A stretch of 49,062 nucleotides of DNA from a virus. How positions within the stretch are numbered: position 1 is the first letter of the stretch; each line of letters starts with the position of its first letter. The translations under genes and the position numbers were made by a program. Location: IMG/VR virus record IMGVR_UViG_3300044612_001598, positions 1 to 49,062 of that record; one strand, written 5' to 3'. Positions 1 through 49,062 of the stretch are shown here, in pieces. The notes below the pieces were generated by a model. That model made no database searches. It was not told where the DNA came from and was given only the letters and a program-made list of their open reading frames with translations.

Positions 1-1123
1 TAGTGATTGCACTTTGCGCTGCAGAATTTGTTAACCCAACAACACTAGGCACTGTTCGCATTACTGGTGGTGTAACTGGTGTTACAGGAGTAACTGGTGT
101 TACAGGAGTGACATCTGGTGTTACAGGAGTAACATCTGGTGTTACAGGGGTTACTGGTGTTACAGGGGTTACTGGTGTTACTGGTGTAACTGGTGTAACA
201 GGCGTTACTGGTGTAACTGGTGTAACAGGGTTAGACGCAAATACTGGAGATAAAGACAAGTTTCCAACACAGTTACCGCTAATTGTATATCCACTAGCAA
301 TGTCTGCTGCAGATACATTAGGGTATGCAGTATTTAATCCGCAGTTTGTATTATCTGAAATAAGTGAATAGCCAAGGAAAGCACCATCACTGCTAAGCAA
401 AGAGTCAGGAATGTTTGTTGGTATTGTATATGATGTAGTGTATGTTGTATTTGGAGGACAATCTGTTACTCCAGGACCACAGTTGTATGTCACATTAAAG
501 AATGTTTGAGCATTTGATCCTTCATATATATCACCATATGCAACCCAAGCATTTTCTGCAACCTTTAACAAAGTTACCTGTCCATACTGTGTGTCAATAA
601 ATAGTTGTGATCTTTTGCTATTAATTGTTACTCCTGCTGCTGCAACAAACTGAGTTACTCCTGAACCCATTTCAATTAAGTTGTAACTAGACCCTACTGG
701 AATTGCTACAGATGAGTTTGTAGGAACTGTAAGGTCCATTGTTGAAGATGTATTGAGAAGAATTGTTTTTGATACGTCTGTTAGAGCCAATGTAAAACCT
801 GTATTTTTTGTAATTACGCTTTTTTGTGCAGAAAGAGTGTTTGAAATACCATCTATTTGGTTTTGAAGATTTGTGTCAGCAGTTGTTCTGCTTGTTGCCT
901 CTGAGGAAATTGCATTAGATAAAGATTTTAGGTGTCCTGCGACTGACTTTGTGTTGATACTTGTTGCTGTACCATTTAAATCATTTGAAGTTGGTATAAC
1001 ATTTGATCCATAATGATAAAGTCTTAATGCTTCCTGAATATCTGCTGCATCTTCATAGCCAGGTATCTTGGTTGGGTATAACCCAGAGCCATTTTCAGTA
1101 TCATCAATAAATTCAGCAGCCAT
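1..1123 (-). CDS. Tail-fibre-like protein with Val-Thr-Pro repeats and PASTA-like segment (partial)
   Basis: Reading left from the ATG at 1123 the frame stays open to the window edge (374 codons), so the C-terminus is missing. The N-terminal ~270 residues look like a phage fibre/adhesin (low complexity, rich in Thr, Ser and Asn, with a pair of Cys near the CGPG and DCPP segments). A stalk of repeated Val-Thr-Pro triplets follows. It leads into [20 protein letters not shown], which has the VPxVVGLxxxxAxxAI signature of a PASTA domain (peptidoglycan/muropeptide binding in actinobacterial PknB and PBPs). It is last in the minus-strand tail operon and likely virion-exposed. The repeat and open frame are seen directly; PASTA is a good motif match but truncated; receptor or wall binding is inferred. 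Confidence 0.75.
68..230 (-). repeat. Coding tandem repeat for a VTP stalk
   Basis: Imperfect 9-base units (ggtgttaca / ggtgtaact on the plus strand) recur through about 160 bases and encode repeated Val-Thr-Pro on the minus strand, with two Asp-containing interruptions. Such repeats usually form extended, length-variable linkers. Slippage could change the stalk length between isolates. Confidence 0.85.
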
Positions 1124-1142
1124 TTAATATCACCATCTTAGA

Positions 1143-1730
1143 TTATACCACCGTAATTAGGAAATGAATATAGACGGTTCTATTTAGACCAACCCAACTT
1201 CCTCCTGAAAATTCAACGGCATTTATATCAACTGGCAATATCTGATCTCCAGTACCTGCCTGAAACTCTAAAGGTTTAACTGTAATTGAGTGAGCAATAG
1301 GGTTTGCAGGGTCAGAGAATGTGCATTGGATATTAAAATTTTCTGCTGTTAGTCCACCAACAAGGCTAAGTGGGGCAATATTAGATACCTTAAAGTCTAC
1401 TTCGCTTGTTGTCTTGCCATTTGTAAACGCTACCTGTCTAATTACACTAAACTTGTCTGTCATAAGTGTTGCTGTTTCTACCCAAGTATTTACGCCAGAA
1501 ACATTTTGGTATTGGTACATAACTAAATAGTCTTCATCTGTAGCCTGAACATTTATATACAAATCAAGCAGTTGCAATGTAACAGAATGTGATACTGTAT
1601 TTGGGTTTCCGTATCCTACAAGGAAAAGGTTTCCTCTTTGTCCTTGTGGTCCAAAATCTACTTCGACATTTACATTTGCTGTACCGCCAATTACTTTAAC
1701 ATCTTCTGGTGATACAAAAATATTTGTCAT
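1143..1730 (-). CDS. Putative tail/baseplate-associated protein
   Basis: 195 residues from ATG at 1730; this start makes a 4-base ATGA overlap with the stop of the upstream gene and is preferred over an ATG 12 bases further up. Beta-rich composition with many Val, Thr and Asn and few charges, like phage fibre adaptor or decoration domains. No family recognised. Its place between the InlB-repeat protein and the VTP/PASTA protein suggests a structural virion component. Confidence 0.6.
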   Translation of the reverse strand: MTNIFVSPEDVKVIGGTANVNVEVDFGPQGQRGNLFLVGYGNPNTVSHSVTLQLLDLYINVQATDEDYLVMYQYQNVSGVNTWVETATLMTDKFSVIRQVAFTNGKTTSEVDFKVSNIAPLSLVGGLTAENFNIQCTFSDPANPIAHSITVKPLEFQAGTGDQILPVDINAVEFSGGSWVGLNRTVYIHFLITVV

Positions 1731-2359
1731 TGTACCGTCCACTTAGGATAAAGTCTTATGTCTCCATTAATTAAAGGAATAGTAGATCCTGCGGTATATA
1801 CGGTTCCAGTTCCGTCAGCAGATCTTGACCAACCAGAGAAAGAGTATCCAAGTCTTGCAAGTGTTCCGTTATTTGCAACAATGACGTTTTGGTTTGGAAC
1901 ATATTCTGTTGTATCTGTTGGCACTTGTCCGCTTGTTGCATTTGTATTATTATAAATAACTCTATATGTGGCAGGTGCTCTATTTGGTGATCCAATCCCC
2001 TGTGAAACATCATCTGTTACAGAAATAGAGCCAGTTAAAAGTGTCAAAATTTTATCGTATGTTCCTGCTCCTTGTGAATAAACCTGAACGTCATACTCAT
2101 AAGTAATAGAAGAGTTCATCGCTGCTCCATTTTCTGGAGTTATTGCACAAGTTATATGGGTTCCATCTGTTGAGATTATTGCGCTACCAGTAATTTGATT
2201 TGCAACTCCTGCTGTACCTCTTACCTCTGCAATTTTAAATGTGGCATTGCTATAGTCGTTTAGATAAAAGATAGAGTTATCTGTTTTTTGAGGGTAGATC
2301 TTAAACTCATGGGTGTCACCCTTGTAGTAATTTATATTGAGTTCTCCTGGAAATGCCAT
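1727..2359 (-). CDS. Tail-fibre-like protein with C-terminal InlB B-repeat-like domain
   Basis: About 210 residues. The N-terminal ~125 residues resemble a small beta-sandwich tail protein (MAFPGELNINYYKGDTHEF opening). The C-terminal ~75 residues match the Listeria-Bacteroides / InlB B-repeat pattern: a YxVxYxxN strand, a GYxFxGWSxxxDGTGxxYxxG core and a final LYPKW. InlB B-repeats are beta-grasp modules of surface adhesins. The ATG at 2359 is chosen because TATAAT ends exactly 6 bases before it; an in-frame ATG at 2383 also exists. Likely receptor-binding structure. Confidence 0.7.
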   Translation of the reverse strand: MAFPGELNINYYKGDTHEFKIYPQKTDNSIFYLNDYSNATFKIAEVRGTAGVANQITGSAIISTDGTHITCAITPENGAAMNSSITYEYDVQVYSQGAGTYDKILTLLTGSISVTDDVSQGIGSPNRAPATYRVIYNNTNATSGQVPTDTTEYVPNQNVIVANNGTLARLGYSFSGWSRSADGTGTVYTAGSTIPLINGDIRLYPKWTVQ

Positions 2360-2366
2360 AGTTTTA

Positions 2367-3095
2367 TTATACCACGCTGACATATATAGATTTGAGAATT
2401 ACTGATGCGTCATAATCGGTTCTAATTTGAGGAACTGCTCCGTTACCCCATATTTTTTGGTTTTCAATAAAAACCTGCTGGGTTACAGTTATTGGATAGG
2501 TATGTTGATATTTCATTGAGCCTATAAACTGAGCAATGTCTAGTTCGCTGTTTGGAGAATATGTTCGAATCCAGGCTTCTGTGTTACTGCTATATGTCGT
2601 TAACTCAAAACTGTAGGTTATAAATACTTGAGAGCCTTCTTTAAGTCCTTTAAAATTAAAGGCTCTAGCGTGGTCATTCCATAATGAAGCACAATCTTTA
2701 GGTAAATATCTTTCGTTTGATAATTCATCAGATAAAACAAAAACAGTTACCCATCCATCGTCTCCCTCAGATATTCCAAGTTTAAAAGGTTTTTCTATTT
2801 TATTGTGATAAGAAGCCCATCCTGCTTGCTGTCCTGAAGACGATAGAGAACTTAATCCTTCTCTTCCTTCTGGTCCTCGTGGACCTATTTTTCCTTCTGG
2901 TCCTTGAGGCCCTTCTTTCCCGTCTGCACCATCTCTACCATCTCTACCTGCAGGTCCCTGTGGCCCAGTTGGTCCAGGGACTGGAAGAAATGAAAGAACG
3001 TTATCTACAGAGGTAGATGCCTGACTTTGTTCTACTTGTGCAGCATAAGAAGATTTTTTTGCACCTGGAAAATCCATAGATTTAGAAACGGCCAT
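2367..3095 (-). CDS. Collagen-like tail-fibre protein
   Basis: 242 residues. Residues ~38-80 are an uninterrupted Gly-X-Y tract rich in GPxGPQGPxG and GRDGRDG units, the pattern of collagen-like triple-helical stalks in phage fibres. It is followed by a ~160-residue globular C-terminal domain with aromatic beta-rich sequence. The N-terminal ~35 residues may attach to the virion. GATAAT lies 6 bases before the ATG, implying a leaderless start. The proline-rich X/Y positions make it a candidate substrate for the window's prolyl-hydroxylase-type oxygenases (inference). Confidence 0.8.
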   Translation of the reverse strand: MAVSKSMDFPGAKKSSYAAQVEQSQASTSVDNVLSFLPVPGPTGPQGPAGRDGRDGADGKEGPQGPEGKIGPRGPEGREGLSSLSSSGQQAGWASYHNKIEKPFKLGISEGDDGWVTVFVLSDELSNERYLPKDCASLWNDHARAFNFKGLKEGSQVFITYSFELTTYSSNTEAWIRTYSPNSELDIAQFIGSMKYQHTYPITVTQQVFIENQKIWGNGAVPQIRTDYDASVILKSIYVSVV

Positions 3096-3115
3096 GGGTA
3101 CATTATCTCACGATA

Positions 3116-4204
3116 TTAAGTAAGTGACTCTATAGATGTAATGATTCCGTTGGTAACTGTAACAATTTTAGAGTCTGATGTTTGGAATGTTCCCGTTGCT
3201 CCCGTTGGCAAATCTCCAAGAGTTGCTACAACTTTGTCTGCATCAGAATAGCCAGATGTTCTTGCGCTATTAATTATTGCACCACTATATGTATTGATAT
3301 TTACTGAAGAAGGAACGGCATTTGAAGTAATGGTAACTTCAGGCGCTGCAATAGTTACTGCTCCAGAAGAAGCCTGTAGATATATATCTGCATCATTAAC
3401 CTCTAAAGCAAGATCATTATCACCTGAATTTATAAGTCCCAAGACTTTAAGGGCACCAAAATTAGTAGGTCCATACAAAGTTCCATCTTCAGCAAACACA
3501 TCAGTTCCTGGCTCACCTTTTGCTGCGAGTAAATTCCAAAATCCTGGAGAAGGAGTGTCTCCAACATTTCCGCCATTAGCACCAACACGATACCAAAGTT
3601 GTCCGTCATATGTTGCTATATCTCCAACGGCATATGATGCTCCGCCATTGTATTCTCCTGTGTAATTCCAAAGTGCATCTGCACCATTTATACCATCTGC
3701 ACCTTTAGGAATCCAAACCTCCCATTGTGCAGTGTTTCCAACTGGATCTCCAAGTTGTCCACTTGCTTTAGCAAGATAAAGTTGTCCGTCTGATCCTCTA
3801 ACTACTGCAATGTCTGGAACGTATCCGCTATTTGGATTGTAGTTTCCTAAATAGTAAATTCCAAAGTCTGCACCATTGGTTCCGTTAGTTCCATTGATAC
3901 CATTTGCACCTGCTTGGCCATCTGCACCCTTTGATGCAATTAAATCAAACTTTGCAGTATTTGTTGGAAGTGTTCCAGCAGTTGTTGCTGACTTTGTATA
4001 ATAAAGTTGTCCTTGGTAGGTTACTAAATCTCCAACTGCATAAGCAGCAGCAGGGTTGTATGCACCCTGATATGACCATAGAGCAGGTGTTCCTGGCAAA
4101 CCATTTTGACCTGCTGGTCCTTGCTGACCTTGTGGTCCTGGAGCACCTTCGTCTCCCTTGTCTCCAACTGCGCCTGGCATTGGAACAATTTTAATAACTG
4201 CCAT
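3116..4204 (-). CDS. Collagen-like receptor-binding protein with three CBM5/12-like modules
   Basis: 362 residues from the ATG at 4204 (TAATG overlap with the upstream stop). A short Gly-X-Y tract (~residues 15-38) precedes three related modules near residues 42-95, 112-165 and 178-235. Each has a W/Y-x-Y-xGxY...Y..GDxxxYxGQLYY core like chitin-binding CBM5/12 domains, joined by KGADGxxG collagen-like linkers. A beta-helical or trimerising C-terminal part (repeated VTI, NIN and TSD segments) follows. The modular build fits a carbohydrate-binding tail spike or fibre. Confidence 0.75.
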   Translation of the reverse strand: MAVIKIVPMPGAVGDKGDEGAPGPQGQQGPAGQNGLPGTPALWSYQGAYNPAAAYAVGDLVTYQGQLYYTKSATTAGTLPTNTAKFDLIASKGADGQAGANGINGTNGTNGADFGIYYLGNYNPNSGYVPDIAVVRGSDGQLYLAKASGQLGDPVGNTAQWEVWIPKGADGINGADALWNYTGEYNGGASYAVGDIATYDGQLWYRVGANGGNVGDTPSPGFWNLLAAKGEPGTDVFAEDGTLYGPTNFGALKVLGLINSGDNDLALEVNDADIYLQASSGAVTIAAPEVTITSNAVPSSVNINTYSGAIINSARTSGYSDADKVVATLGDLPTGATGTFQTSDSKIVTVTNGIITSIESLT

Positions 4205-4599
4205 TATAGTGTACCCCCTGGTGTGATGTCGCCTAATACATGTATGGTTCCAATTACAGGAGTCCAAACAGTATCTTCGATTAGTTCTGGAATAGTTACT
4301 TGAACATCAAATGGTAGTTCTGCAACTGTTCTTAAATATTTTAATCCCCAATTTTTTGTAACTGATGGATGAGCCTTTATATCAACAAATCCAGGACCAG
4401 GCTCACATTCAAGAGCGTCTAGAATATCTCCAGATTGATCATAAGCGGTTGCTCTAAAAATCCATCCATCTGTATCATAAAAATCTACTTCATTGGGCTG
4501 TAAAAACTCAACACGAAGGGAGCCAGTATCTCCTCTGACAACACGCCATTGGATGTTTACTGGATCAGCGCCGAAAATTTCTGGGGAGCAAGTAGACAT
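4204..4599 (-). CDS. LtfC-like baseplate/tail-fibre adaptor
   Basis: 131 residues. The WRVVRGDTGSLRVEF opening, a central GWxFRATAYD segment and the closing TPVIGTIHVLGDIT resemble the small beta-sandwich LtfC/p132-type proteins encoded beside phage fibres (recalled family, moderate confidence). It is first in the tail-fibre operon. TATAAT ends exactly 6 bases before the ATG, so its mRNA is probably leaderless, and downstream genes are translationally coupled. Confidence 0.6.
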   Translation of the reverse strand: MSTCSPEIFGADPVNIQWRVVRGDTGSLRVEFLQPNEVDFYDTDGWIFRATAYDQSGDILDALECEPGPGFVDIKAHPSVTKNWGLKYLRTVAELPFDVQVTIPELIEDTVWTPVIGTIHVLGDITPGGTL

Positions 4600-4622
4600 A
4601 ATGTGATTATACCATAAAAAAA

Positions 4623-4673
4623 TGACTAGTACTCAGGCTGGTGGGTATGAAAGACAAACCAGAGTACTAGTCA
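4623..4673. repeat. 12-bp perfect inverted repeat
   Basis: TGACTAGTACTC (4623-4634) and GAGTACTAGTCA (4662-4673) are perfect arms around a 27-base centre. It sits between the tail-fibre operon promoter and the end of the next minus-strand gene. No U-tract follows it on the minus strand, so a termination, operator or RNA-stability role cannot be separated from sequence alone. Confidence 0.7.
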
Positions 4674-4674
4674 A

Positions 4675-4874
4675 TATAAATTATATCATATCAGGACAAT
4701 ACGGACATGTATATAAAAAGTTATCAAATTGTTATTGTCTGTAATGTCCGTTTTATACTGGTTTGTCATATAGTGTCAGGATGTCGGATAGTGTATACTT
4801 AAAATATATAAGAAAAAAGAACTATCTTTAAGGTTTATATATAGAAGATATCTTATATATAGTATATAGGAAGT
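4675..4874. promoter_or_regulatory. AT-rich intergenic region with ATGTCCG box
   Basis: No gene seen. It holds the ATGTCCGTTTT box (near 4744) found also in the early-region control modules, a partly complementary CGGACAT near 4700, and a TATACTTAAAAT -10-like element near 4793 on the plus strand. What a plus-strand transcript here would express is unclear; the next gene is on the minus strand. Confidence 0.35.
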
Positions 4875-5141
4875 TTACTTGCTAAGTCTGTCAATATGGT
4901 CAAGTAAGATTTTATACATTTCGTCAAGTTTTTTCTCTTGTCTATCTCGTGACATTATAGAGTCTATTCTTTGTTCGTCTAAAGCAGTTTCTAATCTTGA
5001 GACTTGATCTTTTAAACTTGATCCAGAATTGGGTTTAAGTTCGCTGAGATAATGTTTTACCATCCACTTGATCGCAAGAGCGATTGATGATACAATTGTA
5101 AGTATAGCGACGATTAATGAGGCCCAGTCTTGAATTGTCAT
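4875..5141 (-). CDS. Membrane-anchored coiled-coil protein (possible holin-like)
   Basis: 88 residues from ATG at 5141 (MTIQDWASLIV). One hydrophobic segment spans about residues 8-27 and is followed by a charged, heptad-like helix to the C-terminus. This architecture is common in phage holin-like/XhlA-type and other small membrane proteins. It is upstream of the tail genes and divergent from the gene at 5174. Lysis function is only a guess; another holin candidate lies at 30521-30820. Confidence 0.55.
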   Translation of the reverse strand: MTIQDWASLIVAILTIVSSIALAIKWMVKHYLSELKPNSGSSLKDQVSRLETALDEQRIDSIMSRDRQEKKLDEMYKILLDHIDRLSK

Positions 5142-5173
5142 AACTAGATTATTATAAGGGGTATTTAACAAAA

Positions 5174-5944
5174 ATGAAAACAGACATACTCAAAACACTT
5201 GAGCATTCCAAGAATCTTATTATATCCCCCGACATGGATGGTTTTATGTCCGCAAAATTACTGGAGCGTTTTAACGGTTCGAAAATAGTAGGATCATATG
5301 ATAAAAATATTTTGTGTCTCGCCGACGGTATCAATCCAGAGGAATGTCTTTTTGTCGACTGTGATATGAATAGGCCAGGGTATGTGTCAATCGGAAATCA
5401 TATGAGACTCCTAGAAGATAACATAGCGCCTAACTCATTTAATCCGAATGTACACTATAAGGTCAACAAGTATCGAGAAAAGTTTCCGTTCGCAACTGCG
5501 TTTTTAATTTCGTTCGCAATAGAGGCTGATACATCCGATGAAGACAAAATACGCATGGCATTCGCTGACTCTACACTACGCAATATGGAGTTCTACAGCG
5601 AGAACATGCGAAACTGGTCTACAAGGATGAAGTCTGCAGAAGTATCCTATGTTATGGAAAACCTCGAATCCACAATAGAGTCAGATAATAAATTTAGAGA
5701 AGTATATGTTGATCAAGCATTTACAAGTAAAAGGTTTGGCAAGACAAGATATTTGGATAACCTTAATAAGGCCCTAGAAGCCGAACAGATGGCCTTTGAA
5801 CCAATAGTTAGTGGTATCAAGTACATGTCAGACAAAGTCGGCTTAAACACCGTCATAAGGTATAATAGAGATATAGTTTCATATGCTGAGATATTCGGAG
5901 GCGAGTTTTCAGTCACATATGATCAGGAGATAGAATGGAAATAA
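5174..5944 (+). CDS. Hypothetical protein, possibly a degenerate DHH-type phosphoesterase
   Basis: 256 residues. Near the N-terminus a SPDMDGFMSAKLL motif followed by LFVDCDM and SIGNHM resembles the DxDG...SA, D and DHH metal-binding spacing of the DHH/RecJ superfamily, but the third motif is altered. The rest is helical with no motif recognised. It is divergent from 4875-5141 and followed after one base by the gene at 5946. The family call is tentative. Confidence 0.45.
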   Translation: MKTDILKTLEHSKNLIISPDMDGFMSAKLLERFNGSKIVGSYDKNILCLADGINPEECLFVDCDMNRPGYVSIGNHMRLLEDNIAPNSFNPNVHYKVNKYREKFPFATAFLISFAIEADTSDEDKIRMAFADSTLRNMEFYSENMRNWSTRMKSAEVSYVMENLESTIESDNKFREVYVDQAFTSKRFGKTRYLDNLNKALEAEQMAFEPIVSGIKYMSDKVGLNTVIRYNRDIVSYAEIFGGEFSVTYDQEIEWK

Positions 5945-5945
5945 A

Positions 5946-6140
5946 ATGACAAGAGAAGAAGTTGTAACATTAATGTGCAATACCGTTGACGAGTTCAACA
6001 GATATAGTGCTGCACAGAATAACTTTTCAGCAGAACAGATTGAAGAGTTTATCCTAGCAGGACGTGAGCAAATGGAGTTTGTTAATGGTATGCTCTATGA
6101 CGTTTTGAGAGATCATGGAGTTATTGCAGAATGGAACTAA
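5946..6140 (+). CDS. Small hypothetical protein
   Basis: 64 residues, acidic and helical, starting one base after the preceding stop. Its end overlaps the next gene's start by 10 bases, so the three plus-strand genes 5174-6277 likely form one transcript. No family recognised. Confidence 0.6.
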   Translation: MTREEVVTLMCNTVDEFNRYSAAQNNFSAEQIEEFILAGREQMEFVNGMLYDVLRDHGVIAEWN

Positions 6141-6277
6141 AGCAATATTTGATGAATTGTGATTTAGAGGATCTTTCTGAGTCTACCCAGGAAAAATACG
6201 AACATATTGCAAATATGCGTAAATCAACTGAGGAGTATTGGCGTAACCGTATTACTGCTGAAAATCAATCAAACTAG
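6131..6277 (+). CDS. Small hypothetical protein
   Basis: 48 residues (starts MELKQYLMNCDLEDL), charged and helical. Overlaps the previous gene by 10 bases and converges on the minus-strand gene ending at 6274. Spacing and overlap are the main support. Confidence 0.45.
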   Translation: MELKQYLMNCDLEDLSESTQEKYEHIANMRKSTEEYWRNRITAENQSN

Positions 6278-6462
6278 TCTTTGCAAGAACAATTAGTGCA
6301 GCAGGTTTCTGAAAATAATTTTAGTGCCAAACCATCGTTTTCTGGTCTACCCATATCTTCCCAAAATCTTTCTCTACCCATAGCATCTGTTTCTCTTATA
6401 GGTGATGATTCGGTCTCAAGATCTATGTCCCAGGCGTTTTCGAAATTATCTAATATTCCCAT
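6274..6462 (-). CDS. Small Cys-tailed protein
   Basis: 62 residues from the ATG at 6462, which has TATAAT exactly 6 bases before it (leaderless-type start). The C-terminus carries a Cys cluster (CCTNCSCKD), suggesting metal or redox chemistry. The N-terminal part is acidic. Function unknown. Confidence 0.55.
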   Translation of the reverse strand: MGILDNFENAWDIDLETESSPIRETDAMGRERFWEDMGRPENDGLALKLFSETCCTNCSCKD

Positions 6463-6681
6463 GAATTCATTATACCGCAAAATCTGAAAAATTTTTAAAA
6501 TTCAAATACCTCAAAATCTGAATATTTTTACCAGATGTATGATGCGTGATTTAAAAAACAATAGGGCAAAAATATAGTGAGCACATACTCGGGCTTTTTT
6601 CTTGATGCTAACTAATTTAGTAGGCGGTGCCTAGTAACTTTTAATCACTGGCACCTACCTAATAAATATCACCACGCCATG
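6463..6681. other. Intergenic region with imperfect inverted repeat
   Basis: No gene seen. Contains AAAATCTGAA twice near 6478-6523, and an imperfect stem pairing the GGTGCC segment near 6625 with GGCACC near 6651, just downstream of the minus-strand gene ending at 6682. The stem could end or protect that transcript; there is no clear U-tract. Confidence 0.4.
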
Positions 6682-6972
6682 TTAACTAGTTTTACTTAGT
6701 ATAGGAACGACTTTGCGATCTACCCAAGCCTTCATTTTTTCATTTTCTTTTGCTTGTTTTAGGTCTATGTTAGTAATTCCAACATCTCTTAGAATTTTGC
6801 TAGTTTCTACTACAATAGTTTTAGCGAATGCAACACCTAATAGTTTTAATCCTATTGGTATAGCAACAACTGCGCCTATTGTTAGAACTAACATCATAAC
6901 AGCCATAAAGATAAGTGAGTATTGAACTACATTAGCAAACCATTCAAATGGTGCTGAAATAAAGTCAAACAT
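6682..6972 (-). CDS. Small integral membrane protein
   Basis: 96 residues. A strongly hydrophobic stretch (~residues 17-52) can form one or two membrane helices and is followed by a lysine-rich tail. The start is set by a strong AGGAGG Shine-Dalgarno 4 bases before the ATG. Unknown function; last of a coupled set of minus-strand small genes. Confidence 0.65.
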   Translation of the reverse strand: MFDFISAPFEWFANVVQYSLIFMAVMMLVLTIGAVVAIPIGLKLLGVAFAKTIVVETSKILRDVGITNIDLKQAKENEKMKAWVDRKVVPILSKTS

Positions 6973-6979
6973 TAGCCTC

Positions 6980-7132
6980 CTATATAACTTCTACATTAGT
7001 GATGTCTGTAACATGGTCAATTCTCCATGTGCCGTTGATAATTTCAATAACCTTTTCCCATGAGTGTACTTCATAGACAGGCTGTGAGGTCTTTCCATCT
7101 TTTCCAACTACTGTAAGTATAACGCTATTCAT
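6980..7132 (-). CDS. Small hypothetical protein
   Basis: 50 residues (MNSVILTVVGKDGKTSQ start), beta-rich. Its stop lies next to the Shine-Dalgarno of the following gene. Part of the minus-strand chain from 7548 to 6682. No family recognised. Confidence 0.55.
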   Translation of the reverse strand: MNSVILTVVGKDGKTSQPVYEVHSWEKVIEIINGTWRIDHVTDITNVEVI

Positions 7133-7136
7133 TTAT

Positions 7137-7241
7137 TTATCTCTTTTCTTTTGTGCATAAGCAGGGGTTGATTGTTATTTGTTTACCCTTTTGGGTAACG
7201 ATTGCTAGGGTGCTACATTGTGAGCATAGGTATAGGTGCAT
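7137..7241 (-). CDS. Very small zinc-ribbon-like protein
   Basis: 34 residues. CSQC near the N-terminus and CLC near the C-terminus form a minimal zinc-ribbon pattern. The start shares its A with the previous stop (TAATG), supporting translational coupling. Confidence 0.5.
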   Translation of the reverse strand: MHLYLCSQCSTLAIVTQKGKQITINPCLCTKEKR

Positions 7242-7333
7242 TAGAATTCACTATCCTTATCTAGTATAGTAGGGATAAGTACTAGTATAGTGCATAGCAC
7301 TGACAAGGCTAGGACAATAATAGGCAGGCTCAT
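7241..7333 (-). CDS. Very small membrane peptide
   Basis: 30 residues, nearly all one hydrophobic helix (MSLPIIVLALSVLCTILVLI), with a short charged tail. The start overlaps the upstream stop as TAATG. Too short to classify; coupling is the main support. Confidence 0.45.
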   Translation of the reverse strand: MSLPIIVLALSVLCTILVLIPTILDKDSEF

Positions 7334-7548
7334 TAGATACACTCCTCACAAGGGCATTGTGGGAATTGTCGTTCTTGCTTAATTTTATTAGCAAGACGAA
7401 TAACCTTAGCGTATGTAGTAACGCTTGCACCTCTAAAGTTAACAGGTTCGCCATTTGCTACCTTTTCAGCAGCAAGGGCAATTCGTTGATTTAGTGATAA
7501 GTGTCCATAGGTAGAGGACTCAATGTAATTAGAATCTAGTGTAGTCAT
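7333..7548 (-). CDS. Small hypothetical protein with C-terminal Cys cluster
   Basis: 71 residues, helical, ending in CPCEEC. A GAAAGGTGG Shine-Dalgarno precedes the ATG. First gene of the leftward small-gene chain and divergent from the early rightward genes; the palindromes around 7741-7907 may control both directions. Confidence 0.6.
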   Translation of the reverse strand: MTTLDSNYIESSTYGHLSLNQRIALAAEKVANGEPVNFRGASVTTYAKVIRLANKIKQERQFPQCPCEECI

Positions 7549-7740
7549 TTGTGACCACCTTTCGTTAGTAGTTAATAGGGGCTAAGTTTTATTTGCTTTA
7601 GATTTATTTGCTCTATTTCTAGAGGCTCACCCTAAAGGCTCAAACTTTTTTATTTAATTGTTATAGTAATAATACTAGCAGACATTTTCCGTACTGTCTA
7701 GTATACTCACTAGTAGTCTCACTATGTGGAGCGTGTACTA

Positions 7741-7907
7741 TGTGATTTAGGTCACTTATTCGCTAGGCTCATATAACAATTCGTTATCTTATTTGCTAGG
7801 CTCATAACCTTTTATCTCTATTTAATTTTTCTTATACTAGTATAATAACACATCTACCCCTAAAAGTCAAGCACTAATACGGCGTGTCGTGTGTGATTTA
7901 CCTCACA
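7741..7907. promoter_or_regulatory. Two CRP/GlxR-like palindromes in divergent control region
   Basis: TGTGA-TTTAGG-TCACT (7741-7756) and the perfect TGTGA-TTTACC-TCACA (7892-7907). The consensus TGTGA-N6-TCACA is that of CRP-family regulators, including actinobacterial GlxR/Crp. They flank GCTAGGCTCATA direct repeats at 7762-7773 and 7795-7806. Confidence 0.6.
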
Positions 7908-7981
7908 GGGCCCCGATCTATACCCCCCTATATACACCCCCCTATATAGACCCCCCCCTATATAGGGCCTCGGGCCCTGTG
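7904..7981. repeat. C-tract/TATATA repeats inside a 10-bp inverted repeat
   Basis: Perfect arms CACAGGGCCC (7904-7913) and GGGCCCTGTG (7972-7981) enclose 58 bases holding three units of C6, C6 and C8 each followed by TATATA. The complementary strand has three G-runs of 6-8, so hairpin or G-quadruplex forms are possible. A DnaA-box-like TGTGGATAA follows at 7978. Confidence 0.75.
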
Positions 7982-8088
7982 GATAACCTGTGTATAACTA
8001 ATGTGACCTACATCATATGTGTGCTACATCACAATGTCCGTTTTGCCCTATTTATACCCCTCAATTTGTCAGACCCCCCTGCTATACT
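7978..8088 (+). promoter_or_regulatory. Early control module and promoter for 8142
   Basis: In order: TGTGGATAA (7978-7986, matches the DnaA box TTATCCACA on the other strand); two imperfect palindromes, TGTGA-CCTACA-TCATA (8002-8017) and TGTGT-GCTACA-TCACA (8018-8033); an ATGTCCGTTTTGCCC box immediately after; TTGTCAG (8066-8072), N10, TATACT (8083-8088). The same order recurs before later early genes. Confidence 0.6.
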
Positions 8089-8141
8089 TACTAGTATAAA
8101 GAAAGTTAAATAAAGGTTATTTAACAAGAAAGGAGTCAGAA

Positions 8142-8306
8142 ATGACAAACTCAATCTTTGCAAGAGTCGCTACACTTAGCGACTACCCACAGGGGCTAAT
8201 GAACCTCTGTCAATGTGGTCAGGTTGTTTTAGCACCTGCTACAATTCACGACATCTGCAAAACAGATGGAACTTGCTACCACTCACAATGTGGTCGCTCT
8301 CTCTAA
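8142..8306 (+). CDS. Small zinc-finger-like protein
   Basis: 54 residues with CQCG near residue 23 and a CH-type second half (CKTDG...CYHSQCG), suggesting a zinc-binding fold. A strong AAGAAAGGAG Shine-Dalgarno precedes the ATG. First gene after the 7978-8088 control module. Confidence 0.6.
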   Translation: MTNSIFARVATLSDYPQGLMNLCQCGQVVLAPATIHDICKTDGTCYHSQCGRSL

Positions 8307-8371
8307 GCAATTAGAGAAATAAAAAACTTAATAAATAAAAATTAACTAACAAAAAAGAAAGGTTGTCAAAA

Positions 8372-8551
8372 ATGATAACACTAGAAATAAAAAAGTGCGT
8401 AGAGCACAATCCAATGAAATCTGCTATCTCAGAAATTGGAGATGAGCAATTTACTTTCTGTCAAGATTGTGAACAAAACATTGAGCGTTGGTATAACGAT
8501 ACTGACCCAGAGCGTCTACCTATGTGGACAGATTGGAAGGTTTCTAAATGA
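8372..8551 (+). CDS. Small treble-clef-like zinc protein
   Basis: 59 residues; C-x-x-H near residue 9 and FCQDCEQ near residue 32 could bind one zinc. ATG at 8372 is chosen over a TTG at 8363 because of the AAAGAAAGG upstream. Its stop overlaps the next start as ATGA. Confidence 0.55.
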   Translation: MITLEIKKCVEHNPMKSAISEIGDEQFTFCQDCEQNIERWYNDTDPERLPMWTDWKVSK

Positions 8552-8709
8552 AAACTAATTTTGAGATTGCACAAGAAATAAATACTCTTGCTAAAAAACA
8601 CTATGGTGAAATGGATTTAGCATTTTCTTGGGGCTGTGCCCAAGCATTGCTAACTGTAAAACAATTAGAGTTAATTCTTGGAATACTAAAAGAAAAAGAG
8701 GAAAACTAA
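8548..8709 (+). CDS. Small hypothetical helical protein
   Basis: 53 residues, predicted helical throughout, with one Cys. ATGA overlap with the previous gene and immediate abutment to the next support a coupled operon. Confidence 0.55.
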   Translation: MKTNFEIAQEINTLAKKHYGEMDLAFSWGCAQALLTVKQLELILGILKEKEEN

Positions 8710-8808
8710 ATGAGTTTTTATCAAACTTTTTTTGAAAGTGGTAATGCACTATTCTGGTTCTCTATGATCTGTTTAGGTTATGGCTTTTATTCATTTGTAA
8801 AAGAATGA
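8710..8808 (+). CDS. Very small membrane peptide
   Basis: 32 residues with one hydrophobic helix (ALFWFSMICLGYGFYSF). Starts directly after the previous stop. Closes this gene set just before a GC-rich hairpin. Confidence 0.4.
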   Translation: MSFYQTFFESGNALFWFSMICLGYGFYSFVKE

Positions 8809-8814
8809 ATTTTT

Positions 8815-8838
8815 GGCCCCGAGATTTTCCCTCGGGCC
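8815..8838 (+). terminator. GC-rich hairpin after the 8142-8808 gene set
   Basis: GGCCCCGAG pairs with CTCGGGCC across a short loop, one base bulged. No strong U-tract follows, so it may be a weak or factor-assisted terminator. Related GCCCCGAG/CTCGG hairpins follow other early gene sets (near 10193, 11635, 14735, 16041). Confidence 0.5.
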
Positions 8839-8841
8839 GCT

Positions 8842-9037
8842 TGTGGTGTAAATCACAGTAAAAATGTCCGTTTTGTGCGTGTCTAAACTTGACTTTTTGA
8901 GATTTTTAGTGTAGTATTCTACTATAACAATTAAATAATGACAGTTTAGCCAATGAGCCTAAGCAAATAAATGTGATGCAAATCACAGTGAGCCTTAGCA
9001 AATAAGTGGCAAATTTGTCAGCCCCCTCTGATAAGAT
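8842..9037 (+). promoter_or_regulatory. Early control module for 9071
   Basis: TGTGG-TGTAAA-TCACA (8842-8857) and ATGTCCGTTTT nearby; a TTGACT-N17-TAGTAT promoter near 8888-8916; the perfect TGTGA-TGCAAA-TCACA (8972-8987) flanked on both sides by TGAGCCTWAGCAAATAA (8954-8970, 8989-9005); then TTGTCAG (9015-9021), N10, TAAGAT (9032-9037). Confidence 0.6.
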
Positions 9038-9070
9038 AGTCTTATCAACTTAACGAAAGGAAGTCAATAA

Positions 9071-9268
9071 ATGACTTACACTGTAACACTAGAAACCTTT
9101 AATGGTTCTACCAAAAAAATCAACCTTGCCTCTAAGGGTGCGGTTGCTCAATTCATCTCAACTTATCCAACTCAACTGCCTGTTGGCGTTGCGGTAAAAA
9201 TCGCTTGCGATACTCTTGGAATTAGTGGCACACTTCGTGGCACTCGTACACTTACTAACTCAAACTAA
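9071..9268 (+). CDS. Small hypothetical protein
   Basis: 65 residues, beta-rich at the N-terminus. Good Shine-Dalgarno (GAAAGGAAG) and a full promoter module upstream. No family recognised. Confidence 0.6.
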   Translation: MTYTVTLETFNGSTKKINLASKGAVAQFISTYPTQLPVGVAVKIACDTLGISGTLRGTRTLTNSN

Positions 9269-9288
9269 AGAATAGGAAAACTAAAAAA

Positions 9289-9495
9289 ATGGTAAAAGTA
9301 AATCACTCTCTAAACTTCGTTACAGAATTTGACGAAACACATCCAATCTCTCAGCGATTTTTGCAATTAGATGAAATCTCACAAATTAAAATGCTTGAGT
9401 CAATGTTAAAGGACCTACTTGTTCCTGTACTGCTTCCAGAAATTAACAAAATTAACGAAGGTGGCTCTTATGCAATTCTTAAGGTGGCAGAATAA
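9289..9495 (+). CDS. Small hypothetical protein
   Basis: 68 residues, acidic N-terminal half and a Leu/Val-rich helix after it. Overlaps the next ATG by one base (TAATG). Confidence 0.55.
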   Translation: MVKVNHSLNFVTEFDETHPISQRFLQLDEISQIKMLESMLKDLLVPVLLPEINKINEGGSYAILKVAE

Positions 9496-9677
9496 TGATG
9501 ACACGCAAGGACTACGTAGAAACTGCAAAAATTCTAAATCAGTTTACAACTGAAATGGACTCAAAAACTTTTCAAGATTTAGTTTTTGAATTTAGCGAAT
9601 GGTTCGCTTCAGACAATCCAAGATTTGACGAAAATAAATTTTGGGATGCCTGCGTAAAAGAAATGGAAAATGCATAA
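9495..9677 (+). CDS. Conserved small phage protein
   Basis: 60 residues. The pattern TRKDYVETAKIL...FA(S)DNPRFDENKFWDAC is one I recognise as common among short conserved phage and bacterial hypothetical proteins. Function unknown. TAATG junctions on both sides place it in a tight operon. Confidence 0.65.
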   Translation: MMTRKDYVETAKILNQFTTEMDSKTFQDLVFEFSEWFASDNPRFDENKFWDACVKEMENA

Positions 9678-10153
9678 TGAAAAAACTAATAGTAATACTA
9701 TCACTAGTACTGTTGCCAATTGTCTCAACACAATCAGCACAAGCAGACTGGAGACACTTATACACACCTCAGCAATTAGATGCTATGGCATCAAACATAA
9801 AGCAAAGTGTAATAATGAAGTGTTATGTTAAGGGAGTTCCAGTTCTTCAAACTCAGCCTGTTGTTTACAGGACTGCTGGTAGAGCACCTTACACAATGTC
9901 AAACATGGCAGTAAAACTTAAAAGCACTCAAGGACTAATGACAAAAGAATTTGTTAATAATCCAACTAACGCTGAATACATGAAGTGGTGGTATTCTTTA
10001 ACAGAACCTGGAAACTTTCCTCATCCAGAAACAGGAAATAAAAGAAATGAGTTTTCTCCTTGCGTTGGCATTGTTAATGGAACTTTAGACATTGACAAAT
10101 TTGCAAAAGATTCATTGCGTTGGGTTCGTAAACCTCAAACCCTAATACCTTAA
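9677..10153 (+). CDS. Secreted hypothetical protein
   Basis: 158 residues from the coupled ATG at 9677. The N-terminus is a typical Sec signal peptide: KK, then a hydrophobic core, and an AQA-type cleavage site near residue 24. The mature part holds two Cys (in MKCYV and SPCVG) that could form a disulfide. It is unusual among the early cytoplasmic-type genes and could act at the host envelope, for example in exclusion. No family recognised. Confidence 0.6.
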   Translation: MKKLIVILSLVLLPIVSTQSAQADWRHLYTPQQLDAMASNIKQSVIMKCYVKGVPVLQTQPVVYRTAGRAPYTMSNMAVKLKSTQGLMTKEFVNNPTNAEYMKWWYSLTEPGNFPHPETGNKRNEFSPCVGIVNGTLDIDKFAKDSLRWVRKPQTLIP

Positions 10154-10162
10154 TACAAAAAT

Positions 10163-10187
10163 CCTGAGCATGATTTCAAACTGCTCA
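10163..10187 (+). repeat. 3'-UTR hairpin element, copy 1
   Basis: CCTGAGCA...AAACTGCTCA; TGAGCA pairs with TGCTCA. Lies 10 bases after the stop at 10153. One of seven copies in the window. Confidence 0.7.
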
Positions 10188-10331
10188 AATTTTGGCCCGA
10201 GTGATCCCTCGGCGCTGACGGCGTGTCGTACACAGGTTATCCACAGGCTTACTTTTGTGAGATTTATCACATAGAAAATGTCCGTTATGCCCTATTTTGG
10301 ATTTGATTTTGTCAGTGAAAAATGGTACGCT
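10188..10331 (+). promoter_or_regulatory. Early control module for 10378
   Basis: GC hairpin GCCCGAG/CTCGGCGC near 10195; DnaA-box-like TTATCCACA (10237-10245); perfect TGTGA-GATTTA-TCACA (10256-10271); ATGTCCGTTATGCCC box; TTGTCAG (10309-10315), N10, TACGCT (10326-10331). Confidence 0.6.
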
Positions 10332-10377
10332 TACATAGTAATAAGTTAATCAAGCAAAAAAGAAAGGCAGGCATAAA

Positions 10378-10608
10378 ATGTCAGCACTTGTTTATACAAC
10401 ATCAGCCCTACTAGAGGGAAAATACTATCGTTCACGCTCACGCAGACTTGAAGGAATTATTCAGGAAGCGGAGATTGCTCCAGAGATTTACTATGGAGAA
10501 AACGATACCGCTTATCGCGTTCGTGTTCGTCCTCAATTTGGAGATAACCCTAAGTCTTGGGGTAAAGATTTTTGGGCAGTAGTCGCAGTAAGAAAGGAAA
10601 ATGTCTAA
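10378..10608 (+). CDS. Small hypothetical protein
   Basis: 76 residues, beta-rich and Arg-rich in the middle (RSRSRRLEG). Strong AAGAAAGG upstream; the stop is shared with the next start (TAATG). First gene of a six-gene coupled chain to 11624. Confidence 0.6.
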   Translation: MSALVYTTSALLEGKYYRSRSRRLEGIIQEAEIAPEIYYGENDTAYRVRVRPQFGDNPKSWGKDFWAVVAVRKENV

Positions 10609-10730
10609 TGGGATACATTGAGATTTTTAGAATTGACAATGAGGGGGCAGGTTGGATAGACTTGTCTCAGGCAACAGATAAAGAATTGCTAGACCTAGAA
10701 ATAGGTTTATTTCAGGAAGGGGCTATCTAA
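10608..10730 (+). CDS. Small hypothetical protein
   Basis: 40 residues (MGYIEIFRIDNEGAGW start), acidic. TAATG junctions on both sides give the main support. Confidence 0.5.
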   Translation: MGYIEIFRIDNEGAGWIDLSQATDKELLDLEIGLFQEGAI

Positions 10731-10882
10731 TGGCTAAGATGAAAACACTATACACAGAAATAACTACTTGCGACCTATGCTATGGTACAGGTTGGTTATA
10801 CTTTGGAAATGGCGAGGACTTTGATACAGAGTCTTGCGATTGCAACCCACATCAATTATTTATCACTAAGGAGAATGACTAA
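10730..10882 (+). CDS. Small DnaJ-type zinc-knuckle protein
   Basis: 50 residues with CDLCYGTG and later SCDCNP, like one half of the CxxCxGxG zinc modules of DnaJ. TAATG overlap at both ends. Confidence 0.55.
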   Translation: MAKMKTLYTEITTCDLCYGTGWLYFGNGEDFDTESCDCNPHQLFITKEND

Positions 10883-11100
10883 TGAATGAATACCTATACT
10901 CAGTTACTACTACTAACGATAGTAACACTAGCCCTGATTGGGTTGGTCGTTATGCAGATGCTTTATCTGCCGTTCAGGTTTTTGAGAGATTTGTAGACCA
11001 CGGAATGGCTAATGAATTTCGTACAGTTAATTTATCAGAGCCGTCAGGCAAAATGCATACAAAAATTTTGTATCGTAATGGAAACGTAGGGGGTAAGTAA
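10882..11100 (+). CDS. Small hypothetical protein
   Basis: 72 residues, mixed alpha/beta; coupled to the previous gene by TAATG and abutting the next. No family recognised. Confidence 0.55.
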   Translation: MNEYLYSVTTTNDSNTSPDWVGRYADALSAVQVFERFVDHGMANEFRTVNLSEPSGKMHTKILYRNGNVGGK

Positions 11101-11385
11101 ATGGGAAGTGTTACAGCAATTGGATTAGCAGATAGCGTCCTTGATTTAGAAACACAATTGGCGTATCACTTGCAGGGTAATCACTATCCTCCAGTACCGC
11201 TATCTATGGTACAACCTTGCATAGAGGCTATTGACGCATACTATGATGAGGACTATGAAAGATTTATTGCTATGCCTGAAGGCGTATTCTATAAGGGAAT
11301 GAGCCACGCACCAGCGAGAGCAATTGTAGACCAGCACCACCTATCTTGGTTTATTGACCCAGCAGATGAATACGGAGATGAATAA
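11101..11385 (+). CDS. Hypothetical protein
   Basis: 94 residues, acidic, with a His-rich C-terminal part (SHAP, DQHHLSW). Starts right after the previous stop and overlaps the next start. Unknown function. Confidence 0.6.
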   Translation: MGSVTAIGLADSVLDLETQLAYHLQGNHYPPVPLSMVQPCIEAIDAYYDEDYERFIAMPEGVFYKGMSHAPARAIVDQHHLSWFIDPADEYGDE

Positions 11386-11624
11386 TGTCTGATACAATGA
11401 TTGCTATGGATTTAATACACGCTGATAACTTAACGCCAGATCAATTGATGCTTGGTGATTTGATAAAGATTGAAGATGACATCGTTGAAATTATTTTTAT
11501 TGAATGTGATTCAACGGGAGATAACTATGACATACAAACTGAAAACGAATTTGGTGAAAAAGAAATTGTGCAATTTGCTTACACTGATTTAATTCCGTTG
11601 TATGTTTTTATTGATGACAACTAA
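11385..11624 (+). CDS. Small acidic hypothetical protein
   Basis: 79 residues, strongly acidic, beta-rich (DLIKIEDDIVEIIFIE). Possibly a DNA-mimic-like protein by charge alone, which is weak evidence. Last gene of the chain, followed by a GC hairpin. Confidence 0.55.
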   Translation: MSDTMIAMDLIHADNLTPDQLMLGDLIKIEDDIVEIIFIECDSTGDNYDIQTENEFGEKEIVQFAYTDLIPLYVFIDDN

Positions 11625-11829
11625 TTAATTTTTGGGGCCCGAGGAATTACTCGGCGCTGATGGGCGTGTCTGTGGATAACCCTGTGGATACTCATCAGTA
11701 ACCAATATAAAATTTCTTTAAGATGAGCCATTTTCTTTTCCCCAAATTTTGAGGCGGGAAAATTTTTTGTGATCTTAATCACACAATTTAGATTTGACAT
11801 TTTTAGTAGATGTGTGTTAGTATTACTAT
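11625..11829 (+). promoter_or_regulatory. Control module and leaderless promoter for 11830
   Basis: GC hairpin GCCCGAG/CTCGGCGC near 11640; DnaA-box-like TGTGGATAA (11671-11679) and TGTGGATAC (11683-11691); perfect TGTGA-TCTTAA-TCACA (11768-11783), extended to TTGTGA...TCACACAA; then TTGACA-N18-TAGTAT ending 6 bases before the ATG at 11830. Confidence 0.6.
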
Positions 11830-11976
11830 ATGAAGAAAACAAATGAGGAATTACGCAGGCTTATGGAACTAAGGCGTTCTAACGCTGCCTCTGCCGTACC
11901 CTCAAAGAAGGCTTACAACCGCAAAAAATGTCAGACCCAAATGCTACAATTAAAGAAAACAAAGGAGACCCCCTAA
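11830..11976 (+). CDS. Small basic protein, leaderless start
   Basis: 48 residues, very rich in Lys and Arg (MKKTNEELRRLMELRRS start). TAGTAT ends 6 bases before the ATG. The stop is shared with the next ATG (TAATG), and an AAAGGAG for that gene lies inside it. Possible nucleic-acid binder by charge. Confidence 0.5.
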   Translation: MKKTNEELRRLMELRRSNAASAVPSKKAYNRKKCQTQMLQLKKTKETP

Positions 11977-12155
11977 TGGCCAATATGTACGAAGATGAAA
12001 TGTTTGATGAGTACTACTCAACAACCTGTCCTGAATGTCAAGAAAATGCGGTAGACGCATATGAAGAAAAATGCACTCATTGCTTACTGGAGGAATTGTC
12101 CGCTACTTACAACGAAGACATTGCTCTAGAAATGAGTCTAGGCCTTGACTACTAA
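11976..12155 (+). CDS. Small acidic zinc-finger-like protein
   Basis: 59 residues. CPECQ near residue 18 and CTHC near residue 36 form a four-Cys zinc-ribbon pattern in an acidic protein. Start set by TAATG coupling and an AAAGGAGA ribosome site. Confidence 0.6.
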   Translation: MANMYEDEMFDEYYSTTCPECQENAVDAYEEKCTHCLLEELSATYNEDIALEMSLGLDY

Positions 12156-12879
12156 TACACTTAAACTAAAACGCTCTAACGATAGAAAGGTGGCTAACCT
12201 TGTCACAAAAAATGGAAAACAGGCTGCAATCGCCAACACTTTTGGATTACCTGCTGGAAAGGCTTTCTCGTGCCCTGGTGCCACTAGCGTATGTGAAAGT
12301 GTATGCTATGCAGGAAAACTTGAAAAACTCTTCAAAGGCGTAAAGGCTAACCTTCTACACAATTGGGACCTGCTTAAGGACGCTGATCAATTAACTATGG
12401 AGACATTGTTAACTGAAATGATTAACGAATTCCGTGCAGACTGCGTAAAGAAAGACGCTCCTATGCTATTCCGTATCCACTGGGACGGTGACTTCTTTAA
12501 CGATGACTATACCAACGCCTGGAAGAATGTAATCAATAAAAATACTGATATTCAATTCTGGGTATACACACGTGTGAGATCTGCTGCACTTATTCTTAAG
12601 GATGTATCTAATCTATCATTGTACTTCTCTGCAGATAGCGAGAATGTTAAAACTGCCGTGGATCTAAAAATTAATAGCGGTGTGCGTATGGCATACCTTG
12701 CTAAGAATTTTGCTATTGGCCAGGCAGATGTTAAAGAAATGATAGGTCGCCCTGCTGCTAAGTGTCCTGAGAATAATAAACAAATTCCACTTATCTCAAC
12801 TAATGGTAGCGCTTGCGTTTCTTGTTCATTGTGTGTATACTCTAAGAGTGATATTATTTTTTCTGCGAGTAAAAAGTAA
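12145..12879 (+). CDS. GP88-family protein
   Basis: 244 residues. FGLPAGKAFSCPGATSVCESVCYAGK near the N-terminus and a C-terminal ACVSCSLC cluster match the GP88 family, named after a mycobacteriophage gene product. A central HWDGDFFNDDY and TRVRS pattern and the conserved Cys resemble radical-SAM or metal-dependent layouts, but the biochemical role is not known to me. A TTG start at 12145, overlapping the previous gene by 11 bases, is used because no ATG fits the conserved N-terminus (LKLKRSNDRKVANLVTKNGK). Confidence 0.75.
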   Translation: MTTNTLKLKRSNDRKVANLVTKNGKQAAIANTFGLPAGKAFSCPGATSVCESVCYAGKLEKLFKGVKANLLHNWDLLKDADQLTMETLLTEMINEFRADCVKKDAPMLFRIHWDGDFFNDDYTNAWKNVINKNTDIQFWVYTRVRSAALILKDVSNLSLYFSADSENVKTAVDLKINSGVRMAYLAKNFAIGQADVKEMIGRPAAKCPENNKQIPLISTNGSACVSCSLCVYSKSDIIFSASKK

Positions 12880-12948
12880 ATGAGTTTTTGGTTTTATTTA
12901 CTCATGATACTAATCATAATGGTTAGCATGCTAGGAGGTTCAGGTTAA
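12880..12948 (+). CDS. Very small membrane peptide
   Basis: 22 residues forming one hydrophobic helix (MSFWFYLLMILIIMVSMLGG). Directly abuts the GP88 stop. It resembles the 32-residue peptide closing the 8142-8808 set in position and opening (MSF). Low confidence due to length. Confidence 0.35.
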   Translation: MSFWFYLLMILIIMVSMLGGSG

Positions 12949-13224
12949 TCCCTGAATTTTTCCTCGGGGGCAGGACTGGTCATTTGTCAAGTCCAACACG
13001 CAGGTTTACGATGTGATGTTTATCACCCCCAGATTTTGGCACAGGATTTGTATTTTTTGTATTTTTCTGTTAAAATTGTATTATAAGCAAGAAAGCCTAG
13101 TGACTCAAATCACATAGATAATGTCTCACATTTTGAGATTATTTGGAAATGGATTTGTATTTCTTAGATTTTTTTGCTACACTTAATACATAAGCAAAAC
13201 CAACCTAACAAAAGGAGAAACAAA
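12949..13224 (+). promoter_or_regulatory. Control module for 13225
   Basis: TCCCTGAATTTTTCCTCGGGGG hairpin remnant; palindromes TGTGA-TGTTTA-TCACC (13012-13027) and AGTGA-CTCAAA-TCACA (13099-13114); two similar promoters starting GGATTTGTATTT: TTGTAT-N17-TAAAAT near 13048 and TTGTAT-N17-TACACT near 13154-13182, the latter serving 13225. Confidence 0.55.
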
Positions 13225-13392
13225 ATGACAGTAGCAACAGCAACATACAAGGTGGGCGACCTCTACACTTCACAGAAGTCAAAGGTGACAGGAACAATCT
13301 TGGAAATCGCACCATCAAAGACAGGTGACACAGTTCGTGTTAAGTTAGATGTAAATGGCAACACACGCTGGACAACTTGGACGGCTAAGTAA
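13225..13392 (+). CDS. Small hypothetical beta-barrel-like protein
   Basis: 55 residues. KVGDLYTS...KVTGTILEI...DTVRVKLD...TRWTTW suggests a small SH3/KOW-like beta-barrel. ATG chosen by the AAAGGAGAAA ribosome site. Function unknown. Confidence 0.6.
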   Translation: MTVATATYKVGDLYTSQKSKVTGTILEIAPSKTGDTVRVKLDVNGNTRWTTWTAK

Positions 13393-13406
13393 TCTAATTA
13401 CTTATT

Positions 13407-13432
13407 CCTGAGCAAGAATTAAAAAGGCTCAA
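13407..13432 (+). repeat. 3'-UTR hairpin element, copy 2
   Basis: CCTGAGCAAGAATTAAAAAGGCTC; GAGC pairs with GCTC. 15 bases after the stop at 13392 and directly before the TTGTCAG promoter. Confidence 0.65.
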
Positions 13433-13433
13433 C

Positions 13434-13456
13434 TTGTCAGACCTACCCCCTATACT
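13434..13456 (+). promoter_or_regulatory. TTGTCAG-type promoter for 13488
   Basis: TTGTCAG (13434-13440), N10, TATACT (13451-13456). Same geometry as the promoters of 8142, 9071, 10378, 14251, 14899 and 16249. Confidence 0.65.
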
Positions 13457-13487
13457 ATAAATAACCCAAACAGAAAAGAGAAACCCA

Positions 13488-13910
13488 ATGGCACGACAGA
13501 AAGCAATCTCAGTAAAGATAGCAACACCAAAGGTAATCAAGGCACTAGAGCAAGCACTTGCTACACTAGAAGTCAATTACACATCACAAGAAGCAAACGA
13601 AGCGAAGTATCAGAAGCAACACGAAAAGTGGAAAAAGGAACTTATTGACTATGCCGTAGCAAACATCAAGAAGGCAGAAAACTTCCGCACTAACTTCCGT
13701 TCTTGGAACAATCAACTCAACATTGACTTTGACCTAACAGTATCAGAAAAGGACTTGCCTAAAGAGCCTGTAAAGGATTTTGAGTCAATGTCTATCTATA
13801 ACTATCGTGAGCAGAAAGAGGAAATCTCTAATGCTATTCGTATTCTAAAGATGACAGATGAGGAAACAGTTTCCACATCAACTTATCAAGCGGTGGCTCG
13901 CTACCTATAA
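13488..13910 (+). CDS. Hypothetical helical protein
   Basis: 140 residues, mainly helical and charged with a likely coiled coil in the first half (ALEQALATLEVNY...KQHEKWKKELIDYA). Purine-rich ribosome site AAAAGAGAAA. Unknown; a structural or nucleic-acid-associated role would be speculation. Confidence 0.6.
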   Translation: MARQKAISVKIATPKVIKALEQALATLEVNYTSQEANEAKYQKQHEKWKKELIDYAVANIKKAENFRTNFRSWNNQLNIDFDLTVSEKDLPKEPVKDFESMSIYNYREQKEEISNAIRILKMTDEETVSTSTYQAVARYL

Positions 13911-14250
13911 TTAGGGTAGGAGGCTCAGAGCCTCTCCTAAAACGACCTGAGTATGTCGCTAAACTGCTCACACAATTAAATAATTGGGAGTGGGTTTCAA
14001 ACTAACCTAGGTGCCTGCTCCCTTTATCTTTCTCCCCTGCGTTCTACGCTATTTATAGCAAATGTCCCCTGGGGGGATTTCGCCAGGCTGATTAGGGCGA
14101 TCATAGAAATACTATAGAGCAAGGCTCCTGCAGGCCTAAAGAAGCAGACATCCTGAGCAGGATCCAAAAAGGCTCCCCGCAAGGGTCCTTGACAATTGTC
14201 AGTGGCCAGTAGTATAATTAAATTAACCAACAAACAGAAAGAGGCCCCCA
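13911..14250 (+). promoter_or_regulatory. Intergenic region with two hairpin copies and promoter
   Basis: GAGGCTCAGAGCCTC inverted repeat after the stop; hairpin element copies at 13946-13970 (CCTGAGTA...AAACTGCTCA) and 14152-14175 (CCTGAGCAGGATCCAAAAAGGCTC); then TTGACA near 14189 overlapping TTGTCAG (14196-14202), N10, TATAAT (14213-14218). About 180 bases between the hairpins (13971-14151) have no gene and could encode a short RNA. Confidence 0.55.
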
Positions 14251-14670
14251 ATGGACCAAACAACAGAAGATAAAGTAGTAAACGCAACAGAAGAATTTCT
14301 TCGTGATTCTCTTGCAAAAGCAACGTTGCGTGTAGCACAACTTGAAGAGCACATTCAAAAAGTAACTCAGCGCTCATATGGTGAGGCTGCAGAGCGTAAC
14401 CGTATGCGTAACGAAATGCAAGAGTGGACCTTGGAAGCAATGGAGCACGGAACAATCGATGAGTCTACTGCAGAAGAAATTGCAAACATTTGCGGTTTTG
14501 AATTAACAAAAGAATTTGAATTAGAAGTTGAGGTTCAATATTCTATTACCGTTAATGCACGTAGTGAAGAAGAGGCAAAGAACTTAATCTATGATATTGA
14601 TTTTGATTCAGTTTCTTATCCTGAAGGGGTAACCTATTTGTCATCCAGTGTTGACAGAATAGATATTTAG
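14251..14670 (+). CDS. Hypothetical protein
   Basis: 139 residues: a helical N-terminal half with coiled-coil character (LRVAQLEEHIQKV) and a beta C-terminal half with YSITVNARSEEEAKNLI, a small repeat-like module also seen in the protein at 31408-31992 (YELPINAESEEDALEKS). Function unknown. Confidence 0.6.
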   Translation: MDQTTEDKVVNATEEFLRDSLAKATLRVAQLEEHIQKVTQRSYGEAAERNRMRNEMQEWTLEAMEHGTIDESTAEEIANICGFELTKEFELEVEVQYSITVNARSEEEAKNLIYDIDFDSVSYPEGVTYLSSSVDRIDI

Positions 14671-14688
14671 TAGGGGGCTACTAATAAA

Positions 14689-14713
14689 CCTGAGCACGTT
14701 TAAAAACTGCTCA
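14689..14713 (+). repeat. 3'-UTR hairpin element, copy 5
   Basis: CCTGAGCA...AAACTGCTCA, 18 bases after the stop at 14670; TGAGCA pairs with TGCTCA. Confidence 0.7.
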
Positions 14714-14865
14714 CCTTAAATTCCTTGAAAAATTTCCCCGAGGGGCCTGTGGATAACTTTTGTCAAATCGACACGCCGTTACGATGGGGTGATCTTTACC
14801 ACAATGTCCAATTTATCCCAATCTAACTATCCTGATTTGCATATGTCAGTCAGTCCTGCTATACT
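14714..14865 (+). promoter_or_regulatory. Control module for 14899
   Basis: CCCCGAGGGG palindrome near 14737; DnaA-box-like TGTGGATAA (14748-14756); weak palindrome GGTGA-TCTTTA-CCACA (14788-14803) followed at once by ATGTCCA; ATGTCAG (14843-14849), N10, TATACT (14860-14865), with TTGCAT just upstream as a possible -35. Confidence 0.6.
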
Positions 14866-14898
14866 TAAAATATCAACACAACAGAAAGAAGGAATATC

Positions 14899-15915
14899 GT
14901 GGCTCACGATTTAGAAACACAAAATGGCAAGACCTCATTCGCATCATTCCGTGAACCTGCTTGGCACGGATTGGGTACTGTATTCACAGAAGAAAAAACC
15001 ACAAAAGAAATGTTAGATTTGGCTAACCTTTCTAATTGGAATGTTCGCCTTGAAGATTTGGAAACCCCATCACATCTAACAAGCGATAAAAACTATCAGT
15101 ACGTTTTGCGTACTAATCCTACAGATTCAACACAGACAGACATTCTTGGTGTCGTTGGTGAGCGTTATCACGTTATGCAGAATGAAGATTTATTCTCATT
15201 TGGCGATAACATTCTAGATGGTGGCGGACGTTGGGAAACGGCTGGAGCAATTAAGGGTGGACGTGTCGTATTTGGTGCATTAGCACTAGAGCGTGAAACT
15301 GTCCTAGACCCTAGCGGTGTTGCAGATAAAATCAAAACTTATCTTCTAATCAACACATCACACGATGGTTCAATCGCTATTCAAGCAAGCATCACGCCAG
15401 TTCGTGTCGTGTGCGCTAACACTCTCAATCTTGCGCTTAATACAACACGCAAGAAGAATGGTGTCAAGCAATCTTTCAAGATTCGTCACACACAGACAGC
15501 ACAAGGAAAAATTCAAGTTGCTCGTGAAACTCTTGGGCTTGCTCATAAGTATATGGATTCTTTTGACCTTATGGCTAAGGCTATGATTGAAAAAGAAGTT
15601 TCTGCTAAGCAATTCAACGACATCATTCTTGCTGCATACCCAAAGCCTGAAAAGGATTCTAAGGGTGCTTTCAAGAAGTGGGAAAATAAAGTTGATGTCA
15701 TCAACGATATTTACACAGGCGAATTTAACGGAATGATTGCTGGTAATGCGTGGGGTGCTTTCAATGCACTAACAGAACGCCTTGACTGGTATCGTTCTGC
15801 TCGTGGTGGTTCTAACGAATCTATCCTTGCATCTGCATCTGGTTTTGACCCTGCTATCAACGCAGAAAAAAATCGTTTGCTAAAAATTGTGCAAAGCACT
15901 TTGCAAATTGCATAA
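14899..15915 (+). CDS. DUF932-type phage/plasmid-like protein
   Basis: 338 residues. The N-terminal FREPAWHGLGTVF and later SHDGSIAIQASITPVRVVCANTLNLAL motifs are those of DUF932 (phage/plasmid-like protein, TIGR03299), found in many large phages and plasmids. Its function is unknown; a DNA-metabolism link is only inferred from context. GTG start with GAAAGAAGGAA ribosome site. Expressed from its own TTGTCAG-type promoter and followed by a hairpin and tRNA-Asp. Confidence 0.85.
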   Translation: MAHDLETQNGKTSFASFREPAWHGLGTVFTEEKTTKEMLDLANLSNWNVRLEDLETPSHLTSDKNYQYVLRTNPTDSTQTDILGVVGERYHVMQNEDLFSFGDNILDGGGRWETAGAIKGGRVVFGALALERETVLDPSGVADKIKTYLLINTSHDGSIAIQASITPVRVVCANTLNLALNTTRKKNGVKQSFKIRHTQTAQGKIQVARETLGLAHKYMDSFDLMAKAMIEKEVSAKQFNDIILAAYPKPEKDSKGAFKKWENKVDVINDIYTGEFNGMIAGNAWGAFNALTERLDWYRSARGGSNESILASASGFDPAINAEKNRLLKIVQSTLQIA

Positions 15916-15926
15916 CTAAAAAAATT

Positions 15927-15950
15927 CCTGAGCAAGAATTAAAACTGCTC
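15927..15950 (+). repeat. 3'-UTR hairpin element, copy 6
   Basis: CCTGAGCA...AAACTGCTC, 11 bases after the DUF932 gene and 4 bases before tRNA-Asp. Could be a processing or end signal between mRNA and tRNA. Confidence 0.65.
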
Positions 15951-15954
15951 GCAA

Positions 15955-16028
15955 GGTTCCATAGATCAATTGGTTAGATCGCTACCCTGTCACGGTAGAG
16001 GCTACGGGTTCAAGTCCCGTTGGAATCG
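15955..16028 (+). tRNA. tRNA-Asp (GTC)
   Basis: 74 bases. Acceptor GGTTCCA pairs with TGGAATC (one G-T); anticodon stem CTACC/GGTAG with loop CTGTCAC gives anticodon GTC; T-arm GGGTTCAAGTCCC. Discriminator G fits Asp. CCA is not encoded. Confidence 0.93.
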
Positions 16029-16248
16029 CAAGCGTAAATGGGGCCCCGAGGGAATGTGATATAGGTCACATAATATTTCTAATAAAATAACTTTACGATA
16101 AAAGAATATTTTTCCTGGAATTTCTTTACGATAGGTTTGATTTTTTTCCCAAACCTTGCTACAATTAATATATAACCCAGTAACAGGAGATACCCATTTG
16201 TCAGTGCCCTCTGTTACACTTATAACATAACCCAAACAAAGGAAAGAT
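16029..16248 (+). promoter_or_regulatory. Control module for 16249
   Basis: GGGCCCCGAGGGA; perfect TGTGA-TATAGG-TCACA (16055-16070); TTTACGATA twice; TTGATT-N17-TACAAT near 16137-16165 with CAAACC/GGTTTG motifs like those at 19080-19760; then TTGTCAG (16198-16204), N10, TACACT (16215-16220). Two promoters seem to be stacked. Confidence 0.55.
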
Positions 16249-16491
16249 ATGACCCTAGAAACAGAAACAATGGAAGATCCAACAATGTACGCAGACTACT
16301 ATTCTTGCGACCTTGCTATCTCTATTACAAATATCAAGGCTAAGAATGTACATCACGCAGAAGCCGTTATGCAAACCTTCATAGATGAAATTGGCAAGAT
16401 AATGACTGATGAACTTAGTTGGGATGACGCTCAATGGGATATACAAGAAAATGTATTCCTACCTGAACTAGGTGAGTGGCACACAAAGTGA
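16249..16491 (+). CDS. Small hypothetical protein
   Basis: 80 residues, acidic, mixed fold. AAAGGAAAG ribosome site. Its stop overlaps a GTG start (GTGA). First of a chain of overlapping small genes to 16995. Confidence 0.55.
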   Translation: MTLETETMEDPTMYADYYSCDLAISITNIKAKNVHHAEAVMQTFIDEIGKIMTDELSWDDAQWDIQENVFLPELGEWHTK

Positions 16492-16634
16492 GAACCATTG
16501 ATGAATTAGTTAATGAGATATACGAAGACAACTACTCTCATTTAGAGTTTGATGAGAATATGGGTGGGGAAGATTGTGACTGCCATATTCATACTACCCT
16601 AAACACAATCGTAGAGTATTGGTGGGACAAGTAA
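16488..16634 (+). CDS. Small protein with CxCHxH motif
   Basis: 48 residues from a GTG that overlaps the previous TGA. DCDCHIH could bind metal. TAATG overlap with the next gene. Confidence 0.45.
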   Translation: MRTIDELVNEIYEDNYSHLEFDENMGGEDCDCHIHTTLNTIVEYWWDK

Positions 16635-16795
16635 TGCCATTAGTAGGATATGAAGAAGTAGATGCACTAGATATGATATTAGGAGTTCAGTCTGTTATGA
16701 TTACTGTTAATCCTGATGATGACCCTTGGCTTCACAATACCCTGTGGAAAACCAAAGACTTCCTTGAAGGACTAATGGCAGAGGGGTACTTCTAA
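16634..16795 (+). CDS. Small hypothetical protein
   Basis: 53 residues, acidic, Met- and Leu-rich (VDALDMILGVQSVMI). TAATG at both ends. No family recognised. Confidence 0.5.
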   Translation: MPLVGYEEVDALDMILGVQSVMITVNPDDDPWLHNTLWKTKDFLEGLMAEGYF

Positions 16796-16995
16796 TGTGG
16801 ACTAAGCACGACTATGTATGTACTAACTGTGACGCTCTTATTGAGGTTACTGCCCTGGAGATACCAAGGGTAGATCCTGACTGTATTTGTGCTAGAGGAA
16901 TGGTTATTGGTATTGGCTCATCCCCTGCGTATGAACCTGTGATGGAAGTCACACCCCGTGAAGTTGTAAAAATCAACACGAACCCGTATAATTAA
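16795..16995 (+). CDS. Small zinc-ribbon-like protein
   Basis: 66 residues. CTNC near residue 9 and DCIC near residue 29 suggest a zinc ribbon, followed by a proline-rich tail. TAATG start. Confidence 0.55.
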   Translation: MWTKHDYVCTNCDALIEVTALEIPRVDPDCICARGMVIGIGSSPAYEPVMEVTPREVVKINTNPYN

Positions 16996-16998
16996 TAT

Positions 16999-17154
16999 AT
17001 GGACCTAAACACATTTATCGAATACATCAAACTACATCTGATTAGTCTTGAACAAGACCTTGAAGAGAACCCTGCCTCTATCCACGTGGTAGACATTGAG
17101 GGACAAATCTATGCTACTAAACATCTTTTGTCAGTGGCAGAGGGTAGAATATAA
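16999..17154 (+). CDS. Small hypothetical protein, leaderless start
   Basis: 51 residues. TTGTAA-N17-TATAAT-N6-ATG fits a complete promoter with the ATG at the expected +1. Helical N-terminus (TFIEYIKLHLISLEQDL). Confidence 0.55.
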   Translation: MDLNTFIEYIKLHLISLEQDLEENPASIHVVDIEGQIYATKHLLSVAEGRI

Positions 17155-17156
17155 CT

Positions 17157-17435
17157 ATGATGAACACACAACTAGAACCAAGACTACAGAAACTCGTTGA
17201 CCTAGGGGAGTCAGGTACAGATATCCTACACGGTGAACTTAAAAACCTAATGCTAGAAGCAGAGAACGATTATATTGAGATTGAGACTGAAGAGCGTGAA
17301 GGTGGCTACTCAGACGCAATGCTATCTATGGACAGAACAAGGGCAGAAGGAAGAATGGACGCACTCGTAGAAGTCTATGCCCTTACATACCAACTAGCCT
17401 TTGCTATCAATGACAGGATAAAGAAGAATGGATAA
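17157..17435 (+). CDS. Hypothetical helical protein
   Basis: 92 residues, acidic and helical. TTGTCAG-N10-TAGAAT-N6-ATG lies just upstream, inside the end of the previous gene, so it may have its own leaderless transcript. Overlaps the next gene by 8 bases. Confidence 0.55.
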   Translation: MMNTQLEPRLQKLVDLGESGTDILHGELKNLMLEAENDYIEIETEEREGGYSDAMLSMDRTRAEGRMDALVEVYALTYQLAFAINDRIKKNG

Positions 17436-17811
17436 CTTCATTGAAATGGACTTTGACGAATGGTGTGACACATACAAGCCAATCATTAACCATATAGACA
17501 GTAATGCCTCCTTTGACAATGGAAACGGTGGTGTTATGTTTGAGACCTATGGTGATGAGGTTGAGTTTGTTAAGTCTCAATCCCCTGAAAATATCTGGAT
17601 GTTTGGTCAGGGTGACGACGGTGGTACCTATGTATGGAATGGCTGGGGATTTGTAAATAGACTAGGATACTTCATCACTGAGGTCCCCTGCCCAGATGGT
17701 CTGACCATTCAGGTACAGGTGGGAGAGCCTGACTTGACTTGTGATTTCTGCGGTGATATACTTGATGAAGAACTACCTCACGACCCACTATGCGAAGGAA
17801 TAAATGTATGA
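17428..17811 (+). CDS. Hypothetical protein with C-terminal zinc-binding motif
   Basis: 127 residues, very acidic. A Gly/Asp-rich middle (FGQGDDGGTYVWNGWGF) and a C-terminal CDFCGD...HDPLC likely bind one zinc. ATGA overlap with the next gene. Confidence 0.55.
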   Translation: MDNFIEMDFDEWCDTYKPIINHIDSNASFDNGNGGVMFETYGDEVEFVKSQSPENIWMFGQGDDGGTYVWNGWGFVNRLGYFITEVPCPDGLTIQVQVGEPDLTCDFCGDILDEELPHDPLCEGINV

Positions 17812-17930
17812 CAGATAATAATGATGTAGAGACAATCATCTCTTGCCCTAACTGTGACAACGAGATTGGCTATGACGACAAATGTCCTTGTGGCTTTGAT
17901 GATGACTTTAACGGAAGGACAAGCGAGTGA
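17808..17930 (+). CDS. Small zinc-ribbon protein
   Basis: 40 residues with CPNC and CPCG, a minimal zinc ribbon, in an acidic protein. ATGA overlap before and GTGA overlap after. Confidence 0.5.
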   Translation: MTDNNDVETIISCPNCDNEIGYDDKCPCGFDDDFNGRTSE

Positions 17931-18073
17931 ACGAATACAAAGTAGAAATCATCTTTGAACCTACAGGTGACTATATGACATTTAGATACGAGGCTGAATC
18001 AGATAATGAAGCGGACCTCTGCAATGAAATTTTAAATCAACTATCAATTGTATCTTGGAAGGAAGAAGAGTAA
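17927..18073 (+). CDS. Small hypothetical protein
   Basis: 48 residues from a GTG inside a GTGA overlap. Beta-rich (YKVEIIFEPTGDYMTFRY). TAATG overlap with the next gene. Confidence 0.45.
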   Translation: MNEYKVEIIFEPTGDYMTFRYEAESDNEADLCNEILNQLSIVSWKEEE

Positions 18074-18438
18074 TGGGAGCACGGATCAACTTTGTATTTA
18101 AAGACGTTGAGGATGAGGCACACGTAGTGCTATATAGCCACTGGGGTGAGACAGAATGGCAGCGGGACATAGCAATGGCGCTGCTACATTCAAAGCCTAG
18201 GTGGAGCGATGCTAGTTACTTTACTCGTATGATGATTAGTTATCTTATGCAAGACTCTGTATTCAGTGATACAGGGTTTGGTATCTATGCTATTACTGGT
18301 ACCAACTTTGATTTAGGTGAGACCACAGTGGTCATCGATATCGCTAAAGAAACTATCATTGATGACAAGCACAATGTCCTTGACTGGCAATTATTTATGG
18401 AAGCCTATTCACCAAAGGTTTTGGCTGAGCAAATCTAG
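18073..18438 (+). CDS. Hypothetical protein
   Basis: 121 residues from the coupled ATG at 18073. A sequence such as ARINFVFKDVEDEAHVVLYSHWG with later GIYAITGTNFDLG suggests a compact alpha/beta fold similar to small phage proteins of unknown role. Last gene before a terminator-like hairpin. Confidence 0.6.
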   Translation: MGARINFVFKDVEDEAHVVLYSHWGETEWQRDIAMALLHSKPRWSDASYFTRMMISYLMQDSVFSDTGFGIYAITGTNFDLGETTVVIDIAKETIIDDKHNVLDWQLFMEAYSPKVLAEQI

Positions 18439-18463
18439 GGAGTGGGTCCCCTAGACTAACAGG

Positions 18464-18508
18464 GTGGAGCGTAGGTTTTCGTAGGCTTGCGCTCCCCCTT
18501 ACTTTTTG
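18464..18508 (+). terminator. Rho-independent terminator-like hairpin
   Basis: GGAGCG pairs with CGCTCC around an 18-base centre containing TAGG/TTTTCG, followed by CCCCTTACTTTTTG. Ends the 16999-18438 gene set; the TTGCGC in its 3' arm also fits as the -35 of the next promoter. Confidence 0.6.
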
Positions 18509-18519
18509 ATACAATGGAC
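18491..18519 (+). promoter_or_regulatory. Promoter for 18534
   Basis: TTGCGC-N17-TACAAT, with the -35 inside the preceding terminator. An AGAGGAGA ribosome site follows, so this transcript is led rather than leaderless. Confidence 0.5.
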
Positions 18520-18533
18520 AAGAGGAGATACCT

Positions 18534-18773
18534 ATGGCTTATTCAATAAGACGAACGGCAACCCATAATAAAGAAAGCAAAATGGCAGAACAGTTAGGCA
18601 GACTCCTTACCCAAGATTTTGCGGTAGATTTAGAAAGAGTAGGATTTTATGTAGTAAGAAACCTACCACTAATCAACTATCACAGATTAGAAGTATTGAG
18701 TTTGACATCTATGGAAGAGTATGATAAACTTATGTTAGAGATGAAAGGACCCAATAATGGACTTCGCAGATAA
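18534..18773 (+). CDS. Small hypothetical protein
   Basis: 79 residues, basic N-terminus then a helical region. Strong ribosome site. Overlaps the next start by 17 bases. Confidence 0.5.
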   Translation: MAYSIRRTATHNKESKMAEQLGRLLTQDFAVDLERVGFYVVRNLPLINYHRLEVLSLTSMEEYDKLMLEMKGPNNGLRR

Positions 18774-19059
18774 GACAGGCATACTAGGTCAACTATGGAT
18801 TGATTTCCGTGATGATGAAAACTTTAGTGCCTTTATGGATTACAATGACATTGGTGTTCCAATGGCATACTATGTAGCAGAAGGCCTGGTTAATGGTTTG
18901 ACAGATCTTGGTAAACAATATGTTGAAGAGAGCATCGATATGATGTTTAAACTATTAGAGATCACAGAGGCAGAGGTTGAGGAACTAGATGAAATTAATC
19001 TAACAGAAGTTCTTAACCTGGCCTATGAAAAGAAAAACTCTGGTGGGTCTCTGGGCTAA
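18757..19059 (+). CDS. Hypothetical acidic helical protein
   Basis: 100 residues, strongly acidic, helical. AAAGGA before the ATG. Ends just before a GGGCTAAAGCCC hairpin and the iteron region. Confidence 0.55.
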   Translation: MDFADKTGILGQLWIDFRDDENFSAFMDYNDIGVPMAYYVAEGLVNGLTDLGKQYVEESIDMMFKLLEITEAEVEELDEINLTEVLNLAYEKKNSGGSLG

Positions 19060-19079
19060 AGCCCCTGAGATTTCCCCCG

Positions 19080-19760
19080 AGGGCAAATCATATCAAATTG
19101 GACATATTGGACAAACCATATTTCCAAAAGATCATTACGAACCTTTAAAAATTTTTCCCCAAACCAGGGGTATTACGAAGGACAAATTCTTTTCCCCAAA
19201 CCTTATACCATACAAACCTTTATTTGTCAAACCTTAATATCAGGTGTATAATGTATTTATGACCCCAAGACACTTTGCAGAATATGCAAAAAGAGATCCC
19301 AAAGGCTATCAAGCATTCTCAGATAATATGTGGAATGGTTTTGTATCTATTACTAAGCATGTTCCTATAGTTAATAGGTTCTTCTCTTTCTCTCCCGCCG
19401 AGTTTCAGGTGGATCAAGAAACTGAAAATAAGATTACGAACGCCTAAAAATTTTTCCCCAAACCTGGCCGTTTTTGCCAGGGGATAAAGAGATTATATAC
19501 CAAACCACTAGTACTAAAACATAGACAAACCTTTTATCCTGATTTTTAAATATTTATCAAACCTTTATATATTTTTATTACGATTTATCGACATTTTCTC
19601 CTGATTTTGGGAGATTTTTTTATGCATAAAATGGGCTTGACAAACCATAATTTATAGGTTATAATGCCCAAACCATGCATATAAAGGTTTGACAGATATG
19701 AAGGTTTGTGGTAAAATGCGGCTATAAAGGTTTGGAGATATGAAGGTTTGGCCGTTAGAG
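19080..19760. repeat. CAAACC/GGTTTG iteron region, candidate origin
   Basis: About 15 copies of CAAACC or its complement. Those left of ~19675 read CAAACC and those right of it read GGTTTG, giving overall dyad symmetry. ATTACGA occurs five times, and AAAAATTTTTCCCCAAACC occurs twice (near 19147 and 19445). A small gene (19259-19447) lies within it; otherwise 19448-19893 has no gene. Iterons, AT-richness and adjacent DnaA boxes suggest a replication origin or partition site. Confidence 0.6.
19259..19447 (+). CDS. Small hypothetical protein, leaderless start
   Basis: 62 residues. TTGTCA-N17-TATAAT-N6-ATG supports this start over the GTG 15 bases upstream. Aromatic-rich (RHFAEYAKRDPKGYQAF). Sits inside the iteron region. 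Confidence 0.55.
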   Translation: MTPRHFAEYAKRDPKGYQAFSDNMWNGFVSITKHVPIVNRFFSFSPAEFQVDQETENKITNA

Positions 19761-19787
19761 ATTACGACCCCATCTATAAAAGGGCTC

Positions 19788-19820
19788 CCTAACCCACTTC
19801 CCTCCACTTCACTCCACTTC
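19788..19820 (+). repeat. CCACTTC pyrimidine repeats
   Basis: Four close copies of CCACTTC or CCACTTCC form a pyrimidine-only stretch. Such tracts can form unusual DNA structures. It lies between the iterons and the DnaA boxes. Confidence 0.6.
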
Positions 19821-19855
19821 TAGACTGTCTAATAATATAATCAGTAACATATTTC

Positions 19856-19875
19856 TGTGGATAACTTGTGGATAA
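19856..19875. other. Tandem DnaA-box-like sites
   Basis: TGTGGATAA at 19856-19864 and 19867-19875, two exact matches to the DnaA box (TTATCCACA on the other strand) two bases apart, next to an AT-rich stretch. Together with the iterons this is the densest origin-like signal in the window. Confidence 0.55.
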
Positions 19876-19893
19876 CTATGATACAATAATCCA

Positions 19894-20046
19894 ATGCACA
19901 AATTGGAATCATCATACAATAAGTTTATTCAGCCTACAGTAAGCATCCTATGCTTTGACTGTGGGGGTATGTATGAAATGCCATATGGGGTATCAAACCC
20001 TACATCCAAGTGTCCAAAATGCCAGGGGATCAAACCTCTTTTATAG
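19894..20046 (+). CDS. Small zinc-ribbon protein, leaderless start
   Basis: 50 residues with CFDCGG and CPKCQG, a clear zinc ribbon. TACAAT ends 6 bases before the ATG. Its end overlaps that of the convergent gene by 17 bases. Confidence 0.6.
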   Translation: MHKLESSYNKFIQPTVSILCFDCGGMYEMPYGVSNPTSKCPKCQGIKPLL

Positions 20047-20347
20047 CCTTATTGACCATACGGATCAAGGCCCTACGTGTTATCTTCGACGCATCAAAGG
20101 TCTCTGTGTATCCGCTTTGAGGCATATCCGCCTTATCCAGAAAGTGTCCATATCTTTCCCTTAGTGTTCTTAGTACTAGGGTTTCGACTGCTCTTGCCCT
20201 ATCCCGTTCGAAAAAATGCCAATACTTAATTAGTATCCAACCCTTGGTCCTATGGCTTGCAAACCTTCTTCCGCTTATATCTGATATACCTACCTTGACA
20301 GCCTTATGTAGTGGGCTGTATAGTATATATAAGACTGCTTCATCCAT
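20030..20347 (-). CDS. GIY-YIG-superfamily-like (T5orf172/Mug113-type) protein
   Basis: 105 residues from the ATG at 20347, which has TATAAT 6 bases before it. VLYILYSPLHKAVKVGIS, an Arg-rich helix (GRRFASHRTKG) and a downstream Glu (AVETLVL) follow the GIY-YIG order of Tyr, KxGxS, Arg and Glu seen in T5orf172/Mug113 domains. Likely a nuclease-like DNA-binding protein, possibly a free-standing homing-type enzyme. Activity not certain. Confidence 0.6.
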   Translation of the reverse strand: MDEAVLYILYSPLHKAVKVGISDISGRRFASHRTKGWILIKYWHFFERDRARAVETLVLRTLRERYGHFLDKADMPQSGYTETFDASKITRRALIRMVNKAIKEV

Positions 20348-20395
20348 AGACTCATTATACTTGACATACCCTGCTAATTTTGATATGATTGGTTT
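20348..20395. promoter_or_regulatory. Overlapping divergent promoters
   Basis: Plus strand: TTGACA-N17-TATGAT-N6-ATG for 20396. Minus strand: TATAAT-N6-ATG for 20347. Only 48 bases separate the two ATGs, so the promoters overlap and should interfere or be co-regulated. Confidence 0.65.
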
Positions 20396-20629
20396 ATGAT
20401 TACTAAAAAAAATAAAAAGCAAATGCACCAATACGAAGAGGATTTTGTCTTTGTCCTAGAAAACCTCAAAAATGATATCAGTAGATATCTTGATGTAGCC
20501 AAGTCTGAAGATGTATCTCATAATGATATTAGTAGGACTATTTCATTGATTAACTGGACTGCTAGAACAGTTGCAGAAAATAGGGATGAGTTAGAGTTTA
20601 AGATAATGTATGCTAAGGAGCAGTCATAA
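20396..20629 (+). CDS. Hypothetical helical protein, leaderless start
   Basis: 77 residues, charged and helical. Consensus-like promoter with the ATG at expected +1. TAATG overlap with the next gene. Confidence 0.6.
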   Translation: MITKKNKKQMHQYEEDFVFVLENLKNDISRYLDVAKSEDVSHNDISRTISLINWTARTVAENRDELEFKIMYAKEQS

Positions 20630-20844
20630 TGAAGGGTTCACTTTGTGCTTATAAGCGTGGAGAGCCTTACTTTACCAGTTATCATTGGTGTAATGAATGT
20701 CCACCTTCTGATGAATACCGTGCTCTTGAAAAGCAACAAAAACTAGACTGGGCTAAGGCCAATAAGGAAAGAGATGCTGCTTGGAAAAACAAGAATGCAA
20801 GAAGGATCAAGCATGACAAGTCATTGGCGGACAAGGGTTTCTAA
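20629..20844 (+). CDS. Small basic Cys-containing protein
   Basis: 71 residues. WCNECPP near residue 20 plus an upstream Cys may bind zinc; the C-terminal half is Lys- and Arg-rich, so nucleic-acid binding is plausible. Coupled start. Confidence 0.55.
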   Translation: MKGSLCAYKRGEPYFTSYHWCNECPPSDEYRALEKQQKLDWAKANKERDAAWKNKNARRIKHDKSLADKGF

Positions 20845-20924
20845 CCAATATTGCCCCTGTGGGGCATAGAAAGGTTTATAACTCCTATTTTGCGCCGAAC
20901 TTTAAAGAATGCTATAATTAAAAT

Positions 20925-21812
20925 ATGGAAAAAAATGCGAACATATTGAATATGCTTCGCTTAGAGATGTACAAAACTACTGTACTTAATAGGTACGGGA
21001 TGCCTTATGGTCCAAATATTATTATTGATCCTAAGACAAAGTACGTTACAAATTCCCTTGGATTTCGCACAGCAGAGTTTGACGATAAAACACCAGATTT
21101 TGTTTTTGCTGGATGCTCTCATACCTGGGGATGGGGAATTGATGATTCTTTAATTTGGGGCAATCGTATTGCAAAAACTATGGGGATAGAAACACGAAAC
21201 CTTGGCATTAGCAATGGTGCTATAACAACAATCATAGATAATCTAATTGCATACTTTGATAAATTTGGTAAGCCAAAAGTATTGTTTTGTTTGTTTCCAA
21301 GTTTAGCAAGAATGAATTTTTGGACCAATAGAAATGTTTTTATTGGAAGGCACGGTTTTGATTTTGCAAGAGATACTGCCGTTCCAAGTCAGGGTAACTC
21401 ACCGAAGTATTCACAAAAACCACATAAGTTGGAAGAGGTTCTAACCTCAGAACTACCAACTTTATTATCACTAAAATATATTTTAAATTTTGAGCAATAC
21501 TGCCTTTCTAATAATATTATTTTAAAATATTCATTTTGGGATCCAGTAGATGATCGGATGATGGATGGATTACCGCACAATAATAGTTATAGCGGGTATG
21601 TCAAATCTGATTCTGCCCTATGGGTCAGAGATGGTATTGTTGAAGTCTTTAATGGGTCTAAAGATTGTCACGCACCAACCAACGAATTGGAGCAGTACTC
21701 ATGGCTTCATGGAATGGATATAGAGTTATCAAGTTTACCCCACATAGGGGCACATAGACAGATTCACTATTATGAACTATTTCTTAATGAATATGGTAAG
21801 ATTTATTCATGA
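20925..21812 (+). CDS. SGNH/GDSL-type hydrolase-like protein (paralog A)
   Basis: 295 residues. DFVFAGCSHTWGWGI gives the block-I nucleophile Ser of the SGNH fold, followed by TRNLGISNG (block II Gly/Asn) and a C-terminal HIGAHRQIHYY that may supply the catalytic His. SGNH enzymes act as esterases or O-acyl editors on glycans and lipids. TTGCGC-N17-TATAAT-N6-ATG marks the start. Related proteins sit at 26703-27743 and 47813-48616. Substrate unknown. Confidence 0.7.
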   Translation: MEKNANILNMLRLEMYKTTVLNRYGMPYGPNIIIDPKTKYVTNSLGFRTAEFDDKTPDFVFAGCSHTWGWGIDDSLIWGNRIAKTMGIETRNLGISNGAITTIIDNLIAYFDKFGKPKVLFCLFPSLARMNFWTNRNVFIGRHGFDFARDTAVPSQGNSPKYSQKPHKLEEVLTSELPTLLSLKYILNFEQYCLSNNIILKYSFWDPVDDRMMDGLPHNNSYSGYVKSDSALWVRDGIVEVFNGSKDCHAPTNELEQYSWLHGMDIELSSLPHIGAHRQIHYYELFLNEYGKIYS

Positions 21813-21892
21813 AATTTATACTATTTTACTTAGAAAGGCTTGTTCGCTCTTTATTAAAGAAAAATAAAAAGAAAAAAGACTATATTTATTAA
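21809..21892 (+). CDS. Very small basic peptide
   Basis: 27 residues with a hydrophobic start and a Lys-rich end. ATGA overlap with the SGNH gene is the main support. Confidence 0.35.
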   Translation: MKFILFYLERLVRSLLKKNKKKKDYIY

Positions 21893-21917
21893 ACTACAAA
21901 CATGATATAATGATTAG

Positions 21918-22043
21918 ATGAAAAAGTCTAAATGTTATTTTTGCGACGAAGAAGCAACCCATTACGATATTGTAGTAAATCACGCCGAATGGGTGGTTGC
22001 GGATGTTTGCCTTTCCCACCTTTCTATGGGCCTTGTTTCCTAA
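21918..22043 (+). CDS. Small zinc-finger-like protein, leaderless start
   Basis: 41 residues with CYFCDEEA and VADVCLSHL. TATAAT ends 6 bases before the ATG. Similar layout (two Cys, then CxxH) to the hidden gene at 30831-30980. Confidence 0.55.
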   Translation: MKKSKCYFCDEEATHYDIVVNHAEWVVADVCLSHLSMGLVS

Positions 22044-22082
22044 CGCCTTGACTTATGCCAGCAATTCTGCTATCCTTAATGT

Positions 22083-22286
22083 ATGATCAATATGGAAATA
22101 CCAGATCCTTTTCAAACCTTTGTAGCCAAGAAATATGCTAACGCCAAAGGCTATGGCTATGATTTCTTTACTAAAGAATGGTCTTTTAAGTGTTCCTGTA
22201 AGGAAATGCTTTATGCTCCATCCCGCAAAATTATGACAAAGATTAGGTTGTTTCATACAAGAAATGAGTGCTTAGGTGGATACTGA
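22083..22286 (+). CDS. Small zinc-binding-like protein, leaderless start
   Basis: 67 residues with CSC in the middle and later H and C. TTGACT-N17-TATCCT-N6-ATG. Basic C-terminal half. Overlaps the next gene by 11 bases. Confidence 0.55.
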   Translation: MINMEIPDPFQTFVAKKYANAKGYGYDFFTKEWSFKCSCKEMLYAPSRKIMTKIRLFHTRNECLGGY

Positions 22287-22374
22287 AGAAGAGTTTGATC
22301 TAGAGTTTACTGTTGAAGAAATGATTAACCTTTATGGCATTAATAGCCTTGAAGATTTAGACAGAATTGACTAG
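22276..22374 (+). CDS. Very small acidic protein
   Basis: 32 residues from a GTG overlapping the previous gene. Strongly acidic. Low confidence. Confidence 0.35.
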   Translation: MDTEEEFDLEFTVEEMINLYGINSLEDLDRID

Positions 22375-22375
22375 A

Positions 22376-22498
22376 GTGAAGGCATATAAGATGACATGTA
22401 TTGTGTGTGGACTATCTAAAGAGTCAGAATGGTTTTGGAATTCTCATCAAACAATGTCTGACGGAAAGATATGGTGTGTAAATGCCAAGAGAGCCTAA
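22376..22498 (+). CDS. Small Cys-containing protein
   Basis: 40 residues from GTG 22376 (or 35 from ATG 22391), with CIVCG and a later Cys (WCVNA). Overlaps the next gene. Confidence 0.4.
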   Translation: MKAYKMTCIVCGLSKESEWFWNSHQTMSDGKIWCVNAKRA

Positions 22499-22598
22499 GA
22501 TTACGAAGATGGATTGGCGTTCCCTAGGCTACTGGCCTGTGTGGAAAGATGGAAAGAAAGTGTGGGTGCCACAGGATGAAAAAGATTCAAAAGACTAA
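22482..22598 (+). CDS. Very small Trp-rich protein
   Basis: 38 residues with four Trp (MDWRSLGYWPVWKDGKKVWV). Overlaps the neighbours on both sides. Low to moderate confidence. Confidence 0.4.
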   Translation: MPREPKITKMDWRSLGYWPVWKDGKKVWVPQDEKDSKD

Positions 22599-22797
22599 CA
22601 TACTTCCATTACGATGGATAGGTAATTTTTGTGGGGAGTTTGCTGGCAATCACCTTGTTAAGGCTATTGATTTAGATGAGGAATTAGATAGTAATTTAGG
22701 GTTTCGTTATAAATACCACGCAAAAATGTGGGTAATGCTTAATAAACCTTATGAGCGTTGGGGAACATACTATATTCTTGACAAAAACGAATGGTAA
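22576..22797 (+). CDS. Small hypothetical protein
   Basis: 73 residues from the ATG at 22576. Aromatic- and basic-rich (MWVMLNKPYERWGTYYIL). Overlaps the previous gene by 23 bases. No family recognised. Confidence 0.5.
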   Translation: MKKIQKTNILPLRWIGNFCGEFAGNHLVKAIDLDEELDSNLGFRYKYHAKMWVMLNKPYERWGTYYILDKNEW

Positions 22798-22812
22798 AGG
22801 TATAATTATATT

Positions 22813-22986
22813 ATGAGTATAGATGAAATGACATTACGAGAAGAGATTGCAAGGGCTATTGAAGCCATATCAATTGAAGAGTCTGTAACCAACGCAGTTG
22901 GTATGAGGATGCTTGCAGCAAAGGTTGCAAGAGGAGAAAATAACTATATGACAAGTATGTTTGAAAGACAGGAGGATTTCGAATGA
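22813..22986 (+). CDS. Small helical protein, leaderless start
   Basis: 57 residues, helical (EEIARAIEAISIEESV). TTGACA-N17-TATAAT-N6-ATG, the most consensus promoter in the window. ATGA overlap with the next gene. Confidence 0.6.
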   Translation: MSIDEMTLREEIARAIEAISIEESVTNAVGMRMLAAKVARGENNYMTSMFERQEDFE

Positions 22987-23072
22987 TTAGTGCACTATTG
23001 TTAATTCCAGCATTTATTTTAGGATATGCTGCCTGCTATTTTATTATGACTTATAATGTTAATCAGGATTGA
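22983..23072 (+). CDS. Very small membrane peptide
   Basis: 29 residues, one hydrophobic helix (ALLLIPAFILGYAACYFI). ATGA overlap upstream and a 17-base overlap with the next gene. Confidence 0.45.
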   Translation: MISALLLIPAFILGYAACYFIMTYNVNQD

Positions 23073-23523
23073 TACAAGGCCAACAGCCTACATCTTCGAT
23101 GTAGATGGAACTCTAGCCAATGTAGATCCATACATACATCTTGTTCGTGGCTCTAATAGGGACTATGAGGCTTTTCATGAGGCTTCTATAGATGCCCTGC
23201 CAAATGTAGATGTTGTTCAGATGTTAAATAATGCTGTTTCTGATAAACATGCAATACTTGTTGTAACATCAAGAAAAGAAAAATGGAGAGGTTTAACTTC
23301 TATGTGGCTTGCAAAAAATAATCTCAGGTCACACGCATTATTTATGAGGTCTGATGAAGATAATAGGCCAGACTATGAAGTTAAGAAAGACATCTTAGAT
23401 AAGATTGATAAGCATTGGAATGTTGTTCACGCAGTAGATGATAATCCAAATGTTATCAGATTATGGGAAAATCACAAAATTCCTACTACCAAGATTGGTA
23501 CCTGGGACGGGGACAAGTCTTGA
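23056..23523 (+). CDS. HAD-superfamily phosphatase (polynucleotide 3'-phosphatase-like)
   Basis: 155 residues. AYIFDVDGTLANVD gives the HAD nucleophile DxD; VTSRKEKWR is motif II and VHAVDDNPN motif IV, in the order seen in the phosphatase half of T4 Pnk-type polynucleotide kinases. No kinase domain is attached. Likely removes phosphate from nucleic-acid ends or nucleotides; substrate is inferred. Confidence 0.75.
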   Translation: MLIRIDTRPTAYIFDVDGTLANVDPYIHLVRGSNRDYEAFHEASIDALPNVDVVQMLNNAVSDKHAILVVTSRKEKWRGLTSMWLAKNNLRSHALFMRSDEDNRPDYEVKKDILDKIDKHWNVVHAVDDNPNVIRLWENHKIPTTKIGTWDGDKS

Positions 23524-23554
23524 CTTACAACGAAGAGAATGGTATGATTAGTCT

Positions 23555-23692
23555 ATGAGCAAACAAATTAAGAAGATATATAAGTGCAAGGAGTGTGAAA
23601 CTTCTATTACGATTGTAACAAAGGTTCACGAACTTCCAGAATCAATTATCTGTCCTTGTGACAATGTGGCAGAAAACCAAGTGACTAAATGA
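23555..23692 (+). CDS. Small zinc-ribbon protein, leaderless start
   Basis: 45 residues with YKCKECE and ICPCDN. TTGACT-N17-TATGAT-N6-ATG. ATGA overlap with the next gene. Confidence 0.6.
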   Translation: MSKQIKKIYKCKECETSITIVTKVHELPESIICPCDNVAENQVTK

Positions 23693-23841
23693 AAAAGTCC
23701 AACAACAAAGTATCTCAGCATAAAATTAAGAGAGCAAACAAAAACAAAAAAAGAATACAGTCCAAGCCTTATTTGTCAAGGTTTGAACGTAAGCAAAAAG
23801 CAATCAGAGAAGGAATTATCTTTGATGCGTTAAATTCTTAA
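23689..23841 (+). CDS. Small very basic protein
   Basis: 50 residues, over one third Lys/Arg (IKRANKNKKRIQSKP). Likely nucleic-acid or ribosome associated by charge. Coupled ATGA start. Confidence 0.5.
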   Translation: MKKSNNKVSQHKIKRANKNKKRIQSKPYLSRFERKQKAIREGIIFDALNS

Positions 23842-23862
23842 CAATTAGGTTTGGAGTTTGTT

Positions 23863-24006
23863 ATGATTGATCAAGACAAGTTAAATAAGATTCCAGAAGA
23901 AATAAAGTTATACATAATTAAAGAACACGTAAAGAAACAGTTCTATTGGACTGTAGGGTTCTTATCTTTTTTAGTTGGAACATTCTTTGGTTTATTAATT
24001 AAATAG
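23863..24006 (+). CDS. Small membrane protein
   Basis: 47 residues: charged N-terminus then one C-terminal membrane helix (TVGFLSFLVGTFFGLLI). GGAG 6 bases before the ATG. Immediately upstream of the tRNA cluster. Confidence 0.5.
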   Translation: MIDQDKLNKIPEEIKLYIIKEHVKKQFYWTVGFLSFLVGTFFGLLIK

Positions 24007-24012
24007 GGACTA

Positions 24013-24087
24013 GCACCAGTAGCCAAGTTGGTTAAGGCACCGAACTCATAATTCGGCTATTCGTAGGTTCAAGTCCTACCTGGTGTA
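24013..24087 (+). tRNA. tRNA-Met (CAT)
   Basis: 75 bases. Acceptor GCACCAG pairs with CTGGTGT (one G-T); anticodon stem CCGAA/TTCGG, loop CTCATAA. Elongator Met is most likely; a lysidine-type Ile(CAT) cannot be excluded from sequence alone. First of five clustered tRNAs. Confidence 0.88.
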
Positions 24088-24091
24088 CTAG

Positions 24092-24165
24092 ACATCTGTA
24101 ACTCAGTTGGTTAGAGTACCTGCCTTATATGCAGAGAGCCGAAGGTTCAAGTCCTTCCAGATGTA
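24092..24165 (+). tRNA. tRNA-Ile (TAT)
   Basis: 74 bases. Acceptor ACATCTG/CAGATGT; loop CTTATAT gives anticodon TAT, which reads ATA directly. That supports the AT-rich codon use of this phage. One mismatch at the base of the anticodon stem. Confidence 0.87.
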
Positions 24166-24169
24166 CGAT

Positions 24170-24243
24170 GCGGATGTTGCATATTGGTAGTGCCTCTGCC
24201 TTCCAAGCAGAAGGGGTGAGTTCGATTCTCATCATCCGCTCCA
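24170..24243 (+). tRNA. tRNA-Gly (TCC)
   Basis: Acceptor GCGGATG/CATCCGC, loop CTTCCAA giving anticodon TCC, and an encoded CCA at 24241-24243, unlike the other tRNAs here. Confidence 0.92.
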
Positions 24244-24244
24244 A

Positions 24245-24317
24245 GTCTCCATCGTCTAGTGGCCCAGGACTCTGCCCTTTCACGGCAGCAACACGGATTC
24301 GAATTCCGTTGGAGATA
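24245..24317 (+). tRNA. tRNA-Glu (TTC)
   Basis: 73 bases. Anticodon stem CTGCC/GGCAG, loop CTTTCAC (anticodon TTC); acceptor GTCTCCA/TGGAGAT with one G-T; T-loop TTCGAAT. Confidence 0.9.
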
Positions 24318-24321
24318 CTTT

Positions 24322-24394
24322 ACCTCTGTAGTTCAGTGGACAGAACGATGGACTTCTAAGCCATGCGTCGCAAGTTCGATTCTTGCCAGGGGTA
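24322..24394 (+). tRNA. tRNA-Arg (TCT)
   Basis: 73 bases. Loop CTTCTAA gives anticodon TCT for AGA/AGG; acceptor ACCTCTG/CAGGGGT. Last of the cluster; a TATAAT element follows before the Hsp20 gene. Confidence 0.92.
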
Positions 24395-24464
24395 CTTATG
24401 ATATAATATATTTGCCTGCCCAATAGGGGGGTAATTTAACTTATTCGCTTGAAAGGGGAATAAC

Positions 24465-24881
24465 ATGGTAACAAAGTACGCTATGGATCTATTCAATGAT
24501 CCTTTTTTTATTGGCTTTAACAGAGAGTTAAATCGCCTAAATACTGCACACAAAACAAACTCACAGTCATATCCTCCGTATGATCTTCTTAAACTAGATG
24601 AAGACACATATCAGATCTCTTTGGCTATTGCTGGTTTTTCAAAGGAAGATATTGATGTATCCGTAGATAATGGAACACTAATTATTAAGGGTGAGATTGT
24701 AGAAGTAACAGATGCAGAGGTAGTTCATAAAGGCATCGCAGGAAGAAAGTTCGTAAGATCTTTTGCACTGGGAGAATATATGGAAGTAACTTCTGCAGAA
24801 CTTAAGGATGGCATGCTGCATGTTCATGTAGTACGCATTGTTCCTGAAGAAAAGAAGCCTAAATCTATTAAAATTAAGTAG
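24465..24881 (+). CDS. Hsp20/alpha-crystallin small heat-shock protein
   Basis: 138 residues, typical length for the family. N-terminal LFNDPFFIGFNRELNRLN is IbpA-like. The alpha-crystallin core runs from DTYQISLAIAGFSKEDIDVS to an ELKDGMLHVHV...PEEKKPK end, with GxLxxxx equivalents. Such proteins hold unfolding proteins in solution; phage versions may help particle assembly or stress during infection. GAAAGGGG ribosome site. Promoter TATAAT near 24402. Confidence 0.92.
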   Translation: MVTKYAMDLFNDPFFIGFNRELNRLNTAHKTNSQSYPPYDLLKLDEDTYQISLAIAGFSKEDIDVSVDNGTLIIKGEIVEVTDAEVVHKGIAGRKFVRSFALGEYMEVTSAELKDGMLHVHVVRIVPEEKKPKSIKIK

Positions 24882-24907
24882 TATAATAGATAACATTCCG
24901 ATATAAG

Positions 24908-25008
24908 ACTTTAAAAGGTTTTACAACGGATGCTCCTATGAGTGGAGAGTTAGCAGGAGTCGAGTCTTCGTGGCTAATAGACCTGAGCAGTCGTCTATAA
25001 ACTGCTCA
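24908..25008 (+). ncRNA. Possible structured RNA ending in hairpin copy 7
   Basis: AAGACT pairs with AGTCTT around an inner CTCCT...AGGAG stem, then CCTGAGCA...AAACTGCTCA (24982-25008), the seventh copy of the 3'-UTR hairpin. No reading frame explains the region between Hsp20 and 25031. Transcript not proven. Confidence 0.35.
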
Positions 25009-25024
25009 TTTCCTATGCTACAAT

Positions 25025-25116
25025 ATAATTGTCCCACACAGGACCTTAGTGATGGATTAGTTACCCATTGGATAGAGACCGTGGCGCAAGTCAGGTGAAT
25101 TGCTTGTGTGGGACCT
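25025..25116 (+). ncRNA. Candidate structured noncoding RNA
   Basis: GTCCCACACA (25031-25040) and TGTGTGGGAC (25105-25114) form a perfect 10-bp closing stem. Inside are ATGG/CCAT and GCAA/TTGC helices. TACAAT lies about 6 bases before the stem, so transcription would start at its 5' base. It is not a tRNA (no T-arm). It may be a small RNA or a leader for the HNH gene. Confidence 0.5.
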
Positions 25117-25141
25117 AACATTTGGCGGTATAATAATATCA

Positions 25142-25408
25142 ATGACTGACAAAGAGTTAGACCATTATAATAAGCAGCAGTATAAAAAGATGCTTGCTAA
25201 GATAAAAGAGGATTCTGGCTGTGTAGATTGTGGTGTTAGTAATCATATAATCCTAGACTTTGATCACATAAGAGATAAAAAATACAACGTATCAAGAATG
25301 ATCCATGATGGTTTTTCATGGAAGGCTATCAAGAAAGAGATAGAAAAGTGTGAGGTAGTTTGTGCTAACTGTCACAGGATAAGAACACACAATCGCCTTG
25401 CTGGCTAA
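25142..25408 (+). CDS. HNH endonuclease
   Basis: 88 residues. CVDCG, then LDFDHI (the central His) and VCANCHRIRTHNRLA at the C-terminus form a complete HNH zinc-containing nuclease motif. Small free-standing HNH proteins of phages act as homing endonucleases or packaging aids. TATAAT ends 7 bases before the ATG. Directly downstream of the structured RNA candidate. Confidence 0.88.
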   Translation: MTDKELDHYNKQQYKKMLAKIKEDSGCVDCGVSNHIILDFDHIRDKKYNVSRMIHDGFSWKAIKKEIEKCEVVCANCHRIRTHNRLAG

Positions 25409-25426
25409 GTATGATATACTGATAGT

Positions 25427-25744
25427 ATGAGTGATGATTCAATGATGCCAACAAGCACCTATCAAGGATGCGACTGCGAAACCTGCAAACAACTAAATGT
25501 AGATTGTCCAGACTGTCCTGTATGCTCTTCAGATAACGACTCAGAGGTTGCTATGGCTATGTATGACTCATCAATAGGGAAGGCTGATCCATGTTGGGAA
25601 GGCTACGTTCAAAGAGGAATGAAGCCAGGGGCAGATGGAAAACCAGTTCCAAACTGTGTGCCAGTGGCAAAGACAGAGTCTATATTCTTTTCAGCAAAAG
25701 ATTACTCAAAGCAAACAAGAGTTACTAACCTATTTAAGGAATAA
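25427..25744 (+). CDS. Cys-rich protein with phage C-terminal motif
   Basis: 105 residues. CDCETC and CPDCPVC form a Cys-rich zinc-binding region. DPCWEGYVQRGMKPGADGKP...PNCVPV matches a short motif found in diverse phage proteins, including ends of prohead-protease-type proteins. TATACT ends 6 bases before the ATG. Function unknown. Confidence 0.65.
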   Translation: MSDDSMMPTSTYQGCDCETCKQLNVDCPDCPVCSSDNDSEVAMAMYDSSIGKADPCWEGYVQRGMKPGADGKPVPNCVPVAKTESIFFSAKDYSKQTRVTNLFKE

Positions 25745-25746
25745 TT

Positions 25747-25875
25747 ATGCCAAAGAAAAAAGCATCAGCGTTTAACCCTATTCAGATTAAAGATGGATGG
25801 ATTGTTAGATTATACAAAGATGGTCGCATTAAGTCTAAGATTGCACCGTATGAAGTAAAGCATAAAAAGAATTAA
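25747..25875 (+). CDS. Small basic protein
   Basis: 42 residues, Lys-rich, beta-hairpin-like (DGWIVRLYKDGRIKSKI). Follows the previous gene by 2 bases and converges on the RsmI-like gene with a 4-base overlap. Confidence 0.55.
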   Translation: MPKKKASAFNPIQIKDGWIVRLYKDGRIKSKIAPYEVKHKKN

Positions 25876-26642
25876 GCAACTGCAACCTTTTTATCTTTTC
25901 CATCAACAACAATACACATCTTGTGTAACTTAGTTGGGTTGTTATCTATATATTCTTTTATTGTTTTTAGTGTTCCTCTAAGTACATACTCATTAGGGTA
26001 GGTAAGGTTTGTACAAAAGACTGCATTTCTGTTCTCCCCAAATTTTTCAACAGCCTTATTAATAAAGTAGAAAGCACTATTTGTAGGCCAAACTTTGTTA
26101 ATCTTCTCCTCATTGTCTGAAGGCAGATGTAGAGGATTTTGTAATAAAAAGATCATTGGGTTATCTTTTTGAAGAAGTATTTCCCACAAAATTTCTTCAT
26201 GACCCTGTTCATTGTGTGGAGGAAACTGCTCAAAAGAGAAACCATTTCCAACATTTGCAGTAATTGCAGCAGCAATAATTGTTGATGGTCCAGGAGAAAC
26301 TTTTACTGGTATATTCTTTTTAACTGCTAGGTAGGTAAGTGTATGTCCTGGATCACATACTCCTGGCATTCCTTCGTCAGAGACAATGTGTACATCTTCC
26401 CCTGATAATAATTTATTTATGATTAAATCTTTATTGTTAAACTCACGATCATTACCAACAGAATAGGATATGTCTACTATCTCTGCAGTATAACTTAAAT
26501 TGTTTTCTTTACAAAATTCTGAAAATCTACCCTCATCTTCAACACATATAGTTGTTGCATTTGTCACAGCATTGATAAGCCTATCGCTTATATCTTCAGG
26601 GTTTCCAATTGGAGATCCTATTAAGTATAATGTACCATTCAT
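25872..26642 (-). CDS. RsmI-like tetrapyrrole-methylase-fold methyltransferase
   Basis: 256 residues. LYLIGSPIGNPEDISDR, ICVEDEGRFSEF, VHIVSDEGMPGVCDPGHTL and VKVSPGPSTIIAAA match, in order, the motifs of RsmI (16S rRNA C1402 2'-O-methyltransferase; family motifs GTPIGN, EDTR, SDAGTP, PGPSA). The ED(T/E)(R/G) region is altered. Cytoplasmic; SAM-dependent. A phage copy could modify host rRNA or another substrate. Preceded by a coupled 16-codon leader peptide. Confidence 0.8.
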   Translation of the reverse strand: MNGTLYLIGSPIGNPEDISDRLINAVTNATTICVEDEGRFSEFCKENNLSYTAEIVDISYSVGNDREFNNKDLIINKLLSGEDVHIVSDEGMPGVCDPGHTLTYLAVKKNIPVKVSPGPSTIIAAAITANVGNGFSFEQFPPHNEQGHEEILWEILLQKDNPMIFLLQNPLHLPSDNEEKINKVWPTNSAFYFINKAVEKFGENRNAVFCTNLTYPNEYVLRGTLKTIKEYIDNNPTKLHKMCIVVDGKDKKVAVA

Positions 26643-26692
26643 TAGTATATAAACTTCCTATCTTTGTTTAATTCTTTTAGAATTTTTTTCAT
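26642..26692 (-). CDS. 16-residue coupled leader peptide
   Basis: MKKILKELNKDRKFIY with an AGGAG ribosome site; its stop shares the A of the RsmI-like ATG (TAATG). It may couple translation of the methyltransferase to ribosome traffic. Short and uncertain. Confidence 0.4.
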   Translation of the reverse strand: MKKILKELNKDRKFIY

Positions 26693-26702
26693 CCTATATC
26701 TC

Positions 26703-27743
26703 CTAATTATTTTTTTTATGATTTTCATTTAACAATCCCCTATCTTTTATAAATTTAATAAATTGATTCTTCCAGTTAAGTTGTACTAAAAACCCTGGAT
26801 GTCCATCTCTTGCATCCATATCTCCATCTTCTAACTTACCATCTTTTCTAAACTCTTCTACAAAGGACTCTGTTACACCATATAGTCTTACATATGATTC
26901 TAAAAATAGATCGCAGTTTGTTAGACTTACCTGGCCAGATCCATCCCACATACCCCAAACAACTTTTGTATTTTTAGAATTACAGTATTCAATAAATAGG
27001 TTCCAAGAAGTTAGCCATGCTGGGAAAGCACGTCTGCATTCATCTAATGTTGGAAAAACATTGATATTTATTCCGTGATAAGGATGACCTTCTCTTAAGG
27101 TCTTAGCCTCTTCTAGTTCTTCTTCTGTTCCTTCTGCAGCGTATGGATACTGTTGAGCATATATCCATTTATCCTGCTTAGCATCCCAATAATAGTCTCT
27201 GAGTATGTTTGGGTGGTTTACAACAAATATGTCTGGAGATCCAAATCTTTTTTCATAATCAAGATAGGATGATATTATCTTGTGCCATCCGTAGCCACCT
27301 TTTCCTAGATTAAAATATCCAGAAACTTTATAATCTTTAGATATTTCTTCATACAGCATATGAGACCAAGTTTTCTCTATTGTAGCCCCAACTCCTTCTG
27401 TATTAGAACAGCCCCCAAAAACAATATGTAGTCCCTCATGATCTTCTTTAAAGTTATCTGATCTAAAAAAATCTTTATTGTATTTATAGTCAACTTCCCA
27501 GTCTTCTCTGCCATCAAGAATTCTTTCTGGAGGAATTTTGCTAAAGTGATGATAGTCTCCATCAAAAAAGTAACCGTACAACTTGTAGTATTCATCGAGA
27601 TCTCTTTTTAGATTAACAAACGCATTTGATCTTCCCCATGTAGGGTCTAACTTGCCAATAAACAACTCATCTATAGCATCTTTTGGAAACTCAACGTCTA
27701 TCATCTTGCTATCATTTCTGGCTCTTCTTTTATGTAGGTCCAT
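26703..27743 (-). CDS. SGNH/GDSL-type hydrolase-like protein (paralog B)
   Basis: 346 residues. LHIVFGGCSNTEGVGATIEKTW carries the GxSxTxG nucleophile block; YFNLGKGGYG is block II; the C-terminal DARDGHPGFLVQ supplies Asp and His in the expected DxxH arrangement. Longest of the three paralogs. Probably an esterase or acyl-editing enzyme; start overlaps the upstream methyltransferase gene. Confidence 0.72.
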   Translation of the reverse strand: MDLHKRRARNDSKMIDVEFPKDAIDELFIGKLDPTWGRSNAFVNLKRDLDEYYKLYGYFFDGDYHHFSKIPPERILDGREDWEVDYKYNKDFFRSDNFKEDHEGLHIVFGGCSNTEGVGATIEKTWSHMLYEEISKDYKVSGYFNLGKGGYGWHKIISSYLDYEKRFGSPDIFVVNHPNILRDYYWDAKQDKWIYAQQYPYAAEGTEEELEEAKTLREGHPYHGININVFPTLDECRRAFPAWLTSWNLFIEYCNSKNTKVVWGMWDGSGQVSLTNCDLFLESYVRLYGVTESFVEEFRKDGKLEDGDMDARDGHPGFLVQLNWKNQFIKFIKDRGLLNENHKKNN

Positions 27744-28440
27744 TACTACCTTTCCTTATGTATATATCGTAAAATCCTAGATTGTGTAGGGCAATAGCAT
27801 CTACTTCCCAGTCTGGATTATCGTGTAAGAACTCGTTTACTGTTTGAAATGTACCATATGGGGTATCTTCTATTATACCATCGTAGATAAGATAGTCATT
27901 TAGACCAATAACTCCTCCTTCTTCTACAAGCAAAGAACAATGTTTGAGAACCTCTCTTGTAAGAAACCTATCATTTGAAACATCTATATAGATTAAGTTA
28001 TATTTGTTTTTTAATTCTGGAAGAACTTTTGTTGCATCACCTTTGATTGTTCTAACATTTTTATAAGAACTAAACTTATCAATAATATACTGTTCATGTG
28101 TATCTGGGGTATATAGAAGTTCATGCTTAAAACCATTGCACTGGCATGATTCAAACTTTCTCCATGACCAGCACTTTAGGTCCTGGTTATACAGGTCCAC
28201 AAGGTCTGCTGATTGGGCTTCAGTAGCATCAAGGAACATCTGAACAGAGTATCCCCAAGCAACCCCTACCTCCATGTACTTTATACCTTTAGGAAGGCTT
28301 TTAGCGTACTCTTCCCTTGAAGAAAATAGTCTTGCATTGTTGAGTTGCTTTTGACTAATCTTTTCAGAATCCTCTATCTCATCTATATTCATAGATTTTA
28401 TAGCCTCATCTGACATAGGCCTAACAGGTCTTCTAGCCAT
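27730..28440 (-). CDS. Class I SAM-dependent methyltransferase
   Basis: 236 residues. YMEVGVAWGYSVQMFLD is the SAM-binding motif I, with TIKGDATKVLPEL and NLIYIDVSNDR as later motifs, as in the Methyltransf_24 (sugar/O-methyltransferase) group. Sits between sulfotransferase and SGNH genes, so a glycan-modifying role is inferred. Overlaps both neighbours. Confidence 0.75.
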   Translation of the reverse strand: MARRPVRPMSDEAIKSMNIDEIEDSEKISQKQLNNARLFSSREEYAKSLPKGIKYMEVGVAWGYSVQMFLDATEAQSADLVDLYNQDLKCWSWRKFESCQCNGFKHELLYTPDTHEQYIIDKFSSYKNVRTIKGDATKVLPELKNKYNLIYIDVSNDRFLTREVLKHCSLLVEEGGVIGLNDYLIYDGIIEDTPYGTFQTVNEFLHDNPDWEVDAIALHNLGFYDIYIRKGSNGPT

Positions 28441-29140
28441 TTATCTGTCCCTGCTTTTTATATATTTCATCTTTGGCTAACTCAAAAAGTTCAATAGATT
28501 CTTGAAGTCTTCTGTTTTTCTTTACAATATCTAATGCTTCATAGTATATGTCTGGTTTCTTTTCTATTGGTAATGGATTATTAAATCCTGGATTACCTTT
28601 ATCATGTTGGCTTATTCCCTGCCGTGCTTCTTTTAACAAGGTTGGCAAGTCTATATTCTTTACATTAAAATATTCATATTGGAAGTTTGCCATTATACTA
28701 TCTACAACAAATTCTGGATTATCACATACCTGATCAAAAGTGAAGGCTTCCAAGTTTTCAATATTTTTAATAATTGAACCAGACCACCTTTTATACACAT
28801 TAAACTCACCGTCTACAAGTTGATCTAATGATGGCAAACTGTTATTTTCATGTGGCATAGACACACCCATAGTCCTTGTGTTTCCAAATCCACCAATAGT
28901 TTTTGTTACAACTGAAGGTATTATCTCTAGAGGGCTTCTAAGTATTGTTGTTTGAACCACATCTGGGAACTTGGCAAGAAGTGTAACAGGAACATTCTCA
29001 CGTATTATGAATTGACTGTGAATCTCTCCCATTGAAATATTATTATCAAAATTAACTGACTTTAATAGCAAATACTGAAGCCAGGCATGACCAGACCTTG
29101 GGGCACTATTTATTAAAACTCTTATATTTTTCATTTTCAC
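28433..29140 (-). CDS. Sulfotransferase-like protein
   Basis: 235 residues. INSAPRSGHAWLQYLL near residues 10-25 is the 5'-phosphosulfate-binding loop of PAPS-dependent sulfotransferases; TILRSPLEIIPSVV acts as the 3'-phosphate motif. Transfers sulfate from PAPS to sugars or other acceptors. Paired with a second sulfotransferase immediately upstream. Acceptor unknown. Confidence 0.75.
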   Translation of the reverse strand: MKMKNIRVLINSAPRSGHAWLQYLLLKSVNFDNNISMGEIHSQFIIRENVPVTLLAKFPDVVQTTILRSPLEIIPSVVTKTIGGFGNTRTMGVSMPHENNSLPSLDQLVDGEFNVYKRWSGSIIKNIENLEAFTFDQVCDNPEFVVDSIMANFQYEYFNVKNIDLPTLLKEARQGISQHDKGNPGFNNPLPIEKKPDIYYEALDIVKKNRRLQESIELFELAKDEIYKKQGQING

Positions 29141-29150
29141 AATTCTTTAA

Positions 29151-29720
29151 TTAGATACTTTTCTTAGCAAGCATCTCATAATACCTATCATAATGAGCAG
29201 ACAGATCTACCCAAGACACATCCATATCTTCATAATATGGAGATGTTTTACTTGAAACAAGATAGTCTTGACCAGGAATATCCTCTAAAACCTGAATATA
29301 GTCTTCTTTTGACTTAACTCGTAAACCAATATAATCTCCTAAAAATTTACAAACATCGTAAGGCCTTTCAATCAAAGTATTGTAGTCTATAAAGACATCA
29401 GCATGCTCTGTCATATAATCAAAGAAATAGTTATATCCAGTTATATTTGTTAATCCTCTTTCGTGTTTATGCTCTTCCCAGTTAAAGTCTTTTACTCTAT
29501 TAACGGCAGCCTGCTTTGACATTGTAAATGCTGACCTCAAAGTTTCTTCTGGATCTCTAATTATAGTAATAACCTTTTTATCACCAGACCATCTTGGAAA
29601 GTGTGATTTTTTAATTTCAAACCCAGTTAACTGTTTTAAATAAAAAAATAAAAAATGTGATCCAGTTCTTGGATAGGTAATTAGCAAAAAATTATCGTCG
29701 AATTGTTTATTTCCTAGCAT
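29151..29720 (-). CDS. Sulfotransferase-like protein
   Basis: 189 residues from the ATG at 29720, which has TATACT 6 bases before it. LLITYPRTGSHFLFFYL (residues 12-28) is the PAPS-binding P-loop-like motif and IIRDPEETLRSAFTMSK the 3'-phosphate motif. Shorter than many family members. Its leaderless start and divergent neighbour at 29775 define a bidirectional control region. Confidence 0.78.
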   Translation of the reverse strand: MLGNKQFDDNFLLITYPRTGSHFLFFYLKQLTGFEIKKSHFPRWSGDKKVITIIRDPEETLRSAFTMSKQAAVNRVKDFNWEEHKHERGLTNITGYNYFFDYMTEHADVFIDYNTLIERPYDVCKFLGDYIGLRVKSKEDYIQVLEDIPGQDYLVSSKTSPYYEDMDVSWVDLSAHYDRYYEMLAKKSI

Positions 29721-29774
29721 ATATATAGTATACCATAGCATGGTATAATTGAATACGGAAGGTTGGTAAACAAA

Positions 29775-30479
29775 ATGGATCAACAAAGAATGCAAAACGC
29801 TGCTGAAGGATTTACTCAAGACCAGGAAGGCAATAGATACGCTTTTGAAAGCGTTGCGCCTGGAGTTCACCTATATAGGAATGTATGGCCAAACTCAATG
29901 GATACAATGAATAGACTTTTAGACAAAGATTTTTGGGAAGATAAAGATGGAATTAATGGCGCAAAGAAGTGGGTTCGTGAAGATTTTTTTGATGACTTAG
30001 AATATACAAGAGAAAATGGAAAACAATCAGATACCTGCTGGCTATGGGAACATGAAGAGGCAAACAATGCTTTTCGTGGAATAATTGACTCCTACTGTTT
30101 TCACTGGAATATTGATCCAAAAAGCAGAGAGTCTCTAAGAATTTCTAGGTTTTCTAATGGTGAATTCTTTGGTGCACATAGTGATGACTCATATGCAACG
30201 CCAAGAACAGTATCCCTAGTGTATTATCCAAACGATGATTACGAAGGTGGCGAATTAGAGTTTATTCATTTTGGAGTTACAATAAAGCCAAAGGCTGGAG
30301 ATCTTCTTGTTTTCCCATCTGGATACTCTTATGAACACAGAATCCATGAGATTAAAAGTGGAAACCCAAGATGGACAATTGTTTCATTTTTATTCTTTGG
30401 AGAAGATGATGAGTCTGCACTTAGAAGATCAAAACTAAAAGTGTTTCCATATAAACCAGAATTTAAAAAACTTTTTTAA
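29775..30479 (+). CDS. 2OG-Fe(II) oxygenase, prolyl 4-hydroxylase type (copy 1)
   Basis: 234 residues. GAHSDD gives the iron ligands His135 and Asp137; YEGGELEF and GDLLVFPSGYSYEHRIHEI supply the distal His191; Arg199 (GNPRW) fits the 2-oxoglutarate salt bridge. All catalytic positions are present. Hydroxylates protein or small-molecule C-H bonds; P4H types act on proline. ATG 29775 is used; a TTG lies 12 bases upstream near GGAAGG. Confidence 0.88.
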   Translation: MDQQRMQNAAEGFTQDQEGNRYAFESVAPGVHLYRNVWPNSMDTMNRLLDKDFWEDKDGINGAKKWVREDFFDDLEYTRENGKQSDTCWLWEHEEANNAFRGIIDSYCFHWNIDPKSRESLRISRFSNGEFFGAHSDDSYATPRTVSLVYYPNDDYEGGELEFIHFGVTIKPKAGDLLVFPSGYSYEHRIHEIKSGNPRWTIVSFLFFGEDDESALRRSKLKVFPYKPEFKKLF

Positions 30480-30488
30480 ATAGAAAAA

Positions 30489-30519
30489 GGGGGCCGAAAG
30501 GCCCCCTAATTCTTTTTAA
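30489..30519. terminator. Rho-independent terminator (bidirectional)
   Basis: GGGGGCC-GAAA-GGCCCCC hairpin followed by TAATTCTTTTT on the plus strand and preceded by A-rich sequence. Separates the oxygenase from the convergent gene ending at 30521. Confidence 0.9.
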
Positions 30520-30520
30520 A

Positions 30521-30820
30521 CTACTTTACTTGGTTAGTTGTCTTGCCTCCGCCAGATGACTTCTTTGCAGGAGCCTTCTTTGCGGTCTTCTTAACAACCT
30601 TTGCAGACTTAACTGCCTTGTCTACCTCATCTACTGATGGCATCTTGCCAAATGCAGGATCGTTAGGGTTGGCTGCTCTCAATACAACGGGCACAAGTGC
30701 TCCAAGTAGTGAGTATGCTAGTGTCTGTGGATCTGTAACTCCAGACGCATACATTGCTGTTGCTGCTCCAAGAACTGATCTTCCGTATGACGCTAGTGCT
30801 GCTTTAATTTGTTCATTCAT
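30521..30820 (-). CDS. Holin-like small membrane protein with Lys-rich tail
   Basis: 99 residues. A hydrophobic region at about residues 10-48 (SVLGAATAMYASGVTDPQ..LGALVPVVLRA) can cross the membrane, followed by a NPNDPAFGK segment seen in actinophage holin-like proteins, and a Lys/Ala-rich tail ending KKSSGGGKTTNQVK. The tail matches that of the endolysin at 40181-40819. Strong AGGAGG ribosome site. Holin role is likely but not certain. Confidence 0.65.
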   Translation of the reverse strand: MNEQIKAALASYGRSVLGAATAMYASGVTDPQTLAYSLLGALVPVVLRAANPNDPAFGKMPSVDEVDKAVKSAKVVKKTAKKAPAKKSSGGGKTTNQVK

Positions 30821-30830
30821 TTTTTTCCTC

Positions 30831-30980
30831 CTAGGATTGTGTTGCTTGACTATAATGTAAATCACAGAGATCAACAATTCTGCTTTCAGAGTTTGCCCAA
30901 ATCTGCGTACTTTCGTCCTCGCACAACTCTTCCTCACACATAAACATGTTGAGGTTTTTAGTATGCTTTAGGGCGATCAT
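30831..30980 (-). CDS. Small zinc-finger-like protein in an apparent gap
   Basis: 49 residues, starting in an ATGA overlap with the gene above and filling what looks like noncoding DNA. MCEEELCEDES and VDLCDLHYS echo the Cys and CxxH layout of the gene at 21918. Function unknown. Confidence 0.5.
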   Translation of the reverse strand: MIALKHTKNLNMFMCEEELCEDESTQIWANSESRIVDLCDLHYSQATQS

Positions 30981-31405
30981 TGCTCTATTCTATCATAGTC
31001 TTCTGGTAGCAGTTTCTTTAGTTCTTTGTATGCCCCAGAAATTTTCTTCATTGCGTTATAGTTGGGCTCTGCGCCCATTAGGTCTCCATATGTGTCAAAA
31101 TATAATATCTCAGGCTCTACATCACTAACAAACTTATTTAATGATGACTGGACATCATCTATATATTGGTAAGCCCAATCTCTTGAGTCTGAAATAAATT
31201 TTAAGAAAGCCTCCTGATCCAGATTGCTCCTATTTTTGTTTATTTCTTGCAACTCTGTAAACTTTTCTGACACTATTGTTTTATCTAGGTGTGCTTTTAT
31301 CAACTCTAATGTTACTGAAGATATCTTGAGCCTTAGTCTAATATTTTTATAAACCAAAAAGAAAAATATAAAAACAAAAATTACAAATGCAAAAAAATCA
31401 AACAT
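30977..31405 (-). CDS. Membrane-anchored hypothetical protein
   Basis: 142 residues. One Phe/Val-rich membrane helix at residues 3-20, followed by a charged helical cytoplasmic-type domain. GGGAGATAAG ribosome site. No family recognised. Confidence 0.6.
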   Translation of the reverse strand: MFDFFAFVIFVFIFFFLVYKNIRLRLKISSVTLELIKAHLDKTIVSEKFTELQEINKNRSNLDQEAFLKFISDSRDWAYQYIDDVQSSLNKFVSDVEPEILYFDTYGDLMGAEPNYNAMKKISGAYKELKKLLPEDYDRIEQ

Positions 31406-31407
31406 AT

Positions 31408-31992
31408 TTAACTTATCTCCCTTACTTCAAAATTTCCCCATTTTGCTGCTCTAACAAAAACAACATCTCTTAAATGTTCATCTGTGTCTTCTAGGTGATG
31501 CCAATCATTTATGTGATAGTTTTTTGATTTTTCTAATGCATCTTCTTCTGATTCTGCATTAATTGGTAGTTCATATACATCCCTTATTGTTGATGTAACT
31601 ATATATTTCTTGCTTCCAGTTCCAAAACCTTCCAAGCCATCTTTATACTTAAATGTTTCAACTAAAAATTCACCATCTACAAGTTTGTAATTTTCGTTTC
31701 CAATAAACATAATTATAAACTTTTTTTCTAAAGTATGTGTACTTCCAAGCATCTCTATTTTGCAGACATCTGAAAGACAGACAATAGAAGTTATCCCAGA
31801 ATCAGAAGGTTCATCTGTTATTGTGATATTTTTTTTATATTTAAATTTTGCCTTAACAAGTGTTAGTAGTCTTTCTCTTATATCTTTTTTATTGCTAATG
31901 TCTATGTCTTCAAGTGGTAAACTAGATACTAAAAATAAATCATCAGTGATCCAGGTTCCAGCACTTCCATATTTTAGAATAAACTCTTTCAA
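31408..31992 (-). CDS. Hypothetical protein
   Basis: 194 residues with beta-rich N-terminus and a C-terminal YELPINAESEEDALEKS module like that of the protein at 14251-14670. Overlaps the next upstream gene by 4 bases. Unknown. Confidence 0.6.
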   Translation of the reverse strand: MKEFILKYGSAGTWITDDLFLVSSLPLEDIDISNKKDIRERLLTLVKAKFKYKKNITITDEPSDSGITSIVCLSDVCKIEMLGSTHTLEKKFIIMFIGNENYKLVDGEFLVETFKYKDGLEGFGTGSKKYIVTSTIRDVYELPINAESEEDALEKSKNYHINDWHHLEDTDEHLRDVVFVRAAKWGNFEVREIS

Positions 31993-32225
31993 AGGTCTTT
32001 ACCACCATCTCTTACTAATAACACAATTGCACCGTTGTCTTCTAGTGCTTTTTTTACACGAACCATATACTCTACTGCAATTTTCCTGTCTTCACCAGGT
32101 AATTTCATAAACTGATCCTCGCTTGCCTTTACTGTTAAGAAGTTATCATTATCGATTATCTGTAATGAAAAATTTTTTGGAGGTGTTATTGAATGAAAAG
32201 CCTTTTTCATGTTTATTGTATACAT
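31989..32225 (-). CDS. Small hypothetical protein
   Basis: 78 residues from an ATG overlapping the upstream stop (TAATG). Alpha/beta; no motif recognised. Confidence 0.55.
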   Translation of the reverse strand: MYTINMKKAFHSITPPKNFSLQIIDNDNFLTVKASEDQFMKLPGEDRKIAVEYMVRVKKALEDNGAIVLLVRDGGKDL

Positions 32226-32395
32226 TATCTTTTATCTTTTTCTACTGGATCTAATCTGTCCCAAAACCCACCAGAATTTCCCTGGTAAACTTCCCCAGTT
32301 TCACGATCAATCAGCAGCCATTTATTGGGAGATTTTGTATGAATCACTAGGTCAACGGGATAGTCTAAGTCTTCGTATTCTTTATGACTTCTCAT
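32225..32395 (-). CDS. Small hypothetical protein
   Basis: 56 residues. ATG 32395 is picked by the GGAGGAGA ribosome site. LLIDRETGEVYQGNSGGFWDRLD is a short beta-rich region common in phage small proteins. Coupled to both neighbours. Confidence 0.6.
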   Translation of the reverse strand: MRSHKEYEDLDYPVDLVIHTKSPNKWLLIDRETGEVYQGNSGGFWDRLDPVEKDKR

Positions 32396-32600
32396 CTTCT
32401 CTCCTCCAATGCAAGTATGATTTAATATAAACGGCTGCATATGCTAGAGCACTAAATATGAACCCATACTGGTCTGTATATAAGGCATAGGCTATCCACA
32501 GCACTTCATTAAATAAAAGTACGATCCAACCCCAGATAGTCTTTCGACCTACAAAAAATATACCAGTTACGCCTATTACGGCAAGAATCCATGACCACAT
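32382..32600 (-). CDS. Small multi-pass membrane protein
   Basis: 72 residues with three likely membrane helices (VIGVTGIFFVG, WIVLLFNEVLWIAYALY, YGFIFSALAYAAVY). The WG...FNE.LWIAYALYT pattern resembles a fragment of PnuC-type transporters. Function open. Confidence 0.55.
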   Translation of the reverse strand: MWSWILAVIGVTGIFFVGRKTIWGWIVLLFNEVLWIAYALYTDQYGFIFSALAYAAVYIKSYLHWRREDEKS

Positions 32601-32624
32601 AGTTACCTATTTCTTTAAACTCTA

Positions 32625-33062
32625 TTATACCAGAAAGTCGCTACAGATTGCAAATGGCTTTGTTTCAAAATCATCTTCGTTAAACTCCTCTAAATGAACA
32701 ATTATAGTATTACTTACTATTTCTTTTCCAGGATATGTCCATATATGCTTACTGCTTGTAAGAGTAAATGAGTCTTCTTGATGCCAAAAAAATCTTGTAT
32801 GTGAATAATCATTTATAAATTTTTCAAGAGACAGAAGGTCTTTGCAGTGAAACCATGCATGAGGATTGACCGCACCTATAAAATCTTCATCTATTTTATA
32901 CTTAGGATAGTCATGTCCAAGAAAGAATCCTTCACCATCTTGAAACCATATATCTATTTCAACCTCAAAGCCATCTTCTATAGCCTTAGAAATATACTCT
33001 GGGCTATTCTCTAACTCTGGTTTTGGTCCTCGTGTATTTCCACGATGTGCTATTTTAATCAT
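32625..33062 (-). CDS. Glycerophosphodiester phosphodiesterase-like protein
   Basis: 145 residues. IAHRGN (His6-Arg7), EVEIDIW (Glu35-Asp37) and LGHDY (His50-Asp51) match the GDPD catalytic set (HRG, ExD, HD). Shorter than full GDPD enzymes, so activity or substrate may differ. Overlaps the HAD-nucleotidyltransferase gene, consistent with a role in glycerophosphate or polyol-phosphate polymers such as teichoic acids. Confidence 0.7.
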   Translation of the reverse strand: MIKIAHRGNTRGPKPELENSPEYISKAIEDGFEVEIDIWFQDGEGFFLGHDYPKYKIDEDFIGAVNPHAWFHCKDLLSLEKFINDYSHTRFFWHQEDSFTLTSSKHIWTYPGKEIVSNTIIVHLEEFNEDDFETKPFAICSDFLV

Positions 33063-34419
33063 TATCTCTCCTATAGTTGTAGTTGTTTAAATCTTCTGGG
33101 GTTCCTATTCCCCACATTTTTTTAATATTGCTTGCAAACACCCTCTTATTGTCCGCAATCGCCTCATTAAAAACAGGGCAAACATAAAATTCATTGTTTG
33201 TTCTAATATCTTTATCTATCATCTGCTCAGCATACTTAACAAAGTCTGAACCATGTTTCCAATAATAAATCCCAACTGTTGCTATGTTGCTAATTGGTTT
33301 TTTCTCTGCAACCTCTGTAACTAGACCATCTGAGTTAATTTTTGCATAAGACCATTTTGGGTGTGTAGACTCAAATGTAGCAATTCCTCCATCTGCATTT
33401 TTTGTCATTAGTTCATAGATAAACTTCCTGCTATTCCATTCAACTATCTGATCGGAATTAGCCAAGATCAGTGGGCTCTCATTATCTATATATTCTTTTG
33501 CTAATAGGCAAGTAACTGCTGCTCCTTCTGTTATCCCATCTACCTGCACAATATTGCAGTCTGGAGTTATAAGGTTAAGTAGGTAAGACAGATTATATTT
33601 CTCATAATGTTCTTTTTGAACTATGTAGGTGTATGTTGCATTTACCCCTATAGACTCCACTACAGCCTGAATCATGGGCTTTCCGTCTACTTCCACTAAC
33701 GGCTTAGGGAATACATATCCAGCATCCTTAAAACGGCTTCCAAGGCCTGCCATTGGTATTAAAACATTAAGTCCTTGATCTTTCCATGTACTTTTTCCAG
33801 ATTGCAAAAGACTAATAGCCTTATTAATCTTATCCTCTGCAAGGTCTGCTCTATTTTTAATTTCAATCAGGGTAGCCTTGCTATCTCTTGCAGCAAGTTT
33901 ACCAACAAGGCTATCCTCAAAAATAACAGTCTCATCTGCAATCACACCAAAGTAAGACATAGCCTTCCAGTACATTTCTGGGTGAGGCTTTGGATGCTTT
34001 ACGTCTTCATTACTTACAACATAGTCTATTAAGTGTACGATGCCTAGCCCCTCTAAGCAATCAAAGACAGTATTACGAATACTATTACTTGCTACCGCTA
34101 TATTAATCTTATTGTCTTTAATTATTGTAAGTAGTCTAATTAGTTCTTTGTCTTCTGGAATATTTGAAAACATATTACTTGTTATTTCTTGCTTAAGTCT
34201 CCAGACACTATCAAAACTTTCTTCTGGAAGATCCTTATATTTATTCAAAAGACTTAGTTTAGCCTTTGTTGTAAGCCCTTCATATATGTTTTCTTGTTCC
34301 TCTTTAGTAATTATATAGTCAGGACTTAGTGCTCTCAAAGCATCGTTAAGTGCATCAAAGTGAATAGTCTTGCTATCAACAAGAACTCCATCTAAGTCAA
34401 AAACTATTAGGCTAGTCAT
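33055..34419 (-). CDS. HAD phosphatase - sugar nucleotidyltransferase fusion
   Basis: 454 residues in two domains. Residues 1-~205: HAD hydrolase of the beta-phosphoglucomutase type (LIVFDLDGVLVDS, ASNSI motif II, HPKPHPEMYW, IFEDSLVG). Residues ~215-454: NTP_transferase fold (LIPMAGLGSRFKDAG signature, PKPLVEVDGKPM). Such fusions could make a free sugar or polyol and an activated NDP-sugar. Lies between GT61-like and GDPD-like genes. Confidence 0.85.
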   Translation of the reverse strand: MTSLIVFDLDGVLVDSKTIHFDALNDALRALSPDYIITKEEQENIYEGLTTKAKLSLLNKYKDLPEESFDSVWRLKQEITSNMFSNIPEDKELIRLLTIIKDNKINIAVASNSIRNTVFDCLEGLGIVHLIDYVVSNEDVKHPKPHPEMYWKAMSYFGVIADETVIFEDSLVGKLAARDSKATLIEIKNRADLAEDKINKAISLLQSGKSTWKDQGLNVLIPMAGLGSRFKDAGYVFPKPLVEVDGKPMIQAVVESIGVNATYTYIVQKEHYEKYNLSYLLNLITPDCNIVQVDGITEGAAVTCLLAKEYIDNESPLILANSDQIVEWNSRKFIYELMTKNADGGIATFESTHPKWSYAKINSDGLVTEVAEKKPISNIATVGIYYWKHGSDFVKYAEQMIDKDIRTNNEFYVCPVFNEAIADNKRVFASNIKKMWGIGTPEDLNNYNYRRDND

Positions 34420-35374
34420 TTAAAATCCCCATTATGTATTTATTTAATTTTATTTTATTTATAATTTCTGTGCTATTTCTAAGACTTGGAATCATTATAA
34501 AGATATGAGCCATATTAAATAAAAGACCTGGGTATAGGGAGTGTAGAGTTTCTTTTCCATTTGAAACCATTGGCACCTCTAACTCAATAATAGTTTGATT
34601 TTTTTTCATTAGCAATCCATTTACAAGCCCAGCACTAGTTGGTGAAACTAATGTCTTTACAGAATCAAAATACGCTATCTGATCTTCAAAAGATTCAAAA
34701 TCTTCTGGACAAATTATTTCAAAACCCATAGAGTAAAAATAATCAGACAGTTTCTGTTCAGAATCTACCCTGTCGTCATTTAAAAAATTAAAGTTTTCTG
34801 GATCTCTACCAGCAAAGAGCCCCTTGTTTTTTCTTTTTCTTGTTTTTTCTCTACTCAAAAAAACTTTTCTATATGGATCTACAGATTCTTTAGGACGATA
34901 TTTTTCTATAAGTTCTGATACAGCATTAACTCCTTCTGAAAAAGTGCTAACGGATGTTACATATGACACATTATTTATTTTTAATGCTGTTCTTTTATCA
35001 AGATGAATTAATTCGTAGTTTATGCCTTCGTCAACTAAAGCATCAAGGAAAAACTTATAAAAAGAATTTAGACTTTCTGATCCATCTTTTTCAAAACAGT
35101 TGATAATAAATTTTGTTGAAGGATATTTTTTGTTATATACAAGTATGTGTGATAAAGTATCTGATACTGCATGATAGTAGGATGTTGGCAAGTTTATAAA
35201 AAATTTATTTTCACTGGAGCATACGTCTAACTTATAGTAAAAAAAATCATTTTCTTCTTTTGATAGTTCTTTTTTGCAATGTATGTCATTAAAGTCTTCT
35301 CCAGAAGTCAGGAGGTATACTGTGTCTGGTTCATATTTTAGGATATTCCTACTATCGTTAAAGAATACTAGCAT
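34412..35374 (-). CDS. GT61 (DUF563)-like glycosyltransferase, copy 1
   Basis: 320 residues. FLSREKTRKRKNKG and a C-terminal GFEIICPEDFESFEDQIAYF, LVSPTSAGLVN, IIELEVP set match GT61/DUF563 glycosyltransferases (families of glycan xylosyl- and other transferases). Tandem with a homologous copy; overlaps it by 7 bases. Acceptor unknown. Confidence 0.75.
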   Translation of the reverse strand: MLVFFNDSRNILKYEPDTVYLLTSGEDFNDIHCKKELSKEENDFFYYKLDVCSSENKFFINLPTSYYHAVSDTLSHILVYNKKYPSTKFIINCFEKDGSESLNSFYKFFLDALVDEGINYELIHLDKRTALKINNVSYVTSVSTFSEGVNAVSELIEKYRPKESVDPYRKVFLSREKTRKRKNKGLFAGRDPENFNFLNDDRVDSEQKLSDYFYSMGFEIICPEDFESFEDQIAYFDSVKTLVSPTSAGLVNGLLMKKNQTIIELEVPMVSNGKETLHSLYPGLLFNMAHIFIMIPSLRNSTEIINKIKLNKYIMGILND

Positions 35375-36321
35375 GTCTCCTCCATTATAAGTCCTCTTAT
35401 TATACTGTTTGAGTCCATTATCTTTAAAACATCTTCTGACGATCTCATTGACGGAATAGAAAAATAAACCAGACTCTTAGCCCAGGCAATTGGTGCATAG
35501 TGTTGGTGTATAGTACTCTCTCCCTGAACCATCATAGGTATGGTTAGTTCAACGACCTGGCATCCATCCTTCATAAAGCACATGTTGATTAGCCCTGCTC
35601 CCGTAGGAGATATCAATGTCTTAACTGAACTAAAGTATTTTATCTGATCCTCAAAAGAGTCAAAGTCTTCTGGATAAACAATCTCAAATCCATTAGATTT
35701 TAAGTATGATTCAAGTGCTAACTCATCCGACATTCTCGCAGAATCATCTTTTATTTTTAATGTCTCTGGGTCCCTATCTCCAGTTATCCAAGATCCAGTT
35801 TTATACTTTGTCTTTCCTCTACTACAGTATACCTTTCTAAATGGACTACCTTCAAAATGATAAGGACTTGAAACACTATACAGGTTGGTGACAAAATTAT
35901 CTGTTAACTTTGGGGATGAATAATAATAAAAATCTTTTATTAAAAACCTTTTATCCATAACTTTATATTCTAAAAGATCTACAAATGTATGCTTTACTTT
36001 ATTCATTTTTAAAACTTTAATAAAAAACAGAACATGTTCTTGTAGCATGTTCTCAGGTGGTGCACCGCTTAGGATAAAAAAATGAGTCTCTTTATTCTTG
36101 TTAAACTCTTGAAGTATAATCCCTAATGATTGCATAAATGTATGGTAGTATCTATCAGATAGTATAACTACACATTTACTCGCTGCATTGTCAAAAACAT
36201 AATAGTCTTTAAAGTCTTCTATTTTTTCTATATTTGGTGGAGAATAATAGGTGCCTGAAAACTCTAAGGAATAAACTCCCTCAAAGATTTCTGGCTTTGT
36301 TTCTTGTCCTAGAACTAACAC
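35368..36321 (-). CDS. GT61 (DUF563)-like glycosyltransferase, copy 2
   Basis: 317 residues from GTG at 36321. Same motifs as copy 1 (YCSRGKTKYK, GFEIVYPEDFDSFEDQIKYF, LISPTGAGLIN, VVELTIPM). The conserved C-terminal cores contrast with divergent N-termini, so an old tandem duplication is likely. Confidence 0.75.
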   Translation of the reverse strand: MLVLGQETKPEIFEGVYSLEFSGTYYSPPNIEKIEDFKDYYVFDNAASKCVVILSDRYYHTFMQSLGIILQEFNKNKETHFFILSGAPPENMLQEHVLFFIKVLKMNKVKHTFVDLLEYKVMDKRFLIKDFYYYSSPKLTDNFVTNLYSVSSPYHFEGSPFRKVYCSRGKTKYKTGSWITGDRDPETLKIKDDSARMSDELALESYLKSNGFEIVYPEDFDSFEDQIKYFSSVKTLISPTGAGLINMCFMKDGCQVVELTIPMMVQGESTIHQHYAPIAWAKSLVYFSIPSMRSSEDVLKIMDSNSIIRGLIMEETC

Positions 36322-36609
36322 TTATTGAGACTCCATTGTAAGATATTGCCATGTACTAGCCCAATCAGATTTACTTTTATGTCGTGAGAACTCCTTAGAC
36401 ATTTGTCCATTTTCTAAGTATACTCCACCCCAAACACCCCACTCTTTTTGAGAAACGCCAACAGCAAAACACATTTTTGCAACAGGACAGCCAGAGCATA
36501 ATTTATCTATTGCTGGCCTAAGTAACTCATCTTCTTCATATTTATCAAAAAATAAATTTGTATCGTAATCCAAACATACAGCATCATCTTTCCATTTATG
36601 CTTTGGCAT
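36322..36609 (-). CDS. WhiB-family transcription regulator
   Basis: 95 residues. Four Cys (C12, C38, C41, C47) in CxxC spacing bind the 4Fe-4S cluster, and GVWGGVYLENG (58-68) is the WhiB tryptophan/glycine turn. Specific to actinobacteria and their phages; phage WhiB proteins act on host SigA. It may regulate the phage promoters or the host. Stop abuts the GT61 start. Confidence 0.93.
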   Translation of the reverse strand: MPKHKWKDDAVCLDYDTNLFFDKYEEDELLRPAIDKLCSGCPVAKMCFAVGVSQKEWGVWGGVYLENGQMSKEFSRHKSKSDWASTWQYLTMESQ

Positions 36610-36610
36610 G

Positions 36611-36820
36611 TTAACTCACAAACTTGTCTGGTATATCCCATCCACTTCTTGAAGGTACAAAACGACGCTGTAGGTGCCATTTGCCATCTACAAAGGCCCC
36701 CTGTGGGGCAGTTCTACCCTTCTCAGAAGGATAAGAGTTGACAACAGTCCATCCGTCCCAAACCAATGACTTGTTTGAACTTACAATTTTTTCCATTTGA
36801 TCTAATGATTTAATTTGCAT
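36611..36820 (-). CDS. Small hypothetical protein
   Basis: 69 residues, Trp-rich and basic (LVWDGWTVVNSYPS, GKWHLQRRFVPSRSGW). Compact beta domain likely. Immediately upstream of whiB. Confidence 0.6.
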   Translation of the reverse strand: MQIKSLDQMEKIVSSNKSLVWDGWTVVNSYPSEKGRTAPQGAFVDGKWHLQRRFVPSRSGWDIPDKFVS

Positions 36821-36834
36821 TGTTATTCTTTCTG

Positions 36835-37185
36835 CTAGTATCTAAAAATGCCGTATTCGACATTGTTGTTTTTTGCTTCATCAACAAGTTTTGAGACCTG
36901 CTCTCTTTCTTTACTTAAAAAAGCAAAGTAGTTTATTTCTGAAATATTTTCTGTTATCCACCAAGGTGGAACTGGCTTGTATTTAATTTTTTTACCACGA
37001 GCCTTTAGGCCACGCTCTGAAAGATTTGCAAATTCCATAGCCATTGAATTGATATTTGCTGGTCCTGCAGAGTAGATATGGAAGTCTGGATCTTCTTCTT
37101 TTAAAGAAGACATTGTGACTGCCATGGCTCTAAGAAAAACCTGGTAGTCGTCAAAACTACTGGTTCCTTGAATCCCCACTATCAT
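36835..37185 (-). CDS. SLOG/DUF2493-like protein
   Basis: 116 residues from ATG 37185. MIVGIQGTSSFDDY and a HIYSAGPANINSMAMEFA region match the G-x-R/S-S-F-D...SGGAxGaD pattern of the SLOG/YspA (DUF2493) nucleotide-binding fold. Some SLOG proteins sense nucleotides in defence. Moderate confidence. Overlaps the upstream gene. Confidence 0.6.
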   Translation of the reverse strand: MIVGIQGTSSFDDYQVFLRAMAVTMSSLKEEDPDFHIYSAGPANINSMAMEFANLSERGLKARGKKIKYKPVPPWWITENISEINYFAFLSKEREQVSKLVDEAKNNNVEYGIFRY

Positions 37186-37579
37186 TTTTCTTCCCATCTC
37201 TAAGTTGATCCATTATAAACAGCATCTTATCTAATTGTACCTTATCCATACCCATCGTGTCAACTAGGGTAGCATTGGCTCCGTCTATCTCTGTTCCGTG
37301 CATTTCTGCACAATAAAAGGTTCCATCTTTTACAAAGTAGGCCTTGTTGTCAAAAATAACAACTTTTATATTTGTTCTTTCTTCCTGCTTGTCTGATTGA
37401 CGATCTTTCTTTTTCTTGTACAATTTTATTTCTGGAACCAAAGGGGAGATTATCTCATGGATATGGCTCTGACTATATCTGAAAGGGTTTTTAACAATAA
37501 CATTTGTTTTTGAAGATACGAGTTTTGTTGTGACAAACATGGCTAATAAGGTTAGTAAAGATCCCAAAAAATATTCCAT
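37157..37579 (-). CDS. Membrane-anchored hypothetical protein
   Basis: 140 residues. N-terminal helix (YFLGSLLTLLAMFVTTKLV) then a charged linker and an alpha/beta end. AGGAGG ribosome site. Unknown. Confidence 0.6.
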   Translation of the reverse strand: MEYFLGSLLTLLAMFVTTKLVSSKTNVIVKNPFRYSQSHIHEIISPLVPEIKLYKKKKDRQSDKQEERTNIKVVIFDNKAYFVKDGTFYCAEMHGTEIDGANATLVDTMGMDKVQLDKMLFIMDQLRDGKKNDSGDSRNQ

Positions 37580-37600
37580 AATTCCTCCTAAACAATTATA

Positions 37601-37939
37601 CTACCTATCTAATGAAATAATTCTTATTATTTCTTTTAGAGTGTATTGCTTATCTTTGTTTAGATTTGCTACCTCTATTTCATCTAATGCTTTTTGAGTT
37701 AGCCTAACTATTGGATTTTTTTCAGTTATATCCATATCTAAAAAACCTTCTTGCCATAAAGCCATAGTCTCACGAGAGAAATATGTTGATACTTCGCTGT
37801 GAAGTTCTGGACTTACATCAATTAGTTTTTCTGTAAAATTATAAACTGGATCGCCTGTATCCATATCTATACCAGCAACCTCTAACGCTCCAGCAAGTAT
37901 TAGTTTTTCAATAGCATCGTCTTCATCTTTAAACTCCAA
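37601..37939 (-). CDS. Hypothetical helical protein
   Basis: 112 residues from TTG 37939, 1 base after the upstream stop; a longer frame (142 residues from 38029) overlaps the SNase gene and is less likely. Acidic and helical. Start uncertain. Confidence 0.5.
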   Translation of the reverse strand: MEFKDEDDAIEKLILAGALEVAGIDMDTGDPVYNFTEKLIDVSPELHSEVSTYFSRETMALWQEGFLDMDITEKNPIVRLTQKALDEIEVANLNKDKQYTLKEIIRIISLDR

Positions 37940-37940
37940 A

Positions 37941-38348
37941 CTACTTACCAGACTTCTTTCTAGCCTTTGCAAGTGCTTGAAAATCTTTGATCTTTGTTTC
38001 CCCCATATAGCCCCAAGCATGACCATCATTAATCATCTTGTCATTGATAGACTCTGTATCTCCATCAAGGTATACCCAGCCAAGAATACGACCATACTTC
38101 TCTGAAGAGTCCATCTTTTCTGTCTTAATAACTACAGACTTGGCACTGTCAATAGCAGCCTTCAGATAAGCCTTTGCTTCTAGCCCTAGAACCTTTTCAG
38201 CCTTGTCTGTTGTTCGAGACTCAGGAGTGTCAATACCAGCCAGTCTAACTCTTGAACTAAAAGAAATATCAAACCCTAGATCAATATCCACATCAATGGT
38301 ATCTCCATCAACGACCTTTGTTACTTTTTTTACATAGTATTCAAACAT
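37941..38348 (-). CDS. Thermonuclease (staphylococcal nuclease fold)
   Basis: 135 residues from ATG 38348 with GGGGGAGAAAG ribosome site. KVVDGDTIDVDIDLG, RVRLAGIDTPE and KYGRILGWVYL match the SNase order of catalytic Asp, Arg and Glu/Arg segments. No signal peptide, so probably intracellular; likely degrades DNA. Confidence 0.9.
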   Translation of the reverse strand: MFEYYVKKVTKVVDGDTIDVDIDLGFDISFSSRVRLAGIDTPESRTTDKAEKVLGLEAKAYLKAAIDSAKSVVIKTEKMDSSEKYGRILGWVYLDGDTESINDKMINDGHAWGYMGETKIKDFQALAKARKKSGK

Positions 38349-38551
38349 TACTTTCTCCCCCATTGTATATAGTTCCATCCACGCTCATGTGCGTAGTAGA
38401 TGAATATTTTAACTACCGTTTCCCAAAACGCAATCGTTACGGAAAGAGCAGCATTGTTTGTTATCACATAAGCAACAGCAACAGAGGAAAGCGTTCCCCA
38501 TATGCGATAACTTAATGCCTTGGCAAAGGATCTAGCCTTAGTTACTGTCAT
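38348..38551 (-). CDS. DUF2061-family membrane protein, copy 1
   Basis: 67 residues. SFAKALSYRIWGTLSSVAVAYVIT...E..VKIFIYYAHERGWNYIQWG is the DUF2061 pattern: two membrane helices and an HERxW end. Role unknown. A second copy lies at 39981-40181. Confidence 0.82.
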   Translation of the reverse strand: MTVTKARSFAKALSYRIWGTLSSVAVAYVITNNAALSVTIAFWETVVKIFIYYAHERGWNYIQWGRK

Positions 38552-38658
38552 GACATAGTCTCGCTATCGTCTGGTCCACCAAACTTCTTGTCTATAATAT
38601 ATACCGCAACAAATGCAATTATAAGTGAGACAACAACTGCAATACCATTCTCTAACAT
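38548..38658 (-). CDS. Very small membrane peptide
   Basis: 36 residues; one hydrophobic helix (IAVVVSLIIAFVAVYII) and a charged end. Abuts the CysC-like gene and overlaps the DUF2061 start. Confidence 0.5.
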   Translation of the reverse strand: MLENGIAVVVSLIIAFVAVYIIDKKFGGPDDSETMS

Positions 38659-39420
38659 TTATATACCCATTTCCTTACGCTTTTGCGTAGCAGAAATAGC
38701 ATGAATATCTGCACCTAAATCTACTTGCTCAATCTTGTATCCCACATCTCTACCATATACAATGTTAGTAATGTTAGGTAGTCTTAATACTAATGCGCCA
38801 TCCATAAATTCATCCTTGGCAATATATTCTTTTACCTGATCAAACTTAAGCGGATCCTTTTCGCTTGTATTGTAGGTATTACGAACTCCAAGAAGTACTT
38901 GGTCAGTTCTCTTTCCAGCCTCTCTGTAAAGGGCGTGGTGGCCTTCGTGCCAGGGCTGATACCTACCCAGCATAAGAGTTGTAGGTGCAGACCAATCGTG
39001 AAGACTAAACTTATCAATTATGTGAGATGCCTTTGCTTCTGCATCTAAGTTATGACTAATGAATGAGACATCAAACTCTGTTGGTCGCTCAAACATTTTG
39101 TTTGTGTCTTCGAACCTACCCTCAGCAATAGTGTCCATGAATACCAAAATGTCTGGCTTACCAAATGCTACACGAGTTAGATCTGTTGGACAAACAAAGT
39201 CAACGATGACTGGAGCAACCCCTTGCTTAGCAATAAGTCTTGCCATCTCTCCCATACGACGAGCCTGTTCAAGTCTATCTTCTGGGGCAAACCCTAAATC
39301 TGAGTTAACTGTTGAACGAACTTCATCTGCGTTTAGATGAATAGCGTTAATGCGCTCTTTTAGGGCCTTCGCTAGTTCTGTTTTGCCAGAACCAGGTAGG
39401 CCAATAATCTGAATAATCAT
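38659..39420 (-). CDS. APS-kinase-like / nucleotidyltransferase fusion
   Basis: 253 residues. N-terminal 1-~130: GLPGSGKTELAKAL P-loop (7-14), LNADEVRSTVNSDLGFAPEDR matching the CysC APS-kinase core. C-terminal ~145-253: GRYQPWHEGHHALYR carries HxGH of the NadM/NadR-type nucleotidyltransferase superfamily. APS kinase makes PAPS, the donor for the window's two sulfotransferases; the second domain's product is uncertain. Confidence 0.8.
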   Translation of the reverse strand: MIIQIIGLPGSGKTELAKALKERINAIHLNADEVRSTVNSDLGFAPEDRLEQARRMGEMARLIAKQGVAPVIVDFVCPTDLTRVAFGKPDILVFMDTIAEGRFEDTNKMFERPTEFDVSFISHNLDAEAKASHIIDKFSLHDWSAPTTLMLGRYQPWHEGHHALYREAGKRTDQVLLGVRNTYNTSEKDPLKFDQVKEYIAKDEFMDGALVLRLPNITNIVYGRDVGYKIEQVDLGADIHAISATQKRKEMGI

Positions 39421-39674
39421 GCGTGTGGTGCTTCCTTTGCTTTGTTTTCAATAAGTTTGTCTCGTTCATCAATGATACTGATCATAAACGACATCATCTT
39501 GTCGTAACCTTCTTTGCTATCCATGATTTTGTTGTAATGATGGCCACAGAAAAGAAGTTCTCCGTTTATACCAGTAACCTGTACTAGCGCTTCTGCTGCA
39601 CAGGAATCACATCTATCTGTTGCCTTCAAGATCCACTCTTTAATTTCTGCAGGGCTATCAATCATTGTATTCAT
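39417..39674 (-). CDS. DUF7455-like zinc protein
   Basis: 85 residues from ATG 39674. CDSCAAEALVQV...GELLFCGHHYNK matches the short actinobacterial DUF7455 zinc-binding pattern (CDRC...LxFCGHH). A longer N-terminus in frame is unlikely. ATGA overlap with the CysC-like gene. Confidence 0.75.
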   Translation of the reverse strand: MNTMIDSPAEIKEWILKATDRCDSCAAEALVQVTGINGELLFCGHHYNKIMDSKEGYDKMMSFMISIIDERDKLIENKAKEAPHA

Positions 39675-39684
39675 AGTATACTGC

Positions 39685-39870
39685 CTATTTCTTTCTGTTA
39701 TCAGTGGAATAGAATCCACTACCGTTGAAAACTGCTCCTACATTAGAGTATACACGAACTAAAGAAGTATTGCAAGTCTCACATTTATACCCAGGATCGC
39801 TATCCTTTATAGAGCGTTCTTTGATATATCTTTGTGCACATGGCATGCAATCATATTCATACAATGCCAT
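39685..39870 (-). CDS. FmdB-type zinc-ribbon protein
   Basis: 61 residues. ALYEYDCMPC...GYKCETCN...FNGSGFYSTD is the FmdB zinc-ribbon pattern (two CxxC and a GSGFYxTD end), usually regulatory. Ends 10 bases before the DUF7455 gene. Confidence 0.82.
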   Translation of the reverse strand: MALYEYDCMPCAQRYIKERSIKDSDPGYKCETCNTSLVRVYSNVGAVFNGSGFYSTDNRKK

Positions 39871-39873
39871 AGA

Positions 39874-39981
39874 CTAGTTTTTCTTTTTTGCTTTTACTGT
39901 CCAGATAGGGGCATTGAGTTTATCTCCACCCCATTCATAACCAAGTAGTTTAACCACTGCTTTAATTATTTTAATACGCAT
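39874..39981 (-). CDS. Very small basic protein
   Basis: 35 residues, Lys-rich (MRIKIIKAVVKLLGYEWGG). TAATG overlap with the DUF2061 copy 2 stop and GGGAAGGGAG ribosome site. Confidence 0.5.
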   Translation of the reverse strand: MRIKIIKAVVKLLGYEWGGDKLNAPIWTVKAKKKN

Positions 39982-40181
39982 TATTTGACTCCCTTCCCGA
40001 ATCTAGCCCAGACTCTTTCGTGTAAGAAATATCCAAGTGCTTCCCAACCAATATAAATAAGAGCACCAAGACTTGCGTACTCCCACTCACCAGTAAATAG
40101 ATAAATCACTCCAGCGACACCAACTAAGTGAAATGTTTCCCAACTTGCTGTCTTTAGAAGTGTTCTTTTAGTTGATTCCAT
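39981..40181 (-). CDS. DUF2061-family membrane protein, copy 2
   Basis: 66 residues. KTASWETFHLVGVAGVIYLFTG...EALGYFLHERVWARFG shows the same two-helix and HERxW layout as copy 1. Its stop overlaps the next ATG and its start the endolysin stop. Confidence 0.75.
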   Translation of the reverse strand: MESTKRTLLKTASWETFHLVGVAGVIYLFTGEWEYASLGALIYIGWEALGYFLHERVWARFGKGVK

Positions 40182-40819
40182 TATAGTGCTACCGCACCCT
40201 TTCCTCCGCCACCAGATGACTTCTTAGCAGCAGGCTTTGCAGCCTTCTTAGGTGCTGGAGTTACTGGTGTTGCAGACGCTGCGACCTTGTTTAGTAGTGG
40301 AGCATTTTCTTCACCAGTATAAACTGGACGACCCCAGCCAACTACAGCATTTACTAACTTCTTTTTGTTGTTCTTTACATATGCACGAGTCTTCTCAACA
40401 CACATTCCGCCGTTGCGCTGATCTCCCTTTGCAGTTCCTGAAGTGTTTCCTTCAATAACCTGGATAGTTCCGTCACCATTATTCTTAATGCAAAGACCAA
40501 CATGTGAAATGCGATTTACACCATCTTCTGGGAAATCAAAATAGATCCAGTCTCCTGGAGTTGGATCATCATTACGAGCATCTGACCAACGCTCAGCCTT
40601 CTTAAACCAATCTGCTGCTGCCACTGTTGATGCAGACTTAGGGAATGACTTTACCCCCGCAGTAAATGCTGACCAAGAAACAAACGATTGGCACCATGGT
40701 TGGAAGTTTACCTTAATCCATGCACCGTACTTTGTTTCGTTATCCTTTGGGCCTTCAATTGTGCCCACTTCTTTCTTTGCAACCTCAATGATTGCTTCTA
40801 GACTACCTTTTGCTGCCAT
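40181..40819 (-). CDS. CHAP-domain endolysin
   Basis: 212 residues. Cys43 (PWCQSFVSW), His106 (ISHVGLC) and EGN (123-125) match the CHAP amidase/peptidase catalytic set. Residues ~175-212 are an Ala/Lys/Pro tail (PAPKKAAKPAAKKSSGGGGK) that shares AKKSSGGG with the holin-like protein at 30521-30820. AGGAGG ribosome site and an upstream TATAAT. Cuts host peptidoglycan at lysis. Confidence 0.88.
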   Translation of the reverse strand: MAAKGSLEAIIEVAKKEVGTIEGPKDNETKYGAWIKVNFQPWCQSFVSWSAFTAGVKSFPKSASTVAAADWFKKAERWSDARNDDPTPGDWIYFDFPEDGVNRISHVGLCIKNNGDGTIQVIEGNTSGTAKGDQRNGGMCVEKTRAYVKNNKKKLVNAVVGWGRPVYTGEENAPLLNKVAASATPVTPAPKKAAKPAAKKSSGGGGKGAVAL

Positions 40820-40857
40820 GTTGTGGCCTCCTTTTTCTCTTATACTATTATAGCACT

Positions 40858-42291
40858 TTACCTACAGATTGTAAAGTTATATTCTTTTTCCCACTTAATA
40901 ATATCAATTTCATCATTAAGTAGTGGCTGCCCCTTAATATTAAGACTTGTATTTAATAGGACTGGAACACCAGTTTCAAGATAAAACTTATTAATTGCTC
41001 TCCATAGACCACGATGCTGGTTCTTATTCACAGTCTGAACTCTTGATGTACCATCTGCATGAACCACAGAAGGTATCTTTTCAGGCTGTAGGCACTTGAC
41101 CGTATACTGCATGTAAGGGCTTGTAAAGTCCATATCAAACCATTTAGAGGCACACTCCTCCATAACCACTGGGGCAAATGGTCTAAACAACTCTCTCTGT
41201 TTAATTAAATTAACCTTGTCTTTTATTAGTGGATCTCTAGGATCTGCAAGGATGCTTCTGTTTCCTAATGCCCTTGGTCCGTATTCGGCTCTTCCTGTTG
41301 CTACTGCTACGATTCCATCTTTTAATATACCGTCCACAATTTGCTGAACAGGATACTCTCCTCCAAGATCATAACCAAGATATGGAGTCTTCCAATCAAG
41401 GTGCTTTCCGTGCAGGGCTGCTGCAGCGCCCAAAGAACTACCAGCATCTCCAGGGTTAGGCATGATCCAAATCATATCAAAAATATTCCATAGTAAAGTA
41501 TTTGCAGAAGAGTTAAGAGCACAACCACCCATGAATACCAAATTATTTTTTCCAGTCATTCTTTTTGCCATACGCATAAACTGATTTAGCCTTTGCTCGT
41601 AAACCATCTGAACTGCTGCAGCGATATCAAATCTGTCTTGCTCAGTAATTACCATTCCCCAGTCATTGATTCCTTTATGAAAGTTATACTTTTGCTGATC
41701 ATACTCTGGAAAATACTCATCTACTTCTTTGTAATATCTTTTCCAGTCTCCGTATGCAGCCATACCCATCATAATATATTCTTCTTGGTTTGGCATAAGT
41801 CCAATCAGTTCTGTAAATGCAGAGTAGAATAATCCAAAACTAATGGGATAGTTCTGCTTATACTTAAGTTTAATCTTGTCGCCTTCACCAACCCAAATTG
41901 TTGATGTATTAAACTCACCAATTGCATCTAGCACTACAATACATGCATCATCAAATGCGCTTGTATAATAACCTGCTGCTGCGTGAGAGTAATGATGACC
42001 AAAGTTTTTTCTTGGTAAGTCTCCAAGTTCTGTAGACTCAAACCATGGCCTGTCTCCACCAAAGCCTCCACGAGTCTTTACTCTAAGTTTCTTAAGTAAA
42101 GGCTTTTCGTAATATGCTATTTGATCTGGATACCCATATTGCAGTGCATCTTTTATTAGTTCTTTATTCGTAAACCAGTCATTTTTTTGTTTGCTGTATC
42201 TTTCTGCATGCCCAGCAAAAAGAATTTCTCCATCTTTTATTAAAGATACTGAAGCATCATGAGTGGTTTCGTTTACCCCTAAGATAATCAT
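40858..42291 (-). CDS. Carbamoyltransferase (NodU/CmcH family)
   Basis: 477 residues. GVNETTHDAS, FGHHYSHAAAGYY (His99, His100, His103), VVLDAIGE and MGGCALNSSAN match the O-carbamoyltransferase N domain, with the C domain (YGPRALGNRSIL...LFRPFAPVV) at the end. Uses carbamoyl phosphate to carbamoylate hydroxyls, for example on sugars. Known in Nod factor and antibiotic pathways; phage forms are thought to modify glycans or nucleotides. ATGA overlap with an oxygenase. Confidence 0.9.
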   Translation of the reverse strand: MIILGVNETTHDASVSLIKDGEILFAGHAERYSKQKNDWFTNKELIKDALQYGYPDQIAYYEKPLLKKLRVKTRGGFGGDRPWFESTELGDLPRKNFGHHYSHAAAGYYTSAFDDACIVVLDAIGEFNTSTIWVGEGDKIKLKYKQNYPISFGLFYSAFTELIGLMPNQEEYIMMGMAAYGDWKRYYKEVDEYFPEYDQQKYNFHKGINDWGMVITEQDRFDIAAAVQMVYEQRLNQFMRMAKRMTGKNNLVFMGGCALNSSANTLLWNIFDMIWIMPNPGDAGSSLGAAAALHGKHLDWKTPYLGYDLGGEYPVQQIVDGILKDGIVAVATGRAEYGPRALGNRSILADPRDPLIKDKVNLIKQRELFRPFAPVVMEECASKWFDMDFTSPYMQYTVKCLQPEKIPSVVHADGTSRVQTVNKNQHRGLWRAINKFYLETGVPVLLNTSLNIKGQPLLNDEIDIIKWEKEYNFTICR

Positions 42292-42956
42292 TCTGCTCCA
42301 GTTGAATCTCTTTTTTCGTCAAGAGGAACGTTGTGGTACCAGTTTGGCAGTGCATACCTTGGGCCACGTGTGACTGGATACACTTCGTGAACGTACAAGA
42401 AGTTTGAAGGAAAAAATAATACGCTTCCTGCTTCTGGCTTAAACTTTAATCCAGACTGCCTGAACTCAATTTCTCCACCCTCATAGTCATCATTTAAGTA
42501 TAAAAGAACAGACAAGACTCTTGTGCTAATGCCTTGGTCTTGGTGTGCTGGCAGATGACCAGTCTTGTCGTACTTAAGCAGGTGCATAGTTTTTTCTCTA
42601 GACTTTATATTTTTTTCAGCAAATGGATAAAGTTCAGTTGAATAGTGACTTAGGGTTCTATCAAGTGCACCAAATAGTTCGTTAGATATAAACGTTTGTT
42701 CTTTTAGATATATATCTGATTTTGAAATATCTTGCGCCTGTGGTATAAACTTTTGCATATTAAAAGTAATCTTGTTTTCGCCTTCTCCGTAAGTCCATGG
42801 AATCCATGGCTTTACTGATGTCATAAAAGGTGCTGGCTTGTCTTTTTGATATCTCAAATCAAGTTCTTCAATCTTTTTAATCAAACCATATGGATCATTT
42901 ACTATATTTTTATAATAAACCATTCCAAGATCTAAGACTTCAAAATCATTCGTCAT
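42288..42956 (-). CDS. 2OG-Fe(II) oxygenase, prolyl 4-hydroxylase type (copy 2)
   Basis: 222 residues. HLPAHQDQG (His138, Asp140), YEGGEIEF, VLFFPSNFLYVHEV (His190) and RGPRYALP (Arg200). Iron and 2OG ligands are all present. Coupled to the carbamoyltransferase downstream and copy 3 upstream. Target inferred as protein proline or glycan. Confidence 0.88.
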   Translation of the reverse strand: MTNDFEVLDLGMVYYKNIVNDPYGLIKKIEELDLRYQKDKPAPFMTSVKPWIPWTYGEGENKITFNMQKFIPQAQDISKSDIYLKEQTFISNELFGALDRTLSHYSTELYPFAEKNIKSREKTMHLLKYDKTGHLPAHQDQGISTRVLSVLLYLNDDYEGGEIEFRQSGLKFKPEAGSVLFFPSNFLYVHEVYPVTRGPRYALPNWYHNVPLDEKRDSTGAE

Positions 42957-43638
42957 TTAACGGATATTCCTTAGCCTTCCACTTTGGGACTACCCCTGGA
43001 TTTAGGAAATCTGGATCAGCATGGTTTGGAAGGCTTGTGTGCATGTATAGCGCTGTATGCCTGTTACCAGATAGGACCTTAGTTATTCCATGAATATACT
43101 CTGTTCCAGCACTAGGGAAGAATACTGCAGAATATCTTCTTGGCTCATACACATAATTTTGATTTGGGAAATAAATTCTTCCACCAGTAAACTCTAGATC
43201 TGGACTGATTGTTTGTCCTTCTTCTTCTTCTTGTGGATTTAAGTTACCATTTAAGTAGATAATTGTGCTCCACTCAATCCATGGCTCTGGTCCCTGTGCG
43301 TCAATATGCAGATCACCCTTTGTACCTTCTGTCCACCAAGAACCAAAAGCCTTAAATACATAGATGTCATTATAGAAAGCATTTTGCTCCTTATGAACCT
43401 CATTAGACTTATCTCCATACTTTTTTAAAATATCCATTACAGTTTTGTTGTATGGGAAAGAGGTTCCTCCATATCTTTTTTTATAATATTCTGGATATGG
43501 GTTTGTTGAAGATGGATTCTTTTGTTCATTAATTAAGGTCTGTGCATCTTCTGGCGTTATAAAATTCTTTATTACGTGGATTCTGTGTCCACCTTTTAGG
43601 TCTGCCCTGCGTTCTGCAGGCATGTTTGAGTCTGTCAT
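42946..43638 (-). CDS. 2OG-Fe(II) oxygenase (copy 3)
   Basis: 230 residues. GDLHIDAQG (His111, Asp113), GGRIYFP, EYIHGITKV (His183) and GNRHTAL (Arg193) complete the 2OG-oxygenase set. Divergent from copies 1 and 2, so probably a different substrate. AAAGGAGAAAAT ribosome site, TATAAT upstream. Confidence 0.85.
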   Translation of the reverse strand: MTDSNMPAERRADLKGGHRIHVIKNFITPEDAQTLINEQKNPSSTNPYPEYYKKRYGGTSFPYNKTVMDILKKYGDKSNEVHKEQNAFYNDIYVFKAFGSWWTEGTKGDLHIDAQGPEPWIEWSTIIYLNGNLNPQEEEEGQTISPDLEFTGGRIYFPNQNYVYEPRRYSAVFFPSAGTEYIHGITKVLSGNRHTALYMHTSLPNHADPDFLNPGVVPKWKAKEYPLNDE

Positions 43639-43664
43639 ATTTTCTCCTTTATATAATTATACCA

Positions 43665-44528
43665 TTAATGGATTGCTTTTGTATTGCCTAGATATCTTCT
43701 TGCATCTACCTTGTTAAAGGAAAGTGCTTGTGGATCATACTCGACATCATTTGTATGAAAGGGTAAATCATTTAGGTGCTGAAACACATTATTATGAAAA
43801 ATATTAAAGTCCTCTACGCTTCTTTCTAGACCATTAATATTTTCAAAAGAATTAAAACCATTTTTTAAAAGACTTATTGCTTCATTGTAATTATGATTCA
43901 AAGAAAATGGAACGTATATCTGACCGATAAGATTTTCTGAAACCTTTTTGTAGTAGTTGGATGGTGTGCAATATATGTCAATGCCTTTTGTAAAAATCTT
44001 AACAGACAAGGACTCCTCTTCTCCATTATACTTTAGGTATGTTGGATATTTAACTTCTGATAAAAAAGATGTTAGACCAAATATAAAATCTCTATCTATA
44101 TACTGCGTAATTGAAAAACTATCAGTATATTTATTTTCTTTACTTAAAAAGAAAAGGTTTTCCAAACCTAAAACAGTTTTTCCAGATCCAGAAATAACAC
44201 AATTGTTTTCTTCTACAAGGCTTACCAGATCATCGTCCCAATTTTTTGGAACCATGACTGAATCTCCTAGAATTAAAGAATATTTAGATAGGTTTGTTCT
44301 TATAAAAGAATTTTTATGATGGCAGGGGCTTGATATAAAATCCCAGAATATATGGAAATAACTACAGTTAGGACTAGAAAAGGTATCTCTTCGGTTTAGT
44401 GGGTGTTGATCTGAGATTATAACTTTTATTTTTCTTTTACCACTAGAATTTTTAAATACATTATCAACAACATCTTTAAGGTTCTTGCCTTTGTAGGAAT
44501 AAATTAAAACTAATATCTCATTCATCAT
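43665..44528 (-). CDS. GT60-like GlcNAc-transferase-type protein
   Basis: 287 residues. ILVLIYSYKGKNLKDVV opens like a GT-A fold; FWDFISSPCHHKNSFIRTNL then LILGDSVMVPKNWDDDL resembles PF11397, the Skp1-type GlcNAc transferase that glycosylates hydroxyproline. The canonical DxH metal site is only partly recognisable. Located beside three 2OG oxygenases, which supports but does not prove hydroxyproline glycosylation. Confidence 0.6.
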   Translation of the reverse strand: MMNEILVLIYSYKGKNLKDVVDNVFKNSSGKRKIKVIISDQHPLNRRDTFSSPNCSYFHIFWDFISSPCHHKNSFIRTNLSKYSLILGDSVMVPKNWDDDLVSLVEENNCVISGSGKTVLGLENLFFLSKENKYTDSFSITQYIDRDFIFGLTSFLSEVKYPTYLKYNGEEESLSVKIFTKGIDIYCTPSNYYKKVSENLIGQIYVPFSLNHNYNEAISLLKNGFNSFENINGLERSVEDFNIFHNNVFQHLNDLPFHTNDVEYDPQALSFNKVDARRYLGNTKAIH

Positions 44529-45291
44529 CGTGTGAAACTTCTTTTATCTTAGAATTTTTTACACCAAACATCTTTTTTCTCCAGGCTGTTTGCTTGTAGT
44601 ATCCATAAAGTCTTGATCTTCTGTTTTCTGCTGCTAGTTCATGCCTGTCAAGCGCTTCGTCTGTCTCTATGCACTCTGATTCCCAAGAATCTCTCTTGAT
44701 TGGAACAATCTGAAATATTGGTGTTCCCTTTGGTATTACTCCTATAAAATTTCTCTTTAAGAAAAATGCTGTAAAAACTGGAAGGCCCCAAATATCTGAC
44801 TCAACAATTCCAGACATTGTGTAAAATGGAAGGTCATACCTGTTCATTGGGTGTGTAATGAGTACAGAATATCCTGGAGGAGTTTCATAGAACCAGTTCA
44901 TTCTCCAACCATAGTGAATTGGATGACAATTGTCTGGCACTGGTAATTCTATAGTTGGTCTTTTATCTACCATCATTACCTGGCCTTTCCACGAAATGAT
45001 TGGCTTTCCATCTTTATCTAAATCAACATACACATCATCTTCTAATACATATTGATATCCAGCAGTTAGCGCATCAAAAAAAGGCATACACATTTTTGTT
45101 GCCACCATTGCTCCATCAGTACCAACATTATTATTCACACCAAGGGTTATATCATCATTTGATCTATCAAAACGTGCAAGGCTTCTATACCATTCTGGAA
45201 CTTTGGATACTGCTGGCACTGGCATAGTAAGCATACCAGAGTGTCCTAAAAATGTTGGAGTAAACTTTATAGGTAGTGGAACATCACTCAC
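44518..45291 (-). CDS. Hypothetical protein, paralog 1 of a neighbouring pair
   Basis: 257 residues, GTG start in a GTGA overlap. MCMPFFDALTAGYQYVLEDDVYVD, GYSVLITHPMNR and GVIPKGTPIFQIVPIKRDSW align by eye with the next protein. Similar proteins are seen near oxygenase genes in other environmental phages; family unsure. Confidence 0.6.
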   Translation of the reverse strand: MSDVPLPIKFTPTFLGHSGMLTMPVPAVSKVPEWYRSLARFDRSNDDITLGVNNNVGTDGAMVATKMCMPFFDALTAGYQYVLEDDVYVDLDKDGKPIISWKGQVMMVDKRPTIELPVPDNCHPIHYGWRMNWFYETPPGYSVLITHPMNRYDLPFYTMSGIVESDIWGLPVFTAFFLKRNFIGVIPKGTPIFQIVPIKRDSWESECIETDEALDRHELAAENRRSRLYGYYKQTAWRKKMFGVKNSKIKEVSHDDE

Positions 45292-46010
45292 TTAAAATCC
45301 TTTTTTGATCGCATTTTGTTCTTATAGCCAAAAGAAAATGTACTACGAAGAGAAAGTCTTTGTGCAGTTATTTCTTTTTGTGCCACCTCTGGATCAACTA
45401 ACTCCATTTGCCAATCTTCTCTTTGGAATGGAAGGACTTGAATAAAAGGAGTTCCTTGTTTTATTACACCTTTAAAATCTTTTTCAATTAGCATAGAGAC
45501 GTGTCCATCTGTAATAAAATTATCAGTGTCTATTATTGCTTCTATTGTTAGGAATGGAAGGGGATCTTTGTGAGTTGGGTGAAGAAACAGGCAACTGTAT
45601 CCTGGATCTGTTTTTACCGACCAGAAAGGTAAAATTCTAAATAGTTGCTTATGGTATTTATCCCTATCTATAGGGAAATGAGAATACTGCTCTTCAGAAT
45701 GTGACGCTATCATGCTTATTGCAAAAGTCTTCATAGGCTGTGGAACTGACCACTCTAGTTTTTCTGGATTGGTCGCATCAATATATATATCGCAAGGAAT
45801 AGATAATATGTATCCTGCAGTGATATAGTCAAATATTGGCATGCATCTCTTAATTGTCGAAGTAGAGAACCCTTGTGCAAGCGATTCTTTTTCATTTATT
45901 ACTGATGGCTGACTTTTATACCAATCTGGAATAGCCTTTAAAGCGGGATATGGCTTCGGAGCAAACTCTGTGGTTGACTGGCTAAATGGGTAAAACTTGA
46001 TCTTGTTCAT
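45288..46010 (-). CDS. Hypothetical protein, paralog 2 of a neighbouring pair
   Basis: 240 residues from ATG 46010. KRCMPIFDYITAGYILSIPCDIYIDA, GYSCLFLHPTHKDPLP and GVIKQGTPFIQVLPFQREDW match paralog 1. Tandem duplication. Function unknown. Confidence 0.6.
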   Translation of the reverse strand: MNKIKFYPFSQSTTEFAPKPYPALKAIPDWYKSQPSVINEKESLAQGFSTSTIKRCMPIFDYITAGYILSIPCDIYIDATNPEKLEWSVPQPMKTFAISMIASHSEEQYSHFPIDRDKYHKQLFRILPFWSVKTDPGYSCLFLHPTHKDPLPFLTIEAIIDTDNFITDGHVSMLIEKDFKGVIKQGTPFIQVLPFQREDWQMELVDPEVAQKEITAQRLSLRSTFSFGYKNKMRSKKDFK

Positions 46011-46665
46011 AAAAGTTCCTAACTTTCTCTTCAATTATACCATCTACTTTAAATACTATGTCAAACATTGCTGAATACCTTTTTATTTTACCAAACTTGT
46101 GGTCAACCATATGAGAGCCAACCCTCTTAAATTTAAATGGCACAAAGTCTGGCTCTAGATATCGTACATCTTCATCTATTTTTTTATGAACAAAGGAGTC
46201 TGGGCTTATCATAAATGGAGAATCTTCTTGCGGTGTTTCATAAAAAATTTCAGCGTCTATGTCTATATACCATGGCACATAAAACTTAAACACATCATCA
46301 AAGCAGTCTTTGTCTTTCTCCATTTTGAAGTCTGTGTTGTAGTATTGCCTCATCCATGGCCTGTCGATATTTCTTAGTCTTGTGGATGTCTCAAGCAAAA
46401 AGAATTCTGCATGGTTTCTCTGCCTCAACCTAACAACACCATTCTCTATACCAACAAGACTTGGTGCAGGATAAAGAGCCTGAACGTATGGATTGATTGG
46501 CTTAATCACGCTATCTTTATGTTTTCCTTTTGCCACAGAATCAAACCTAACCCACCTATCTGGCAGCCTTGACTTTAAACTCAGGTCAGAAAAAATAGGA
46601 TCTTTGGTCTTGTACCATATGTCAAAATCATCAGTGATATTGTTTAAAATTGATGGGTATTCCAC
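45982..46665 (-). CDS. Hypothetical protein
   Basis: 227 residues from GTG 46665. FYVPWYIDIDAEIFYETPQEDSPFMISPDSF shares the layout of the downstream pair but is more diverged. TATAAT lies upstream near 46690. First gene of this operon. Confidence 0.55.
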   Translation of the reverse strand: MEYPSILNNITDDFDIWYKTKDPIFSDLSLKSRLPDRWVRFDSVAKGKHKDSVIKPINPYVQALYPAPSLVGIENGVVRLRQRNHAEFFLLETSTRLRNIDRPWMRQYYNTDFKMEKDKDCFDDVFKFYVPWYIDIDAEIFYETPQEDSPFMISPDSFVHKKIDEDVRYLEPDFVPFKFKRVGSHMVDHKFGKIKRYSAMFDIVFKVDGIIEEKVRNFYEQDQVLPI

Positions 46666-46720
46666 TTTGTTCCATTCTTCTCAATTGTTAAAACAATTAT
46701 ACACCATATAACTTACTTTG

Positions 46721-46793
46721 CTGGGCTGGCAGGTATCGATCCTGCGACATCCGAATTAACAGTTCGGCACTCTACCATCTGAGTTACAGCCCA
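46721..46793 (-). tRNA. tRNA-Asn (GTT)
   Basis: 73 bases. Acceptor TGGGCTG/CAGCCCA, anticodon stem CCGAA/TTCGG with loop CTGTTAA (anticodon GTT), T-stem GCAGG/CCTGC. Discriminator G; CCA not encoded. It is the only tRNA on the minus strand. Confidence 0.93.
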
Positions 46794-46800
46794 ATCCTAA

Positions 46801-47574
46801 TTAAGGAAGCAAAACCCTTGTTCTGCTATTAGGAACAAAAGAGATCTTATCGTACATTGCTGCTGCTAAGGTAGCAGTTGCTGATGTTGTCATAAATACT
46901 TGGTTTGTAGAAACACCACTTTTAGAAACAACTTTTAGTGAACCAGCAGATAGAATGATATCTGTGTATTCGTTCACTCCATCAGTCTTTTGTCTTGACA
47001 ATGTTGTAACTGCTGTTACATTTGGCAAACATGCTGGATACTCTAGGCTTCCAACCTTGTTTGTATTTCCAGTTGAAGCATAGACATTGACTCCATGCCC
47101 CTTCAAAGAGTCGACATTGGCGATAGTACTTGCCTTAACAACTGCTTTATTTTGACCAGTTGTTGGGGAGCATCCAAGTGATGTATTGGATCCTGCACCA
47201 CGAGCAAATGATACAGACTTAATATTCTTTGTACTTAGGTTTGCAATAACCCAAGACAAAGCATTATTAAAATCATCTCCATTTACGATGCCTGTTGGAG
47301 TGGTTGCAGCCTTAATTAAAATAAGATTTGCAGTTGGATTTGCAGTTCTTGCAACTTCAGCCATGATTGTTCCGTGCATTGACTCTGTTGTTTTTCCAGA
47401 TTGAGGAACAGAGCAGTTAGTTGTATAAAGACACACTACTTCACGGCTTCCCGAAATTAGAGACTCGTTAAAGTTACTGTCGATAATTACAACAGAACCA
47501 ACATTACTTGCAGTTGCATTAATTGGAACAACTACTGAAAACAATACTGCGATTAGTGCGATTAACTTTTTCAT
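46801..47574 (-). CDS. Secreted subtilisin-like (S8) serine protease
   Basis: 257 residues from ATG 47574. Signal peptide at 1-~22 (KKLIALIAVLFSVVVPINATA). Asp32 (VVIIDSN), His67 (HGTIMAEVA), a TGN oxyanion-type segment near 168-170 (YASTGN, then YPACLPNVTAV) and Ser231 (MTTSATATLAAAM) match the subtilase D-H-N-S order. The Ser motif departs from GTSMA. Likely acts outside the cell or in the envelope; activity inferred. Confidence 0.72.
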   Translation of the reverse strand: MKKLIALIAVLFSVVVPINATASNVGSVVIIDSNFNESLISGSREVVCLYTTNCSVPQSGKTTESMHGTIMAEVARTANPTANLILIKAATTPTGIVNGDDFNNALSWVIANLSTKNIKSVSFARGAGSNTSLGCSPTTGQNKAVVKASTIANVDSLKGHGVNVYASTGNTNKVGSLEYPACLPNVTAVTTLSRQKTDGVNEYTDIILSAGSLKVVSKSGVSTNQVFMTTSATATLAAAMYDKISFVPNSRTRVLLP

Positions 47575-47576
47575 AT

Positions 47577-47798
47577 TTACATACCCTTTATCTTGATTAC
47601 TAGTTGACATGGGTCGCCTCCTGCTTCCCACTCTTGTTGCTCTTCTTCACTCATATAGGGGTCTCCCTCATGAGTATTACAGAACGGTTCTGTTATCCAT
47701 CCCCGATCAATTCCATTTTCTAGCCAGATCTCAAACTCATTAAAATCTGATTCTGACTCCTGAATATTCTTAAGGATTTCTTCAAATTCTTCGCTCAT
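47577..47798 (-). CDS. Small acidic hypothetical protein, leaderless start
   Basis: 73 residues, Glu-rich. TTGACA-N17-TATACT-N6-ATG. Drives the subtilase gene downstream 2 bases after its stop. Confidence 0.6.
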   Translation of the reverse strand: MSEEFEEILKNIQESESDFNEFEIWLENGIDRGWITEPFCNTHEGDPYMSEEEQQEWEAGGDPCQLVIKIKGM

Positions 47799-47812
47799 AT
47801 ATAAAGTATATC

Positions 47813-48616
47813 TTACTCTTGTTTTGATGTCAAGTTTAAATATTTTTCCACCATAAACTTTGCAGTAGCATGGTGCATTGCAATACCCATATGCCTTTTA
47901 TCTCTAGCAACTAAAAGATATTTTTCCTGACTATTTTTTTCCATAAAATCATTAATATCTTGAGCATATTCTTGTTTATCTACTTTATAAAATGTATCAA
48001 ACCTTCCATCAAAAAAATCATTAAGACTTTGTTTTGAACCCTTAACTGGCTCAATCTCCCAAGTGGATGAAATAAGTTTAATATTGTTAATCTTGCAGTA
48101 AATTTCTAATATCTGATAAAACTGTATTGCTCTTAATTGAGCCAACTCTAATACAGGCTCAAACCCACGATGTATCTCTGGCATTAAGAAAAATACTGTT
48201 CCTGGATTATTATATATATTGCAATATTTAAAAAAATTATAAACAATTTCTTCTGTTGCGCCTGAAATTAAAGATAGATTATTTAGGTTATTGTTGGGTG
48301 CAATAGAATCTAGTACAACTTTTGGCCAAATAAAGTTTTGTGCAACACCAACACCAAATGTTTGAGAACAACCTAAAAAAACAATATCTTTTTCTGTATT
48401 TTTTTTAAAACTATCAGATCTGTATCCATCAATATTTATAAAGTCTAGTGAATCCCATCCCCAGTTATTATATCCACCAATAATAACTTTTTTGTCATTG
48501 ATTAGGCATGGATATAGTTTGTCATCTAGGTTGCCAAAAATTTCTTTATATGCTCCAACTAAATTCCAAGAAGTTTTTCTAGTAATACTATCTGTGTCAG
48601 TGCGAAACTCTTTCAT
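47813..48616 (-). CDS. SGNH/GDSL-type hydrolase-like protein (paralog C)
   Basis: 267 residues. KDIVFLGCSQTFGVGVAQNFIWP is the nucleophile block, LSLISGATEE block II, and RDKRHMGIAMHH a possible catalytic His region. ATGA overlap with the upstream peptidase gene. Substrate unknown. Confidence 0.7.
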   Translation of the reverse strand: MKEFRTDTDSITRKTSWNLVGAYKEIFGNLDDKLYPCLINDKKVIIGGYNNWGWDSLDFINIDGYRSDSFKKNTEKDIVFLGCSQTFGVGVAQNFIWPKVVLDSIAPNNNLNNLSLISGATEEIVYNFFKYCNIYNNPGTVFFLMPEIHRGFEPVLELAQLRAIQFYQILEIYCKINNIKLISSTWEIEPVKGSKQSLNDFFDGRFDTFYKVDKQEYAQDINDFMEKNSQEKYLLVARDKRHMGIAMHHATAKFMVEKYLNLTSKQE

Positions 48617-49062
48617 AAACTAACCACATCTACTGGTCCCATGCAAGATGGGTTAAATTTAATTGCAGCATTAACTGCTTGGACTACTCTATTCCTTGCA
48701 TTTTTTTGTTTATCTGTTGCATACAAAACCCCATAGGCATACTCTGCTCCAGATCCCATAGCAAGATATGGAAGTGTATACTTAGATAAAGACATATCTG
48801 CAGAACTATGCTCATAGATTTCACCACGAACTGCAATGATCAAACCAAGGTCTCCGTCTTTAGATGTATCAACCCAGAACTCATTATAAAATTCTTTAAG
48901 TTCTTTAATAAACCTGGTTTGCATAAACTTATCTGTGTCTTTTATGTTAGGGGCAGTTGGCTTAAAGTTAAAACGGATTCTTTCTCCGTCCATTGATCCA
49001 GCATATCCAATAAGATACGGACCTATCTTCCAAACCTTTGGTGCATCAAGTGCTAGAATAGT
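48613..49062 (-). CDS. HslV/proteasome-beta-like Ntn peptidase (partial)
   Basis: The frame is open to the window edge (150 codons), so the N-terminus is missing. KVWKIGPYLIGYAGS, GLIIAVRGEIYE and YLAMGSGAEYAYGVLYATD match HslV and proteasome beta-subunits, and the missing start should hold the catalytic Thr. Self-compartmentalised peptidase; possible roles in phage protein turnover. Confidence 0.75.
   Translation of the reverse strand, partial: TILALDAPKVWKIGPYLIGYAGSMDGERIRFNFKPTAPNIKDTDKFMQTRFIKELKEFYNEFWVDTSKDGDLGLIIAVRGEIYEHSSADMSLSKYTLPYLAMGSGAEYAYGVLYATDKQKNARNRVVQAVNAAIKFNPSCMGPVDVVSL

Follow-up and report, generated by a model that had tools for sequence, protein, structure and literature searches.

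A conserved gene cassette at positions 40858-46665 of the analysed window, the 49,062-base IMG/VR fragment IMGVR_UViG_3300044612_001598, is on balance probably one of several fibre-modification modules, the likely substrates being Thr-Pro-Val and (S/T)PFGF repeat fibres and not Gly-X-Y proteins. Modification by the phage of its own fibres is favoured by the conserved order of the cassette, the polypeptide-glycosyltransferase fold of one of its enzymes, its prolyl-hydroxylase-like oxygenases, the position of these families after repeat fibres and their matching to repeat types. The source phage belongs to a family of ~115-kb freshwater phages, probably with actinobacterial hosts, and its nearest complete relative measures 118 kb. 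Fibres and 2OG-Fe(II) oxygenases in the same phage genome are ordinary by themselves; the element beyond chance is the conserved cassette and its association with repeat fibres.

The cassette lies on the minus strand and runs from g45982 through two DUF6065 genes, a GT60-like glycosyltransferase and the oxygenases OX3 and OX2 to a carbamoyltransferase. This order is kept in 31 of 31 relatives, where contigs extend far enough, with glycosyltransferase identity falling to ~32%. The first gene, g45982 (45982-46665), matches nothing in Pfam and PHROG searches and keeps its place beside the DUF6065 pair wherever the contig of a GT60 relative extends to it. Of the two DUF6065 proteins (a, 44518-45291, phrog_7084 2e-30; b, 45288-46034, phrog_7084 4e-42), the second is likewise a conserved member, and the first has relatives in haloarchaeal myoviruses and a weak dUTPase/dCTP-deaminase-like fold (Foldseek match to dUTPase, 4e-4). 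No publication on DUF6065 was found in the literature searched, and the predicted nucleotide-enzyme fold is no obvious fit to protein modification. OX2 is present in the cassette of GT60 relatives whose contigs reach that far, although its position occasionally varies. The final gene, a NodU/Nol-like carbamoyltransferase (40858-42291; PF16861 4e-52, PF02543 5e-34), overlaps OX2; it adjoins the cassette in most relatives and occupies a separate locus in L031/G004 and G009.

The glycosyltransferase (43665-44528, minus strand) had been described in the initial annotation as a GT60-like GlcNAc transferase. What stands of this is a local match to PF11397 (34.9 bits, cut-off 21) over 48 residues only, or ~50 of the 352 profile positions; full GT60 membership was rejected, as the match is not full length. 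The AlphaFold model (pLDDT 89.3) has the GT-A fold of GT60/GT27-like enzymes, recognised by similarity to polypeptide GalNAc-transferases, with GalNAc-T2 as the best Foldseek match (E 4e-11, TM about 0.6, TMq 0.64). By this modelled fold the enzyme would be polypeptide-GalNAc-transferase-like, and a protein substrate is plausible. An Asp before a WD motif (D89) is kept in at least 90% of the family, the next His/Asp is not (DSV, DNI, DNV), and the enzyme has no clear DxD/DxH metal motif. The family was not found in bacterial or archaeal genomes, nor GT60 in named phage records. In Dictyostelium, Skp1 is modified by the prolyl hydroxylase PhyA and the GT60 GlcNAc-transferase Gnt1. The phage genes resemble this pathway in pairing a P4H-type oxygenase with GT60, which is the Pfam family of the 43665 enzyme; a full GT60 (PF11397 4e-34), with a far longer match than the window enzyme, follows the Thr-Pro fibre of L081. 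However, Skp1 is one cytosolic substrate with one hydroxyproline, whereas the window enzyme has no more than a local match to PF11397 and a putative substrate.

Three 2OG-Fe(II) oxygenases with intact ligands had been reported, and all three are confirmed, the first starting at 29763 and not 29775. The HxD...H triad, distal Arg and double-stranded beta-helix match of the superfamily are recognised by Pfam in OX1 (29763-30479, plus strand; PF13640 1.5e-13) and OX2 (42288-42956, minus strand; PF13640 2e-17), and by invariant residues and profile matches in the divergent OX3 (42946-43638, minus strand), for which a Pfam search gave no match. The OX3 ligands H111-x-D113, H183 and R193 are invariant in 25 of 25 family members, and the best PDB matches of its profile are prolyl 3-hydroxylase 1 (8e-7) and Bacillus anthracis P4H (2e-4); OX3 was not found in named phage records. 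OX2, of prolyl-hydroxylase/PKHD type, matches PiuC, P4H 5hv0, P3H1 and LH3 in phmmer searches of the PDB. From these similarities, OX2 and OX3 appear closest to prolyl-hydroxylase-type enzymes, and a protein substrate is plausible. OX1 lies on the opposite strand to the cassette, has its own separate locus in relatives and gives weak PDB matches to WelO5 only. OX2, OX3 and the glycosyltransferase share one cassette, of which OX1 is not a part.

Could the cassette act on DNA? Carbamoylation of 5hmC by a phage enzyme has a precedent (PMC8670742), and a weak match of OX2 to Tet_JBP, together with the dUTPase-like fold of DUF6065, would suit a hypermodification in which an oxygenase produces 5-hydroxymethylcytosine and a glycosyltransferase or the carbamoyltransferase decorates it. 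This reading is very improbable. Matches to Tet_JBP (PF12851), that of OX2 included, always fall below the cut-off, and PF00145 (C5-methyltransferase) and PF00303 (thymidylate synthase/dCMP hydroxymethylase) are absent in eight relatives, one complete genome included; TET- or 5hmC-based hypermodification was largely rejected on these grounds. Furthermore, the carbamoyltransferases of modified contigs co-occur with thymidylate synthase (PMC8670742), a partner that is absent here.

The substrates first proposed were two Gly-X-Y tail proteins, and both are indeed encoded. COL1 (2367-3095, minus strand) exceeds the cut-off for Pfam Collagen (PF01391, 30.7 bits) over residues 40-81, a stretch of 14 triplets with Pro at X in seven and at Y in none. 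COL2 (3116-4204, minus strand) falls below it (22.6 bits, cut-off 27.2) but holds 10 perfect triplets, a CBM_5_12-like segment (2e-7) and a PHROG tail-fibre match (7e-19). Collagen P4H uses the Pro at Y (Xaa-Pro-Gly), a pattern that the two proteins do not fit, with 0 of 14 triplets in COL1 and 3 of 10 in COL2; across COL1-size proteins, Pro stands at Y in 56 of 731. Modification as in animal collagen or mimivirus, where Pro or Lys of the triplets is hydroxylated and then glycosylated, would agree with the similarity of OX2 and OX3 to collagen prolyl and lysyl hydroxylases, and also with the gene neighbourhood: the collagen-like genes and the Thr-Pro fibre gene lie in one operon-like cluster, and that fibre commonly has an oxygenase and/or glycosyltransferase gene behind it. 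However, a strict dependence of cassette and collagen on one another was rejected both ways, as the 115-kb L031/G004, in which the syntenic fibre region is intact, carries the cassette but no collagen and four relatives of 112-119 kb have collagen without a GT60/OX3 orthologue (G003 was left out as collagen-negative because the collagen locus would fall in its missing part). Since cassette and collagen occur apart in near-complete genomes and COL1 lacks Pro at Y, Gly-X-Y collagen is not supported as the cassette substrate, and we hold it to be quite unlikely. The broader proposal, that the phage hydroxylates and glycosylates its own fibres, gains support from gene order, fold and fibre adjacency; its collagen-like substrate does not.

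Another candidate substrate occupies the same cluster. A Thr-Pro-Val-repeat fibre (2-1123, minus strand) is open at the window end, where its first 374 aa are encoded, and is complete on contig L205, whose positions 7818-1 overlap window 1-7818 with 100% identity over 7,818 bases. At full length it has 1,013 aa, 58 TP dipeptides and a PHROG match to a minor tail protein (1e-13). Between this fibre and COL1 are kept, on the same strand, an InlB-repeat-like protein (1727-2383; PF09479 1.2e-6) and a protein with no assigned function (1143-1742), in the conserved order COL1-InlB-g1143-Thr-Pro fibre. Oxygenase, GT61 or GT60-like genes are common downstream of the Thr-Pro fibre, and in relatives GT61 genes can stand immediately after it; the copy of the window phage itself has a PF13640 oxygenase (1e-16) and a cupin-like protein behind it. 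The initial annotation noted that enzymes and substrates lie far apart, and the cassette itself is ~40 kb away from the fibre genes. The overlapping contig also has an (S/T)PFGF-repeat fibre with enzymes of the same families directly downstream, and cassette genes stand directly downstream of a repeat fibre in L031, L235, L238, L257 and others. At such sites, at least nine different arrangements are built from the same few families.

The enzymes downstream also differ with the repeat. In a fibre-anchored survey (~99 loci, 56 distinct arrangements), (S/T)PFGF repeats are followed by a family termed OXR, Ala-Phe-Gly repeats by DUF6065 only and Pro-Pro-Phe repeats by 2OG oxygenases; OXR is present/absent at 70/4 SPF, 0/11 AFG and 0/9 PP loci. 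Anchored on OXR instead, a Phe-rich repeat fibre lies at most two genes upstream in 78 of 80 cases, while any such enzyme occurs within the next three genes for 22% of genes as a baseline. Phylogenetically independent SPF/AFG pairs agree in six cases and oppose in none (p ~0.03), and Pro-Pro-Phe against OX1/OX2 gives one independent pair on the tree. OXR is a new His-rich family with invariant H143, H145, H193 and R204. It may be 2OG-like, judged solely by this conserved His/Arg pattern, as a Pfam scan of all members, a PDB sequence profile and hhalign against OX3 gave no match. OXR was found neither in bacterial or archaeal genomes nor in named phage records, and some of its neighbouring fibres have few Ser/Thr-Pro or lack Pro repeats (L293, L355). 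It is a real, if tentative, possibility that repeat and matching enzyme form interchangeable modules swapped as a unit, diversifying the virion surface by post-translational modification beyond protein sequence, with OXR as an apparently phage-only family for (S/T)PFGF-type repeats. Mapped on the DUF6065 tree, the repeat class switches 6 times, and on the tree of the fibre's N-terminal part 11 times, counts that fit module swapping, functional or not.

Physically linked genes can covary through hitchhiking. The link might then be purely genetic, modification and auxiliary-metabolism genes gathering in fibre hotspots while the oxygenases change host metabolism, for example via 2-oxoglutarate use; in favour of this, repeat and enzymes behave as a single exchanged unit. 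The oxygenases of cyanophages are usually read as host-metabolism genes, without tests (PMC9602691). S-SCSM1, with 24 2OG-Fe(II) oxygenase genes (PMC9602691), and cyanophages of its type resemble the present phages in having many PF13640-type oxygenases per genome, but the function of these expansions was stated as not investigated and no connection with fibres was drawn (PMC9602691). We regard the purely genetic account as rather unlikely, since the nine or more arrangements recruit from one small set of families, enzyme identity follows repeat chemistry across six independent changes and, against the 22% baseline, the presence of 2OG oxygenases at fibre sites is not that of random fillers.

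The window encodes further sugar-related enzymes on the minus strand, namely two GT61-family glycosyltransferases (34412-36321; PF04577 6e-15 and 2e-16) and a HAD phosphatase fused with a sugar-1-phosphate nucleotidyltransferase (33055-34419; PF13419 1e-26, PF00483 6e-12). It also carries sulfotransferase-like genes. These, with the carbamoyltransferase, are what one would expect if the cassette altered host surface glycans by carbamoylation, glycosylation and sulfation against superinfection, the oxygenases acting on small molecules or on lipid or sugar precursors; a role in blocking superinfection has been proposed for the glycosyltransferases of related actinophages from freshwater (PMC10202952). 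Such a role is unlikely, for it leaves unexplained why the same families directly follow repeat fibres and track repeat type, and why the glycosyltransferase has a polypeptide-glycosyltransferase fold.

How, then, might the fibres be modified? In plant extensins and arabinogalactan proteins, Pro is hydroxylated in Ser-Pro or Pro-Pro repeats and then O-glycosylated as hydroxyproline; the logic is comparable, by analogy only, the substrate not being homologous. From the observed gene families, conserved order, fibre adjacency and repeat/enzyme covariation we infer the reaction, its residue and step order, the roles of DUF6065 and the carbamoyltransferase, and the benefit. The 2OG oxygenases (OX2, OX3 and others elsewhere in the genome) would hydroxylate residues of low-complexity fibre repeats, and the GT60-like enzyme would then glycosylate either the hydroxyl so formed or an adjoining Ser/Thr. 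The substrates would be the Thr-Pro-Val fibre starting at window 2-1123 and the (Ser/Thr)-Pro-Phe-Gly-Phe fibre of the overlapping contig, rather than short Gly-X-Y stretches. Joint swapping of repeat type and enzyme set between phages could yield varied receptor-binding or antigenic virion chemistry.

Mimivirus encodes a collagen lysyl hydroxylase/glucosyltransferase, L230, and a galactosylhydroxylysyl glucosyltransferase (PMC9546862), and is likewise a virus that provides a repeat-protein substrate plus 2OG hydroxylation and glycosylation enzymes. However, it is a eukaryotic giant virus with true collagen and a Lys target, whereas here the virus is a bacteriophage, its enzymes are separate proteins and the modified repeats are most likely of Ser/Thr-Pro type and not collagen. 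Mycobacteriophage Maravista is an actinobacteriophage, as the present phage probably is, whose glycosyltransferases are thought to decorate virion proteins, virion glycosylation having been inferred from two such genes (PMC11256854); its proposed target is the capsid, and neither hydroxylase pairing nor repeat-matched enzyme exchange is described there.

Phage 2OG oxygenases are numerous and of obscure purpose, the usual reading being that they are host-metabolism genes. The covariation of repeat and enzyme offers many of them one concrete candidate substrate, the phage's own fibres. If true, this would be a prokaryotic counterpart to hydroxyproline- or mucin-type glycosylation, beyond eukaryotes and giant viruses, and a post-translational chemistry that is invisible in protein sequence alone may govern how these abundant freshwater phages adsorb and are recognised, and which hosts they infect.

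The linear IMG/VR entry of 49,062 bases holds, with small corrections, the parts recognized in the initial annotation: two Gly-X-Y tail proteins (COL1, 2367-3095, and COL2, 3116-4204, minus strand), three 2OG-Fe(II) oxygenases and a GT60-like gene (43665-44528, minus). The first oxygenase, OX1 (plus), is present but starts at 29763 instead of 29775, and COL2 lies where reported but scores under the Pfam cut-off. A Pfam search gave no match for the oxygenase OX3 (42946-43638, minus), and the Pfam GT60 match of the GT60-like gene spans 48 residues only; the oxygenase ligands are indeed intact, the HxD, H and R of OX3 being invariant across 25 relatives. All 31 GT relatives in viral contigs keep the order g45982 (45982-46665), DUF6065b (45288-46034), DUF6065a (44518-45291), GT60-like, OX3, OX2 (42288-42956) and usually a carbamoyltransferase (40858-42291), within the stretch that each contig covers and with minor swaps, even at GT identity of just 32-34%. 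Because this order is conserved, GT60-like, OX3 and OX2 form one unit comprising three of the four enzymes originally proposed; the fourth, OX1, lies elsewhere. Some 40 kb separate the cassette from the fibres in the window phage.

Against solved structures, the OX3 profile matches prolyl 3-hydroxylase 1 (8e-7) and Bacillus anthracis P4H (2e-4), while OX2 matches PiuC, P4H, P3H1 and LH3. The predicted GT60-like structure (pLDDT 89) is closest to polypeptide GalNAc-transferases, which glycosylate protein Ser/Thr. The predicted DUF6065 fold weakly resembles dUTPase/dCTP-deaminase, and relatives of these genes (44518-46034) occur in the haloarchaeal tailed viruses HF2 and HSTV-2; in HSTV-2 the gene adjoins thymidylate synthase. 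DNA hypermodification by the cassette is an unlikely alternative, as the first enzyme of such a pathway (PF00145 or PF00303) is absent from eight relatives, one of them a complete genome (compare PMC8670742). Another alternative gives the oxygenases a metabolic function, a role described as untested for phage 2OG oxygenases in PMC9602691. Two PHROGs matching 2OG oxygenases in this phage or its relatives, phrog_2297 and phrog_274, are labelled DNA endonuclease/endonuclease V, labels that look wrong.

Which proteins would these enzymes modify? The initial annotation named the collagen-like fibres. Collagen P4H targets Pro at Y; in COL1 that position has no proline, and X has seven. Cassette and collagen also occur without each other: the 115-kb relative G004 has the cassette and an intact fibre region with no Gly-X-Y protein, and four relatives of 112-119 kb (G017, G018, G020, G022) have Gly-X-Y proteins without a GT60-like or OX3 orthologue, the GT match in G017 being weak and partial only. 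The observation stands and its interpretation is partly right; collagen is not the best substrate candidate. Collagen hydroxylation and glycosylation have a viral precedent in mimivirus (PMC9546862), and earlier work noted that freshwater actinophages have a tail-fibre island with collagen-like proteins (PMC10202952).

Other fibres carry repeats. The end of contig L205 (IMGVR 3300042542_002102) is 100% identical to window 1-7818, and the contig prolongs the phage leftward. There the Thr-Pro-Val fibre that is cut off at the window end (2-1123) reaches 1,013 aa and contains 58 TP dipeptides; the genes behind it encode a PF13640 oxygenase and a cupin-like protein. A second fibre, further along L205, has FN3 domains and a Hint-like domain at its C-terminus, and its (S/T)PFGF-type repeats include nine (S/T)PF units. 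Behind this fibre come OXR (232 aa), putatively a 2OG enzyme by motif alone, then RNR, two more oxygenases, and portal, protease and capsid genes. Directly behind the PFGF fibre, the full cassette (DUF6065, g45982, OXR, GT60-like, OX3, OX2) is found in the relatives L031/G004 and G009, and most of it in L235, L238, L239, L240, L250, L251, L257, L276 and L282. Behind collagen/InlB/Thr-Pro fibre clusters there is likewise commonly an oxygenase, GT61 or GT60-like gene, and in other phages GDP-sugar epimerase or fucosyltransferase-like (O-FucT-like) genes.

In a related phage, a GT60 gene with a long family match (L081:6680-7597; PF11397 4e-34) lies shortly behind a Thr-Pro fibre. Repeat fibres L205:17665-19260, L205:6696-9737 and L156:6157-7032 end in Hint/intein-like domains (for L156, Hom_end_hint 3e-6, under cut-off; the copy in the window phage is degenerate), which suggests autoprocessing, or a relic of it, beside the repeats. 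Two adjoining sulfotransferase-like genes (28433-29870; 29151 by Pfam match, 28433 by a P-loop-like start only) are present in the window, and in relatives such as L236 and L252 sulfotransferase-like genes also follow the PFGF fibre directly. It is possible that the carbamoyltransferase, GT61 and sulfotransferase-like genes remodel the host surface. The window further encodes three SGNH/GDSL-like genes with a common GCS.T.G motif (20925-21812, 26703-27743, 47813-48616; additional copies in relatives), an RsmI-like 16S rRNA (cytidine-1402) 2'-O-methyltransferase (25872-26642; TIGR00096 9e-23, under cut-off), seven tRNA genes (15955-24395 and 46720-46793; five clustered at 24013-24395) and a WhiB-like regulator (36322-36609), pointing to an actinobacterial host.

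Repeat class and enzyme content covary. In a survey anchored on the second fibre (99 loci, many near-copies, 56 distinct arrangements), OXR lies downstream of (S/T)PF-type repeats at 70 of 74 loci, two of the four exceptions being contig ends. It is absent behind Ala-Phe-Gly repeats (11/11), where DUF6065 takes its place if the contig continues, and behind Pro-Pro-Phe or Phe-Ser-Pro-Pro repeats (9/9), where OX1/OX2-type oxygenases are present. Anchoring on OXR instead, a Phe-rich repeat fibre lies at most two genes upstream at 78 of 80 loci. As a baseline, 22% of genes have an enzyme of these families among the three genes that follow. Some OXR-neighbouring fibres (L293, L355) have few or no Pro repeats. 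Being adjacent, repeat and enzymes may merely be inherited together with no functional tie. Among six independent pairs of (S/T)PF-type and Ala-Phe-Gly loci, drawn from the tree of a neighbouring 1,235-aa gene, OXR agrees in 5.6 on average and opposes in none (sign test ~0.03). Repeat class changes six times on the DUF6065 tree versus 11 on that of the same fibre's N-terminus, with differing row sets.

On balance, we lean towards fibre self-modification modules in which the encoded enzymes would hydroxylate and glycosylate the repeats of the phage's own fibres, with the Thr-Pro and the (S/T)PFGF-type fibres as likelier substrates than collagen.

Follow-up and report, generated by a model that had tools for sequence, protein, structure and literature searches.

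A recurrent H-type RNA pseudoknot of phages and of bacteria from many phyla, often placed shortly behind stop codons and possibly acting as a 3'-end cap

The viral DNA analyzed here (IMG/VR virus record IMGVR_UViG_3300044612_001598, positions 1 to 49,062, the whole 49,062-nt stretch being referred to below as the window) carries a short repeat between its genes, which raises the question of what this repeat is and what it may do for the transcripts that contain it. The initial annotation had placed seven copies at 10163, 13407, 13946, 14152, 14689, 15927, and 24982, and all of these positions proved to be correct, each copy being located on the + strand between genes (Table 1). For the strict copies (n = 3), dinucleotide shuffles gave an expectation of 0. 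The bare AAACTGCTCA half, with two mismatches allowed, was not enriched (54 occurrences versus 63 expected), and it is thus the whole unit that is special.

Table 1. Pseudoknot copies and the adjacent tRNA gene in the window
Feature	Coordinates	Strand	P1	P2	Location and remarks
Copy 1	10159..10186	+	AAATC/GATTT	GAGCA/TGCTC (plus T-A)	Stop at 10153 of ORF 9641-10153, then 5 nt to P1
Copy 2	13404..13430	+	ATTC/GAAT	GAGC/GCTC (4 bp)	AAAAAGGCTC variant; 11 nt 3' of the stop of ORF 13174-13392; then promoter-like TTGTCA..TATACT
Copy 3	13943..13969	+	CGAC/GTCG	GAGTA/TGCTC	32 nt 3' of the stop of ORF 13488-13910; small hairpin in the spacer
Copy 4	14150..14175	+	ATC/GAT	GAGC/GCTC	Weakest copy; GGCTC variant; no clear upstream ORF; promoter-like TTGACA..TATAAT 3' of the copy
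Copy 5	14685..14712	+	TAAAC/GTTTA	GAGCA/TGCTC	14 nt 3' of the stop of ORF 14251-14670
Copy 6	15923..15950	+	AATTC/GAATT	GAGCA/TGCTC	7 nt 3' of the DUF932 stop (gene 14899-15915); tRNA-Asp starts 4 nt on
Copy 7	24977..25007	+	ATAGAC/GTCTAT	GAGCA/TGCTC	3-nt junction; Hsp20 stop at 24881, 95 nt before the copy
tRNA-Asp (gtc)	15955..16029	+			Order DUF932 gene, copy, tRNA-Asp recurs in relatives

The repeat had been read as a simple hairpin with an AAA loop, an interpretation which was abandoned in favor of a pseudoknot once the flanks had been aligned. The pairing of TGAGCA with TGCTCA is real but represents only one helix, P2, while a second helix, P1, had been missed; it is formed by the bases preceding CCTGAG and those following it (for example, AAATC/GATTT in 10159-10175 and CGAC/GTCG from 13943). 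As P1 pairs across CCTGAG in addition to P2, the fold is a pseudoknot. The earlier description of a structured, repeated RNA in 3' UTRs stands, and the roles proposed with it (stabilization, processing, or protein binding) are still candidates. Based on sequence comparison, each copy is almost certainly a 26- to 31-nt H-type RNA pseudoknot belonging to a single family with the consensus [P1]-CU-RRGYA-N-[P1']-nnAAAC-URCYY, in which a P1 of 3 to 5 variable bp surrounds CU-RRGYA, and RRGYA pairs (P2) with URCYY past the A-rich loop nnAAAC. Conservation is strong in the RRGYA strand of P2 and in the CU and AAAC loops, whereas the sequence of P1 is unconstrained, being different in each window copy and paired in all. 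A descriptor of this pseudoknot recovered exactly the same seven copies from the window, of which those at 13407 and 14152 represent the AAAAAGGCTC variant with a P2 of 4 bp, and it returned 309 matches in 2.06 Mb of loci versus 4 in shuffled DNA.

Covariation in relatives, which had been proposed at the outset as one means of checking the structure and whose absence would have counted against it, was found and is very strong. P1 pairs 1 to 3 were formed in 99, 100, and 83%, respectively, of 140 viral copies versus 39 to 47% expected, with all four Watson-Crick types present. Among 75 distinct sequences, for which pairing had been partly a requirement of collection, 96% of cells were paired, versus 76% when shuffled and 28 to 40% when slid, with 135 double-sided changes versus 42. 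For P2, both outer pairs were kept in 15 of the 17 copies departing from GA/TC within a set of 170 copies in which these pairs had not been required. The compensated GGGYA/UGCCC class comprised at least 120 stretches collection-wide, and at least three P1 pairs were present in 117 of 118 distinct sequences among the matches listed, whereas the singly changed GAGYA/UGCCC, an A.C mismatch class, was rare (21 stretches collection-wide); this was the one compensated/mismatched pair run collection-wide with the correct spacer. With a spacer one base longer than standard, a P1 of at least 4 pairs was seen in 42 of 88 and 20 of 57 members of the compensated sets versus 3 of 32 and 1 of 14 members of the mismatched sets. 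The fold tolerates G.U pairs but not A.C, and it is therefore the sense-strand RNA which folds. Covariation is decisive for the fold, and on this comparative evidence it is the structure, not the function, which is demonstrated.

These findings bear on the suggestion of a mobile or recombination element acting at the DNA level, either as a REP/MITE-like repeat or as a single-stranded DNA fold such as that suggested for STAXI. Short dispersed repeats, several in a genome, would be expected of such an element, yet it is a very improbable explanation, since P1 varies among the window copies and still pairs, the acceptance of G.U and rejection of A.C point to sense RNA, and the orientation and position of the copies relative to stop codons are fixed.

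The element is not special to this phage group: it is common among IMG/VR phages and also among bacterial genomes, where it spans more than 10 phyla. Several single and dispersed copies per genome are present in the window and in the remaining contigs for which copies were counted. Copies also occur in CR191 and AQ113, two Lactobacillus phages, and P7.1, LL-H, and Lj965 carry divergent forms. No convincing copy was found in phages Lambda, P1, phiKZ, SPO1, T4, and P-SSM2 or in the Hsp20-bearing marine phages HTVC008M and P-SSM7, and none was found in Streptomyces phage NootNoot, which has a DUF932 gene in common with the window. The recurrent pseudoknot family is apparently undescribed, no description having been found in the literature searched, although the 224 motifs of Weinberg 2017 lay outside the comparison and an earlier description is thus possible. 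A search of the whole window against Rfam 15 at the gathering cut-off returned tRNAs only, and at a relaxed E-value the element was without a match in five motif-bearing loci and the copy at 24982, bearing in mind that short motifs may escape Rfam scans.

Structured RNAs located behind stop codons which could block 3'-5' exonucleases are known in the form of REP elements, intrinsic terminators, and the intercistronic hairpins of T4; these are hairpins, whereas the present element is one sequence-constrained pseudoknot family common to many phyla. Viral xrRNAs are compact pseudoknots, larger in size, which stop 5'-3' enzymes. Luteovirus-type frameshift pseudoknots, with a spacer of approximately 5 to 8 nt, share a compact form and an A-rich loop 3 with the element but presuppose a slippery site as well as an extended frame, and no sign of these was found here. 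The T4/T2 gene 32 leader likewise provides a phage mRNA pseudoknot (PMC3014915), a gp32-binding structure located ahead of the start codon, whereas the element is positioned 3' of stop codons; a search of T4 with model R1 gave no convincing match (best E value, 0.18). STAXI RNA (RF01728) is similarly a small pseudoknot, found near mobile-element and anti-restriction genes (PMC2864571), but it is arranged in tandem (two or three), occurs in Enterobacteriales, and has a 153-position model, whereas copies of the element are single and dispersed. Identity with STAXI was rejected, as none of 10 element-bearing genomes or records scored over the RF01728 cut-off.

The closest known fold is PK1 of tmRNA (RF00023), whose topology is shared by the element, namely, a short P1, an L1 of approximately 2 nt, P2, a short junction, and a UAAAA-type loop 3. 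The PK1 of several Nautiliaceae has the identical sequence core CCTGAGCAAG...TAAAACGGCTC, whereas PK1 in most other hosts differs, and ARAGORN placed 5 of 324 copies within tmRNAs, all five from Nautiliaceae. Free-standing copies differ from tmRNA in having no tRNA-like domain, tag frame, or resume codon, and tmRNA identity was dismissed for the window, in which ARAGORN and Rfam detect none. The PK1 of Escherichia coli tmRNA is replaceable without loss of activity, according to PMC2481249, citing Tanner 2006.

Most of the copies had been described as lying soon after a stop codon, which is true for five of the seven (Table 1) but not for that at 24982, given its distance from the Hsp20 stop, or for that at 14152, where no same-strand ORF of at least 50 aa ends within approximately 240 nt. 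Across the wider collection, for which gene-relative positions depend on mechanical ORF calls, the distance from the stop to the start of P1 is 4 to 10 nt for 107 of 203 copies and less than 4 nt for none; a separate GGGYA set gave 52 of 89, with a mode of 5 to 6 nt and again none below 4 nt. Where the intergenic gap is 150 to 250 nt, the copy lies nearer the upstream gene (median, 11.5 nt upstream versus 148 nt downstream), and in 31 cases the downstream gene is convergent. The flank 3' of P2' is G-poor. Approximately half of the copies are followed by a start codon 10 to 40 nt further on, and the pseudoknot may therefore affect the downstream gene.

Such spacing could also reflect action on the ribosome terminating just upstream. 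With the stop codon occupying the A site, the knot would lie at the mRNA entry channel and alter termination, recycling, or forward sliding, or it would keep ribosomes off the tRNA or start site that follows. The sharp 5- to 6-nt spacer with its hard minimum of 4 nt, observed in two independent sets, is in keeping with this proposal, as are the copies immediately 5' of tRNAs and ribosome-binding sites; recoding pseudoknots have spacers close to 5 to 6 nt. We nevertheless consider it unlikely, as the spacer shows no 3-nt periodicity and the distance from the stop codon exceeds 20 nt for many copies. Moreover, UAA precedes 94 of 130 copies, and the in-frame extensions beyond it vary freely in length, most being short, making readthrough unlikely. 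A stimulator of recoding (frameshift or readthrough) was rejected following examination of these extensions, which revealed no conserved extended frame past the stop.

Copies are often located directly before a tRNA gene or the ribosome-binding site of the next gene. A tRNA starts within 60 nt downstream of 23 copies (21 of these at 4 to 14 nt) versus 0.56 expected, while one copy has a tRNA upstream; tRNA genes starting 4 to 14 nt downstream are approximately 40 times above chance, although independent events number fewer than 23 owing to orthology among many of the tRNA-Asp cases. The GGGYA set contributed four further tRNAs at 3 to 6 nt downstream (0.34 expected), in addition to three copies located 13 to 14 nt past a tRNA rather than before one.

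At close to an even chance, we propose that the pseudoknot is a portable 3'-end cap which would shield the upstream frame from 3'-5' exonucleases. Polycistronic phage transcripts would undergo cleavage 3' of the knot, with RNase P acting at tRNAs and other endonucleases elsewhere, and the compact knot would halt 3'-5' exonucleases a few nucleotides beyond itself, so that the upstream reading frame would remain intact and abundant. RNase P cleavage at a downstream tRNA would leave an mRNA end just beyond the knot; in the case of tRNA-Asp, the 3' end of the DUF932 mRNA would fall 4 nt beyond copy 6. Within the knot, loop 1 probably packs into the deep P2 groove and loop 3, which is A-rich, into the shallow P1 groove, and the 5- to 6-nt spacer may represent the shortest distance at which a terminating ribosome would leave the fold unopened. 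The placement of copies relative to stop codons and tRNAs lends indirect support to an exonuclease barrier. The sharp spacing fits action on a terminating ribosome too. Conservation of the P2 purine strand and of the CU and AAAC loops exceeds what a plain barrier would need, and a bound protein or ribosome contact could explain it.

A protein-based explanation would have the pseudoknot bound or cleaved in the course of transcript processing or regulation, either by a phage RNA-binding regulator or by a widely conserved host RNase or ribosomal protein. The contrast between conserved RRGYA, CU, and AAAC and variable P1 is suggestive of this, as is the near absence of C-G as the first P2 pair (1 of 55 with a P1 of at least 4, from a pattern whose loop was one base longer than standard). 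We consider it rather unlikely, however, as base triples could account for the conservation without a protein, and the genes upstream and downstream of the copies are diverse (those upstream including Hsp20 and ssDNA-binding proteins), with no common neighbor or single co-occurring protein family. With hosts from more than 10 phyla carrying the element, the protein partner would need to be universal.

The initial annotation had discounted ordinary terminators on the grounds that no U-tract follows the copies, and this is borne out for all seven. An unusual terminator or pause element might still be considered, given that several window copies have a stop codon before them and a promoter-like sequence after them, that a U-run is often found 3' of copies in lactobacilli, and that the same gene junction is occupied by a terminator-like hairpin in a Streptococcus phage. 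It is an improbable explanation, as a U-rich tail (at least 5 T in 7 nt) follows only 17 of 181 viral, 27 of 120 genomic, and none of the 7 window copies. Furthermore, as judged from sequence, 73 of 164 junctions between co-directional genes, such as that from feoB to porin in Nautiliaceae, have a total gap of less than 100 nt, with the next start approximately 20 to 35 nt away, which leaves no room for a promoter and argues against the element being a terminator in general.

It is possible, though decidedly short of probable, that the element constitutes a minimal triple-stabilized pseudoknot of phages and many bacterial phyla which, 5 to 6 nt behind stops, acts as an exonuclease stop and/or ribosome bumper without a dedicated protein, and whose fold is common with, and may have been exchanged with, tmRNA PK1. 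If true, a regulatory RNA module in phages and in bacteria of more than 10 phyla would have been overlooked so far, probably because it is short and, being a pseudoknot, poorly seen by nested RNA models. It would also supply a sharp, testable rule (a knot 5 to 6 nt behind the stop codon), a compact natural part which could stabilize mRNA 3' ends, and a new view on the reason for PK1 in tmRNA, together with a simple explanation of the way in which phages guard single frames inside long transcripts and beside tRNA genes.

All seven copies of the element listed in the initial annotation were confirmed in intergenic positions on the + strand, spanning positions 10159 to 25007, and strict forms of the element are not expected by chance in the window. 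The hairpin reading given there is, however, superseded: the stem that it described represents helix P2 (RRGYA/URCYY) only, and the flanks form a variable outer helix, P1, whose enclosed loop (CTGAGYAN) contains the 5′ strand of P2, which makes the element an H-type pseudoknot with the family consensus [P1]-CU-RRGYA-N-[P1']-nnAAAC-URCYY. When IMG/VR was scanned with CCTGAG-N9-AAACTGCTC, the 3 to 4 bases 5′ of CCTGAGYAN were, in the flanks of the matches listed, nearly always complementary to those 3′ of it (cgaC..GTCG, ggaC..GTCC, ccaC..GTGG, and aatC..GATT being examples). Of 140 distinct viral copies, 99, 100, and 83% formed P1 pairs 1, 2, and 3, respectively (47, 39, and 43% predicted from column composition), with all four Watson-Crick types in use. 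The full-fold descriptor retrieved exactly the same seven copies in the 49-kb window and 309 matches across all loci analyzed (2.06 Mb), versus 4 in shuffled DNA. A minor AAAAGGCUC form occurs twice in the window.

In 75 distinct sequences, whose collection had partly required pairing, 96% of cells were paired, double-sided changes numbered 135 (42 in shuffles), the covariation score was 0.589 (shuffled, 0.205; slid, ≤0.153), and compensatory changes affected 4/4 P1 and 3/5 P2 pairs. Because of that requirement, cleaner tests are provided by a set of 170 copies collected with the two outer pairs of P2 left free and by collection-wide P2 classes. In the former, both outer pairs were present in 168 copies and were retained by 15 of the 17 departing from GA/TC. 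Across the viral collection as a whole, at least 120 stretches belonged to the compensated class CTGGGYA-N7-AAACTGCCC (P1 of at least 3 pairs in 117 of 118 distinct sequences among the matches listed), versus only 21 to the single-change class CTGAGYA-N7-AAACTGCCC, which carries an A.C mismatch. As this mismatch is rare and G.U is common (one P2 pair being C-G in 51, U-G in 18, and U-A in 6 of the 75 sequences), the sense RNA is the strand that folds. A purine seems to be required as the first base of P2; CAGYA/TGCTG was accompanied by P1 (at least 4 pairs) in 1 of 55 cases, with a pattern that carried one extra loop base.

Where an ORF on the same strand preceded the copy, P1 started 4 to 10 nt past the stop codon in 107 of 203 copies, never closer than 4 nt, with a mode of 6, a spacing reproduced by the separately collected compensated copies (GGGYA set; mode 5 to 6, minimum 4, 52/89 within 4 to 10 nt). 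Such anchoring in both sets assigns the element to the 3′ end of the upstream gene. Within gaps of 150 to 250 nt, the median distance was 11.5 nt to the preceding stop and 148 nt to the following start; 31 copies had a convergent neighbor. In the window, the proximity to stop codons previously claimed holds for five copies (5 to 32 nt) but not for those at 14152 and 24982. Upstream stops are mostly UAA and no conserved extension past them was found, and recoding is therefore disfavored; that the element, placed so near the stop, acts on the terminating ribosome is considered unlikely. Many junctions are too short to accommodate a promoter, which speaks against termination, and a terminator role is highly improbable.

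A same-strand tRNA lay within 60 nt downstream of 23 of 308 copies (0.56 expected), 21 of these tRNAs starting 4 to 14 nt from the copy; a single copy had a tRNA just upstream. Most cases represent a DUF932-tRNA-Asp junction, as in the window, the others including tRNA-Arg, -Gly, -Gln, and -Glu. Further tRNAs in the GGGYA set are Asn (two), Ile, and Tyr, 3 to 6 nt downstream, plus three located 13 to 14 nt upstream. RNase P cuts at the tRNA 5′ end, and cleavage at the adjoining tRNA would leave an mRNA whose 3′ end lies a few nucleotides beyond the knot. This predicted end, together with the G-poor tail after the 3′ strand of P2, constitutes the main, albeit indirect, argument for a 3′-end cap, and we infer, at even or slightly lower likelihood, that the element is an exonuclease barrier. 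A protein-bound signal is rather improbable. The four readings (exonuclease barrier, ribosome action, protein-bound signal, and terminator) are not fully exclusive.

No Rfam match was obtained at the copies searched, and STAXI (RF01728), a tandem pseudoknot of enterobacteria, was rejected for want of a match in the 10 genomes or records searched. No description of the element was found in the literature searched, key motif lists lying outside that search. The family covariance model also matches the tmRNA of several Nautiliaceae, whose first pseudoknot (PK1) has a core identical to that of the free-standing element (CCTGAGCA...GGCTC in L269, L271, L273, L274, and L275); PK1 of another Nautiliaceae genome, G004, is different. 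Elsewhere, including in hosts of free-standing copies, PK1 has the same topology but in most cases another sequence, and only 5 of 324 copies lie inside tmRNAs. The Nautiliaceae likeness may reflect either descent or convergence.

In a GTDB genome scan, P1 had at least 3 pairs in 107 of the 119 matches listed, whose titles include Bacillota, Aminicenantes, Saccharibacteria and other Patescibacteria, Bacteroidota, Cyanobacteria, Chloroflexi, Actinomycetes, Proteobacteria, Planctomycetes, Spirochaetes, Omnitrophica, and Campylobacterota. Bacterial genomes, counted whole, mostly carry one copy and viral contigs 1 to 6; the reversed-pattern control yielded zero. Matches in 22 of 199 Lactobacillales genomes, often between minor head and scaffold genes, fit a prophage location. 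In phage LL-H (L264), the annotated 3′ end of ORF371 and a divergent copy at 2412-2438 overlap immediately ahead of the scaffold gene, and the ORF371 end may be misannotated. Some Nautiliaceae harbor a copy between feoB and a porin gene that starts only 23 nt downstream. Nautiliaceae genome G098 (L272) has nine matches, several being CCTAAGCA...TGCTT copies some 0.1 to 2 kb from one another, with a ribosome-binding site and a short repeated frame after them.

The window, an IMG/VR virus record, has a GC content of 37%, and the best named relatives of its DUF932 gene are from Streptomyces phages (~53% identity). Further features were observed (see the table). The GTGAnnnnnnTCAC palindrome occurs ten times in exact form, always in the early + strand region, and resembles Crp/GlxR sites, which suggests that phage promoters are coupled to a host Crp-family regulator. 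Perfect DnaA-box-like TGTGGATAA sites number six (0.64 expected) and are mostly intergenic; a candidate replication origin has DnaA-like boxes beside it. The palindrome-like CCCGAGGR element recurs downstream of genes (6 versus 0.47 expected), often shortly past a pseudoknot, and perhaps represents terminators lacking U-tracts. The strong closed fold directly after copy 7 (12-bp stem GUCCCACACAGG/CUUGUGUGGGAC, -31.8 kcal/mol, z -2.75) had no Rfam match and is a possible noncoding RNA.

Coordinates of pseudoknot copies and other features in the window
Feature	Position(s)	Remark
Pseudoknot copy 3	13943-13969	
Pseudoknot copy 6	15923-15950	
tRNA-Asp	15955-16029	junction with copy 6, 15923-16029
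Pseudoknot copy 7	24977-25007	
Small hairpin	13920-13934	GAGGC-TCAGA-GCCTC, between stop codon at 13910 and copy 3
GTGAnnnnnnTCAC palindromes	7742, 7893, 8973, 10257, 11769, 13013, 13100, 15158, 16056, 16939	span 7742-16952
TGTGGATAA sites	7978, 10237, 11671, 14748, 19856, 19867	doubled near 19.86 kb
CCCGAGGR element	8829, 11638, 12961, 14737, 16045, 19076	
Candidate origin	19090-19760	AT-rich; many AAACCT/AGGTTTG and TTACGA repeats, both orientations
Closed RNA fold	25031-25114	

At the level of sequence, we regard the fold, its strand, the 3′ UTR placement, the stop-codon anchoring, and the tRNA adjacency as established. The H-type fold itself is of a known kind; the apparent novelty lies in the family of RNAs and in the rule that ties it to stop codons.

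Follow-up and report, generated by a model that had tools for sequence, protein, structure and literature searches.

A conserved region of repeats, promoters and paired DnaA boxes at a predicted terminal-repeat edge: a candidate replication origin in an uncultured relative of Streptomyces cluster BE phages

Repeats, promoters and DnaA boxes at the locus

The stretch of DNA analysed here (the window) is a 49,062-bp virus fragment, IMG/VR record IMGVR_UViG_3300044612_001598. Between positions 19112 and 19750 it carries 15 copies of CAAACC, where about 0.3 would be expected by chance in 639 bp. Eleven of these are in forward orientation (19112–19674) and are followed by four on the minus strand (19686–19750), which read as GGTTTG on the plus strand at 19686, 19703, 19729 and 19745. 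The original prediction of about 15 copies with a flip near 19675 is borne out, the change in orientation falling between 19674 and 19686. Both this motif (57 copies of CAAACC/GGTTTG against 24.8 expected, a number reached in 0 of 100 shuffles) and ATTACGA (17 against 3.9 expected) are enriched in the window as a whole. ATTACGA occurs exactly five times in the interval, as had been stated, always on the plus strand (19134, 19172, 19433, 19577 and 19761), and forms part of a bipartite unit in which TTTTCCCC follows ~20 bp on (an approximate consensus of 368 units). The description of these repeats as iterons did not hold, as the copies are without a fixed tandem period, are irregularly spaced and belong to two motif families, CAAACC and ATTACGA...TTTTCCCC.

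The interval originally delimited, 19080–19875, contains the repeats and boxes attributed to it, but also a small gene (19259–19447, plus strand), so that the repeats fall into two blocks, 19112–19233 and 19433–19767. This gene, apparently leaderless, encodes 62 aa, belongs to no Pfam family and has a similar ORF in relatives. The first block (plus strand) holds five forward CAAACC copies and the ATTACGA motifs at 19134 and 19172, in units of the form ATTACGA...TTTTCCCCAAACC. In the second, six forward CAAACC copies and the ATTACGA motifs at 19433 and 19577 occupy 19433–19674 (plus strand), and its least stable 40 bp (19541–19580) fall in the bottom 0.04% of window positions for stability. The last ATTACGA (19761–19767, plus strand) lies 33 bp upstream of a conserved core block. 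As claimed, 19448–19893 holds no credible gene, the ORFs there being on the minus strand, spurious-looking and no longer than 51 aa. Many genes look leaderless, in that a TATAAT or similar -10 box precedes the ATG by 6 bp, an arrangement common in actinobacteria; sites of this type lie at 19247–19261, 19883–19896, 20919–20927, 21907–21920 and 22802–22815.

Three plus-strand promoters, each overlapped by CAAACC, were recognised within the region. P1 (19224–19252; TTGTCA-17-TATAAT-N6-ATG) is that of the small leaderless gene. P2 (19637–19665), ~157 bp upstream of the core block, is a consensus sigma-70 promoter (exact TTGACA-17-TATAAT) with CAAACC at both the -35 element and the expected start point (TTGACAAACC...TATAATGCCCAAACC); it is found unaltered in 85 of 102 relatives and with a single mismatch in the remaining 17, and all of them keep the 17-bp spacing. 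P3 (19689–19717; TTGACA-17-TAAAAT) is retained in most aligned relatives. The same motifs recur at an early promoter at 16.1 kb (16092–16172, plus strand; two TTTACGA, GGTTTG, CAAACC and TTGATT-17-TACAAT), where CAAACC is present without an exact DnaA-box pair, and several relatives carry TTTCCCCAAACC at a matching distance. Given this recurrence at a second promoter and in relatives, the sequence suggests that the CAAACC and ATTACGA motifs are probably regulatory sites. Because CAAACC overlaps strong promoters, the one at 16.1 kb included, the repeats resemble operators at least as much as initiator iterons.

Downstream of P3 lies the core block, CCACTTCCCTCCACTTCACTCCACTT (19794–19819, plus strand), made up of three CTCCAC-like units ~10 bp apart and nearly invariant in relatives. 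It is followed by an AT-rich stretch (19829–19855, plus strand) with an invariant ATCAGTAA, a possible unwinding site. Positions 19830–19889 fall within the least stable 1.4% of 60-bp windows, but 19528–19587 is even less stable (0.26%). The two exact DnaA boxes reported at 19856–19875 are present as TTATCCACA on the minus strand (19856–19864 and 19867–19875), at +62 and +73 relative to the core block. Six exact copies of TTATCCACA occur in the whole window, against 0.6 expected from base composition. A second DnaA-box pair (TTATCCACA and TTATACACA; 7978–7997, minus strand) lies 11.8 kb to the left, and several relatives likewise have a pair 9–13.7 kb to the left of the core. The pair at 7978–7997 and a single exact box at 10237–10245 are near what is probably the other edge of a terminal repeat.

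Phage identity and conservation of the architecture

The DUF932-type gene of the window is ~53% identical to its counterpart in cluster BE Streptomyces phages. A near-complete relative of 103 kb, in which most proteins in common with the window are 85–100% identical, encodes a DnaE polymerase that shares 55% identity with the BillNye enzyme, together with DnaB helicase, primase and a UvsX-like recombinase. These identities place the window among relatives of the Stanwilliamsviridae and, judged from its sequence, the phage is an uncultured relative of the Streptomyces cluster BE phages. A near-mode DNA search against named phages gave no match, and a distant-mode search gave short matches only, mostly around the DnaA boxes. 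Near-complete relatives have their own DnaB, primase, DnaE and recombinase genes, while no phage-borne DnaA was found in the eight records searched. No phage initiator gene was found among the neighbouring genes scanned, and evenly spaced iterons are absent from the region. Genes for a repressor or for lysogeny were not recognised in the window. The window also encodes an HSP20 small heat-shock protein (24465–24881; Pfam E 1.3e-18) directly after five tRNA genes, and adjoining genes for a Nol-like carbamoyltransferase and a 2OG-Fe(II) oxygenase (40858–42956).

Relatives with the same layout were brought in by a neighbouring gene and, separately, by a DNA pattern. The core block was present in at least 119 viral contigs, and the architecture recurs with near-fixed geometry in about 100 distinct IMG/VR contexts. 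Of the 94 distinct contexts with enough flank, 88 have ATTACGA within 60 bp upstream of the core block, usually at -33, and three or more GGTTTG copies precede the block in 87. In 84, two or more DnaA boxes follow it, typically at +62 and +73/74. Across 33 aligned relatives the core block and ATCAGTAA were invariant or nearly so. About 10% of relatives have lost the DnaA boxes while keeping the core block. The ORFs immediately downstream differ between relatives, which argues against the region being merely a leader for a single conserved gene. Mimicry of a host oriC was considered and rejected, since 20 of 21 matching genome contigs were without the window's architecture and the remaining one resembles a phage contig placed in a Bacteroidota bin. 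The contig CANGYR010000020.1, binned in a Chitinophagaceae MAG, carries the full repeat, promoter and DnaA-box architecture and is probably a misbinned phage.

With P2 and P3 strong and conserved, and ~200 bp of conserved non-coding sequence after them, a leader or structured RNA transcribed from these promoters is also conceivable. However, RNAalifold predicted no pairs across 33 sequences, no Rfam family other than tRNAs was matched, and conservation is confined to short motifs at fixed spacing. We therefore regard such an RNA as highly improbable, and the lack of a predicted fold or Rfam family argues for a DNA element.

Position relative to the terminal repeat

When aligned by eye with the sequenced ends of BE phages, and in line with contig ends, the window has a predicted direct-terminal-repeat edge at 19787/19788, with the repeat to the left. 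Among 170 loci inspected, three contigs stop or start close to the core block: one has its end at -7 and the other two open at -9 and -11. Fewer than ten other true contig ends lie within 400 bp. The pattern is suggestive, although assembly breaks at shared sequence could look identical. Two near-complete contigs, G013 and G016, open near window positions 10–11 kb, which suggests that the other repeat edge lies there. The BE right-end motif GGGCGCACTATTTG was also considered as a packaging mark and gave no match above chance in the window.

Cultured BE phages show a comparable arrangement. The terminal repeat of NootNoot measures 10,787 bp here, matching the published length, for which the ends were defined from reads (PMC5764925). 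Its equivalent non-coding region (119910–121187) straddles position 120300, where the right terminal repeat begins; TTTACGA units fall within the repeat and DnaA boxes beyond it, one of them 62 bp from the edge; the corresponding distance is 62 bp in MulchMansion and 60 bp in each of StarPlatinum and MindFlayer. By homology with these phages, and from a handful of contig ends, a long terminal repeat probably has its edge at the core block, with the repeat motifs and promoters inside and the DnaA boxes ~62 bp outside. In Loccivirinae the DnaA cluster lies ~5–6 kb from a short repeat, and so DnaA boxes and boundary are not obligatorily joined. TTTACGA units also recur in short intergenic gaps in the right arm of Loccivirinae (Annadreamy, BillNye), opposite to the direction of the genes, which suggests a family-wide regulatory element. 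We dropped the idea that the reversed TTTACGA unit is a sigma-factor promoter, as it would presumably be antisense to the early genes in the window's clade.

A site at a probable repeat edge may alternatively serve packaging or DNA entry. The region could be a hub of early promoters and operators adjoining the packaging cut site, with CAAACC as the operator for a regulator of P1–P3, a core block that terminase recognises or cuts, and DnaA boxes that do no more than tune transcription or titrate host DnaA while replication starts elsewhere. The overlap of CAAACC with the -35 element and start point of consensus promoters, its recurrence at 16.1 kb, and a core block that coincides with the predicted repeat edge and persists where DnaA boxes have been lost are all consistent with this. 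It leaves unexplained the fixed distance of the DnaA boxes from the block in 84 of 94 contexts and the Loccivirinae clusters far from the repeat edge, and we consider it less probable than an origin. Less probable again, yet a serious rival, is a T5-like injection-stop signal, in which a repeat-rich DnaA-box site would pause entry once the terminal repeat has gone in, until early proteins allow entry to resume. Repeats and DnaA boxes have been named as hallmarks of the T5 injection-stop region (PMC13250531). The annotated T5 region (9140–10149), inside the terminal repeat, has tandem TGTTGATAA/TGTGGATAA boxes and repeat arrays, and the DnaA cluster of BE phages lies ~7–11 kb from the right end. 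Against this, the T5 boxes are inside the repeat, whereas those of the window are outside its predicted edge.

Evidence bearing on a replication origin

We favour, with a probability of roughly 0.45 and hence somewhat below even odds, a composite control region at the terminal-repeat edge at which replication would start. Repeats, AT-rich DNA and paired DnaA boxes in near-fixed geometry across a large clade make the locus a good origin candidate, and the original proposal of an origin is partly supported. The DnaA-box cluster expected of a DnaA-dependent origin is present, as two exact boxes in the window and at least two in most contexts. The conservation of P2, a phage helicase without a phage DnaA, transcription through the site and the DnaA cluster in the matching non-coding region of cultured BE phages also count in favour.

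Other observations count against an origin. The CAAACC and TTACGA motifs are also found at a plain promoter, the boxes are missing from ~10% of relatives, further DnaA-box pairs lie 9–13.7 kb away, and another part of the region is less stable than the AT-rich stretch next to the boxes. BE satellites without a replicase, considered as a natural origin test (MiniFlayer and MulchRoom), have no copy of the region (PMC10690885 and sequence comparison) and lend it no support. A shift in GC skew elsewhere had been put forward as refuting an origin here; because skew follows gene orientation, this comparison was uninformative in either direction, and coding-strand third-position skew fitted no simple model.

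For a composite control region we infer the following course of events. The strong early promoters P1, P2 and P3, studded with CAAACC and ATTACGA...TTTTCCCC regulator sites, would lie inside the repeat, and the conserved terminus block, AT-rich stretch and paired DnaA boxes just outside it. After the genome enters and its ends join, transcription from P2/P3 would pass through the block and help to open the AT-rich stretch, with a CAAACC-binding factor setting the timing of firing. Host DnaA bound at the boxes would then recruit the phage DnaB helicase, primase and DnaE polymerase, and replication would start there. An origin, a promoter and packaging hub and an injection stop are not mutually exclusive and can coexist. 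More speculatively, and with a small chance of being right, a site bound by host DnaA at the repeat edge may couple entry, early transcription and replication start in unrelated phages with long terminal repeats (T5-like phages and actinophages), or may serve as an origin devoted to re-copying the terminal repeat ahead of packaging.

Comparison with known systems

The component parts are of known kinds. In the open-access papers searched, we found no description of their fixed arrangement across the clade, nor of an origin or a packaging or entry signal in these common actinophages. Origins built on iterons and DnaA boxes, in plasmids and lambdoid phages, combine repeats and AT-rich DNA with DnaA boxes or a transcribed origin. 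The window has the repeats, AT-rich DNA and DnaA boxes in common with them; unlike them, it has no recognised adjoining initiator gene, its repeats are unevenly spaced, and they overlap promoters. The stoperators of cluster A mycobacteriophages are short, asymmetric sites of regulation that occur both at promoters and between genes. The window's repeats are likewise short, asymmetric and promoter-associated or intergenic, but are concentrated in one region, with no repressor or lysogeny gene recognised.

There is also a close likeness to BE phages (Boydwoodruffvirinae: NootNoot, StarPlatinum, MindFlayer and MulchMansion), in which the region likewise comes after the DUF932 gene, the repeat contains TTTACGA units and a DnaA box lies 60–62 bp outside its edge, the edge being a predicted one in the window. 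By contrast, they have no CAAACC array (NootNoot has other repeats) and the block has diverged. The conserved module of ~200 bp is a precise target, and cultured BE phages make this reading testable.

T5, from an unrelated phage family, shares with the window a position at a repeat edge (predicted for the window), two repeat families and tandem DnaA boxes ~12 bp apart, but its boxes lie inside the repeat, and an injection role for the window would follow by analogy. T5 9140–10149 carries two tandem pairs of DnaA-like boxes at this spacing, much like the pair of the window's clade. The parallel raises the question of why DnaA boxes should lie near the repeat edge in phages with terminal repeats of roughly 10 kb.
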